A stretch of DNA of 34,252 nt, taken from a virus. Below the pieces are notes generated by a model. That model saw only the letters and a program-made list of their open reading frames with translations, was not told the origin of the DNA and made no database searches. Position 1 is the first letter of the stretch, and the number at the start of each line of letters is the position of its first letter. The DNA is taken from positions 1-34,252 of the IMG/VR virus record IMGVR_UViG_3300029787_000172. The stretch is one strand, 5' to 3'. Shown here piece after piece: positions 1 to 34,252 of the stretch. The translations under genes were made by a program, and so were the position numbers.

Positions 1-119
1 ATTGCGGTGTAAACCTCATGCCGAAGAGTTCCAGCCACCAGAGATATGCTTTCTCCTGCCTCTCTGGATGTGTCGGTTTTGCCCGCCGCAACGGGAATGT
101 CAAAAAGGTCAGGGATCAT
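1..119 (-). CDS. Winged-helix-like small protein, N-terminal part (continues across the circular join)
   Basis: An ATG at 119-117 opens a frame that stays open to base 1 and leaves two bases (AT) of an unfinished codon. The first 39 residues include the stretch GKTDTSREAGESI, typical of small phage DNA-binding proteins whose second half is a winged helix. Joining base 1 to base 34,252 completes an ATT codon and leads in frame into residues 41-94 (see 34087-34252). The start overlaps the stop of the upstream gene as ATGA, so the two are translationally coupled. Role inferred only: probably a small DNA-binding regulator of the leftward operon. The reading across the join is directly visible. 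Confidence 0.7.
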   Translation of the reverse strand, partial: MIPDLFDIPVAAGKTDTSREAGESISLVAGTLRHEVYTA

Positions 120-352
120 AAGTCATCCCCTTGCGACCAAGCATTGATGCGTTCTGTGATTTCGTTCCGCGCTTTGACAACCAGGGCTTGCGCGTCTTCA
201 AAATCTGGCAAGTCGATTTCGTCAAAAACCGTTGTCTGTTGCGCGGCTTTATTTATAAGCCGGATGCAGTTCTCAATCGATTCCTCAACGGCCTTCAAGT
301 CTTGTTCAGACTCAATATAGTCTCTACAAGAAAATTCATCTGATATTGACAT
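116..352 (-). CDS. Small acidic protein of unknown function, first gene of the leftward operon
   Basis: A 78-residue acidic protein. An upstream in-frame ATG at 394 exists, but the ATG at 352 is preferred because GGAGAGAG lies 3 bases before it and the predicted promoter -10 box at 384-389 would put the transcript start (about 377) downstream of 394. The sequence is largely helical with many Glu and Asp and no motif I recognise. As the first gene behind the leftward early promoter it should be expressed early. It ends in an ATGA overlap with the winged-helix gene. Confidence 0.7.
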   Translation of the reverse strand: MSISDEFSCRDYIESEQDLKAVEESIENCIRLINKAAQQTTVFDEIDLPDFEDAQALVVKARNEITERINAWSQGDDL

Positions 353-383
353 TTGCTCTCTCCAAAGCGGTTTTGATGATTTG

Positions 384-411
384 ATAATAAACATTTTGTT
401 GCACCCGTCAA
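384..411 (-). promoter_or_regulatory. Leftward early promoter with an operator in its spacer
   Basis: On the minus strand TTGACG (411-406) and TATTAT (389-384) are separated by 16 bases, each matching 5 of 6 sigma-70 consensus positions. The spacer contains AACATTTTGTT (390-400 on the plus strand), an AACA-N3-TGTT dyad also found in the divergent rightward promoter. Expected start is about 377, giving a 25-base leader with a Shine-Dalgarno before the ATG at 352. A repressor on the dyad would block polymerase directly. Confidence 0.6.
390..400. promoter_or_regulatory. Candidate operator OL (AACA-N3-TGTT)
   Basis: AACATTTTGTT matches the pattern AACA-N3-TGTT and lies in the spacer of the leftward promoter. 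Its centre is 40 bp from the matching site in the rightward promoter. The likely ligand is the HTH protein encoded at 453; this is inference. Confidence 0.5.
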
Positions 412-417
412 TAGCTC

Positions 418-446
418 TTTACACAAAAAAACAAATTGTTTATAAG
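418..446 (+). promoter_or_regulatory. Rightward early promoter; predicted leaderless transcript
   Basis: TTTACA (418-423) and TATAAG (441-446) are 17 bases apart, each 5 of 6 to consensus. The -10 box ends 6 bases before the ATG at 453, so transcription should begin at or within a base or two of the start codon. No Shine-Dalgarno precedes that ATG, which agrees with leaderless translation as known for lambda cI from PRM. An operator dyad (429-441) occupies the spacer. Confidence 0.6.
429..441. promoter_or_regulatory. Candidate operator OR (perfect inverted repeat)
   Basis: AAACAA-A-TTGTTT is a perfect 6+6 bp inverted repeat between the -35 and -10 boxes of the rightward promoter. Its core AACAAATTGTT shares AACA-N3-TGTT with the site at 390-400. 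The placement suggests autoregulation of the adjacent HTH gene. Confidence 0.55.
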
Positions 447-452
447 CAATCT

Positions 453-641
453 ATGACACATTCTTTATTCATCGAAATTTTGGGCGGGACCACCGCCGTT
501 GCACGGGCGCTAGACGTTAGCCCCCAGAACGTCACGAATTGGAAGCGAAGGAGTATTCCCTGGAAATACCGCTTTCGCATGGTTCGGATGGCTGAGATAA
601 AGAACGTCAGAATACCAGATAAATTCATGGAGTCACGATGA
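453..641 (+). CDS. YdaS/Cro-type helix-turn-helix repressor
   Basis: A 62-residue protein. Residues 10-32 (GGTTAVARALDVSPQNVTNW) read as the helix-turn-helix of the YdaS/Cro family: a short helix, 'ARALDVS' turn and 'QNVTNWKRR' recognition helix. The upstream ATG at 381 is rejected because it precedes the predicted promoter. The gene is the first on the rightward early transcript and probably represses both divergent promoters through the two AACA-N3-TGTT sites. It has no Shine-Dalgarno, consistent with a leaderless mRNA. Its stop overlaps the next start as ATGA. The family call is firm; the operators and regulatory targets are inferred. Confidence 0.8.
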   Translation: MTHSLFIEILGGTTAVARALDVSPQNVTNWKRRSIPWKYRFRMVRMAEIKNVRIPDKFMESR

Positions 642-1060
642 AGAGGTGCAAGCGCGACACTGTGTTCAGCCAGCTTGTGCGGGAGCGGTCTAATTGGACT
701 TGTGAGCGTTGCGGTTGCTACGTTCCCGAAGGCGAACGCCAGCGGCTTCATTGCAGCCATATCGTTTCGAGAAAATATCGGCGGTTACGGTGGGAACCAA
801 TTAACGCCGTGGCGCACTGCGCTATGTGCCACAGCCACCTAACAGATAGACCGCATGAATTTGGGCGGTGGGTTGATGAGACTTTAGGCCGTAGCGTTTC
901 GGATAGGTTGTCGGAATTGTCCCAGCCCATCGGTAAGTATTCAAAGCCACAGCTTGAAGACATTTATCAGAATTTAAAGGCCAGCCTGAAGCAGATTCAA
1001 ATGCAACGGGCCGACGGCGAAACGGGTCGGCTTGATTTTGAGAGTCCCTATGGAGAATGA
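638..1060 (+). CDS. HNH endonuclease-like protein (NinG/Rap-like zinc HNH)
   Basis: A 140-residue protein with the layout of a small zinc HNH nuclease. C22xxC25 and C61xxC64 form the likely zinc site, with H41 (in CSHIVSRKYRRLRW), N56 and H65 as candidate His-Asn-His metal/catalytic residues. The spacing resembles phage NinG/Rap-type recombination nucleases, but I cannot separate that from other HNH families by eye. It follows the repressor with a 4-base ATGA overlap, so it is an early rightward gene. The C-terminal 45 residues are charged and helical. A role in recombination, processing of branched DNA or host-DNA attack would be inference. Confidence 0.7.
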   Translation: MKRCKRDTVFSQLVRERSNWTCERCGCYVPEGERQRLHCSHIVSRKYRRLRWEPINAVAHCAMCHSHLTDRPHEFGRWVDETLGRSVSDRLSELSQPIGKYSKPQLEDIYQNLKASLKQIQMQRADGETGRLDFESPYGE

Positions 1061-1211
1061 GATTACATGGTGCCAGTGGATTCCGAAAACGGAACCCGAA
1101 AGGATTGCGGAGTACGAGCGTGACGGTTGGGAAGTTCGAGAGGTTAACTGTCACCACGGCCACCATGCGGTGTTAGCGGTGAGATATGAAACAGATGTGT
1201 CAGACCTGTGA
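1050..1211 (+). CDS. Small protein of unknown function (53 residues)
   Basis: A short frame starting at ATG 1050 inside the end of the HNH gene and ending at TGA 1209-1211 inside the next gene. It carries a Trp-rich start (ENEITWCQWIP), a 'YERDGWEVRE' strand-type segment and a His cluster (CHHGHH) followed by 'AVLAVRYE'. The balanced composition and the way it fills an otherwise empty gap between two tightly coupled genes argue that it is real. No strong Shine-Dalgarno is visible, so translation may depend on coupling. Function unknown; the Cys/His group could bind a metal. Confidence 0.5.
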   Translation: MENEITWCQWIPKTEPERIAEYERDGWEVREVNCHHGHHAVLAVRYETDVSDL

Positions 1212-1398
1212 TGGTGAACGGATTATTTATCGTCCCGTCCGCACTCTCACGGCGGTGCGTGAGCGAGGAACTTATTTTAGTTGGCCCGAAGAGAAGTGGC
1301 TCCCAATTTTGGTACATGAAGAATGGGAGATTGGCGGCATTGATGCTTGCCCCGAGTGCCAACAGATGTCGGAAGCAGAGTTCAATGGGAGAGTGTGA
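1186..1398 (+). CDS. Small zinc-binding protein (two CxxC pairs)
   Basis: A 70-residue protein with C5xxC8-D-G-E near the start and C55-P-E-C58 near the end, an arrangement like a minimal DnaJ-type or rubredoxin-like zinc knuckle. The intervening part is a strand-rich segment with several Trp residues. Start at ATG 1186 after a GGTGAGAT-type ribosome site; the ATG at 1195 is an alternative that would still keep both CxxC pairs. The stop overlaps the next start as TGATG. Phage early operons often carry such small zinc proteins; the target is unknown. Confidence 0.6.
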   Translation: MKQMCQTCDGERIIYRPVRTLTAVRERGTYFSWPEEKWLPILVHEEWEIGGIDACPECQQMSEAEFNGRV

Positions 1399-1742
1399 TG
1401 GGCTTTGAGGATTTTTGGAAAGCATACCCGCGCAAAACTCAAAAGGCGGTGGCGAGGAAAACATTTGAGGAGATCACGGGCGGCGGGAAAATGACCTCTA
1501 CTTGTGGTGTAAAGATTTTATCGAAGGCTACGCCAGAGGAACTAATTGAGGCGGCTTTAGCTTTTCGTTGGAAAATGCGGATTGAAGAAGAACAAGAAGA
1601 GCGGTTTATTCCAATGCCATCGACTTGGTTGAACCAAGCGAGATTTGAGGATATGGACGAAGACGAACGTAGAGAACTGGCTAACAAGATGCGTACTTTG
1701 ATGGAACGCATGGAGAAGCCTCGATTGCGTGTGGTCGGCTGA
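1398..1742 (+). CDS. Replication-type protein (replisome-organizer/helicase-loader C-terminal-like)
   Basis: A 114-residue protein beginning FEDFWKAYPRKTQKAVARK and containing 'FIPMPSTWLNQARFED' at about residues 72-87. The pair of motifs 'FW.aYPrK..K..A' and 'pmPstWLn..rwed' is characteristic of the C-terminal half of phage and bacterial replication-initiation or replisome-organizer proteins, where the N-terminal winged-helix half is missing here. It ends in a charged helix. In a genome with no recognisable polymerase, primase or helicase this is the best candidate for recruiting the host replisome. The non-coding block directly downstream could hold the origin. Function is inferred from motif resemblance only. 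Confidence 0.6.
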   Translation: MGFEDFWKAYPRKTQKAVARKTFEEITGGGKMTSTCGVKILSKATPEELIEAALAFRWKMRIEEEQEERFIPMPSTWLNQARFEDMDEDERRELANKMRTLMERMEKPRLRVVG

Positions 1743-2044
1743 ATAACGGCAGCACACGCGATTTAAAGCCCTACTGTGGGGTTCTGACTAGGGCAAGCCC
1801 GGTGCGTAAGGTGTGGGGGCGTCAGACGGCCAGATAGATGGTCGAAAGCAGACACCGACTAACACGCCTCTATCGGTAGTGTTAGGCCAAAAGCGAAGGC
1901 GCGGCTCCGGGAGTCAAACTTCACGCTTAAGGCTGGCACCGCCTTGGATTTAATCCAGGGTGGTCGTGCTATGCCTTAGCTCAGGACACTCACCAGGAGT
2001 CAAACTAAAGGTTAAAGAGAGTTAAGAAGAACATAGAGGGTTGA
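1743..2044 (+). ncRNA. 302-bp structured non-coding block (candidate ncRNA or origin)
   Basis: No credible gene in either strand, which stands out in a genome of overlapping genes. It contains a series of hairpins: GCCCTA/TAGGGC (1768-1773 with 1789-1794), which competes with GGGC/GCCC (1791-1794 with 1797-1800); CGGCC/GGTCG within a GGTGT/ACACC helix (about 1810-1856); a perfect CTAACAC/GTGTTAG stem (1859-1865 with 1879-1885); and a 12-bp stem with two G-U pairs (1938-1949 with 1953-1964). The 11-mer GGAGTCAAACT occurs twice (1910-1920 and 1996-2006). It is not a tRNA, tmRNA or RNase P RNA that I recognise. A replication origin is an alternative, given the replication-type gene just upstream. 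Confidence 0.45.
1938..1964 (+). other. 12-bp hairpin within the non-coding block
   Basis: Arms 1938-1949 and 1953-1964 pair over 12 positions, two of them G-U, around a TTA loop. The G-U pairs can form on RNA from the plus strand but would be A-C mismatches on the minus strand. That points to a rightward RNA rather than a DNA cruciform. No T-run follows, so it is not an intrinsic terminator. Confidence 0.6.
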
Positions 2045-2230
2045 ATGAGATTAATTTGGGCGAGATATGAGGATGGAAATGTTGGGATTTGTCTCCAAGG
2101 TGATGGTGAGGATAGGGGTGATTATTCGATGGTCAAAATATCGGCTGACCAAGCTATCCGATTGGCTGAAGACTTTTTGGTCTTAGCGAGAGAATGTAGG
2201 GCGTCAGGTAAATATAATGAAAGCACTTAG
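2045..2230 (+). CDS. Small protein of unknown function (61 residues)
   Basis: A 61-residue protein preceded by a purine-rich ribosome site (GAGGG) 5-9 bases before the ATG. The N-terminal half looks like beta strands (RLIWARYEDGNVGICLQGD) and the C-terminal half like an amphipathic helix (ADQAIRLAEDFLVLARE). No family recognised. It overlaps the next gene by 14 bases, so the two are probably co-translated, and it lies between the two structured non-coding blocks. Confidence 0.6.
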   Translation: MRLIWARYEDGNVGICLQGDGEDRGDYSMVKISADQAIRLAEDFLVLARECRASGKYNEST

Positions 2231-2651
2231 AATCGACCCCGGTGAGCCTGTAGTCATTGAGGAGACTCCGAAGGCGGGAGTCTATAGGCAGAGGCGGTTA
2301 AGTGTATTTGAACGCTGGCAGCGCGAAGGAAAGCTGGAGCGGCGTCATGCCAACGCTGCGAAGATGTTTAACTTTGATTTTGAGACAGCAAACTTTGGAG
2401 ACAACTACGCCATTGTGGATTTGGAAAAGGTGGCGAGGGTGATGGCTTCCGATCACATTGCGGTTAAAACCCTGGAAGCAAGAAAACGCGTCACCGAAGC
2501 AATTAAGGCCGTGGGCGCTATAGGCGGCGGGTATTTGTGGGATTATGTCGGGCTAGAGAAGCCGGTAACTAAAAGTGGTCAGGATGTCCGTGAAGTGTTT
2601 GGGTCGTTAAGAATTGTTTTAGACCAGCTTGCAAATCACTATTCTGTGTAG
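2217..2651 (+). CDS. DUF6456-like protein (alphaproteobacterial phage/chromosome family)
   Basis: A 144-residue protein. The C-terminal part has the pattern of DUF6456: a helix beginning 'KTLEARKRVTEAIKAVG', then 'GYLWDYVGLEKPV' and a final 'VFGSLRIVLDQLANHY', matching the usual 'GLe......K.vLriALdrLa.HY' ending. The N-terminal part has the 'VFERWQREGKLERRHANAA' helix that normally precedes it. DUF6456 proteins are known mainly from Alphaproteobacteria and their phages, often beside regulatory or replication genes, so this is the best host clue here. Role unknown; a DNA-binding or regulatory job, possibly late-gene control given the terminator-protected late operon just downstream, is inference. 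Confidence 0.6.
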   Translation: MKALRIDPGEPVVIEETPKAGVYRQRRLSVFERWQREGKLERRHANAAKMFNFDFETANFGDNYAIVDLEKVARVMASDHIAVKTLEARKRVTEAIKAVGAIGGGYLWDYVGLEKPVTKSGQDVREVFGSLRIVLDQLANHYSV

Positions 2652-2858
2652 AAAAGGTTTGGTGGTTGCAACTGAATGTAGTATAAAAAGATACTCTGAG
2701 AGAATATATGTTGGTATTTTGGCTTAGATGGTGGATCAGTTAGGATAGCGACCTAGCGCCAGTCTAAGCAAGCTGTGAGGACAAGGGCAGTCTGGCTAGT
2801 CAAATTTTGACCGCCTCGCCGTTGCAGTAAGGGGGATCGCAAGCCCCCACGTTTTTTT
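2652..2858 (+). ncRNA. Second structured non-coding block, ending in tandem terminators
   Basis: About 200 bases without a gene. A weak promoter-like TTGGTG (2659-2664), 17 bases, TATAAA (2682-2687) precedes it, though the -35 match is poor. It holds a small hairpin AGTAT/ATACT (2681-2696). A long composite hairpin follows: GCTTAGA/TCTAAGC (2722-2728 with 2763-2769), TGGTG/CGCCA (2729-2733 with 2757-2761) and TTAGG/CCTAG (2740-2744 with 2752-2756). A GTCAAA-T-TTTGAC palindrome lies at 2799-2811. Two consecutive intrinsic terminators close it. The layout resembles a short terminated leader RNA such as lambda 6S from pR', or a put-type antitermination RNA. I do not recognise a named RNA family. 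Confidence 0.45.
2831..2858 (+). terminator. Intrinsic terminator 1 (upstream of the late genes)
   Basis: GGGGG (2831-2835) pairs with CCCCC (2844-2848) around an 8-base loop, followed after three bases by seven T (2852-2858). It is the first of two tandem terminators directly before the late operon. Confidence 0.75.
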
Positions 2859-2878
2859 GCCCCTCTGGGGCTTTTTTT
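2859..2878 (+). terminator. Intrinsic terminator 2 (upstream of the late genes)
   Basis: GCCCC (2859-2863), loop TCT, GGGGC (2867-2871) and seven T (2872-2878) form a textbook rho-independent terminator. The first late gene starts 11 bases later with no room for a promoter, so late transcription must read through both terminators. Confidence 0.85.
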
Positions 2879-2889
2879 ATGGGAAAATC

Positions 2890-4161
2890 ATGCAAGGCCA
2901 CATCCGTGAAATGGCTGCGCTTCTCCAGGGTATGGGGAGGGGTGGCGACACCATCCTAGCCCACATTAACCCCCAAGAGGCCATGCTGTTGGATGCGGTG
3001 ACTGATGGCGGGTCGATTAATCCTGTGACGGGGATGCCTGAGTTCTTTATGGACGAGTTTGGCGACCAAGAAGCGTTAGGGATTGGAGAGCCAGGAGAGT
3101 CGGGATATGGCACAGACCCAGACACTGGGGAAGACCATGATGCTTATTATGGTTATGAACCGGGCAGGGCCATGTTCTATTCTGAACCTCAAGTTACTAA
3201 TCCAACAAACCAACAGCTATCAGCGTTAAACACTTACGTCACAAACAATCCTTACCAAGCGCCTTCATCGTTTTTAGATACACTTAAGACTGCCGTAACA
3301 GGACTTATAGAGCTTCCTCCGAATCTTGTTGGTGTAGACCTTGAATTTACCGGCAAAGATATTTTTGGGGGAGATTTAAGCCGCGCATTGGCGGGGCGTC
3401 CTGGCAACCAGCCAGCAATGTCGGCAGAAATTAACCCACTGGGAATTGTCGGTGGCGCAGCGGCTGACCTTGCTGGTGCGTTAGTGGGTGGAGCTATTTC
3501 CCCAACAGTCAATATAGACACAAGCGGAAATGTTACGACTCACGGCGGGATTGGTAATACTATCGACCAAGTTACCGATTTTATAGCTGACCCGCCTGAC
3601 ATTGTAAGCGGCGTAACTGGTTTGCCAGCCGAAATTGCGGACGCACTTGGAATAACAACAACTCCCACCGATGAGCAACAAATAGCAAGCAATGCGGCCC
3701 CGTCGCCACTGTCCCTGACAGTGGAACCGCCAGATGCTATGGAACCGCCAGAAAATATGCAGCCTCTTGGAAGCCCCGGGGACGTGCAACCCGCACAGAC
3801 TATGCCAAACATGACGCCGATGAATGCTGTGTCGCCGCCAAGTGACGCTGCGCCATATACAGTTGTAGATGAATATTTAGATAAGGCGTATGATGTCGTT
3901 ACGGGCATCCCGAATTTTATTGCAACCATCCCTGATCGGTTAAGCCCAGCGACGGTTTCTATACCAGGGCAACAAGCCTCAACGAACACCGGCCTTCCAC
4001 CGGATTATTTTGAGGAAAGCAATGACCCGTTTTATCAAACACCGTTACAAATGACCACTCCACAACAGGTCGCTGAACAAATTATTGCACAGCAAGAGTT
4101 AGTGAATGCCTTGACCCAGCCGGGATACACCAGAGCGGGACAGGGAAGAATTTACCTTTAG
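2890..4161 (+). CDS. Virion-associated protein, marine-phage type (first late gene)
   Basis: A 423-residue protein. The frame is open upstream to a TTG at 2857, but that lies inside the terminator stem, so the ATG at 2890 is taken. Near the start it has GDTILAHINPQEAMLLDAV followed by 'GGSINPVTGMPEFFMDEFG', a signature I associate with large structural or virion proteins of marine phages. The middle is low in complexity with Gly/Ala-rich, membrane-compatible stretches (about 190-220) and Pro-rich segments (about 275-330). The C-terminus has a Gln-rich helix (TPQQVAEQIIAQQELVNAL). It precedes the methyltransferase and terminase genes. A virion or ejection role is inferred; no enzyme motif is seen. 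Confidence 0.55.
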   Translation: MQGHIREMAALLQGMGRGGDTILAHINPQEAMLLDAVTDGGSINPVTGMPEFFMDEFGDQEALGIGEPGESGYGTDPDTGEDHDAYYGYEPGRAMFYSEPQVTNPTNQQLSALNTYVTNNPYQAPSSFLDTLKTAVTGLIELPPNLVGVDLEFTGKDIFGGDLSRALAGRPGNQPAMSAEINPLGIVGGAAADLAGALVGGAISPTVNIDTSGNVTTHGGIGNTIDQVTDFIADPPDIVSGVTGLPAEIADALGITTTPTDEQQIASNAAPSPLSLTVEPPDAMEPPENMQPLGSPGDVQPAQTMPNMTPMNAVSPPSDAAPYTVVDEYLDKAYDVVTGIPNFIATIPDRLSPATVSIPGQQASTNTGLPPDYFEESNDPFYQTPLQMTTPQQVAEQIIAQQELVNALTQPGYTRAGQGRIYL

Positions 4162-4188
4162 CACCCTTCGGGGCCAGCGGAGATAAAT

Positions 4189-5337
4189 ATGGAAGTAATC
4201 GAAAAAGAGGTTACGGGGTTGATCCCCTATGCCTCTAACTCACGGACACACGATGACGCTCAAGTGGCTCAGATTGCCGCGTCGATAAAGGAGTTCGGGT
4301 TCAATAACCCTGTGCTTATAGACGAAACGGGTGGCATCATAGCGGGACATGGACGTGTCCTAGCGGCAAGGAAACTCAGCCTGGATAAAGTGCCAACCAT
4401 TGAATTGGCGCACCTGACTCCAAACCAACGCAAAGCATATGTCATTGCAGACAATAAGCTGGCGTTAAATGCGGGTTGGGATATGGAGATGCTCTCCCTA
4501 GAGATGGGGGACTTAGACAAGGAAGGGTTTGACCTTTCGCTGATTGGTTTTGATGACAACGAACTGGCGGAAATACTTGCAGACAAGAATGAAGGCTTAA
4601 CCGACCCCGACGAGGTGCCTGACCTACCTGACGAGCCTGTTACAAAAGAGGGTGACGTTTGGTTGTTGGGAAAGCACAGATTGATGTGCGGCGATAGCAC
4701 TAGCATCGATGCGGTTGATAAGCTGATGGATGGGGTAAAAATTGATTTAGTCCACACTGATCCTCCGTATGGCATGAACGCAGTTTCTAAGAGCGGCGTT
4801 TTATCTAAAACATACAAAGCCGACATAATCGGTGATAACAACGCAGACGTTGCAAAGGATGCGTTCAATCTGATTTACGGGATGTTTCCAGACGCCAAAC
4901 ATATTTGGTGGGGCGCAAATTATTATAGCTCCGTTCTTCCTGATAGTGAGTGTTGGATGGTGTGGGACAAGAACAACGGCAAAAGCGATCAGACAGATTG
5001 CGAATTGGCGTGGTCAAACTTTCGGAGCGTTGTGCGCCAGTTTACGCAAGCGTCAGAAAAAACAAACCGTGTCCACCCGACGCAGAAGCCCGTCAGCCTC
5101 ATGGAATGGATTATTAAGCGGTTCAAATTGTCGGCTAAGTCTATTGCGGATTTCTTTGGCGGGTCAGGGTCAACACTTATTGCAGCGGAGATACATAATA
5201 TTCCCGCTTTTGTTATGGAATACGACCCCGCGTTTTGTGATGTTATTATAAAACGCTGGCAAAACTTTACGGGCGAAAAGGCAAAGCTGGAGGATAGCGG
5301 TCAATACTTCCCGTCTATAAAAGCTGATGCCGCGTAG
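4189..5337 (+). CDS. ParB-like nuclease-domain/DNA N-methyltransferase fusion
   Basis: A 382-residue two-domain protein. Residues 1-95 form a ParB/Srx-type domain with the G48-G-I-I-A-G-H-G-R56 signature. Residues 155-365 form an N6-adenine/N4-cytosine methyltransferase with motif IV TDPPYG (190-195), 'HPTQKP' (296-301) and S-adenosylmethionine motif I DFFGGSGST (321-329). Motif IV before motif I marks the beta class, to which CcrM of Alphaproteobacteria belongs. Such fusions are common in phages next to terminase genes. Likely role: methylating phage DNA, either against host restriction or to mark DNA for packaging. Preceded by a GGAG ribosome site; overlaps the small terminase gene by 11 bases. 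Confidence 0.9.
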   Translation: MEVIEKEVTGLIPYASNSRTHDDAQVAQIAASIKEFGFNNPVLIDETGGIIAGHGRVLAARKLSLDKVPTIELAHLTPNQRKAYVIADNKLALNAGWDMEMLSLEMGDLDKEGFDLSLIGFDDNELAEILADKNEGLTDPDEVPDLPDEPVTKEGDVWLLGKHRLMCGDSTSIDAVDKLMDGVKIDLVHTDPPYGMNAVSKSGVLSKTYKADIIGDNNADVAKDAFNLIYGMFPDAKHIWWGANYYSSVLPDSECWMVWDKNNGKSDQTDCELAWSNFRSVVRQFTQASEKTNRVHPTQKPVSLMEWIIKRFKLSAKSIADFFGGSGSTLIAAEIHNIPAFVMEYDPAFCDVIIKRWQNFTGEKAKLEDSGQYFPSIKADAA

Positions 5338-5677
5338 TAAGGGCCAGCCAGCGTTTAAGCCAACGGACGAAGAGCGGAAGCTGGTTGAACAAATGTCGGC
5401 GGTGGGCATACCGCAGTCCAATATAGCAATGGTTCTCCGCGATGGCATTGATGACAAAACGCTGAGAAAACATTTCCGCAAGGAACTAGACACAGCGGCG
5501 ACAAAGGCCAATGCAAAAATAGGCGGCACGTTATTCAACAAGGCCGTCAACGGAGACACGTCAGCGGCAATATTCTGGGCCAAGACACGGATGGGCTGGA
5601 AAGAGACAAGCGTTCAAGAACACGCTGGCGGCGTTGCGGTTAGCATCCAGTTAAATGCAACTAAATCTGGAAATTGA
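5327..5677 (+). CDS. terS: Terminase small subunit
   Basis: A 116-residue protein directly before the large terminase. It starts with an HTH-like region (EERKLVEQMSAVGIPQSNIA ... DDKTLRKHF) suited to DNA binding. It then has the hallmark segment NGDTSAAIFWAKTRMGWKE (about 80-98), matching the 'N.tAaiFWLKtR.gW.e' pattern of small terminase subunits. It would recognise the packaging site and load the large subunit. The start lies inside the methyltransferase gene and the end overlaps terL by 23 bases, so all three are one translational unit. Confidence 0.85.
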   Translation: MPRSKGQPAFKPTDEERKLVEQMSAVGIPQSNIAMVLRDGIDDKTLRKHFRKELDTAATKANAKIGGTLFNKAVNGDTSAAIFWAKTRMGWKETSVQEHAGGVAVSIQLNATKSGN

Positions 5678-6962
5678 TTTCCCAGAGGTATTCGCGCCTC
5701 TGATAAAGCCAGCCAGATACAAAGGCGCATGGGGTGGCCGTGGGTCAGGCAAGTCTTGGTTCTTTGGCCTGATGACGGTTATAGCGTTGTTAGAGGGCAA
5801 GCGGGTCGTTTGTCTCAGGGAAGTGCAGAACTCCATCAAGGACTCTGTTAAACAGCTTATTGAAGACGTTATCTTGCGTCACGGGCTGGAAAGTCTGTTT
5901 GATATTACGGAGCAAGAGATACGGGGGCCGCAAGGGTCAACGTGTTTGTTCCGTGGCCTACATAATTCAACGTCAGCGTCGATCAAATCGCTAGAGGGTG
6001 TGCAGATAGCGTGGCTTGAAGAAGCCCAGACGATTAGCCAGCGCAGCCTTGATTTGCTAACCCCGACGATACGGGCAGACGGTTCGGAGTTGTGGTTTAG
6101 CTGGAATCCTGTGTCCAGGCTGGACCCGATTGACAAGCTGTTGAGACGGTACACGCCAGAGGATTCGATTATTGTTGAGTCTAATTGGCGGGATAATAAG
6201 TGGTTCCCTGCTTCTCTGAAGGCAGACATGGACCGGGACCGTTCTCAAGACCCAGAGAAGGCGGCTCACATTTGGGATGGTGAGTATGCGTCTGTGACGG
6301 GTGGGGCGTACTATGCCGCGCTCATATCCGATGCAAGAAAAGCGGGTCGGATTGGAAAAGTTGAGTATGACCCTGACTTGCCTGTCAGTAGTGCCTGGGA
6401 CTTGGGCATTGGCGATAGTCTTGCCATTATCTTATGGCAGCAAGTAGGGAACGAGATTAGAGTTATTAATCACTACGAGAACCACAGCCAGCCTTTGCCG
6501 CATTATGTGAAGTGGCTGAAGTCGCTGGACTACAAGGTAGAGCTTGATTGGTTGCCTCATGACGCAAGGGTTAGAGAGCTAGGCACGGGTTTAACTAGGG
6601 TCGAGGTTCTCAGACGAGAAAAGCGCAACGTGAAAATTGTGCCAGCCCACAAGGTAGACGATGGGATAAACGCTGTTCGGGAGCTTCTCCCGATAATGCA
6701 CTTCGACGCTGATAAGTGTGAGTATCTCTTGGAGTGCTTGATGCAGTATCGGGAAGATTACGACGAGCGGCTGTTGACTTTAAAAAGTCGGCCCCTGCAC
6801 GATTGGACAAGCCACTCAAGTGATGCGATGCGGTATATGTGCATGGCCTACCGGGAAGACAGACCGGAGCCTATAAGGAAGGTTCCAGAGTTTATTGAGC
6901 GTGAGCCATTAACAATCAATGAGTTGTTTGAAACCATTGATGAAAAAAGGACAGAGTTTTGA
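5655..6962 (+). CDS. terL: Terminase large subunit
   Basis: A 435-residue packaging motor of the PBSX/Terminase_3-6 type. The ATPase has Walker A GGRGSGKS (27-34) and Walker B IAWLEEA with the catalytic Glu (118-124). The RNase H-like nuclease has D249 in 'AWDLGIGD', 'LPHDAR' around 304, and 'HDWTSHSSDAMRY' (D390). The length is normal for the family. It translocates DNA through the portal and cuts concatemers. A circularly closing contig fits headful packaging, though that is not shown by this gene alone. The stop TGA overlaps the TTG start of the next gene. Confidence 0.95.
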   Translation: MQLNLEIDFPEVFAPLIKPARYKGAWGGRGSGKSWFFGLMTVIALLEGKRVVCLREVQNSIKDSVKQLIEDVILRHGLESLFDITEQEIRGPQGSTCLFRGLHNSTSASIKSLEGVQIAWLEEAQTISQRSLDLLTPTIRADGSELWFSWNPVSRLDPIDKLLRRYTPEDSIIVESNWRDNKWFPASLKADMDRDRSQDPEKAAHIWDGEYASVTGGAYYAALISDARKAGRIGKVEYDPDLPVSSAWDLGIGDSLAIILWQQVGNEIRVINHYENHSQPLPHYVKWLKSLDYKVELDWLPHDARVRELGTGLTRVEVLRREKRNVKIVPAHKVDDGINAVRELLPIMHFDADKCEYLLECLMQYREDYDERLLTLKSRPLHDWTSHSSDAMRYMCMAYREDRPEPIRKVPEFIEREPLTINELFETIDEKRTEF

Positions 6963-7201
6963 GCAATCAATCAGACTTACAGGCAACCATACGAAGTGCG
7001 ACAGGTACAACGTTGGATTTCAATGGCGACTTTATGAAGGAGTTTGCCGATTCCTCAACGGGCGGCGTGACCTTCAACGAAAAGCTATTGGCGTGGATTA
7101 ATGGCGAGTTGAGCGCAAGCCACACCAACATTAATGAGGCAATGCAAGCTTTCGCAGTTTCCAAGAGTCGGAACAACTGGAACGCGGTGACCTCAATATG
7201 A
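6959..7201 (+). CDS. Small duplicated head-module protein, copy A
   Basis: An 80-residue protein starting at TTG 6959, which overlaps the terL stop. It begins MSNQSDLQATIRSATGTTLD and has 'FNEKLLAWINGEL', 'TNINEAMQAFA' and ends 'NNWNAVTSI'. It is a paralogue of the 96-residue product at 7251 (same 'MSNQS' start, 'LAW.N', 'N.NEA.Q..A' and 'NWN.V.SI'). Proteins of this kind sit between terminase and portal in many phages; their role is not known to me. Translation is probably coupled to terL because the start is TTG with no separate strong ribosome site. Confidence 0.75.
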   Translation: MSNQSDLQATIRSATGTTLDFNGDFMKEFADSSTGGVTFNEKLLAWINGELSASHTNINEAMQAFAVSKSRNNWNAVTSI

Positions 7202-7254
7202 GTGATCTGTATGAACGGTTCCTGAGAGCCTTTTTCCGTAGGTTTAAGGTATGA
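7198..7254 (+). CDS. 18-residue bridging ORF between the two paralogues
   Basis: ATG at 7198 overlaps the previous stop as ATGA, and the TGA at 7252-7254 overlaps the next ATG (7251) the same way. The 18-residue product MSDLYERFLRAFFRRFKV would form a strongly amphipathic basic helix. The exact double overlap fills what would otherwise be a rare gap in this operon and suggests either a real micropeptide or a relay that carries ribosomes from copy A to copy B. Confidence 0.4.
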   Translation: MSDLYERFLRAFFRRFKV

Positions 7255-7541
7255 GCAACCAATCCCTGGTGCAGCAGAGCGTCCGTGACCTGACAGGCAC
7301 GGCACACACCTATATGGGAGATTGGAACGCGCTGTTTGATCTCAACAACATTCCAACGGGATCATTTGCGGGTCGGATGTTGGCGTGGCGTAATAAGATG
7401 CAAAGTGCGTGGGACAACGCAGTGTGGGACCGGGCTGAGTGGGGAGCAAACGCCGAAGGGTATACCAACCTTAACGAGGCGTTACAGTCTATTGCTGACA
7501 AAGAAGGCGTGTACAACTGGAACTCGGTGCAGTCGATATGA
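7251..7541 (+). CDS. Small duplicated head-module protein, copy B
   Basis: A 96-residue paralogue of the gene at 6959, with an extra Trp/Asp-rich insert in the middle (SAWDNAVWDRAEWGANAEGY). It shares 'TGT', 'GDW/GDF', 'LAW.N', 'NLNEALQSIA' and 'NWNSVQSI'. It sits between terL and the portal gene and overlaps the portal start by 4 bases (ATGA). The tandem arrangement implies a local duplication followed by divergence. Probably structural or a portal/terminase accessory, by position only. Confidence 0.75.
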   Translation: MSNQSLVQQSVRDLTGTAHTYMGDWNALFDLNNIPTGSFAGRMLAWRNKMQSAWDNAVWDRAEWGANAEGYTNLNEALQSIADKEGVYNWNSVQSI

Positions 7542-9466
7542 GCGAACAAATTGAAAGCATGGGAGAGTTTGAGGGTTCCGCTGGCATGGCCCGATATTGG
7601 GACATTGAGCTAAACGCGGCGAGTGCGGAAGAAAGAGATTGGCGCGACGAAGGCGAGGAAGTCGTTGACCGCTATCGCGCCGACCCTGAGATGTCTCTTA
7701 TTGGCCGGGAAAAGAAATTTAATATTTTATGGTCGAACACTGAAACCCTAAAGGGTGCGTTGTTCGCAAGGATGGCAAAGCCTGACATTCGCAGACGGTA
7801 TTTAGATCGTGACCCGGCTGGCCGACAGGTGGCTGAATTGCTTGAAAGGGCGTTAGAGTATTCGTCTGATGTTTACGACGAAAGAGAGATTATCGCGGGT
7901 GCGATAGAGGATTACTTGTTACCGGGCCGTGGCGTGGTCTGGGTGGTCAAGGAGGACATTATGATTGATGTCCCGACCTATGACGAGTTTGGTTTTCCAA
8001 CCGGCGAAACCGTTGAGGAAATAGGCGACCAGCGCGTGTTCTTTGAATATGTGCATTGGGAAGATTACAGAGAAAGTCCGTCAAAGCGTCCAGAGGATGT
8101 CCGCTGGAAGGCGCGGCGGCATTTGATGACACGGGATGATCTGCGGGAGCTTACGCCTGACCAAGCAGACAGAGTGCCATTGAATTGGAGTCCGTCAGAC
8201 GGCGGTGACTATGCTTCAGAAGATGTTTTCCGACGCGCAGAGGTGTGGGAAATCTGGTGCGAAGAAACCCGTAAGCAATATTATGTGGTGCAAGGCTACC
8301 CGGCATTATTAGCCGAAGAAGAAGACCCTTATGAGCTTGAAGGGTTTTTCCCAACGCCGAAGCCGATAGTGTCATTCAAAACGAACGGGTCGGGAGTGCC
8401 GATTCCAGAGTTCCGGTTGTATGAAGACCAAGCCGATGAGCTAGACAGAATTACCACACGAATCGCAAAGCTCACGGACGGGTTACGGCGTAGGGGTATT
8501 TATGATGGGTCGGTTCCTGAGTTGGCAAAACTTGCAGAGGCGGCTGACAATACTTTCGTGCCAGCCGATAATTATGCGAATTTGGCTCAAAAGGGCGGTT
8601 TGGCCAATGCGATGCAGACTGAGGACATATCGCAAACGGCTGGCGTATTGTCCGGTCTTTACCAACAGCGGGCGCAGCTTATCCAGACTATTTATGAGGT
8701 CACCGGGATAAGTGACGTTCTTAGAGGCGCAACAAATCCAAACGAAACGGCAACGGCCCAAAGGTTAAAGGGTCAGTTTGGGTCAATGCGCCTTAAACAG
8801 AGGCAAGACCAAGTTCAGCGGTTTATTCGTGACCTGTACAGAATACGGGCTGAATTAATTGCGGAACACTTCCAGCCCTACATTTTGCAAAACATGACCG
8901 GGCTACAAGTCACGCCTGAGATGCTTCAGATCATGCGCTCCGACAAGTTGCGGTCCTATCGGATTGACATAGAGACAGACTCGACGGTGTTTGAAGACGC
9001 TCAGATGGAACGTCAAAGCCGCATAGAGTTTGTGAATACGCTAGGGTCGTACATGGAGCGGGCGTTGGGTGTCGTTCAAGCGGCCCCCGAATTGACCCCG
9101 ATAGCGTTCCAGGCAATGGAGTTTATGGTGCGCGGGTTTAAGATTGGCAGGGAGTTTGAAGACCTTATTGACGAGGCCAAGCAGAACGCCATGCAGTCCC
9201 TACAGATGCAACAGCAACAAGGCCAACAGCCTGACCCGGCGATGATGATGGTTCAGCAAAAGGCGCAGTTGGATCAAGCTGAGTTGCAACAAAAAGGCCA
9301 GTTGAAGTCGGCAGAGATGCAGCAAGATATGCAGATTGAACGGGCGAAGATGAATCAGGAAGCTCAGATTGACCGCGAGAAGATGATAGTCGATGCAGAG
9401 ATTGCCAGAGAGAAGATAATGACCGACGCCGAGGTTGAGCTAATGAAAGGCACGGGGTTGATGTAA
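7538..9466 (+). CDS. Portal protein (podovirus type)
   Basis: A 642-residue protein directly downstream of terminase with the features of podoviral portals. The N-terminal region (about 50-110) has 'KKFNILWSNTETLKGALFARMAKPDIRRR' features. A central wing/stem region follows (VSFKTNGSGVPIPEFRLYEDQADELDRI, with 'TGISDVLRGATNPNETATAQRLKGQFGSMRL' near 395-425). A long charged coiled-coil barrel-like tail runs from about 545, rich in Gln, Glu and Lys. It would form the dodecameric ring that the terminase docks onto and through which DNA passes. The stop overlaps the next start (TAATG). Confidence 0.9.
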   Translation: MSEQIESMGEFEGSAGMARYWDIELNAASAEERDWRDEGEEVVDRYRADPEMSLIGREKKFNILWSNTETLKGALFARMAKPDIRRRYLDRDPAGRQVAELLERALEYSSDVYDEREIIAGAIEDYLLPGRGVVWVVKEDIMIDVPTYDEFGFPTGETVEEIGDQRVFFEYVHWEDYRESPSKRPEDVRWKARRHLMTRDDLRELTPDQADRVPLNWSPSDGGDYASEDVFRRAEVWEIWCEETRKQYYVVQGYPALLAEEEDPYELEGFFPTPKPIVSFKTNGSGVPIPEFRLYEDQADELDRITTRIAKLTDGLRRRGIYDGSVPELAKLAEAADNTFVPADNYANLAQKGGLANAMQTEDISQTAGVLSGLYQQRAQLIQTIYEVTGISDVLRGATNPNETATAQRLKGQFGSMRLKQRQDQVQRFIRDLYRIRAELIAEHFQPYILQNMTGLQVTPEMLQIMRSDKLRSYRIDIETDSTVFEDAQMERQSRIEFVNTLGSYMERALGVVQAAPELTPIAFQAMEFMVRGFKIGREFEDLIDEAKQNAMQSLQMQQQQGQQPDPAMMMVQQKAQLDQAELQQKGQLKSAEMQQDMQIERAKMNQEAQIDREKMIVDAEIAREKIMTDAEVELMKGTGLM

Positions 9467-9702
9467 TGCGGACCACTTATGTCTATGACAACGGTAGACT
9501 TGTTGAAAAGGGCGCAAGAGAGAGGCGCACAGGTTATTCGGTCATCAGTGACATCGAGCCTTTTACGTCACCGATTGACGGGTCAGTATTGAGTTCACGT
9601 TCTCAAGTGCGAGAGCATGAGCGCAAGCATCAGGTGAGGCAGTGTGGAAACGACTACACCTCATCTGAAAAACCAAGCTGGTGGGATAGTCGGCATGGCT
9701 GA
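9466..9702 (+). CDS. Conserved small protein downstream of portal
   Basis: A 78-residue protein with 'TYVYDNGRLVEKG' at the start, 'SPIDGSVLSSRSQVREHERKHQVRQ' in the middle and 'GND' near residue 63. This 'y.dGklVek ... pi.sRs.lreHer.h' pattern is familiar from a conserved small gene next to the portal in many podoviruses. It is thought to be virion or assembly related, but the function is not established to my knowledge. The start overlaps the portal stop; the end overlaps the next gene by 8 bases. Confidence 0.7.
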   Translation: MRTTYVYDNGRLVEKGARERRTGYSVISDIEPFTSPIDGSVLSSRSQVREHERKHQVRQCGNDYTSSEKPSWWDSRHG

Positions 9703-10147
9703 CATATTCGACAGGTATATTTTGGATTTGCCAGCAGAAATGCAATACCGGCAGACTGAACTGCCTGTCGAAACAGAGCGTGAAATGATGGCGTTTCTTT
9801 TGCGGTCGCCGTGGCTGGCCGGGATACAAGACACAATTCAACAGAATGACCAAAAGTTTATTCCCAAAGAAGAATTGCTTGATCAACTACTAGACAATCC
9901 AGATTATGATTATGGTGGGGCATACTTGGCGCGAGGCGAAAGTATGTTTGGAGTTGACCCAGCATCAGGAACATATCACGGGTTTTCACGAACCCCAGAG
10001 GGTAGGTTCCTAAAAGCGCCAGACCACAGCACAAGCTGGAAAGAAATTTTTTATAACGAAATGGGCTTTTCGCCTGACACGGCAAAAGAAAGCCCGCACC
10101 CCAGCATGACACGAGCGGAAGCTGCGCGAGTGTTAATGCAACGATAA
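9695..10147 (+). CDS. Conserved virion-region protein of unknown function
   Basis: A 150-residue protein. The ATG at 9695 is preferred over 9644 because it sits just inside the end of the upstream gene, as is usual in this operon. It contains 'DYDYGGAYLARGESMF' (about 68-83), 'GTYHGFSRTPEGRFLKAPDHSTSWKE' (about 90-115) and an Ala-rich C-terminal helix. A 'YDYrGAy......GhwP...K.p.HptfS.e' layout is common in phage proteins between portal and scaffold, with no known biochemical role. The 35-base gap to the scaffold gene carries a GGAGAAGA ribosome site. Confidence 0.6.
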   Translation: MADIFDRYILDLPAEMQYRQTELPVETEREMMAFLLRSPWLAGIQDTIQQNDQKFIPKEELLDQLLDNPDYDYGGAYLARGESMFGVDPASGTYHGFSRTPEGRFLKAPDHSTSWKEIFYNEMGFSPDTAKESPHPSMTRAEAARVLMQR

Positions 10148-10182
10148 CGCCGCGTTAGCGGTAAACACAAACGGAGAAGATA

Positions 10183-11271
10183 ATGGCTGACAGCACTCCT
10201 GAAGAGGAGTCGGCGGGTCAAGACGTGCCTGAAAAGGACACCGCTGACGATAACGTACTTGACGAAATGCTTTCCAAAAGTTTGGATGAAGCATATGCGG
10301 AGGAACCCGAAGAGCCTCAAGATGACGGGTCCACCTCTGAAGAGATAGAGGCTCAAGACGAAGACACCGCCCAGGACGAAGCACCTCCACCCGAAGACGT
10401 AGAGGCCAGCGAGGGCGAAACCGACCATGAAGAAGTGAAAGCGGAAACCCCAGAGGTTCCACCGCTTGATGCACCGCAGCATTGGTCGGCAGCGGATAAG
10501 GAGCGGTTTAAAGCAATGCCGCGTGAGGCACAGGACTATGTGCTGGAGCGTGACAAGTCTATGACTGCCGATTATACGCGCAAGACTCAAGATGTTGCCC
10601 AAATCCGACAGGCTTACGAACCCCTACATCATGTTTTAAATCCTATGCGTCAGGCTCTTCAGCAGTCTGGAATCAGCGAAGCCGAATATGTAGCTAGACT
10701 GATTCAAGCGGATAGGAATTTACAACAAAACCCGTATGGGGCCATCCAACAGCTTGCGAGGAATGCGGGGATAAATCTTGAAGCCCTTGAACAACCACAA
10801 GCGGCAACGGTTCAACAGCCTGACCCGCAAGTAAACGCCTTACAACAGCAAGTCCAACAACTTCAAGGATATGTCCAAGGAAATGAGGAACGTGCCGCGC
10901 AAGAGCGTCAGGCCGGTCTTTTAAGCCAAATTGATTCGTTTTCCGCACAAACGGACGCAGACGGGAATGTAGCTCATCCACATTTCGATGCCCTTCGCAT
11001 GACAATGGGGCAGTTAATTGAAGCGGGTGCAGCAGCAGACCTTGAAGACGCTTATTCAAAAGCGTTGCGTCTGGATGATACTTTGTATCAGCAAAGCCTT
11101 GAGGCAGAGCGTACAAAGGTCAAAGCCGCTGCGGAAAAACGCAGAAAAGAGGCAGTTGCAAAAGCTAAAAAGGTGCCTTCGCGGCGTTCTGCGAATCCAC
11201 CGGCTGGCAATATGCAATCAAACAACTTGGATGACATTCTTGGGAATGCTTTAGACAACGCTGGTTTGTAA
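10183..11271 (+). CDS. Scaffolding protein
   Basis: A 362-residue protein immediately before the capsid gene. Residues 1-95 are extremely acidic and disordered. Residues 96-150 contain 'QHWSAADKERFKAMPREAQDYVLERDKSMTADY', which is typical of phage scaffolds ('W....ke.f..lp.eaq..ll.r.k.m...yt.K'). A Gln-rich coiled coil follows (about 200-250). The last 60 residues are basic (KVKAAAEKRRKEAVAKAKK), as expected for the coat-binding tail. It would direct capsid assembly and be lost before or during packaging. Good GGAGAAGA ribosome site at 10,170. Confidence 0.85.
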   Translation: MADSTPEEESAGQDVPEKDTADDNVLDEMLSKSLDEAYAEEPEEPQDDGSTSEEIEAQDEDTAQDEAPPPEDVEASEGETDHEEVKAETPEVPPLDAPQHWSAADKERFKAMPREAQDYVLERDKSMTADYTRKTQDVAQIRQAYEPLHHVLNPMRQALQQSGISEAEYVARLIQADRNLQQNPYGAIQQLARNAGINLEALEQPQAATVQQPDPQVNALQQQVQQLQGYVQGNEERAAQERQAGLLSQIDSFSAQTDADGNVAHPHFDALRMTMGQLIEAGAAADLEDAYSKALRLDDTLYQQSLEAERTKVKAAAEKRRKEAVAKAKKVPSRRSANPPAGNMQSNNLDDILGNALDNAGL

Positions 11272-11306
11272 GGATTTGGCAAACTCACGACTAAGGAGTG
11301 TAAGAG

Positions 11307-12260
11307 ATGGCGAGTCCAAACTCTTCCTTTACGGAAATCGTGACTACTACTCTCCAGGGCTATTCAAAAGTCCTGGCGGATAACGTCACGAACCATAATG
11401 CCCTTATGCGTCACATGGACGAAAAGGGTAACAAGCAACCCGCTACGGGTCGCACCATTGTCCAAGAACTCGAATATGCCGTGAACTCCACTTCCAAGTG
11501 GTATTCGGGCTATGAGGTTCTTGACACGTCACCAAGCGACGTTTTCACCGCTGCGGAGTTTAACTACAAGCAGTTGGCCGGGAACGTGGTCATTTCGGGT
11601 CTTGAAGAAGTGCAAAACAGTGGCCGGGAAGCCGTTCACAATCTTTTGAAGTCTCGGATCAAAAACCTTGAAAAGTCCCTCAAAAACACCTTTGCCACAG
11701 CGATGTACGCTGACGGCACGGGTACGGACGGCAAGGAAATTGGTGGCCTTCAGAGCCTAGTGGCTGACGCTGGCACGGGTACGGTTGGTGGGATTAATTC
11801 CTCAACCTATACTTTCTGGAAAAATCAGATTTATGATTTCTCCGCAGAGGGTGTCACGGCATCAGCAACAACGATCCAGAACGCCATGAACTCGCTTTGG
11901 CTGACAACTATCCGTGGTGCGGATAAGCCAGACGTAATCACGGCTGATTCGACTTACTTCAATTTCTATTGGAGTAGCTTGCAGACCAATCAGCGGTTTG
12001 CTTCGGATCGTAAAGCTGCGGCTGGCTTTATGAACTTGCTCTTCATGGACGCCCCGGTGTTCTATGACGATCAAGCGCCTTCGACGCATATGTATATGCT
12101 GAACACCGATTACTTGTTCATGCGCCCCGCTTCGGGCCGTGAGTTTGTGCCTCTCGGTGAGAAGGCTTCTGTCAACCAAGACGCAATGGTAATGCCGATG
12201 GTTTGGGCCGGGAACATGACTTGTTCCAACCGCTCAGTCCAAGGCGTCATTGTAGCTTAA
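11307..12260 (+). CDS. Major capsid protein
   Basis: A 317-residue protein directly after the scaffold gene and before a likely decoration protein and a strong terminator, the standard setting for the major coat gene. It begins SPNSSFTEIVTTTLQGYSK and has 'ELEYAVNSTSKWYSGYEVLDTSP', a long 'SGLEEVQNSGREAVHNLLKSRIKNLEKSLKNTFATAMYADGTG' segment reading as the HK97 spine helix, and 'MLNTDYLFMRPASGREF' near the end. Preceded by AAGGAGTG. By family it forms the icosahedral shell. No protease gene is seen, so maturation cleavage is not expected. Confidence 0.9.
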   Translation: MASPNSSFTEIVTTTLQGYSKVLADNVTNHNALMRHMDEKGNKQPATGRTIVQELEYAVNSTSKWYSGYEVLDTSPSDVFTAAEFNYKQLAGNVVISGLEEVQNSGREAVHNLLKSRIKNLEKSLKNTFATAMYADGTGTDGKEIGGLQSLVADAGTGTVGGINSSTYTFWKNQIYDFSAEGVTASATTIQNAMNSLWLTTIRGADKPDVITADSTYFNFYWSSLQTNQRFASDRKAAAGFMNLLFMDAPVFYDDQAPSTHMYMLNTDYLFMRPASGREFVPLGEKASVNQDAMVMPMVWAGNMTCSNRSVQGVIVA

Positions 12261-12273
12261 GGGAGGATTGAAT

Positions 12274-12729
12274 ATGTACCAGTTAGGTATTGACGAAACT
12301 CTCGTTTCCAGCACTTGCGACTTCAAGTTGGGTCAGTTGGGAATGAATGACGGGAGCGCAGCCGTTTACAAGTGGGTGCAGTACGACACGGGTTCCGGTT
12401 CAGTTGCGGCTGTAGCTGGGAACGTGACTTACTACTACACTTTGGACGGTTATAAGAATAACCAAGTCACCAGTGACTTGTCGGACTCAGTAGAGATCGG
12501 CGCGGGTGTTCTTAAATCGGCTCCTACGGATGGGCAGTATTGCTGGATTCAAATCAAGGGTGCAGCAACTCTGAACACGGCACTAACAGCGGGTGCGGAT
12601 GGTGATCCTCTCACTCCCACGGGTTCTTCTGACGGTACGTTGGATGTATCTGGGGCGGTGACGGATAACGTCTGCGCGATTGCTGGCGATATTTCTGATA
12701 AAGAGATCGCTTGCGATTTCCCGTTCTAA
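12274..12729 (+). CDS. Head decoration-like protein
   Basis: A 151-residue Gly/Ala/Thr-rich, strand-forming protein that follows the capsid gene by 13 bases with a GGGAGGA ribosome site. The frame also opens at a TTG at 12,268; the ATG at 12,274 has the better spacing. Segments such as 'GSGSVAAVAGNVTYYYT' and 'AATLNTALTAGADGDPLTPTGSSDGTL' resemble trimeric or small beta-rich capsid-stabilising proteins. Its place between capsid and the strong terminator suggests expression at capsid-like levels. The decoration role is by position and composition. Confidence 0.65.
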   Translation: MYQLGIDETLVSSTCDFKLGQLGMNDGSAAVYKWVQYDTGSGSVAAVAGNVTYYYTLDGYKNNQVTSDLSDSVEIGAGVLKSAPTDGQYCWIQIKGAATLNTALTAGADGDPLTPTGSSDGTLDVSGAVTDNVCAIAGDISDKEIACDFPF

Positions 12730-12734
12730 CGGAT

Positions 12735-12765
12735 GGGGGGGGGCTTCGGCTCCCCCTTTTCTTTT
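12735..12765 (+). terminator. Strong intrinsic terminator after the capsid/decoration genes
   Basis: A G-run (12,735-12,743), GC-TTCG-GC tetraloop and CCCCC (12,752-12,756) form a stem of about 8 bp, followed by TTTTCTTTT. The UUCG loop and T-run make this a clear rho-independent terminator. It would leave capsid and decoration transcripts more abundant than downstream genes. Confidence 0.85.
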
Positions 12766-12795
12766 GGCGGGTTTCAATAGAAAAAGGTGAGAAAA

Positions 12796-13050
12796 TTGGC
12801 AACCCCGCAGAAAGGTAAAGCAAAGGTCAAGGTTACAAAGAGTGGCAAGCGCGTTTCGTATGGTCAGGCGGGAAAGGCAAAGGGCGGTGGCCCAAGGGTC
12901 AAGCCTGGGACTAAGAAGGGCGATGCCTACTGTGCGCGGTCTGCCGGTCAAATGAAGAAGCACGGCAAAGCTGCCCGTGACCCTAATTCGCCACTCCGAC
13001 TCTCACGCAAGCGGTGGAAGTGTGCAGGAACCAAATCGAGGAAGTCGTAA
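12796..13050 (+). CDS. Basic DUF6321-like protein
   Basis: An 84-residue, highly basic protein. The TTG at 12,796 is favoured because AGGTGAG lies at the right distance; a GTG at 12,787 is inside that ribosome site. It contains 'SGKRVSYGQAGKAKGGGPRV', 'KPGTKKGDAYCARSAGQMKK' and 'DPNSPLRLSRKRWKCAGTKS', which I recognise as the DUF6321 pattern. The two conserved Cys might bind a metal. Located just after the capsid terminator and followed by two more basic proteins. A DNA-binding virion role is plausible but unproven. Confidence 0.65.
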   Translation: MATPQKGKAKVKVTKSGKRVSYGQAGKAKGGGPRVKPGTKKGDAYCARSAGQMKKHGKAARDPNSPLRLSRKRWKCAGTKSRKS

Positions 13051-13238
13051 TGGCGCGGACTAAAAAAGAGAAGATTGCAAAGCTCAAGAAACAGAAGCCG
13101 GGGCTGTATAGGAACATTGCTCTCAAAAGCCTGGGCGCGGGAAAGACAAAAACCAAACGCAAGCCGGGAACTAAGGGTGCGCCCACAGCGGCGGCATTTC
13201 GAGCGGCAGCGAAAACTGCAAAGAAGAGAAAGGCGTGA
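13050..13238 (+). CDS. Hyperbasic small protein (62 residues)
   Basis: Starts at ATG 13,050 in a TAATG overlap with the previous stop. About a third of the residues are Lys or Arg (ARTKKEKIAKLKKQKPG at the start, AAAKTAKKRKA at the end), with an Ala-rich C-terminal helix reminiscent of histone H1-type tails. No enzyme motif. Likely a nucleic-acid-binding virion protein; this is inference from composition and position in the head module. Confidence 0.65.
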   Translation: MARTKKEKIAKLKKQKPGLYRNIALKSLGAGKTKTKRKPGTKGAPTAAAFRAAAKTAKKRKA

Positions 13239-13771
13239 CGCCAACGGTGGAGTCAGTCCGCAAAGAAATACGATCATGGTCGAGAGAGGTGCTAGAGGTA
13301 GCCAACCCGCATCTATCGGGCATGAAGGCGTGTCCGTTTGCAGAGGCGGGATGGAAGAACGACAAGGTTGAAGTGGTCAAGGGTGACGGGGTGCAATGCC
13401 TCAAGGCGGCAATAACCGGCTTTGACCCATTGTTAAAAGATATGCGGATATGGGTGACGTTTAACCTATCCCGGTATGATTTGTGGGACCGCTGGGTAAC
13501 GCTTTGGAATCAAGAAAACGCGAAGAACGATCTGCATCTGATGCTATTCCATCCTGAGTACCCGCCAGAGGATGGCGAGGTATACTTAGTGGATAATGAT
13601 TGGCAACCAGACTTTGATGACCATTATGTTATGGTTTTCATTCAGAGCCTGAGTGCGCTTAACAAGGCAAGCACCGCTCTGGACAAGACAGGTTATTACA
13701 ACAAATTTCCAACCCACGTTTACGATTCACTAGTCCTAGAAAGAAGGAGACTACAAAATGGCTATGGGTAA
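13235..13771 (+). CDS. Head-module protein of unknown function (178 residues)
   Basis: Starts at GTG 13,235, overlapping the previous TGA. Residues 8-45 read 'VRKEIRSWSREVLEVANPHL' then 'CPFAEAGW', and the middle has 'MRIWVTFNLSRYDLWDRWVTLWNQEN' and 'DLHLMLFHPEYPPEDGEVYLVDN'. The 'W......L....CPFA..A......V' beginning faintly resembles DUF1415, but I would not assign it. The protein is strand-rich with many aromatics and lies among basic and HhH head-module genes. Function unknown. Confidence 0.6.
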   Translation: MTPTVESVRKEIRSWSREVLEVANPHLSGMKACPFAEAGWKNDKVEVVKGDGVQCLKAAITGFDPLLKDMRIWVTFNLSRYDLWDRWVTLWNQENAKNDLHLMLFHPEYPPEDGEVYLVDNDWQPDFDDHYVMVFIQSLSALNKASTALDKTGYYNKFPTHVYDSLVLERRRLQNGYG

Positions 13772-13847
13772 AAAAGGCGGCATGAAGCGCGGCGGCAAAA
13801 AGAAGCCAATGAAGTCGATCAAGAAGATCAAAACGAGGAAGAAGTAA
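13758..13847 (+). CDS. 29-residue hyperbasic peptide
   Basis: ATG at 13,758 follows an excellent ribosome site (AAGAAGGAG) and the frame ends at TAA 13,845-13,847, sharing its last base with the next ATG. Twelve Lys and two Arg among 29 residues (for example GGMKRGGKKKPMKSIKKIK) make it protamine-like. The strong ribosome site and exact coupling to the next gene show it is translated. Probably binds nucleic acid; a packaged condensing peptide is one possibility. Confidence 0.65.
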   Translation: MAMGKKGGMKRGGKKKPMKSIKKIKTRKK

Positions 13848-14227
13848 TGGCAAAGAATCTCAGAGCAATCTTTTTTGAAGATGAGCGTGGGATTGTTATG
13901 CTTGAAGTGTCAATTGTTGGCGACCCATCGACAGTGGTGAAAAAGCCAACAGACGTTCACAAGCAGCAATTTTCTGAAGAATGGTCAGCATTCTTGGCGG
14001 GCCGCGAAGAGGTGGAGCCAGAAGGCACACCGCTCACAGATGTCAAAGGCATCGGGAAAAAACTTGCCGCAAAGATGAAGTCTAATGGCATCCACACGGC
14101 AGAGCAACTAGCGGCGGTCAACGATGGCGGCTTGGAAGCTGTTGGCATGAGCGGGTACACGCACCGGCAAGCAGCGCGTGACTTGCTTGGCATGACCCCA
14201 GAACCTGTGGCTTCTGTCGCACCATGA
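13847..14227 (+). CDS. Helix-hairpin-helix protein of the head module
   Basis: A 126-residue protein with a C-terminal HhH domain: 'TDVKGIGKKLAAKMKSNGIHTAEQLAAV' (about 62-90), where GIGKKLA is the hairpin, then 'GMSGYTHRQAARDLLGM'. The N-terminal 60 residues look beta-rich. HhH domains bind DNA backbone non-specifically. Position directly before the adaptor gene suggests a head-completion or DNA-end-holding role, which is inference. Overlaps both neighbours by a few bases. Confidence 0.7.
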   Translation: MAKNLRAIFFEDERGIVMLEVSIVGDPSTVVKKPTDVHKQQFSEEWSAFLAGREEVEPEGTPLTDVKGIGKKLAAKMKSNGIHTAEQLAAVNDGGLEAVGMSGYTHRQAARDLLGMTPEPVASVAP

Positions 14228-14940
14228 CGCTACTCACAATCATAGAGGGCGCAGCGGACGAAATCGGCATTGAGCGACCCGCTACCGTTATATCAAACAC
14301 TGACCCTCAAGTGCGTCAGTTGCTTCGTGCGGCTTCGCAAGAGGGGAAGCATTTAGCCAGCGTCTATGATTGGGAGATTTTACAGAAAGAGGGTTCAGTC
14401 ACTACAGCGGCTCAAGAGAGCCAAGGGGTGATGACAACCATAGCATCCGACTTTGACCGTTTCTCTAACGACACCATGTGGAATCGGACAACCAGCGAGA
14501 AGATTTACGGGCCGCTGACGGATGTCCAATGGCAAAGGGAAAAGTCTGACGTTACCACGGGGGTCACGAATTACTTCAGAATCAGAGGCGGGACGCTTTT
14601 ATTCACTCCAAACCCTGCGGCAAGCCAATCGGTGAAATTTGAGTATTTCTCTAAAAACTGGGTGGACTTAAATTCGGGGGCGACCCCTGCGGTAGCTGAT
14701 GGTTCAGCGTTTAACAACGATGCAAACACGGTTGTCTTTGATGAGGAGCTTATGACCTTGGGCGTCACGTTTAGATGGCTGCAAGGCAGAGGGTTAGATT
14801 TTGCGACCTCGTTCTCTCATTACCGTGAGCGGCTTGAGCTTGTAAGAGGTCAGGACGGCGCGAAGCCTAACATCGACATGGCGGGAATGGACTACGGGTT
14901 CCTTGGCGTCAATATTCCATCGTCTAACTACGGCACTTAA
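14224..14940 (+). CDS. Head-tail adaptor, P22 gp4-like
   Basis: A 238-residue protein beginning TLLTIIEGAADEIGIERPA, with 'QVRQLLRAASQEGKHLASVYDWEILQKEG' (about 30-58), 'YGPLTDVQWQREKS' and a C-terminal 'LVRGQDGAKPNIDM'. This arrangement (short helical start, 'La...dW..L', then strand-rich core) is typical of podoviral head-to-tail adaptor/gp4-like proteins. It sits upstream of the gp10-like tail hub, matching P22-type gene order with one insertion. It would close the portal ring and seat the tail. Confidence 0.65.
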   Translation: MTLLTIIEGAADEIGIERPATVISNTDPQVRQLLRAASQEGKHLASVYDWEILQKEGSVTTAAQESQGVMTTIASDFDRFSNDTMWNRTTSEKIYGPLTDVQWQREKSDVTTGVTNYFRIRGGTLLFTPNPAASQSVKFEYFSKNWVDLNSGATPAVADGSAFNNDANTVVFDEELMTLGVTFRWLQGRGLDFATSFSHYRERLELVRGQDGAKPNIDMAGMDYGFLGVNIPSSNYGT

Positions 14941-16275
14941 ATGAAGCGGGGTTATGACCGGCGTCAGGTAGCGGACGCTTTAATGTCTCCGTCTTTACCT
15001 CGCTCGTTAGCTAACACGCTTTCTGACCCAGCGTTAGATCGGGCGACAATCTTGCCTGTTGGAAGGCGCACGTTTACCGACCCCGGTGATGACATCACAG
15101 AGGAACGGAGCCTAGAGTTTGCTTTGCCAGGATTGCTTTATGACCCACTAATGGGTGCAGCTAGAGTCAGTGATATGTTTGCAGGGGCCGCGCCAATTAA
15201 TCCGAATGCGGTAACACAATTTATGATCGACGCTCCTCTTGCTGGGGGGGTGTTAAGCGCGGCGACGGGCGCGGCTCCACGGGGTGCGGTGTTGGGGGCT
15301 AACGTCTTTCATGGTGGTCCGCATCGTTTCGCGCCGGAGCCTGACTTTCCGCATGGCAGACCACGGCTGGACAAGATCGGCACTGGCGAGGGCCATCAGG
15401 CATATGGCTATGGGTTTTATAGTGCGGAATCGCCAGGGGTTGCTGAATCCTACAAAGACACTCTTGGAGGGAGCGCAGGGGTTTCGGTTGGGGGGCCAAA
15501 AATAGGCGGGGCTTGGCGCGGAGACCAAAGTGCTCAAGCAATATTTTCTTCAGCGGTAGCCTCAGAGGGAAGCGTTGACGCAGCAGTAAAGTCTTTGAGA
15601 AAAAATATTAAAGAGATGGAGGACGGAACTTCCGTATATAAAAATTATGTAAAAGTTGGCGCAATCGATCAAAACAGGTTTGATGATATGTTGGGGCAAT
15701 TTAAGGATGCTCTCAAATGGCATGACGCGAGTGCAGATTCTATTACATATGTTCCTGCGGGTGGCACCCTCTACAAACTCGACATCCCCGATGCTGACGT
15801 TGCCAAGTATCTTGACTATGACAAGCCGCTGAGTGAGCAGCCGAAAAGCGTTCGCAAAGCGTTGGCGAATATGGTTTCGGTATCTGCCGCTGATAGAAAA
15901 CAGATTACTAAAGAAATTAAAGCGTTACAGGCCAGACTTAATGATCCGTGGGTTCGCCGTTCTGGCGGGGCCGAAATGAGCAACAAACTGAGGGACGAAA
16001 TACAAGAATTAAAGGCGGTTCTTTTAGATGATTCTTTAACAGGGGGAGAATTTTATAAGGGAGTTGTAACAGGTCTTGGCGGTCGTAAAGACGCATCCGA
16101 AGCCCTTCGCGATATTGGCATCCCCGGCCTCAAGTATTTCGATCAGGGTAGTCGCGCAGGGGGCGAAGGCACCCGCAACTACGTCACCTGGGATCAAAAC
16201 GTTCTCGACCGCTCCAAGATGCTGGAACGTGACGGGCAAGATTTAGCTAAAGTATTAATGGAAGTCGAACCATGA
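14941..16275 (+). CDS. ADP-ribosyltransferase-like (ART-PolyVal-type) virion-region protein
   Basis: A 444-residue protein that starts one base after the adaptor stop. Residues 121-162 carry 'NVFHGGPHRF ... IGTGEGHQAYGYGFYSAE': H124 in the first strand and Y160 in 'YGYGFY', the two conserved positions of the PARP/diphtheria-toxin-type fold. Residues 392-418 read 'IGIPGLKYFDQGSRAGGEG' then 'TRNYVTWD', the closing motif seen in phage ART-PolyVal proteins, with E409 a possible third catalytic residue. A Lys/Glu-rich, more AT-rich middle (about 205-375) separates them. It could be delivered with the DNA to modify host proteins, as T4 Alt is. That role is inferred. Confidence 0.7.
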   Translation: MKRGYDRRQVADALMSPSLPRSLANTLSDPALDRATILPVGRRTFTDPGDDITEERSLEFALPGLLYDPLMGAARVSDMFAGAAPINPNAVTQFMIDAPLAGGVLSAATGAAPRGAVLGANVFHGGPHRFAPEPDFPHGRPRLDKIGTGEGHQAYGYGFYSAESPGVAESYKDTLGGSAGVSVGGPKIGGAWRGDQSAQAIFSSAVASEGSVDAAVKSLRKNIKEMEDGTSVYKNYVKVGAIDQNRFDDMLGQFKDALKWHDASADSITYVPAGGTLYKLDIPDADVAKYLDYDKPLSEQPKSVRKALANMVSVSAADRKQITKEIKALQARLNDPWVRRSGGAEMSNKLRDEIQELKAVLLDDSLTGGEFYKGVVTGLGGRKDASEALRDIGIPGLKYFDQGSRAGGEGTRNYVTWDQNVLDRSKMLERDGQDLAKVLMEVEP

Positions 16276-17783
16276 GACAGGCACAAGGTACGTCGATCCC
16301 CGCACCAATAGGGGGCTGGAACTCCCGTGATGCGGTGGACATGATGGGGCCAGCCGATGCGGTGGTTTTGGATAACTTCTTCCCAGACGAGAACGAGGTA
16401 CGTTTGAGGAAAGGCAGCGCATCCCATGCCACAGGTTTGACGCATGATGTTGAGTCTCTTATGTCGTACAAGTCGGGTGCGGCGAGCAAGATGTTTGCTG
16501 CTACTACGGGCGGCAATATTTACGATGTAACAAGTTCAGGTTCTGTTGGTTCTGCGGCTATCTCAGGCTTATCCAACGGACAGTTTCAATATGTAAATTT
16601 TGGAACCAGCGGCGGCAACTTTCTTTGGATAGCAAACGGTGCAGACGCGCCAAGACATTACAATGGAACGTCCTGGGCAACGCCTACAATTAGCGGTGTG
16701 ACGGGAAGCACAATAGTCGGCGTTACAGCGCACAAAACGCGCTTGTTCTTTGTTTTAACCAACAGCCTTAAGTTTGGCTATCTGCCTGTGGCGAGTATAG
16801 CTGGCACGGTTTCAACCTTTGACCTTGCTTCGATAGCTACGCGAGGCGGCACGTTGTCAGCGATTGGAACTTGGACAAGGGATGGTGGCGACGGGTCGGA
16901 CGATCTTGCTGTATTTCTTACCAGTGAAGGCGAGGCCATAGTTTATGCTGGAACCAACCCTAGCAGCGCAGACGCTTGGAAGCTGGTGGGTGTTTTTAAC
17001 ATTGGAAGACCAATAGGGCGGCGTTGCGTTGAGAAGGTCGGGGCTGACCTTATCGTAACAACGGAAAACGGGTTCTTGCCTCTGTCCAAGGTGCTTCCGT
17101 TAGGACTTTCCGCGCCAAGTCAAGCCATTTCTGACAAAATATCGGGTTCGGTGAAAGAAGCAGCGCGAAACTTTAAGACTACGTTCGGTTGGCAGACTGT
17201 TCTCTACCCCAAAGGTGGGTTTGGCGTATTCAACGTGCCAAATTCGACGGTTCGGGATTATCACCAGTATGTTGTCAACCTAACCACAGGTTCTTGGTGT
17301 AGATTTACCGGGATGAACGGCAACGCCTGGGTGGTCCACGAAGGAAACTTGTATTTTGGCGGCGACGGCAAGGTGTTTCTGGCAGATACCGGCGCAAACG
17401 ACTCAGGGACGGCCATAGAGGGCAATGGGAAGACATCTTTCCAATACTTTGGGGGTAGGGGGGCGCTGAAACAATTCACCCTTATACGGCCAATTATTGC
17501 ATCTGACGGCGCGTTGCCTGTGAGTATCGGTTTCGACGTTGATTTTAAAGATGGCACGAATGTTTACACGCCGTCATCTGTGACCAGTGAAGGCGCAGAG
17601 TGGGACGTTGCAACTTGGGACGATGCACATTGGGCATCCGCTTCGGAGCCTATCCAGACGTGGCGGTCTGTGACCGGCGTAGGGTATAACGCGGCGATAC
17701 GGATTAGAACGTCAACAACGAATCAGAGTGTTGCGTGGCATGCGGTAGATGTGCAGTACATCCTTGGCACTGGACTTCGATAG
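16272..17783 (+). CDS. Tail hub/DNA-stabilisation protein, P22 gp10-like
   Basis: A 503-residue beta-rich protein. The start 'PIGGWNSRDAVDMMGPADAV' then 'LDNFFPDENEVRLRKGSASH' is the conserved opening of podoviral tail-hub proteins. Repeated strands with Asp/Gly turns (for example 'FLTSEGEAIVYAGTNPSSAD', 'NLYFGGDGKVFLADTGANDSG') suggest a beta-propeller. It would attach to the adaptor ring and hold packaged DNA in. The first bases overlap the ART-like gene (ATGA). Confidence 0.75.
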   Translation: MRQAQGTSIPAPIGGWNSRDAVDMMGPADAVVLDNFFPDENEVRLRKGSASHATGLTHDVESLMSYKSGAASKMFAATTGGNIYDVTSSGSVGSAAISGLSNGQFQYVNFGTSGGNFLWIANGADAPRHYNGTSWATPTISGVTGSTIVGVTAHKTRLFFVLTNSLKFGYLPVASIAGTVSTFDLASIATRGGTLSAIGTWTRDGGDGSDDLAVFLTSEGEAIVYAGTNPSSADAWKLVGVFNIGRPIGRRCVEKVGADLIVTTENGFLPLSKVLPLGLSAPSQAISDKISGSVKEAARNFKTTFGWQTVLYPKGGFGVFNVPNSTVRDYHQYVVNLTTGSWCRFTGMNGNAWVVHEGNLYFGGDGKVFLADTGANDSGTAIEGNGKTSFQYFGGRGALKQFTLIRPIIASDGALPVSIGFDVDFKDGTNVYTPSSVTSEGAEWDVATWDDAHWASASEPIQTWRSVTGVGYNAAIRIRTSTTNQSVAWHAVDVQYILGTGLR

Positions 17784-18102
17784 CGCATGGCCCCTCCTAG
17801 AGAGGGCCGTGCAGATGGGCGACGGGATAGAAAGAGAAGAAGTTCGGCAAGCCCTACACACTGGAGAGTTTTCGTTCTTTAGCAGAGAGAACAGCGCGGC
17901 AATTGTTGCGGCTGACGGCAAGACGCTTCGGATAGGTTTGGCGGGTGGTGACATCCACGAACTCTTAGAAATCGAAACAGAAATTGAAATCTACGCCAAA
18001 GCGGAAGGCTTTGACCGTCTGGAAATTATGGGCCGTCCCGGTTGGGAGAAGGTCTTGGAAGGGTATGAAAAAGTGGCTGTTTTATTAAGGAAAGAGCTAT
18101 GA
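17749..18102 (+). CDS. GNAT-fold-like accessory protein
   Basis: A 117-residue protein overlapping the tail-hub end by 35 bases. The N-terminus 'FDSAWPLLERAVQMGDGIER' with 'GEFSFFSRENSAAIVAADG' and the C-terminus 'GDIHELLEIETEIEIYAKAE' then 'GFDRLEIMGRPGWEKVLEGY' match a common phage family with a reduced acetyltransferase (GNAT) fold found before the ejection proteins. The usual acetyl-CoA pyrophosphate loop (Q/RxxGxG/A) is not evident, so catalysis is doubtful. Probably virion or assembly related. Confidence 0.65.
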   Translation: MCSTSLALDFDSAWPLLERAVQMGDGIEREEVRQALHTGEFSFFSRENSAAIVAADGKTLRIGLAGGDIHELLEIETEIEIYAKAEGFDRLEIMGRPGWEKVLEGYEKVAVLLRKEL

Positions 18103-19268
18103 GCTTTATTAAAAACCTATTCTCGTCACCAAGCCCACCCGCTGCGCCGAATCCAGCGGCGTTAGCTGCGGCACAAGGTGCGGCCAATGCGGAGACTGCG
18201 CGTCTGCAAGGCCGAATGAACCGGATGGACACTTATACGCCGTTTGGGTCTGTGACATATTCTGACCTGGGGGATGATCGGTATAGCATCACGCAAACGC
18301 TATCCCCAGAACAGCAAGGTTTATATGACCAAAATGTTGCTATTGGTAAGGGGATGCTTGGTCTGGCACAGGGTGCAATTGGGAACTTCCCAACGGATGC
18401 TTTTACATTAGAAGGCGCACCAGCTTACCAAACGGGAATTGATTACTCAGGGTTAGAGGCCATACCGGGTGCCGGTGATTTTGGGGCGGCAAGCCAAGCG
18501 GCATCTGATGCGGCATTTAATCGTGTGATGGATAGGCTAAACCCTCAGTTTGACCAGCAGCAAGAGGCTTTGCAGACACAACTTGCCAATCAAGGGATTG
18601 CGCTTGGATCAGAAGCCTACACAACGGCAATGGATGATTTTGGAAGACGTAGGTCGGACGCCGGTATAGCGGCGGGTTATGACTCAATCGCTGCGGGTGA
18701 AGCTATGAGGCAGGGGCTATTTGCCAATGCCTTACAAACCAGAGGGCAGCAGTTGGGCGAACGCACGTTTGACATGAACGCAATTAATCAAGCTCGACAG
18801 AATTATTTGAATGAACAGCTCATGTCGAGGAACCAACAGATTAACGAGTTGGCGGCACTCTTGCAGGGTCAAGGGGCCATCCAAAGCCCGACGATGATGA
18901 CAGGGCCACAGACGGGCGTAGCGCCGACAGACGTGACGGGTGCCTACAGTTTGGCTGCGGGTATTGATGCGAACAATTACAACCAGCAAATGGGTATGCA
19001 ACAGGCCGGTATCGGTGCGCTGGCTGACTTGGGGTCGGCTGGAATAACAGCTTATGGACCCAAAGTCTCCGACAGACGATTGAAGAAAAACATCCAGAAA
19101 ATAGCAAATTGGAAGGGCTTTGACGTTTATCGCTACAATTACATCTGGGGTGGTGAGACTCAGATTGGCGTCATGGCTCAAGACGTTCTGGAGAGAATAC
19201 CAGAGGCGGTTGTGCAAGTCGGTGATTGGCTTGCGGTGGATTACGGCAAGTTGTGGAGGGCTGCATAA
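18099..19268 (+). CDS. Internal virion (ejection) protein with a C-terminal S74-chaperone-like domain
   Basis: A 389-residue protein. Residues 1-320 are Ala/Gln-rich and helical (SPPAAPNPAALAAAQGAANA, DMNAINQARQNYLNEQLMSR), as in podoviral ejection proteins. The last 65 residues read 'SDRRLKKNIQKIANWKGFDV ... GVMAQDVLERIPEAVV', the signature of the peptidase S74/intramolecular chaperone domain usually at the end of fibres and endosialidases. In S74 proteins the autocleavage Ser is in 'SD.rlK.ni', present here. A chaperone domain on an ejection-type protein is unusual but recurs in marine phages. The stop overlaps the next start (TAATG). Confidence 0.7.
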   Translation: MSFIKNLFSSPSPPAAPNPAALAAAQGAANAETARLQGRMNRMDTYTPFGSVTYSDLGDDRYSITQTLSPEQQGLYDQNVAIGKGMLGLAQGAIGNFPTDAFTLEGAPAYQTGIDYSGLEAIPGAGDFGAASQAASDAAFNRVMDRLNPQFDQQQEALQTQLANQGIALGSEAYTTAMDDFGRRRSDAGIAAGYDSIAAGEAMRQGLFANALQTRGQQLGERTFDMNAINQARQNYLNEQLMSRNQQINELAALLQGQGAIQSPTMMTGPQTGVAPTDVTGAYSLAAGIDANNYNQQMGMQQAGIGALADLGSAGITAYGPKVSDRRLKKNIQKIANWKGFDVYRYNYIWGGETQIGVMAQDVLERIPEAVVQVGDWLAVDYGKLWRAA

Positions 19269-20809
19269 TGGCACTGTTAAATCGGCGGCGACGGTTTAAT
19301 TTAACCAACCCGCAGTATTTATTAGCGCAAGCACTCCAGAAAGGTATTTCAACCGGCCCAGCGCGTGGCGGCTGGACGGAAGGTTTGTCGCGGCTAGGTC
19401 AGGCTTTTATTGCCAAGCAAGCAATGGATGAGGCGAATACCGAATTTAAAGCCGATGAGATAAACCGCCAAGCAACTTTGGAGCGAGCTGTCCGTGCGGC
19501 GCGTGGGGTTACTAACCCAGATGATACATTTGTTCAACTTGCGGGGCCAATACAAAAAGACGCGGACGGTGGTTTTCTTCCGATTTCACGACAGCCGGGT
19601 GCAAGAACTGTGCGTACCACGGGCCAGAAAATACCATCTATGGTTGGGGGCCGTCGGGCAATGGCAGAGGTGTTAATGGGATCGAAATCTCCCGACCTTC
19701 AAGACATTGGGATGACGCAATTATTTAAGACTCCCGCCGCTACATTTACCACAGTCAACAACCCGTTTGGCTTGGGAGGGGTAGGACAGCAAGACTCACT
19801 TACAGGCGAAATAAAGAACTATCAAAAGTCTCCAGAGGTAGGATTATATGAAAAAGGAGATCCAAAACTTAGTGCTATGCGAGAAGCCCGTGTTTTTTCA
19901 CGAAAAATACAAGATGGGGACAAATTATCTCCGTCAGATGTAAGAGAATACCAACAAGCTCTTAGAATTTTGTCTGAACCAGATAGAATAGAAGGGCTTG
20001 ATGCGAAAACAGGTCAAAAGACAGTTACCACAAGGCCAGGGATTCCAGCCAGTTTCTTTGCGGCTGTACCTGGGACACAACAAGCACAACCAACCGCAGC
20101 ACAACCACCCGCAGCACAACCAACCGCAGCACAACCAACCGCAGCACCAACCGCAGCACCAACCGCAGCACAACAACCGGCAATAAGTTCATCTGGTGAT
20201 GTTACTGTGACGGAACCGATACGATTGCCGCCCCAAGCAATTAAAGCCCAAACCGATGATGTTGGGGCCGTAACAACGTCACTAGACATTATAGACGATA
20301 TGGAAGATGTGGTTGCACAAATAGACGGGGGGGAAATTAACTTTGGTTTATTTAGTAATTTCTTTGCGGATGCTGCAAACTTTGTAGGAACATCAACTGA
20401 GCAAACTAGAAATTTTTCGTCTTTCAAGAATAGCCTAGAAAAACTCAGGAACGACAGCTTGCGGCTGAATAAAGGGATGCAAACTGATGGCGATGCACAA
20501 AGGGCGCTAAAAGAATTGTTTGGGAGCTTGAATGACCCAGAGTTAGTGCGTCTAAGGTTAACACAAATTTCAGATATTAATAAAAGAGGGGCAGCGGAAA
20601 GAAGAAAAAGAATAAGACTGCGGAGAGAAGAGTATGGGCTAGGCGATTTAGAAGATAATTATTTCACCGAAGGGCGAAAAACAAAAAAAGAGCGCACGGC
20701 AATTCGGATTGGCCGTCGGGCAGTAAGGGATGGGGCCAACGTTGATGCTGTTATTAGAAAAGCTGAAGAGGTGTATGGCATTACTCTTACAAGGGATGAT
20801 CTACAATGA
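19268..20809 (+). CDS. Internal virion/ejection protein with Pro-Thr-Ala-Gln repeats
   Basis: A 513-residue protein; ATG 19,268 is chosen because it overlaps the preceding stop as TAATG, whereas 19,226 lies inside the S74 domain. It opens with a basic segment (ALLNRRRRFNLTNPQYLLAQ) and a helix-rich region. A low-complexity stretch of repeated PTAAQ/PTAAP units spans about residues 272-303. The C-terminal part ('NSLEKLRNDSLRLNKGMQTD', 'RRKRIRLRREEYG') is charged and helical. Composition and place between two other large non-enzymatic proteins indicate an ejection or tail-internal protein. Confidence 0.6.
   Translation: MALLNRRRRFNLTNPQYLLAQALQKGISTGPARGGWTEGLSRLGQAFIAKQAMDEANTEFKADEINRQATLERAVRAARGVTNPDDTFVQLAGPIQKDADGGFLPISRQPGARTVRTTGQKIPSMVGGRRAMAEVLMGSKSPDLQDIGMTQLFKTPAATFTTVNNPFGLGGVGQQDSLTGEIKNYQKSPEVGLYEKGDPKLSAMREARVFSRKIQDGDKLSPSDVREYQQALRILSEPDRIEGLDAKTGQKTVTTRPGIPASFFAAVPGTQQAQPTAAQPPAAQPTAAQPTAAPTAAPTAAQQPAISSSGDVTVTEPIRLPPQAIKAQTDDVGAVTTSLDIIDDMEDVVAQIDGGEINFGLFSNFFADAANFVGTSTEQTRNFSSFKNSLEKLRNDSLRLNKGMQTDGDAQRALKELFGSLNDPELVRLRLTQISDINKRGAAERRKRIRLRREEYGLGDLEDNYFTEGRKTKKERTAIRIGRRAVRDGANVDAVIRKAEEVYGITLTRDDLQ
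20082..20175 (+). repeat. Short tandem repeats (unit about CAACCGCAGCACAAC)
   Basis: About six imperfect copies of a 12-15 base unit rich in C and A encode the PTAAQ/PTAAP linker of the ejection-type protein. Units change length in multiples of three, so the frame is kept. Such a tract can vary in copy number by slippage. The antisense Cys-Gly-Trp-rich frame is an artefact of this repeat. Confidence 0.75.
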
Positions 20810-22308
20810 ATTTTGATGACCTCATCCCCGAAAAAGACGCCGAAGAAAAGTTACAACCGCCTGTGGCGGGGGCTGGCATAACTTTCGATGATGTAATGCC
20901 GGGGGAGCTTGAAGAGACAGCAGTTCTGCCAGTAGGTGACCCAAATCGTGAAAGAAAGGGCATATTTTATCCAGTATCAACGGACATATATGCAGAGCCA
21001 CGGTTTGACCCAAACGTTGGGCTTTTAGGGGGAATCAGGCGCGGGGGGTCAACTATGGGCGAGATTTTGCAGGGCAAGCTAGATATGAATAGCCCTGAAG
21101 GTCAGCGGCGGTTGACGGAGACGGCAGGAATGTTCAGCCCTATGCCTGCGGCAAGTCGGGTAGCTCAACCCGCTGTTGGTGCTGTAGGAAATTTAGTACA
21201 AAGAGCGCGTGACGCTTACAAAACATTTGTTCCCGAAGCGCCAAGCAAAGAAGCCTTATTAGAAGCCGCAGAGGCTGGATACAAAGCGGTCCAGGAGTCG
21301 GGAGCGGAGTATAGCGTTCCCGCAGTAAAAGATTTTGCTCAGAATTTAAGGGAGAGACTAAATTCTGAGGGCTTTATAAAGCCAATAACTGGTGGTGTTC
21401 ATCAAATCTTGTCTCAACTTACAAGAAGCCCACAGGGGGCAGTTGGGGTTAGGGCGTCAGACCTTGACGCATTTAGAAAAAGGATGAGCCAACAGGCTGG
21501 ATCAGCGGATGCAACAACGGCAGCGGCTGCAAACATCGCAATTAGAGCGGTGGATGAGTTTGTTCAAACGGCAGGAAAAACACCGTCTATGGCGGGGCCG
21601 CGCTCTCCAGCGGGAGCAACAGCACTCGCCGCCAGGGAAATTGTCCCAGCAAGACAAAACCGGGCGGCGGCATTCCGTACTGAAACGATTGAAGAAATAA
21701 GAAAAATAATAAATTTAAGAACAGGCGGTGCCAACAGCGGCGGCAACTTTGATAACACTGTGCGTCAAAAACTTATCCCTCTTGTTACAAAAGCAAAGCA
21801 AAGCCGTGGGTTTTCTCCTCAAGAATTACAAGCGATGGAGGAGATTATTAGCGGAACGGTAACAAAAAACACTCTTCGGAGAATTTCAAATATGCTTGGC
21901 GGCGGTGGCGGGCTTGGTCAATCAATGCTAGGGGGCGCTGCGGGAATGGGCGCGTATTCGGCAGGGCAAGATGCCGCTTCCGCCATAAACATTGGGCTGG
22001 GAACGATGCTGGCGGGTAATACTGCACGGCAAGCCAGAGATTTTTTAGCCAACCGGCAAGTTGACCAGTTAGATAATTTAATAAGGTCGAGGTCGCCACT
22101 TGGCGGCGGTGGGCCAGTAAGACAATATGCTCCAATGGAATCGGTGCGTATACCAGCAAGGGTTGGAAGTCGGGCGGCGGCTATGGAATTAGGAAGGGCG
22201 TTGCAGCAACCTAAAAGCCTCTCAGAAAATAGGCCAAAAAGCCAGCTAGAGCGGCAAAGAGAAGAGGCTTATAAGCGGTGGTTTTATGGTCGCGGCGGCG
22301 GCATTTAA
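20806..22308 (+). CDS. Large ejection-type virion protein
   Basis: A 500-residue protein with an N-terminal repeated motif: 'MNFDDLIPEKD' and again 'GITFDDVMPGE' (about 24-34). This FDDxxP peptide is often repeated at the start of large internal virion proteins of marine podoviruses. The body is helical and Ala/Arg-rich, with Gly-rich membrane-compatible stretches at about 365-410 (GGGGGLGQSMLGGAAGMGAY). The C-terminus is basic ('PKSQLERQREEAYKRW'). No transglycosylase motif is visible. It is the third consecutive ejection-type gene, matching the three ejection proteins of P22-like phages. Confidence 0.6.
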   Translation: MNFDDLIPEKDAEEKLQPPVAGAGITFDDVMPGELEETAVLPVGDPNRERKGIFYPVSTDIYAEPRFDPNVGLLGGIRRGGSTMGEILQGKLDMNSPEGQRRLTETAGMFSPMPAASRVAQPAVGAVGNLVQRARDAYKTFVPEAPSKEALLEAAEAGYKAVQESGAEYSVPAVKDFAQNLRERLNSEGFIKPITGGVHQILSQLTRSPQGAVGVRASDLDAFRKRMSQQAGSADATTAAAANIAIRAVDEFVQTAGKTPSMAGPRSPAGATALAAREIVPARQNRAAAFRTETIEEIRKIINLRTGGANSGGNFDNTVRQKLIPLVTKAKQSRGFSPQELQAMEEIISGTVTKNTLRRISNMLGGGGGLGQSMLGGAAGMGAYSAGQDAASAINIGLGTMLAGNTARQARDFLANRQVDQLDNLIRSRSPLGGGGPVRQYAPMESVRIPARVGSRAAAMELGRALQQPKSLSENRPKSQLERQREEAYKRWFYGRGGGI

Positions 22309-22317
22309 CGAAAATGA

Positions 22318-22331
22318 CCCGCTCTGGCGGG
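22318..22331 (+). terminator. Weak hairpin between the ejection and fibre genes
   Basis: CCCGC (22,318-22,322), loop TCTG, GCGGG (22,327-22,331), followed only by GTTTC. It could be an attenuator or RNA-stability element, but it lacks a proper T-run. The 46-base gap also holds the GGAG ribosome site of the next gene. Confidence 0.4.
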
Positions 22332-22354
22332 GTTTCAAATAACGGAGTGAAAAC

Positions 22355-23605
22355 ATGGCCTGGAATGGTAGCGGAGCGTTTAGTCGTACAAACGGGACTC
22401 ACACAGGATCGACAGTGTGGACCCAGGACAAGGACGCGGGAACCAAGATTGTATCGAATAGGCATGATACCCATGACCAAGACCTGAGTGATGGCATCAA
22501 CGCCTGTATCGCTAAAAACGGCGAGAACTACATGACGGGTGCGCTTGACCTCAACGGTCAGGTGATAGAGTTGGACGCCGATGCGGATACAAAAATCGGG
22601 GCAACGGCTGACGATAGAATTGACATCACTGTTGGCAACTCAATTACGGAGCGGATTGGACACGATTCCACGAACTCTAGTGCCTTTCACCTTGTTGCCC
22701 CAGCGGCTTTGACGGCGCAAGCGAACACGGCTTATGCACACGTTAATGTGGCCCCTGCGGGGGCCGTTACAGTGCCATCAGGCACCACGGCGGTGGTTTC
22801 CTCCCTGGAGGTAAACGAACCCAATATAACGGCCACAGGGACCGTCACAGCGGCGGCGTCTTTGTATGTGTCTGGCGCACCGTCTGAGGGGTCAAGCAAT
22901 TATGCCCTGTGGGTCGATGCGGGGAATGTGAAGTTTGATGCCGACCTGACGTTAGGGGCTGGTGCAGAGGCCGACGTAAAAATAGTTTATGACGGCAATG
23001 CAAAAGACTTCTATGTAGGTTTGGATGATAGTGCCGACAAGCTGGTGGTCGGGGTTGGTTCGACCGTAGGCACAAACGCCATAATGACCCTGGACGATGA
23101 TTCTGTGACGATAGGTGACGGGGCAGAAGTTGACACCAAGGTCGTATTTGATGGGAACGCTCAAGACTTTTACATAGGGCTGGACGATTCCGCTGATGAT
23201 CTTGTATTTGGTCAGGGGTCAACGGTCGGCACCAATGTGGCGTTTGCGATTGATGAGAACCAGCTAACCAACTTCAGCCATGCGGCGATTGGGTCTACAC
23301 AAACGGCCTCAATCTCTGGAAGCACGGTCCTCGATTTCCAGACTTACCAGAACTTCATCTTGACGTTTGGCGGTGCGGTTACTCTTGCCAACCCTTCAAC
23401 GGAAGCGGTGGGACAGTCTGGGTTTATTATAATTATCCAAGACGGGACCGGGGGCAGAACTCTCGCTATCGGAACCGATTACGAGACAGCGGGAGGGGCG
23501 GGGCTAACAATTTCCACGGCAGCTAATGCGGTTGATGTTGTGCCGTATGTGGTAAAAGCAGACGCATCCATTCAGTTGGGTGCCGCTCAGTTGGCGTTCG
23601 CATAA
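22355..23605 (+). CDS. Tail fibre/virion fibre protein with internal repeats
   Basis: A 416-residue protein. The N-terminus 'MAWNGSGAFSRTNGTHTGS' then 'NRHDTHDQDLSDGINACIAK' is the usual start of podoviral fibre proteins that dock to the tail. From about residue 200 there are two copies of a roughly 50-residue unit: 'DVKIVYDGNAKDFYVGLDDS' and 'DTKVVFDGNAQDFYIGLDDS', each followed by 'STVGTN'. The C-terminus is strand-rich. Most likely the adhesin shaft or a fibre connecting to the larger protein downstream. ATG 22,355 follows an AACGGAG ribosome site. Confidence 0.75.
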   Translation: MAWNGSGAFSRTNGTHTGSTVWTQDKDAGTKIVSNRHDTHDQDLSDGINACIAKNGENYMTGALDLNGQVIELDADADTKIGATADDRIDITVGNSITERIGHDSTNSSAFHLVAPAALTAQANTAYAHVNVAPAGAVTVPSGTTAVVSSLEVNEPNITATGTVTAAASLYVSGAPSEGSSNYALWVDAGNVKFDADLTLGAGAEADVKIVYDGNAKDFYVGLDDSADKLVVGVGSTVGTNAIMTLDDDSVTIGDGAEVDTKVVFDGNAQDFYIGLDDSADDLVFGQGSTVGTNVAFAIDENQLTNFSHAAIGSTQTASISGSTVLDFQTYQNFILTFGGAVTLANPSTEAVGQSGFIIIIQDGTGGRTLAIGTDYETAGGAGLTISTAANAVDVVPYVVKADASIQLGAAQLAFA

Positions 23606-26148
23606 TGCCTATATGGTCACCAGCGTTTTTCGGGTCCGGTGCGGGATCAACGGGGTATGTTGTCGAGGACGCTATCTGGCTGGATGGGTCGGCTGACTAT
23701 CTAAGCAAAGCTGTATCAACAACGCAAAGCTCAACAACTGCGTGGTCACTTTCTATGTGGTTGAAAGTTGACACTAAAAATGCGTCACGTCCTATTTGGT
23801 CGACACCCTCCAACCTCACGATGGGGGCATTGCAATCATCTGGAGAGGGTTATCAAGATAAAATTCGTTTCTATGGAGACAATTTAGATACCCGCACCGA
23901 CGCCGTTTTCAGAGACCCGTCAGGTTGGTTTAACGTAGTGTGGGTATGGGATTCTGCAAACGGAACTCAAGCGTCCCGAGCTAGAACTTATATTAACGGC
24001 TCAGAAGCGTCTACGACAGGGACAAAATCCGTAACTTCAAGCCAAGCCACTGACTTTATGAACACAGGTCAAACCACGGACCTATTCAAGCAAACTGGAG
24101 CATCGCTTTATTACTCAGGATACGCCGCTGAAATCATATTTGTGGACGGTGTAGCTTCGACGGATTGCAGTCAATTTGGGGAGCTAAACGATGCCGGTGT
24201 ATGGGTTCCTGTTAATCCTTCTGGATTGACCTATGGAAATAACGGTTTTCTGCTTCAGTTTAAGCAAACCGGCAGCGGCCAAGATGCAAGCGGTATTGGT
24301 GCCGACACCTCTGGAAAAGGTAATCATTTTGCGGTAGGTGGTGGGGCAATACAGACTAATCAAGTCACCGACACGCCGACTGACTCTGATGACACTGGGA
24401 ACCACTGGACTTTAAATCCACTCCAATCCAATAACACCCTAACAAATGGGAATCTCGCATTCACTGGTCCGACCAATTATTCAAATTATTCAACTGCGCC
24501 AGCATTGCCTATGACGGGAAAGTGGTACTGGGAGATCAAAGCTGTTGGTTCTGCTCCGATTACATCTAGCGCGAACTGGGATACCTATGTTGGTGTTTTG
24601 CGAACAGATGTAGCTATTCCCTCTGGATCACAAAACTCTAACGCAAACCTTTGGGTTTGGGGAAATATGGCAAAAGACGGAAGTGGAGCCAATGGACAAA
24701 AACACAACAATAGTAGCGTTAGTTTTGTCCCCGCTGTAAACTTTGGCAATAACAGTATTATGATGATTGCCGTTGATATGGATGACTCAAAGATTTACTT
24801 TGGGAATGACGGCACTTGGGCTGGATCAGCAGACCCCGCCGCAGGAAGCAACCCTGCGTTTACTAGCTCTGATAGCAGTTTTGGCTCGCACCAAGTCATG
24901 CCATATCAAACTCTGTATGCGGACAGTGCCACATATAATTTCGGAGCTACCGCATTCGCTCATACTCCGCCTACTGGCTTCAAAGCCCTCAACACCGCCC
25001 AGCTCCCGGCTCCGACTGTTGCAGACCCAAGTGCGTATTTTGGTATTTTAACGTGGCAAGGAAACGGCACCGATGACACGATTATTCGTGACGGTGAAAC
25101 TGTTGATGGTGTAGCTGTTGGAGGCGCATTGAAAGACAAGGGTGGTACTGGAACACGTTGGACTCCAGATTTTTCTTGGATTAAGAACAGAGCGGATAGT
25201 TCTACAAGTTGGGTCGTTTCAGATGTAGTTAGAGGCGTAACAAAAAATCTTGCTACAGATACCGATGCCGATGAAGACGATGCAACTCGAACTACTGACT
25301 TTGTAGCTGGAGGAATTGAGGTAGGAAACTCTAACTTTTCAAATAAAGATGGTAAGAAAACGGTTGGTTACTTTTTAAAAGCTGGTGGCTCCCCATCAGA
25401 CAATACCAATGGTAGTATTACAAGCAGTGTCAGTGTAGCAGATCATGGTGGTTTTAGCATTGGAACGTACACAGGAAACACAACTACAAGTACCACAAAA
25501 ACAGTAGGTCACGGACTATCTCGCAAGCCGTCTTGGGTAATTTGCAAGATGAGGAGTGGAAGTGGACTTCAAACTTGGACAGTGTGGCAAGAAGATATTT
25601 TTGCTGGAGCAAGTAATGAATATATAATTTTAAACTTAGCTAATGCTAAAACAAACGGTGCGTCATTTAGTAGTACGGCACCTTCATCTACTGTATTTAC
25701 TGTAGGTAATGATGCAACAAACCAAAATGGAGACACCTTTGTTTTCTATGCTTTTGCTAAAACGCCGGGGCTAATAGCAAGCGGCTCTTATACAGGCAAC
25801 GGCGTTGCCGACGGGCCATATGTTGTTGTAGACGATGGGGCATCTGGATTTTTGCCAGCATTCGTAATGTTTAAAAATATTAATGCGGGGCAGTCTTGGG
25901 AGATTCACGATTTAGGCAGAGAGCCATACAATATTACTCCCGAAGGAACTTTTGCTGGACGATTGCAACCAGATACAGATTCAGCCGAAAGTACAACATT
26001 TGTCCTTCAAAAACACGCTAACGGTTTTAAAATTGTAACTGGAGGAGCATCTACAAATGGTGGCGGTAATAAATTTATTTATCTAGCATTTGCCGAGAAT
26101 CCATTTGGTGGCGGTGGCGACGGTGTAGCGCAAGCAAAGGCGCTGTGA
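23605..26148 (+). CDS. Large receptor-binding fibre: LamG/ConA-like, SPRY and DUF7483-like regions
   Basis: An 847-residue protein, the largest here. Residues about 24-180 resemble a LamG/concanavalin fold ('IWLDGSADYLSKAVSTTQSS', 'WSLSMWLKVD', 'AEIIFVDGVAS'). Residues about 275-465 resemble SPRY ('GKWYWEIKAVG', 'IAVDMDDSKIYFGNDGTW', 'YQTLYADSATYNFGA'). From about 473 the sequence follows the marine-phage DUF7483 pattern ('YFGILTWQGNGTD', 'PDFSWIKNRADSSTSW', 'HGLSRKPSWVICKMR', 'KFIYLAFAENPFGG'). Carbohydrate- or protein-binding modules in this order indicate host recognition. The 25,200-26,100 part looks more AT-rich than its neighbours, as fibre tips often are after exchange. Confidence 0.8.
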   Translation: MPIWSPAFFGSGAGSTGYVVEDAIWLDGSADYLSKAVSTTQSSTTAWSLSMWLKVDTKNASRPIWSTPSNLTMGALQSSGEGYQDKIRFYGDNLDTRTDAVFRDPSGWFNVVWVWDSANGTQASRARTYINGSEASTTGTKSVTSSQATDFMNTGQTTDLFKQTGASLYYSGYAAEIIFVDGVASTDCSQFGELNDAGVWVPVNPSGLTYGNNGFLLQFKQTGSGQDASGIGADTSGKGNHFAVGGGAIQTNQVTDTPTDSDDTGNHWTLNPLQSNNTLTNGNLAFTGPTNYSNYSTAPALPMTGKWYWEIKAVGSAPITSSANWDTYVGVLRTDVAIPSGSQNSNANLWVWGNMAKDGSGANGQKHNNSSVSFVPAVNFGNNSIMMIAVDMDDSKIYFGNDGTWAGSADPAAGSNPAFTSSDSSFGSHQVMPYQTLYADSATYNFGATAFAHTPPTGFKALNTAQLPAPTVADPSAYFGILTWQGNGTDDTIIRDGETVDGVAVGGALKDKGGTGTRWTPDFSWIKNRADSSTSWVVSDVVRGVTKNLATDTDADEDDATRTTDFVAGGIEVGNSNFSNKDGKKTVGYFLKAGGSPSDNTNGSITSSVSVADHGGFSIGTYTGNTTTSTTKTVGHGLSRKPSWVICKMRSGSGLQTWTVWQEDIFAGASNEYIILNLANAKTNGASFSSTAPSSTVFTVGNDATNQNGDTFVFYAFAKTPGLIASGSYTGNGVADGPYVVVDDGASGFLPAFVMFKNINAGQSWEIHDLGREPYNITPEGTFAGRLQPDTDSAESTTFVLQKHANGFKIVTGGASTNGGGNKFIYLAFAENPFGGGGDGVAQAKAL

Positions 26149-26155
26149 TAAGAAC

Positions 26156-26272
26156 ATGGCTCAAAAAGTAGCGACTAAGGTTGAGAGAAAGACAATTCGC
26201 CGTAGAAGTAAGCCTGTTTATCTTCGGCACCGAAAGAAGCTGGGTCCAAAGTCGCATATGCGCGTAAGATAG
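26156..26272 (+). CDS. 38-residue hyperbasic protein
   Basis: ATG 26,156 to TAG 26,270-26,272, in the short gap after the fibre gene. About 17 of 38 residues are Lys, Arg or His (VERKTIRRRSKPVYLRHRKK). It resembles the basic peptides at 13,050 and 13,758 in composition. The ribosome site is weak (GATAAGAAC), so expression is less certain. Role unknown; nucleic-acid binding is plausible. Confidence 0.5.
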   Translation: MAQKVATKVERKTIRRRSKPVYLRHRKKLGPKSHMRVR

Positions 26273-26288
26273 AGATTGGAGACGGAAG

Positions 26289-26870
26289 ATGACTTCTATT
26301 TTTAAAGTGGGCGACCAGACAATCCGGCCCGGGCGAGCGTGGAGGGATTCCAATGGGACGCTCCAGCCTAAGAACTGGAATATTTGGTCTGAAGACGAAA
26401 AGAAGGCGGCGGGTATTTCTGAGGTTGTAATGCAGCCGTTTCCTGACCAGAGGCTTTATTCATCTTCGCACAATGCGGACGGCAGCGTAAACTCAACAGC
26501 TAACTCATTAACTGATGTGAATCAAGTTGATGAAGACGGAAAAATTATTCTTGATAGAAACGGCAATCAGCTTGTAACGCTTGGAGTCAAAAGCAACCTC
26601 AAGAGTGAAGTCAAAAGGCAACAGGCATCTCTCCTCGCTCAAACCGATTGGGCCATCGTGCGAAAAGCGGACAAGGGAACGGCTGTACCATCTAACATCC
26701 AAACATGGCGTGACGCTATTCGCACCAAGGCCACCGAAATGGAAACGGCCATTGATAACGCTGCGGACACCGACGCGGTTGAGGCGTTGTTTCTTAAGTA
26801 CACAACGGACAGTGACGGCAAGACTACCAAGTCTGGTATTCTGTACGATTGGCCCGAATTAGGCTCTTGA
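26289..26870 (+). CDS. Fibre-associated/assembly protein
   Basis: A 193-residue protein after the fibre genes. It starts 'SIFKVGDQTIRPGRAWRDSN' and contains 'QASLLAQTDWAIVRKADKGT' then 'AVPSNIQTWRDAIRTKATEM', a pattern ('L..TDW.v.R....g..vP..i..wR..iR') seen in tail-fibre assembly chaperones and DUF4376-type phage proteins. It probably helps folding or attachment of the upstream fibre. A GGAGACGGAAG ribosome site precedes the ATG. Confidence 0.6.
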   Translation: MTSIFKVGDQTIRPGRAWRDSNGTLQPKNWNIWSEDEKKAAGISEVVMQPFPDQRLYSSSHNADGSVNSTANSLTDVNQVDEDGKIILDRNGNQLVTLGVKSNLKSEVKRQQASLLAQTDWAIVRKADKGTAVPSNIQTWRDAIRTKATEMETAIDNAADTDAVEALFLKYTTDSDGKTTKSGILYDWPELGS

Positions 26871-26901
26871 TAATGCGTGGCCTAATTAAGGTAGGTGTGA
26901 A

Positions 26902-27438
26902 ATCGACCCCCTGACCATTGCGGCTGCCATAGGAGCCACGAAAACGCTCTTACGCTCCGCCCGTGGAGTGCAAGAGATTATGCACTCCGTCGATGGAATC
27001 CTGCACGCAAAGGATCAGCACGATCAGAATAAAGATCGTCAGCCCGGCAGTTCTATAGGCGCGAAGAACAAAAGCATATTGCAAAAACGCGCCAAGGATG
27101 ATGGCGGCGACGAAAGCATCAGCGCGGCGGCATCTGCTATAATTGAAAAAAAGCAATTAGATCAACAACTTAGCGACCTCAAAGACGAGATTAATCGCAA
27201 GTGGCCGTCTAAGCCGGGTGAAAAAAGCACCTGGGATCAAATTCTAGCTGAACGTGAAAAGCGCATCGCGGAAAAGAAGGAACGTGAAAAGCGCGAAAAG
27301 ATTGAGGCTGAAGAACGCGCAGAACGACGAAAGGCAATGCTGATTGAAGTGGCTAAAGGACTTGCCGTAGCCGCCGTTGCTGGTGGTATTGGTTGGTTTC
27401 TCTGGTGGGCATACACAAGCGGACCAGCGGTGCAGTAA
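26902..27438 (+). CDS. Membrane-anchored lysis-region protein; start uncertain (AUC or GTG)
   Basis: The first standard start in frame is GTG 26,968 (156 residues). The in-frame codons upstream encode 'IDPLTIAAAIGATKTLLRSA', matching the N-terminus of a phage family that begins MxDPxTIA..., and GGTAGGTG lies 4 bases before an ATC at 26,902. I therefore extend the gene to 26,902 (178 residues) with a non-standard AUC start, or else a one-base loss in AAA at 26,900-26,902 has displaced a GTG start. The body is charged coiled coil ('AEREKRIAEKKEREKREKIE') ending in one membrane helix (KGLAVAAVAGGIGWFLWWAY). Role unknown; probably lysis or membrane related. Confidence 0.55.
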   Translation: MDPLTIAAAIGATKTLLRSARGVQEIMHSVDGILHAKDQHDQNKDRQPGSSIGAKNKSILQKRAKDDGGDESISAAASAIIEKKQLDQQLSDLKDEINRKWPSKPGEKSTWDQILAEREKRIAEKKEREKREKIEAEERAERRKAMLIEVAKGLAVAAVAGGIGWFLWWAYTSGPAVQ

Positions 27439-27785
27439 TGGATTTGAAACTTGTGGCTCAGGGTGCCATCATGCTGGCAGGGATTGCGGGGGGATACGCT
27501 GTAGTGAAACAACAGCTAACTCGCGTGATTTCTGATTTGGATAAGCATATTAAATCGGCTGATGAAAAATCTGAAAAGTTTGATTCTCGTTTGGACAACG
27601 CTGAACAAGAGCGCGGAAAGATTGCCAATCAGGTTTTAACGCTGAAATCCATAAATTCCCCGACTGAGTTAAAGTCTCTTAATAGAGAGCTAGAGGGGCT
27701 TAACAAAGACGTGAAGTGGCTGACCAAGCAGCTTGACCATTTAACAAAAATGCACCAAGGCAAGCACCCACCTGTTGGAGAATAA
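27438..27785 (+). CDS. Membrane-anchored coiled-coil protein (i-spanin-like position)
   Basis: A 115-residue protein; ATG 27,438 overlaps the previous TAA. An N-terminal membrane helix (LVAQGAIMLAGIAGGYAVVK) is followed by a long coiled coil ('SDLDKHIKSADEKSEKFDSR', 'LNRELEGLNKDVKWLTKQLD'). This topology, followed downstream by lipoproteins, is what inner-membrane spanins look like. The same topology also fits other phage membrane proteins, so the spanin call is tentative. Confidence 0.55.
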   Translation: MDLKLVAQGAIMLAGIAGGYAVVKQQLTRVISDLDKHIKSADEKSEKFDSRLDNAEQERGKIANQVLTLKSINSPTELKSLNRELEGLNKDVKWLTKQLDHLTKMHQGKHPPVGE

Positions 27786-27786
27786 A

Positions 27787-27945
27787 ATGGAAGCCAAAGA
27801 CCTTGTGACCGTGGCTCCCGGCGGCGTGGCTGTTGCCGCAAGCTGGCTAGGATTAGTCGAGACGGGATTGTCCATTCTGTTGCTGCTTGCCAGCTTGGGT
27901 TTCTTAGCGTGGCGCTGGCGGCGAGCATTGAAAGAGAAAGCGTAA
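27787..27945 (+). CDS. 52-residue single-span membrane protein (holin-like)
   Basis: ATG 27,787 to TAA 27,943-27,945, coupled by TAATG to the lipoprotein gene. The sequence has a Gly/Ala/Val-rich amphipathic N-terminal half (PGGVAVAASWLGLV), a strong hydrophobic helix (TGLSILLLLASLGFLAWRW) and a basic tail 'RRALKEKA'. Size, positive C-terminus and place in the lysis region fit a small pinholin or holin, but it may also be an accessory membrane protein. Confidence 0.55.
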   Translation: MEAKDLVTVAPGGVAVAASWLGLVETGLSILLLLASLGFLAWRWRRALKEKA

Positions 27946-28310
27946 TGGTAAGAGTAGCGGTTCTGGCCTTTGCTTTCTTTTTGGCGGCTTGTCAAACGGA
28001 TCAAGCAGTGCATCCGACAGATTTAATGCGGTCTCAAGCCGACCTTGTGAGGCAAGAAATGGAGCTAGACCCACCACTTGATATGCTTCCCCATTGTGAT
28101 ATTCACGTTAGAATTGAAGACATGCTGGAACACAAATTTAAAGAACAACCGCTGTTAGCTGGCGGCTATTTAGACGGTTCGGTCATGCAGCTTCACGCTG
28201 GGCCAAACGGCGCGTGGAGTTTGTCAAGAGAGGTCGGACCCATTACTTGCATCCTTGCGACAGGCTACGGTTTGCAAATTATCGACTCGCCATCATCACC
28301 GGCAATTTAA
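27945..28310 (+). CDS. Lipoprotein of the lysis region (121 residues)
   Basis: Signal peptide VRVAVLAFAFFLAAC with lipobox LAAC, Cys at residue 16, so it should be exported and lipidated. The mature 106 residues include two further Cys (in 'LPHCDIHV' and 'GPITCILA') that could form a disulfide. It is longer than typical o-spanins and could be an outer-membrane spanin or a superinfection-exclusion lipoprotein. It is followed by a second, tiny lipoprotein. Confidence 0.65.
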   Translation: MVRVAVLAFAFFLAACQTDQAVHPTDLMRSQADLVRQEMELDPPLDMLPHCDIHVRIEDMLEHKFKEQPLLAGGYLDGSVMQLHAGPNGAWSLSREVGPITCILATGYGLQIIDSPSSPAI

Positions 28311-28321
28311 GGAAGAGGCCA

Positions 28322-28402
28322 ATGCGCTATCTGAGCTTGTTGGCAATCCTTGTTATACTGGGAGCCTGTAAATGGCACATCCCTGTTGATTTCGGCTATT
28401 AG
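28322..28402 (+). CDS. 26-residue micro-lipoprotein
   Basis: ATG 28,322 follows GGAAGAGG. The peptide MRYLSLLAILVILGAC is a near-ideal lipoprotein signal with lipobox LGAC, leaving a mature part of only 11 residues beginning CKWHIPVDFGY. The size resembles entericidin-like or very short o-spanin lipoproteins. It ends 11 bases before the next gene, and the strong AGGAGG ribosome site of that gene overlaps its stop region. Confidence 0.65.
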   Translation: MRYLSLLAILVILGACKWHIPVDFGY

Positions 28403-28413
28403 AGGAGGCGGCT

Positions 28414-28854
28414 ATACTTACATTAATTAGCAGCGTTCTGGGCTTTGGTACGAGTTTTCTCCCCAAGGTATTAGGCTTCTTTGAGGAGAAGCGCGACCAA
28501 GCCCATGAACTTGCCATGATGGACAAGCAGACAGAACAAGCCATCCAGCTTGGCAATATTAAATTGCAGCATATGGACATTGAAGCGGACATTCGGGAGA
28601 CTGAAACGCTTCATAAGGAACACGCCACCATTACAAGAAAGTCATCTCAATGGTGTGTAAACCTTAGTGCGTCTGTCAGGCCGGTAATCACATATTGCGT
28701 GTTTTTTTCCTACTTTACATTGGTTCTGTTGTTGGCATTTGGTTACATCGACAACGCAATGTTTTCTTTGTTGTGGGCCGCTGATGGAATGGCCCCTCTA
28801 TTTGCCGGAATCGTAAGTTTTTGGTTTGGCTCCAGAACCTTTAATAGAAAATGA
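28414..28854 (+). CDS. Holin-like membrane protein with an apparent AUA start
   Basis: The first ATG in frame is at 28,516, but in-frame sequence upstream encodes 'LTLISSVLGFGTSFLPKVLG', the expected N-terminus of this holin-type family. A perfect AGGAGG (28,403-28,408) lies 5 bases before ATA 28,414. I therefore place the start at that ATA (146 residues). Two membrane helices follow ('VITYCVFFSYFTLVLLLAFG' and 'LLWAADGMAPLFAGIVSFWF'), with a charged helical region before them. The family resembles 3TM/GTA-type holins. It overlaps the endolysin start (ATGA), as holin genes often do. Confidence 0.65.
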   Translation: MLTLISSVLGFGTSFLPKVLGFFEEKRDQAHELAMMDKQTEQAIQLGNIKLQHMDIEADIRETETLHKEHATITRKSSQWCVNLSASVRPVITYCVFFSYFTLVLLLAFGYIDNAMFSLLWAADGMAPLFAGIVSFWFGSRTFNRK

Positions 28855-29345
28855 CGTTCTTTGAGTCGCTTTTAGAGAAACACGACCCTTCCTGGGACGG
28901 CCACATTAATGAGGCTGGATTGGAAATCGTGCGTCGATTTGAATCATGGGTTCCAACGCCGTACCGTTGCCCGGCGGGACGCTGGACAATTGGTTACGGG
29001 GCAACATGGGATATGGAAGGAAATCCTGTTGGCCCTGATCACCCCGCTCTTACTAAGGACGAGGGTGAGCTTCTCTTGCGAAAAGAAATCACGCACGTTG
29101 AGAAAGGAATTAGACGCCTTATCAAAGCGGAGCTAACTGAGAATATGTTTTCCGCTCTGTGCAGTTTCGCCTTTAACGTAGGCACGGGCAATCTGCAAAG
29201 GTCGACCCTCCGCATGAAATTAAATCGGGGGCAGTATGAAGACGCGGCTGACGAGTTCCCAAAATGGAGACGGGCGGCTGGCCGAATCCTCAAGGGATTG
29301 GTTCGCCGCCGCGCCTCAGAACGAGCCTTGTTCCTAGCCGAATGA
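28851..29345 (+). CDS. Endolysin, GH24 (T4/P22-type lysozyme)
   Basis: A 164-residue muramidase. 'FESWVPTPYRCPAGRWTIGYG' gives the catalytic triad spacing E31-x8-C40-x5-T46; Cys in the middle position, instead of Asp, is a known GH24 variant. 'NMFSALCSFAFNVGTGNLQR' and 'FPKWRRAAGRILKGLVRRRA' are the usual later motifs. No signal peptide, so it needs the holin for export. The last gene of the rightward unit; its stop touches the stop of the leftward unit. Confidence 0.92.
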   Translation: MTFFESLLEKHDPSWDGHINEAGLEIVRRFESWVPTPYRCPAGRWTIGYGATWDMEGNPVGPDHPALTKDEGELLLRKEITHVEKGIRRLIKAELTENMFSALCSFAFNVGTGNLQRSTLRMKLNRGQYEDAADEFPKWRRAAGRILKGLVRRRASERALFLAE

Positions 29346-29513
29346 TTAGCCTGACTCTTTGGCCTGTTTTCTCACCAGCTTGGCGGCGTGGTTTCTAAGC
29401 GACTGCTTGGCCTCTTTGGTGTCAGGGATATAGACGCACTCCTTACGCAATCCCTTCTCTTTCTGACGGTTGTAGTATGCGGCCTGTTTCTCAGGGTTTG
29501 ATAGGGCTGGCAT
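29346..29513 (-). CDS. Small ribbon-helix-helix-like protein (55 residues)
   Basis: ATG 29,513-29,511 overlaps the upstream stop as TAATG and the frame ends at TAA 29,348-29,346, directly abutting the endolysin stop. The sequence 'NPEKQAAYYNRQKEKGLRKE' then 'CVYIPDTKEAKQSLRNHAAK' has a basic helix, a strand 'KECVYIP' and a helix, as in short ribbon-helix-helix or phage regulator proteins. It is the last gene of the leftward unit. The DNA-binding role is inferred. Confidence 0.6.
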   Translation of the reverse strand: MPALSNPEKQAAYYNRQKEKGLRKECVYIPDTKEAKQSLRNHAAKLVRKQAKESG

Positions 29514-30709
29514 TAGTGGACACTCCGATGTTGCAGTCTGTAATCTTTGGTTATTACGCCTAGCTTTGGGTCGCCGCGCAAATGCGCGTTAATCCATACC
29601 CGCCGACCATCTTGATATTTTCGCCAATGGCCGCGCACTGAGTGTTGCCGCCGCGAACTTTCATTCATGGAGCTAAACCCTTTAGGAAGGATTGTGATCC
29701 CCTGCCATTTTGGAAGATCAATGGCTAGTTCTATGTGAGCATTACCTTTGCGGAACTTGCCAAATTTGTATCGGCGGCTTGCGCTTTCGCGGGGCGTTTT
29801 AATAATCCAATCGAAATTCAGCAACCCCATCACGGTAATAAGAAACCGTGAATCACCCCTGGTCATCTCTGTGCCAATATTTTGCATATTTTGAGCAGCG
29901 TTTCTTGACCATTCTTGGTTTGCAGTATCCACAAAAAAGTCGATGCCTGGGCCTTGGACAAGCCTAGTGTGGGTTACAAGGTCATACAGTTCGGCGTCTT
30001 TGTCGCGGTCTAACACGCTATGCGTAGCGCCGTGCCGTTCTGACCAGATGTCGCTGATGGTATTGCGCTGCACCCACCACGCGCCCAGACATTCGGAAGC
30101 CACTTGTATTTCGCTGTTTCGGAAATCGGCTACCATTTCATCTGTCGCGGGGCTGTAAATACCCTCTAGAAATTTCCGATAATGTTCCATTGTGTAGCCG
30201 CTGCCGTCTTGCATTGCGGCAAATTCAATGGATAGCGGACCCACAACGATGTTTTCGTTATCATTGAAATCTATTATTGGCGTGGCAAGATATGCGTCTT
30301 GTTCGTATCCCGTATAATGTCCGTTGTTGAGAAGATACCCGACTCGCGGCGTTAGATTGTCGCGGTCAATATTTGTTTCAAGTCCAAACTCATTGCTCAC
30401 GCGCTCAAGCGTGTCTTGGCGAATTAACTCGTTCCACTCAATCCATACGTTCTCGTGGGGCAATCGGAACAACTTAAACTGATCTATCAAGTCTTGCGCC
30501 GAAGACCGCATGGATGTCTCCATAGCGAAATCCACAAACCTATCGTCTAATACAAATCGCGTGGCTTGTCGGACATCTTGATACAGGCTGGAAGCCCGAC
30601 GTTTAAGACGTGGCGTTCTCAACAAATCGGGGCTTCTAACCACAAGCCCTTTTTTGGGATTGGCGAGGGCCGCAATAGTTTCGTCGGCCAGTGTGAATGT
30701 GTCAGTCAT
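29513..30709 (-). CDS. Large protein of unknown function at the end of the leftward operon
   Basis: A 398-residue protein from ATG 30,709 (a GTG at 30,712 is adjacent; both follow GGGGGGAG). It has 'LADETIAALANPKKGLVVRS' at the start, a middle of mixed helices and strands, and a basic C-terminus 'RQHSVRGHWRKYQDGRRVWI' then 'NAHLRGDPKLGVITKDYRL'. The 'H.vRGHwR......vWI..H.rGd' ending recurs in phage and plasmid proteins without known function and could be a nucleic-acid-binding motif. Size and conservation mark it as a main leftward product rather than filler. No enzyme motif recognised. Confidence 0.6.
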   Translation of the reverse strand: MTDTFTLADETIAALANPKKGLVVRSPDLLRTPRLKRRASSLYQDVRQATRFVLDDRFVDFAMETSMRSSAQDLIDQFKLFRLPHENVWIEWNELIRQDTLERVSNEFGLETNIDRDNLTPRVGYLLNNGHYTGYEQDAYLATPIIDFNDNENIVVGPLSIEFAAMQDGSGYTMEHYRKFLEGIYSPATDEMVADFRNSEIQVASECLGAWWVQRNTISDIWSERHGATHSVLDRDKDAELYDLVTHTRLVQGPGIDFFVDTANQEWSRNAAQNMQNIGTEMTRGDSRFLITVMGLLNFDWIIKTPRESASRRYKFGKFRKGNAHIELAIDLPKWQGITILPKGFSSMNESSRRQHSVRGHWRKYQDGRRVWINAHLRGDPKLGVITKDYRLQHRSVH

Positions 30710-30718
30710 CACTCCCCC

Positions 30719-30994
30719 CTACGCCGCAAACCGTGGGCGGAAACAATCAGTCAGCTTGCCAGGGTAGGCACTCCGGTCGATGTGGTTAGCGATGCCAAAA
30801 ACATCGTGCGCGAAATTTGTATCGTCGGCGGCTAGTAGCTCATCAAGTTTGAGCGGGCAAGATTGGTGGACGCCTTGCACGTCCATCATTGCAGTCAGTC
30901 GCTTGTATTTAACGCCGTGAGCGTCGGCCATGGCTTCAGCGCGGTCGGCAATGTCAGCAATCAGATCAAGGTCGTTTTTTAAAATGTCAGTCAT
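30719..30994 (-). CDS. DUF6874-like protein
   Basis: A 91-residue protein with 'IADRAEAMADAHGVKYKRLT' then 'MMDVQGVHQSCPLKLDELLA', 'NFAHDVFGIANHIDR' and a terminal 'CFRPRFAA'. This order ('D.......hgv......md..a.h..gcPL.ld.LL..dd.nF.HDv.GI..hldR......F.PRf') matches my memory of DUF6874. Function unknown. The ribosome site is GGAGAGAGAG directly before ATG, the same motif used by two other leftward genes. Confidence 0.6.
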   Translation of the reverse strand: MTDILKNDLDLIADIADRAEAMADAHGVKYKRLTAMMDVQGVHQSCPLKLDELLAADDTNFAHDVFGIANHIDRSAYPGKLTDCFRPRFAA

Positions 30995-31037
30995 CTCTCT
31001 CTCCTAAAGTTTGCAGCACATCGCAGATTTTGGTTTG

Positions 31038-31268
31038 TTAACTAAGTTCCCGTTTCACTGATAACACGTTTCCGTGGAACATCAGTTGGGCCTGTTTTGC
31101 AATCACGAGACAAAGGCTTTTGCGGGTTGGCAGATTGCGGTCAGCAAGTTCTTCTTGGGCGCGCCGCGCAATGCTGGGGATTGAAGATTGGGAGTGCAAA
31201 TTCCCGTGGAGGAAATCGGACTGGAGGTCTTGTGCGATTTCCATAACTTGGTCTTCAGTAACAAACAT
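31038..31268 (-). CDS. Small protein of unknown function, first gene behind the second leftward promoter
   Basis: A 76-residue mostly helical protein (TEDQVMEIAQDLQSDFLHGN, 'PSIARRAQEELADRNLPTRK', 'SLCLVIAKQAQLMFHGN'). It begins 3 bases after GGAGAGAG, about 20 bases downstream of the predicted transcript start. No family recognised. It is the first product of the sub-operon that also carries the DUF6874-like and 398-residue proteins. Confidence 0.65.
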   Translation of the reverse strand: MFVTEDQVMEIAQDLQSDFLHGNLHSQSSIPSIARRAQEELADRNLPTRKSLCLVIAKQAQLMFHGNVLSVKRELS

Positions 31269-31291
31269 TGTCTCTCTCCTTGTTGCTATGG

Positions 31292-31324
31292 TTATAATCT
31301 AACTGATTATAATATAACTATCAA
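31292..31324 (-). promoter_or_regulatory. Second leftward promoter with long palindromic operator
   Basis: TTATAATC-N5-GATTATAA (31,292-31,312) is a perfect 8+8 bp inverted repeat. On the minus strand TTGATA (31,324-31,319) is 17 bases from TAGATT (31,301-31,296) inside it; TATAAT also appears at 31,311-31,306. The palindrome covers the predicted -10 region, so a dimeric repressor, perhaps the XRE protein at 31,501-31,713, would block the promoter. Transcription would start near 31,289. Confidence 0.5.
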
Positions 31325-31358
31325 GCAGAAAGTTCGACGGAGTTAAATTAAATTAGGG

Positions 31359-31424
31359 TGAGCGCGGAGCCGTTTCCGGCTCTGCTGGACCTTCTAGGAG
31401 AGAGCTAATCCAGACTCGCGCTCA
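31359..31424 (-). ncRNA. Candidate small structured RNA with anti-Shine-Dalgarno loop
   Basis: Three perfect stems form a three-way junction. P1 is TGAGCGCG/CGCGCTCA (31,359-31,366 with 31,417-31,424). P2 is GAGCCG/CGGCTC with a GAAA tetraloop on the minus strand (31,367-31,382). P3 is CTGGA/TCCAG (31,385-31,389 with 31,409-31,413) enclosing a 19-base loop. On the minus strand that loop contains GCTCTCTCC, fully complementary to the GGAGAGAGC ribosome site of the gene at 352, and to GGAGAGAG before 31,268 and 30,994. Not a tRNA. No terminator follows, so it would be processed from the operon mRNA. Confidence 0.4.
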
Positions 31425-31508
31425 TAATTTGTCGATCAAACCAGACAAAATAAATGGTATAACAAGCAAGGCCATCAGGCCAAGAGCTTGCAGACAATAT
31501 TTAATCAT
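31422..31508 (-). CDS. 28-residue membrane micropeptide
   Basis: ATG 31,508 lies inside the last codons of the XRE gene and the frame ends at TGA 31,424-31,422. The product begins MIKYCLQALGLMALLVIPFI and ends 'LSGLIDKL', one clear membrane helix with short charged ends. It sits in a region otherwise free of genes. Such tiny membrane proteins coupled to a regulator often act in exclusion or as toxins; here the function is unknown. Confidence 0.5.
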   Translation of the reverse strand: MIKYCLQALGLMALLVIPFILSGLIDKL

Positions 31509-31713
31509 CTTTAACAATCTTCAATGAGTACCCCAACTCCCTAAGTACGGACTCAAAGTTTGGCAATGAGGCGTTGTGACGATAGAACCATGCGCTCAAA
31601 GTCGCACTTGACACCCCTGCGCTTTGAGCGATGTCGTTTTTAGTGCGACCTGATTCTTGGATAAGGTTGTTAAGCTCCTCAACCAGCGGTGAAAATCTTC
31701 TTGTGTCGATCAT
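31501..31713 (-). CDS. XRE-family HTH regulator
   Basis: A 70-residue protein from ATG 31,713, which overlaps the upstream stop as ATGA; the ATG-like start further upstream (31,758) is not needed. 'LNNLIQESGRTKNDIAQSAG' then 'VSSATLSAWFYRHNASLPNF' is a full helix-turn-helix of the XRE/Cro-C1 type, followed by 'ESVLRELGYSLKIV'. The protein lacks a dimerisation or cleavage domain, so it is not a CI-like repressor. It probably controls the promoter 200 bp downstream with the TTATAATC palindrome (inference). Confidence 0.75.
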   Translation of the reverse strand: MIDTRRFSPLVEELNNLIQESGRTKNDIAQSAGVSSATLSAWFYRHNASLPNFESVLRELGYSLKIVKDD

Positions 31714-32027
31714 CGTAAATTTATCTCTGCTCTGTGAGTTGCTTGTTTTGTTCTCCATGCTTCAAACCGCATTTGCGTTGCTTCCCATTCGGCCTTGGCA
31801 ACATTAGCGGCGGTCCTGGCTTCCACCATTTCAACAATGTGCGCCTTGAATCGCTCATGCCGTCTGGCCCAATGTTCGGCTTTAGAGATAGAGCTTTCGC
31901 CAGATTGATTAACCAATTCGGAAAGCAATATTTTCTCCATCTTTTCCAGCATCCGCGCAGCCCCATCCAGTTCCGCTGATTTGACTGCTTTAGCTAGTGC
32001 GTTGTCACTTGCTCTGTCGATGTCCAT
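31710..32027 (-). CDS. Helical protein of unknown function
   Basis: A 105-residue protein. ATG 32,027 is chosen because it overlaps the zinc-ribbon stop as TGATG and follows AGGAAGGA; an upstream in-frame start at 32,054 lies inside that gene. Almost wholly helical and charged ('AKAVKSAELDGAARMLEKME', 'HERFKAHIVEMVEARTAANV', 'AKAEWEATQMRFEAWRTKQA'), so probably a coiled coil. No family recognised. Placed between recombination genes and an XRE regulator. Confidence 0.6.
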   Translation of the reverse strand: MDIDRASDNALAKAVKSAELDGAARMLEKMEKILLSELVNQSGESSISKAEHWARRHERFKAHIVEMVEARTAANVAKAEWEATQMRFEAWRTKQATHRAEINLR

Positions 32028-32122
32028 CACCGCTTTCCTTCCTGGGGTCCGCACCGCTCACAGTAGCCGCGTTTTTTTAGAATGCCGCCGCACTTCTTGC
32101 AGTGACCATATGGGGCTTTCAA
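32027..32122 (-). CDS. 31-residue zinc-ribbon microprotein
   Basis: A TTG start at 32,122-32,120 overlaps the SSB stop (TTGA) and the frame ends in a TGATG overlap with the next gene, so it exactly fills the gap. The sequence [20 protein letters not shown] contains two CxxC pairs (Cys 8/11 and 21/24) ten residues apart, a minimal zinc ribbon or knuckle. Such ribbons bind nucleic acid or protein. Coupling to SSB suggests a role in DNA metabolism; unproven. Confidence 0.65.
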
Positions 32123-32550
32123 AACGGAATCTCATCGTCTAAATTGCCCACTGAGGCGCTTGAAGCATCTTCTTGGGGTGGTGGGGCATCGGATGAAACA
32201 ACGGGGTCTTGTGGGGCGTTAGAACGGCTATCCAGCATTTGCAGGGTAGAGTTGTATGCAGACAGAACGACCTCTGTGGTGTATCGGGTGTTCCCTGATT
32301 TGTCATCCCACTTACGGGTTTGAAGCTGGCCCTCAAGATAAACTTTGCTGCCTGACTTTAAAAACTTCTCAGCTACCTCAATAATCTTTTCATTAAAGAT
32401 AACCACCTTATGCCATTCGGTTCGTTCCCCTGTTTTCCATTTTTCAGAGGTAGCAACCGAAAGGGTGGCAATTTTCTTTCCCGATTGGGCATAACGAACT
32501 TCGGGGTCTTTGCCCAAATTTCCTACCAAAATAACTTTATTTACACTCAT
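32119..32550 (-). CDS. ssb: Single-stranded DNA-binding protein
   Basis: A 143-residue OB-fold protein: '[20 protein letters not shown]', '[13 protein letters not shown]', '[20 protein letters not shown]', '[17 protein letters not shown]'. It ends with the acidic tip DDEIPF, which in bacterial SSB recruits partner proteins. Normal length for the family. Directly follows the exonuclease gene with an ATGA overlap. It would protect ssDNA made by the exonuclease and at forks. Confidence 0.95.
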
Positions 32551-33188
32551 GCTGCATTCTCCAATTTTATGAGGCGGTCAATTTTTTCGTTCATTTCAAA
32601 AAGAAAATCGACAACCATGTTTTCCAGTTCTTGGATGCGCTCCTCGTCGCGCTCCACGCGCTTAATAAATAACTGACTTGCGGGCGGCATCCTTGGGTCG
32701 AACGAAACAAAGTCGCACCACTCGCGCTTAGTGCAAGCCATCTGCCATTGCATTTGATCTATGTATTTTTTAGGGATCGACCCGCCCAACAACGTGTCTA
32801 TGTGCGTGTGTGTTTGGGGGCATTTGATCTCAACCAGACCATTCTCAACGCCATTTTTTCCAGCGGCTGACACAAGGCGGTCTGGTGAGCATCCCGCTTG
32901 GTCAATGCTTGGGTGATCTACAAAGCCAACCAGTTCCAGTTCCGCATCCGTATAGAAAGAATAGGCATCGGCAGCTTGCGGCTCTGTGTCGGTCCCGTGC
33001 TGCATTGCAGCATTAGAAAAAGATGGCGTGGGTTCGTGCGTTAAACTCTCCGCTATCAACTCCCCCATATACTTCGCCCGTGATGCGCCCCAGCCTGTTT
33101 TTATTTTGGCAGCGACATCACTAATTCGGGATGCGGTGACTTTTCCCAACCGCGCTTGATGCCATTCGGGTGATCCTTGCTCCATCAT
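32547..33188 (-). CDS. YqaJ/lambda-exonuclease-type recombination nuclease
   Basis: A 213-residue protein. '[20 protein letters not shown]' is the conserved opening of YqaJ-like nucleases. E69 in 'HGTDTEP', D103 in 'GCSPDRLV' and E120-x-K122 in 'LVEIKCP' form the PD-(D/E)xK site. '[20 protein letters not shown]' is the usual later motif. It would resect double-stranded ends 5' to 3' and work with the adjacent candidate annealing protein and SSB in phage recombination or concatemer formation. It overlaps both neighbours. Confidence 0.92.
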
Positions 33189-33727
33189 TGTGCCGACCCT
33201 TTGTTCTTCAAAGCGGCTTCGGCTGCGCTGTATTGGTTTGCTGGAATTTGTGCAAATGATTCTACTTTCAAATATGCAAGGAACTTTTTCTTGTTAGCTC
33301 CCACCTTCTCAGCCAGTTGTTCAAGGTGGGCGGCTTCAGCGGCAGTAATAAGTTGGCCTTGTGCGATGGCGCTTTCTACCTCACCAGCCGAAGCGTACTC
33401 TCCCCCATGTAATCCAAAGTTAGCCAACGCTCTGCCAATCGCGGAAGTCTCGCAATTCTCCAGCGCAGACGTTTTATTTACGGGTCCAGCGTTTCGGTCT
33501 TCTTCCGCAAGCCCCGTCGCAACAACATGTTGGTCTTTTGCGATTGTAGCCATAACCCGCACAAATGGGTCGCTTGCGGGCAGGACTTCGGTCATTAGCG
33601 AAAATTCGTGGCCGAAGTGCTTTCGGAATATCTCCACCCTTGTTGCAACTTGGGTGTAGCTTTTCCCTTTAATTTTCACCGTTGGAGCAAGCGTTAGCTC
33701 CGCAATGGCTTCTTCAAGCTGGCTCAT
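33185..33727 (-). CDS. Candidate single-strand annealing protein
   Basis: A 180-residue protein immediately before the exonuclease. It has 'KIKGKSYTQVATRVEIFRKH', a strand-rich middle ('VRVMATIAKDQHVVATGLAE') and 'NKTSALENCETSAIGRALAN' then 'FGLHGGEYASAGEVESA' (84-119), the region that in Rad52/ERF-like phage proteins pairs strands with a helix. The C-terminal part is helical. Operon partnership with a lambda-type exonuclease is the classic setting for an annealing protein (Red beta, ERF, Rad52-like). I cannot name the exact family. A GGGAGAAAG ribosome site precedes ATG 33,727. Confidence 0.55.
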   Translation of the reverse strand: MSQLEEAIAELTLAPTVKIKGKSYTQVATRVEIFRKHFGHEFSLMTEVLPASDPFVRVMATIAKDQHVVATGLAEEDRNAGPVNKTSALENCETSAIGRALANFGLHGGEYASAGEVESAIAQGQLITAAEAAHLEQLAEKVGANKKKFLAYLKVESFAQIPANQYSAAEAALKNKGSAQ

Positions 33728-33893
33728 TGCTTTCTCCCTTATCTAGAATCTTGTTTAGAAGCTGTTGCGCCTCGCGCAATTCTTCCACACACCCTTCGGG
33801 CAGTGGCCCATCGAATTTATCCAAATCTTTCAACACTTGGTTAAGAAGATAGGCGTCATACTCAGGGCCGTGGACTTCGTGCAAATTTGCCAT
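33714..33893 (-). CDS. Small acidic protein of unknown function
   Basis: A 59-residue acidic, mainly helical protein ('HGPEYDAYLLNQVLKDLDKF', 'CVEELREAQQLLNKILDKGE'). ATG 33,893 overlaps the upstream stop as TGATG; a GTG one codon earlier is possible. Ends 14 bases inside the next gene. No motif recognised. Confidence 0.6.
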   Translation of the reverse strand: MANLHEVHGPEYDAYLLNQVLKDLDKFDGPLPEGCVEELREAQQLLNKILDKGESNEPA

Positions 33894-34087
33894 CACGCTA
33901 ACTCATCAGCATTTTCATAGGCCGCGCATCCTTGACGGTAGGGAGCGGCGTTGAGAAAAATGTTTTTCGCGTTGGCTGACCGGATAACAGCCCAGGCCAG
34001 TTGAATGAGTTGCTCTGAGAACAAATGCGGGTTGCTGATAATTCGTCGAGCGTTCCGCAATTCACGAATGATGAATTTTTTAGGCAT
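33893..34087 (-). CDS. Small basic protein of unknown function
   Basis: A 64-residue protein with a basic N-terminus (PKKFIIRELRNARRIISNPH) and a helical 'FSEQLIQLAWAVIRSANAKN'. ATG 34,087 shares its first base with the stop of the winged-helix gene (TAATG) and follows GGAGAGGA; the longer start at 34,099 is therefore rejected. Function unknown. Confidence 0.65.
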   Translation of the reverse strand: MPKKFIIRELRNARRIISNPHLFSEQLIQLAWAVIRSANAKNIFLNAAPYRQGCAAYENADELA

Positions 34088-34252
34088 TATCCTCTCCATA
34101 CGATTTCGTTGTTGCCAAAAGCATTTGGTCGGCGTTCGCCCGAATCAAAAATGTAACCGTGCTTTTTAAGTTCGGATGTTCGCGGCTGAATGCCGCTGTA
34201 CGGCCTGTTGAGGCCAGCGGCAAGTTCGCTTGTGGTCATGCCGCGCTCATCA
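34087..34252 (-). CDS. Winged-helix-like small protein, C-terminal part (continues from base 1 across the join)
   Basis: From base 34,251 leftward the frame reads 'DERGMTTSELAAGLNRPYSG', 'IQPRTSELKKHGYIFDSGER', 'RPNAFGNNEIVW' and stops at TAA 34,089-34,087. 'GMTTSELA ... R.SELKKHGYI.dsG.Rr' is a clear winged-helix half: recognition helix followed by a wing with conserved Ser, Gly and Arg. Joined to residues 1-39 at bases 119-1 it gives a 94-residue protein. The join splits an ATT codon. Confidence 0.75.
   Translation of the reverse strand, partial: DERGMTTSELAAGLNRPYSGIQPRTSELKKHGYIFDSGERRPNAFGNNEIVWRG

Follow-up and report, generated by a model that had tools for sequence, protein, structure and literature searches.

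The viral record analysed here over its whole length (IMG/VR record IMGVR_UViG_3300029787_000172, 34,252 nt; hereafter the window) is very probably the near-complete genome of an uncultured phage with a circular gene map and a P22-like portal, which the assembly has cut inside a small early leftward gene and left about 9 nt short. An earlier note on this DNA had taken the window for a whole genome, circular or circularly permuted. The larger part of that claim holds, in that the two ends are adjacent and the gene content is essentially complete, as indicated by all four close relatives, which span the join in their DNA, and by four of six larger records, which span it in their gene order. The part that does not hold is exact closure, the record falling short by about 9 nt. 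The genome size is put near 34.3 kb. In a circular map of this kind, a circular molecule and circularly permuted linear virion DNA look alike.

An exact terminal repeat was looked for at lengths of 8-1,999 nt and is absent, and the outer 3 kb of both ends share, direct or inverted, no identical word of 12 nt or longer. CheckV accepts a genome as closed by a direct terminal repeat of 20 bp or more (PMC8116208), and the record carries no such identical repeat at its two ends. For a metagenomic record without terminal repeats, comparison with relatives can establish near-closure, and it is on relatives that our reading is mainly built.

The gene cut by the join lies at both edges of the window (Table 1). 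As the earlier note observed, the leftward frame from ATG 119 passes the 1/34,252 junction in phase, with 39 codons, one split codon and 54 further codons giving a protein of 94 amino acids. We also recovered the described overlap between its stop and the start of the next gene, given that the TAA at 34,087-34,089 has one base in common with an in-frame ATG of the leftward ORF at 33,893-34,099. On the upstream side, the TGA stop of the leftward gene at 116-394 overlaps ATG 119. The cut gene is part of a tightly packed leftward operon, with stop/start overlaps at both sides. The suggestion that the two halves fit one family is borne out by the joined protein, which matches PHROG 1123 nearly end to end at 60.6 bits (residues 14-93 of 94, aligned with profile positions 14-95 of 112), above the 44.7 bits of the right piece by itself; the left piece by itself has no match at E ≤ 0.001. 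PHROG 1123 is a family of unknown function, and the product of the cut gene is winged-helix-like by appearance.

An in-frame join is by itself poor evidence of closure. It had been argued that a random cut would not join in frame, and this we found to be mistaken. In our control, random pairs of points in the genome were joined, and a join passed when it produced an ATG-initiated ORF no shorter than 94 aa to which each side contributed 39 codons or more. An ORF at least as good as the observed one arose in 729 of 4,000 random joins (18%), and the same control was passed by true neighbouring positions in 518 of 1,500 cases. The test discriminates poorly, and because so many random joins pass it, the in-phase join alone is weak evidence. 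The match to PHROG 1123 is the stronger evidence when set against the statistics of the in-frame join.

Searching IMG/VR with the joined protein, as had been proposed, yielded 53 loci, including full-length homologues, the closest four of which (L002-L005) are 84-92% identical at the protein level. These four were compared with the window at the DNA level, together with L050, L051 and L047. In each of the four, the cut gene is uninterrupted and is adjoined by both flanks of the window, and the bases corresponding to window positions 34,249 and 1 are 12 nt apart, as against 3 in the record. In L002 the flanking DNA is 92% identical to the window along 2.0 kb at one side of the join and 95% along 2.1 kb at the other. 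The matched lengths are 3.0 kb and 1.05 kb in L003 and 3.0 kb and 2.1 kb in L004; the flanks of L005 give broken, shorter matches at 78-87%. L050, which is 96% identical over residues 1-24, breaks off 46 bases in from the start of the window, and no DNA match was obtained for L051 or L047. An exact-pattern search of viral records for stretches that span the join found one, again within the contig of a larger record, G001.

Gene order in larger records points the same way. We used 47 proteins of the window to map ten such records (tblastn), and six of them (G001, G004, G008, G009, G010 and G011) have terminase and head genes in common with the window; the remaining records have little in common with it (two genes each in G006, G007 and G012, and one in G013). 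In four of the six (G001, G004, G008 and G010) the gene order of the window continues across the join, and G009 and G011 stop short of it. G001 covers 0.98 of a turn and keeps 42 of the 47 window genes in order; both ends of this record fall within the tail-fibre gene. In both G001 and G004, the cut gene is adjoined by homologues of the genes at 116..394 and 33893..34099. For G008 and G010, in which tblastn found no match to the cut gene, the support is for the order of the flanking genes only. Given that L002 is part of G001 and L005 part of G004, the distinct records that support the join number six (L002/G001, L003, L004, L005/G004, G008 and G010). Exact end repeats were found in none of the ten mapped records.

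Because the window covers every other link and its relatives cross the join in order, the gene map closes. The four crossing records are like the window in gene order and in their large terminase subunit (TerL; 87-99% identity), and differ from it in that their circle is broken at other places. Together, the four close relatives and the gene order of the larger records settle, as far as sequence comparison can, that the two ends of the window are neighbours in nature. Given that the relatives are other strains, there may be an extra piece at the join that is private to this virus. The same observations bear on the reading in which the record is a linear contig of a larger genome, with ends that are in frame by chance. 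The frequency of equally good ORFs among random joins speaks for such an accident, but we find it hardly credible, because no more than 12 nt separate the ends in all four close relatives, with flanks of about 1-3 kb matched in L002-L004, and because the gene order closes.

Near-closure is not exact closure. The ends do not abut without missing bases, since the record has 9 nt (three codons) fewer at the join than all four close relatives (L002-L005), and we therefore take it to be about 9 nt short. The gap, as placed by the aligners, deviates from the join by no more than one base, and it is the sole internal window-only gap in 3,213 alignment columns across the join with L002-L004; the other single-sequence indels in this alignment (9, 1 and 7 nt) are at the edges of the extracted pieces. 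At the protein level, 49 of the 53 loci were aligned (L050 and L052-L054, which are cut off by contig ends, were omitted). By counts taken from the printed alignment, every one of the 49 exceeds the window's join in length at this place; the excess is three residues in four of them, six in 44 and a single residue in L051 (36% identical). Protein length in the relatives is 97-98 residues, versus 94 in the joined protein, and two of the window's last three bases differ at positions where the four relatives agree. The natural protein probably has another length than 94 residues and another codon at the join.

The alternative possibility is that the record is exactly closed, and that a true 9-nt in-frame deletion happens to sit at an arbitrary cut. 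Such a deletion would leave the join in frame and the protein reading through, which is what the record has. We consider this quite unlikely, given that every aligned homologue is longer at the join and that two of the window's last three bases deviate, and given that the coincidence of the only window-only gap in 3,213 columns with the cut has a chance of about 1 in 3,000. If, as we prefer, the record is short, there are two simplest explanations. Assembly or the trimming of ends could have dropped the 9 nt, or the assembler could have come to a halt from either direction at a site that varied among co-occurring strains and went unresolved; in a de Bruijn assembly, the contig linking two branch points would terminate at the flanks of a variant. 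It is doubtful that the stopping place is biologically special, that is, a length-variable segment of the cut gene in which codons are gained or lost, or a real terminus, either of which would halt the assembler on both sides.

One form of a real terminus deserves separate consideration. The ends of the record could be the ends of the virion DNA, from which end repair of the library removed a 3' cohesive overhang some 9 nt long. The ends do lack an overlap, with about 9 nt missing between them, and a length of about 9 nt falls within the size range of short cohesive overhangs. However, the four assembled relatives all run through this position, and L050, which terminates nearby, does so 46 bases further in and not there. 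The site is also inside a coding gene, with the terminase genes over 5 kb away, and the terminase itself resembles one from a headful phage (see below). Cohesive ends at this position are thus highly improbable, and we return to a circular map that was cut by the assembly.

The only solved relatives of TerL at E ≤ 1 are 4IDH and 4IFE, described as 'Gene 2 protein' (E 2.9e-42, residues 11-216 only), which we take to be gp2 of phage Sf6. In a published scheme, Sf6 stands among the headful groups (PMC5000459). The portal matches PF16510 (P22_portal) at 35.3 bits, above the cut-off of 26.1. Given a TerL like Gene 2 protein and a P22-like portal, headful packaging is likely, and it is the best-supported mechanism. 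In this scenario, concatemeric phage DNA would be packaged headful by a Sf6-type terminase, the virion DNA would thus be circularly permuted and terminally redundant, and the assembler would see a circle and break it at some place. The type of portal also suggests that the virus is short-tailed.

At greater distance the neighbourhood of the cut gene changes. Ten more distant records that have the head protein in common with the window were searched for the cut gene, which was found in one of them, G023. There the homologue is on the strand opposite to the exonuclease, and the placement of the gene is therefore not conserved at that distance. End repeats are present in four of the eight distant records compared (127, 127, 126 with a one-base offset, and 99 nt), and G023 is one of those with repeats of 127 nt. 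The authors of CheckV ascribe repeats of k-mer size at contig ends to assemblers breaking circular templates, in a passage that has 99 among its examples and does not name 127 (PMC8116208).

Table 1. Main features of the window, with position, strand (+, rightward; -, leftward) and basis of assignment.
Feature	Position	Strand	Basis
Cut gene, N-terminal part (39 codons + 2 nt)	1..119	-	Frame, PHROG 1123 match, relatives
First gene of leftward early operon, ATGA overlap with cut gene	116..394	-	ORF list
Cro/YdaS-like HTH regulator, first rightward gene	381..641	+	Family match
NinG/Rap-like HNH nuclease	638..1060	+	Family match
Terminase small subunit	5327..5677	+	
Terminase large subunit, Terminase_3	5655..6962	+	Family match; solved relatives 4IDH/4IFE 'Gene 2 protein'
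P22-like portal protein	7538..9466	+	PF16510
Major head protein	11307..12260	+	
Tail fibre-like structural protein; both ends of G001 fall here	23605..26148	+	
Phage lysozyme/endolysin	28851..29345	+	
Single-strand DNA-binding protein (SSB)	32119..32550	-	
YqaJ/RecE-type exonuclease	32547..33188	-	
Gene after cut gene in leftward direction; alternative start overlaps TAA of cut gene	33893..34099	-	
Cut gene, C-terminal part (1 nt + 54 codons + stop)	34087..34252	-	Frame, alignment with relatives

The rightward genes run from the regulator and the NinG-like nuclease through a replication-like protein and a ParB-methylase fusion to the terminases, portal, head, tail/fibre and lysozyme genes, and the leftward genes encode SSB, the YqaJ exonuclease and small early proteins. 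The earlier note took absences from this gene set to be meaningful. This is largely so, since near-closure to within about 9 nt licenses most statements on what the phage lacks. For the 399-aa gene at 29,513-30,712, searches of Pfam (E 0.01), of solved structures (E 1) and of viral contigs all came back without a match. The Rfam search returned nothing at the gathering threshold, and no tRNA genes were found in the window. A conserved block at 29,341-29,503 was considered as a noncoding element and rejected, as it is inside a small leftward ORF (29,346-29,513). The tyrosine and serine recombinase families (PF00589 and PF00239) have no match in the window. A tyrosine integrase is present in G010, G023 and G024; G001, G004 and G008, which may be incomplete records, have no integrase family match either. 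Given the several window genes without a family match, the window may encode an unusual integrase.

Positions 1-25,000 of the window have no megablast match in 50,697 phage records, TerL matches 1,827 phage records, and the portal matches ten, including those of the Myxococcus phages Mx8 and Mx9. In the search for a host, the single TerL protein compared with genome contigs gave 22 pattern-matching stretches with no relative among them. A diverse TerL alignment gave 475 relatives; among the best 80 of the 475, the top one is 47% identical (Caulobacter sp.).

The best-ranked TerL match is EBPR podovirus 2 (JF412295, 40,628 nt), at 41%. In the terminase-to-head region, to which this comparison applies, the annotated order in that phage is small terminase, large terminase, portal, two hypothetical genes and head protein. 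It has no genes between the large terminase and the portal, whereas the window has two small ones there, and its genome is 40.6 kb long, versus 34.3 kb for the window. With the headful phages of the Sf6/P22-like kind, the window appears to share a TerL of the Terminase_3 type, a P22-like portal and a circular gene map; it differs from them in having no match to an integrase family, tyrosine or serine. The phage is an ordinary addition to a known kind of phage.

The slot occupied by the 399-aa gene is variable among relatives. In L002, a close IMG/VR relative, the matches flanking this slot are just 294 nt apart, different ORFs are present there in L003 and L004 (two further close relatives), and the tyrosine integrase of G010, one of the larger IMG/VR records sharing terminase and head genes, sits in the corresponding stretch. 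The slot is bordered by a conserved block (29341-29503), in the small 55-aa ORF, with 89-97% DNA identity to these same four records. A 22-nt piece of this region is repeated in G004, another of the larger records, at 4,444-4,465, within the match of G004 to gene 20806-22308. For the 399-aa gene itself, neither Pfam nor the solved structures gave a match and no relatives were found among the viral contigs searched; two unknown PHROGs match it, near the C-terminus only.

Features of the window discussed here
Feature	Position	Strand	Location
434-aa protein	2857-4161	+	ahead of methylase-terminase cluster
DNA methylase fused to ParB-like N-terminal part	4189-5337	+	
Gene between tail and amidase-like genes	14941-16275	+	
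Array of 12/15-nt direct repeats	20076-20197		within 527-aa gene 19226-20809
Small ORF, 55 aa	29346-29513	-	
399-aa gene	29513-30712	-	

No PHROG match at E 0.001 and no Pfam match at E 0.1 was found for the 434-aa protein, which varies among relatives (38-78% identity, n=5 records). The ParB Pfam match of the methylase fusion scores under its cut-off, and the larger record G001 matches just 130 of its 382 residues.

The gene at 14941-16275 was not found by tblastn in G001, G008 and G011, though its neighbouring genes are present; G004, G009 and G010 do match it. This distribution points to a swappable module, with tail genes on one side and amidase-like genes on the other.

Follow-up and report, generated by a model that had tools for sequence, protein, structure and literature searches.

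The put RNA of phage HK022 brings about protein-free antitermination through the beta' zinc-binding domain, and a 2025 eLife paper reportedly describes antitermination in the Bartonella GTA. Homologues of the GTA regulator GafA are annotated as DUF6456 (PMC9638019), and Caulobacter GafZ, a homologue of the C-terminal half of GafA, is an antiterminator with experimental support: it lets polymerase pass terminators and has a binding element in the form of a near-perfect palindrome between −35 and −10 (PMC11150451). As a GafY partner is present in 494 of 759 GafZ homologues (PMC9632790) and thus is not universal, we did not treat it as defining the GafZ family. In addition to a spacer site, the phage protein 21Q requires a −10-like sequence within the first transcribed bases (PMC6606751), AlpA needs CACGAT at −1 to +5 (PMC9371919), and HK022 put consists of about 70 nt with two stem-loops (PMC9378689).

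The sequence studied here is the complete IMG/VR record IMGVR_UViG_3300029787_000172 of an uncultured virus, a stretch of 34,252 bases referred to below as the window. To our knowledge, few late-gene switches have been described for alphaproteobacterial and marine phages, whose DUF6456 genes carry no functional annotation. We propose that the 238 bases between the DUF6456 gene of the window and its first late gene are probably a late-gene control region, in which a GafZ-family protein would operate a promoter-loaded antitermination switch of the Q type. In the literature covered, mainly open-access papers, no description of DUF6456 proteins as phage late antiterminators was found, and priority is uncertain.

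By family searches, the capsid protein encoded in the window is of podovirus type, and neither DNA nor protein matches were found in annotated phages. The early operon (+ strand) comprises a Cro/YdaS-like regulator, a NinG-like gene, a replication-initiation-like gene, a 61-aa ORF and the DUF6456 gene; it is followed by the leader stretch, the first late gene, the ParB/methyltransferase gene, the small and large terminase subunits, and the portal and capsid genes (Table 1). In the lineage of the compared loci L025 and L026, the first late gene retains about 40% identity, as against 82% for the DUF6456 gene 5' of it, and thus diverges much faster. The replication gene and the 61-aa ORF flank another structured RNA of about 290 bases (1720–2010, +; z −3.2). 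Compensatory changes are seen at 21 of its pairs when eight relatives are compared, and its 5' part resembles the Betaproteobacteria-1 RNA (RF02932) with 38.8 bits, below the gathering cut-off of 49.4. This RNA was rejected as part of the DUF6456 system, being absent from ten other DUF6456 loci.

Table 1. Features of the proposed late-gene control region, its surroundings and related loci
Feature	Position	Strand	Details
GafZ-homologous DUF6456 protein of 144 aa in the Q position, proposed to act as late antiterminator	2217–2651	+	PF20057
Predicted late promoter	2659–2687	+	−35 TTGGTG 2659–2664, 17-base spacer, −10 TATAAA 2682–2687; conserved block
Palindrome GTTGCAAC in promoter spacer, putative antiterminator binding element (QBE/ZBE analogue)	2665–2672	+	assigned by position
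TACTCT, −10-like (nAnnnT), proposed sigma-dependent pause element	2692–2697	+	about −2 to +4
Leader RNA motif P1, composite hairpin 2722–2769 (48 bases)	2720–2771	+	homologues in L302, L375, L376, L378
Leader RNA second stem P2	2772–2828	+	also in L302 and L378, there with G-U/A-U exchanges
Intrinsic terminator 1	2831–2857	+	stem GGGGG-ATCGCAAG-CCCCC 2831–2848, then ACG, T7 2851–2857
Intrinsic terminator 2, proposed tR' analogue	2859–2878	+	stem GCCCC-TCT-GGGGC 2859–2871, T7 2872–2878; −9.1 kcal/mol
First late gene, 423 aa	2890–4161	+	no family match
ParB-like/DNA methyltransferase gene	4189–5337	+	PHROG 498, 2.5e-113
Terminase small and large subunits; packaging genes begin	5327–6962	+	PHROGs 309 and 3717
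Strong terminator inside late operon, 3' of capsid gene	12737–12756	+	GGGGGGGCTTCGGCTCCCCC then TTTTCTTTTG
P1 homologues	L302:2293–2427, L375:3737–3787, L376:5125–5176 (−), L378:1594–1645		outer stem varies, pairing kept

By sequence, the window protein is a member of the DUF6456/GafZ family. The Pfam model PF20057 matches it with 32.7 bits (curated cut-off 26.3), hhalign aligns its lineage with the GafZ profile at a probability of 96.2 (E 2.6e-9), and a 10-member phage/prophage profile reaches 99.5 against GafZ (E 2.4e-22). The same model matches the control genome of Caulobacter vibrioides and four of the four Caulobacter genomes tried, and a GafY-like gene adjoins the PF20057 gene in both Caulobacter loci inspected (L125, L126). 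Beside the window gene no GafY-like (DnaA-like) activator was found, the neighbour at 2045–2230 having no family match; since GafZ works with GafY, this counts against our proposal. A sequence-only reading of the locus had seen no evident Q homologue, and indeed the 2217 protein has no antiterminator match in Pfam, PHROGs or NCBIfam; judged from these searches, it is not a member of a Q family, and no Q or other antiterminator family was found among the window proteins scanned. Three further lines were set aside: (i) a structural argument, as the AlphaFold model with seven relatives was weak (pLDDT 66) and Foldseek against the PDB returned nothing below E 0.5, both counting against the proposal, and as no solved structure was matched convincingly by sequence; (ii) a match on a Rhodovastum plasmid, which is not DUF6456; and (iii) assignment of the published GafZ site at the Caulobacter gtaT promoter, where many pattern matches were obtained and none was assignable to the promoter, so that the Caulobacter promoter layout is taken from PMC11150451 alone.

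Among the viral-contig relatives, two blocks are kept in the interval that runs from the DUF6456 stop codon to the late ATG, namely the promoter block and the last terminator. The former reads TTGGTG-17-TATAAA in the window, TTGAAG-18-TACAAA in L025 and TTGCGA-17-TACAAA in L028, and it occurs once in the window even when three mismatches are allowed; the predicted transcription start near 2694 would give a leader of about 160–185 bases to the terminators. The sequence between the two blocks is replaced among relatives. L023 and L027 have genes only about 115 bases apart and leaders of about 60–65 bases. Instead of this short middle part, the window and L024 contain a piece of about 140 bases, which brings with it the hairpin and terminator 1. 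That promoter block and terminator persist while the intervening sequence changes is counted in favour of antitermination. Against the Q-type reading stand the weak −35 of the window lineage (TTGGTG, 4/6) and the preference of the automatic cassette scan for other hexamers in the window family, for which reasons the predicted promoter rests on conservation and position. In L025 (2348–2520), L026 and L005, a possible ORF of 57–58 aa with two CxxC motifs, Zn-ribbon-like, lies directly 3' of the DUF6456 gene. The promoter block of these loci can also be read as the 3' end of this ORF, a further point against; as the block is nevertheless kept in the window, L023 and L028, where the frame is interrupted, what is conserved would seem to be the DNA itself. 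The upstream regulator gene reaches into the late promoter in L267, L269, L186 and L376, where its 3' end or stop codon overlaps the −35 hexamer.

Within the promoter spacer, the relatives share the palindrome GTTGCAAC, in L028 in the version GTTGCGAG, and other DUF6456 loci carry 8-base palindromes at the same place (AGCGCGCT in L186, ATGGCCAT in L282 and ATCCGGAT in L259–L269). The excess of such palindromes in spacers chosen by the script is modest (4/15 versus 5% in shuffles), which counts against the Q-type reading, and this script did not pick GTTGCAAC for the window. As to the putative pause element, nAnnnT occurs at offset 10 or 11 (position −1), counted from where the −10 begins, in 8 of 11 lineages, a count that none of 20000 shuffles reached (maximum 7), with lineages picked for a readable promoter and not for the pause, and with the shuffles likewise scored by their best offset pair.

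Two back-to-back intrinsic terminators had been reported from the sequence, and both are confirmed, with stems at 2831–2848 and 2859–2871. A strict scan of the + strand of the whole window yields four strong terminators, i.e. the tandem pair, 12737–12756 and 30630–30649, where dinucleotide shuffles predict 0.65 per strand; a tandem pair within 15 bases arose in 0 of 40 shuffles. Generic terminator and promoter counts in the window are near chance; the terminator argument rests on strength, tandem placement and conservation. The hairpin of terminator 1 doubles as the third stem of the leader RNA and is present in L378 without a proper T run. The reported distance of 11 bases between the second U-tract and the first late ORF was likewise verified by direct reading (ATG at 2890), and every relative with the DUF6456–late gene pair has retained a terminator immediately 5' of where the late gene starts. 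Because the tandem terminators also face early transcription arriving through 2217–2651, they might serve to trim early transcripts, the DUF6456 protein being an activator of the 2659 promoter in the manner of GafY or GafA and read-through being constitutive or partial. GafA activates promoters via the omega subunit (PMC9638019), and a weak −35 would suit an activated promoter; however, the protein is a homologue of the antiterminator half, GafZ, and not of GafY, and a terminator kept between promoter and late genes in all family lineages would be wasteful unless it could be overridden, so that we consider this explanation decidedly unlikely.

The 48-base composite hairpin noted earlier is real (2722–2769). 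It has a folding energy of −18.8 kcal/mol (z −2.5), a comparison of five phages shows both partners changed in 8 of its 17 pairs (0/500 shuffles), and the five sequences pair 92.9% of the cells in the window hairpin, far above slid alignments. The wider description of the region as structured holds for this hairpin and fails for the total energy of the 238 bases, which are no more stable than shuffles (z 0.02). A pattern scan found the core of P1 in four further contigs of unrelated phages, and this core, GGATAGCGACC, is invariant among the homologues in L302, L375, L376 and L378; P2 and the hairpin of terminator 1 accompany it in L302 and L378. In L302/L377 and L375, P1 follows the terminator that comes after a capsid-like gene, and in L376 and L378 it lies upstream of terminase genes (the terminase family match being weak for L378). 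A P1 model search of 647 kb of compared loci returned nothing convincing beyond its own source sequences, the same search of 357 alphaproteobacterial genomes gave no match, and Rfam contains no match to the leader RNA motif. On the strength of covariation and recurrence, P1 is a genuine conserved RNA motif of phage late operons.

The RNA hairpin had been named, together with the DUF6456-like protein, as a candidate for the antiterminating factor. Under that explanation, P1–P2 (2720–2828) would fold on the nascent transcript and bind polymerase without a protein, as put does, and a put-like role is possible: the RNA begins about 28 bases past the predicted start, shares two-stem geometry with HK022 put, and has its covarying motif in unrelated phages, in leaders or gaps of their late operons (L376, L378, L302/L375). 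However, its likeness to put is one of geometry, it finishes in its own terminator-like hairpin, and the model search found no P1 in L023, L025, L026, L027, L028–L030 and L005, which retain promoter and terminator. Since most close relatives manage without it, the hairpin is, from this comparison, an add-on, which excludes it as the family's core mechanism, and we regard the leader RNA as quite unlikely to be the antiterminator itself. It is unlikely as well that unrelated tailed phages use P1–P2 in their late operons as a processive antitermination RNA of a new class, stacked in the window with a phage GafZ-type protein. The DUF6456 protein is much the stronger of the two candidates, as a GafZ homologue whose relatives keep the promoter–terminator cassette in other phages.

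The leader insert, which has its own terminator hairpin and occurs at intergenic places in other phages, could also be an independent small RNA gene running from the 2659 promoter to the terminators at 2831–2878, with the late genes served by an unrecognised promoter. A strong late promoter between 2879 and 4189 had been named as an observation that would speak against antitermination; a scan of the + strand in this interval found no sigma-70-like site, and only 11 bases separate U-tract and ATG. Moreover, relatives with leaders of about 60 bases lack such an RNA but have retained the terminator, and a small RNA gene is highly improbable. The reading of the leader as an RNA switch was set aside because, by eye, the short leaders of relatives contain no sequence able to pair with the terminator stem. 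L376 has the RNA motif and, in the Q position, a gene whose stop codon coincides with a promoter-like site; the encoded protein is not DUF6456. In L287 (IMGVR_UViG_3300030372_001094), which was not used as evidence, the promoter and leader of the window lineage (98% identical, from exactly base 2652) are joined to the gene of a different phage group, possibly through chimeric assembly and possibly through recombination at shared RNA.

Comparison with DUF6456 loci elsewhere is where the proposal of a DUF6456-dependent antitermination switch gains breadth. PF20057 matches were obtained in 71 of 385 alphaproteobacterial genomes, the strong ones GafA/GafZ-like and the weak ones often in prophages, where DUF6456 genes frequently stand immediately upstream of terminase genes (confirmed for L175, L185, L186, L188, L260, L263, L274 and L282). 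In 15 of 40 cluster representatives (clusters at 60% identity; pattern TTGnnn-16/18-nAnnnn), a promoter lies near the DUF6456 stop codon, compared with 7.0 ± 1.9 and at most 12 in shuffles, and one cluster repeats TTGACA-AATCCGGATCGATCTG-ATACAAG across many genomes. A promoter–terminator cassette was scored in 12 of 26 DUF6456 loci against 0.57 expected, a count that includes seven sequences of the window family; for several of these, and for L175, the hexamers picked by the script differ from those argued for here. L032, with 55% identity and a different terminase, carries TTGACA-18-TAGAAA and a terminator directly behind its DUF6456 gene; it belongs to the independent lineages with a clear cassette, together with L185/L187, L186 and L188 (scored by script) and L175, L250, L263, L274 and L282 (recognised by eye). 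Several prophage loci have promoter, pause element and terminator 3' of the gene as in the window. Many others show no recognisable terminator, which counts against the Q-type reading.

The sequence elements, their conservation, the DUF6456–GafZ homology and the recurrent order of gene, promoter, (terminator) and terminase in other prophages are direct observations. Building on these, we propose the following hypothetical sequence of events, in which (i) host RNA polymerase would start at the sigma-70-type promoter 2659–2687, near 2694; (ii) the polymerase would pause just past initiation at the −10-like sequence 2692–2697; (iii) by default, transcription would stop at both terminators and yield a short leader RNA of about 160–185 bases; (iv) late in infection, the DUF6456 protein from 2217–2651 would bind the palindrome 2665–2672 between −35 and −10 and load onto the paused polymerase, making it resistant to the tandem terminators and to the later one at 12737; (v) read-through would then allow transcription of the packaging and structural genes. 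According to this scenario, the system is likely to work like Q. The antitermination control suggested by the sequence-only reading is thus well supported by comparison; that reading had overlooked the promoter at 2659–2687, which makes its pR'–tR' analogy concrete.

If this proposal is right, DUF6456 would be the Q of alphaproteobacterial and marine phages, readable from one gene and a signature of promoter, palindrome, pause and terminator. The GTA regulator GafZ would gain a phage counterpart, consistent with GTA control as a domesticated phage late switch, and the logic would be that of lambda Q, built from unrelated parts. The covarying leader RNA, which belongs to no Rfam family, adds another element that can be tested on its own.

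Among known systems, HK022 put resembles the leader in having a two-stem RNA near the transcript 5' end, downstream of the promoter (P1, P2 and their covariation), and by analogy such a leader RNA could in principle act on polymerase. It differs in that the phage RNA lies in a late and not an early operon, has no Rfam match and is missing from most relatives. AlpA of Pseudomonas aeruginosa is comparable in its spacer element, to which the proposed one here would correspond, in a −10-like sequence in the start region (CACGAT for AlpA) and in a downstream intrinsic terminator; however, it is a different protein and controls lysis genes of a host locus. With the Q proteins of lambda, 21 and 82 (pR'–tR'), the locus shares the position of the gene directly upstream of the promoter, a proposed spacer element, a −10-like sequence in the start region, a terminated leader before the late genes and a NinG-like gene in the same early operon. 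In contrast to these systems, the phage protein is unrelated in sequence to any Q family, there are two terminators and an additional structured RNA, and the proposed site is palindromic, whereas that of 21Q is a direct repeat. The likeness to GafZ and the C-terminal half of GafA (PF20057) in alphaproteobacterial GTAs extends to the protein itself, which is homologous, to a palindrome between −35 and −10, and to the terminator(s) to be passed before the structural genes. Unlike GafZ, the phage protein stands alone, with 144 aa and no GafY partner seen, and is encoded beside its proposed target promoter; its terminators precede the first late gene, whereas the Caulobacter terminator follows the first gene, gtaT.
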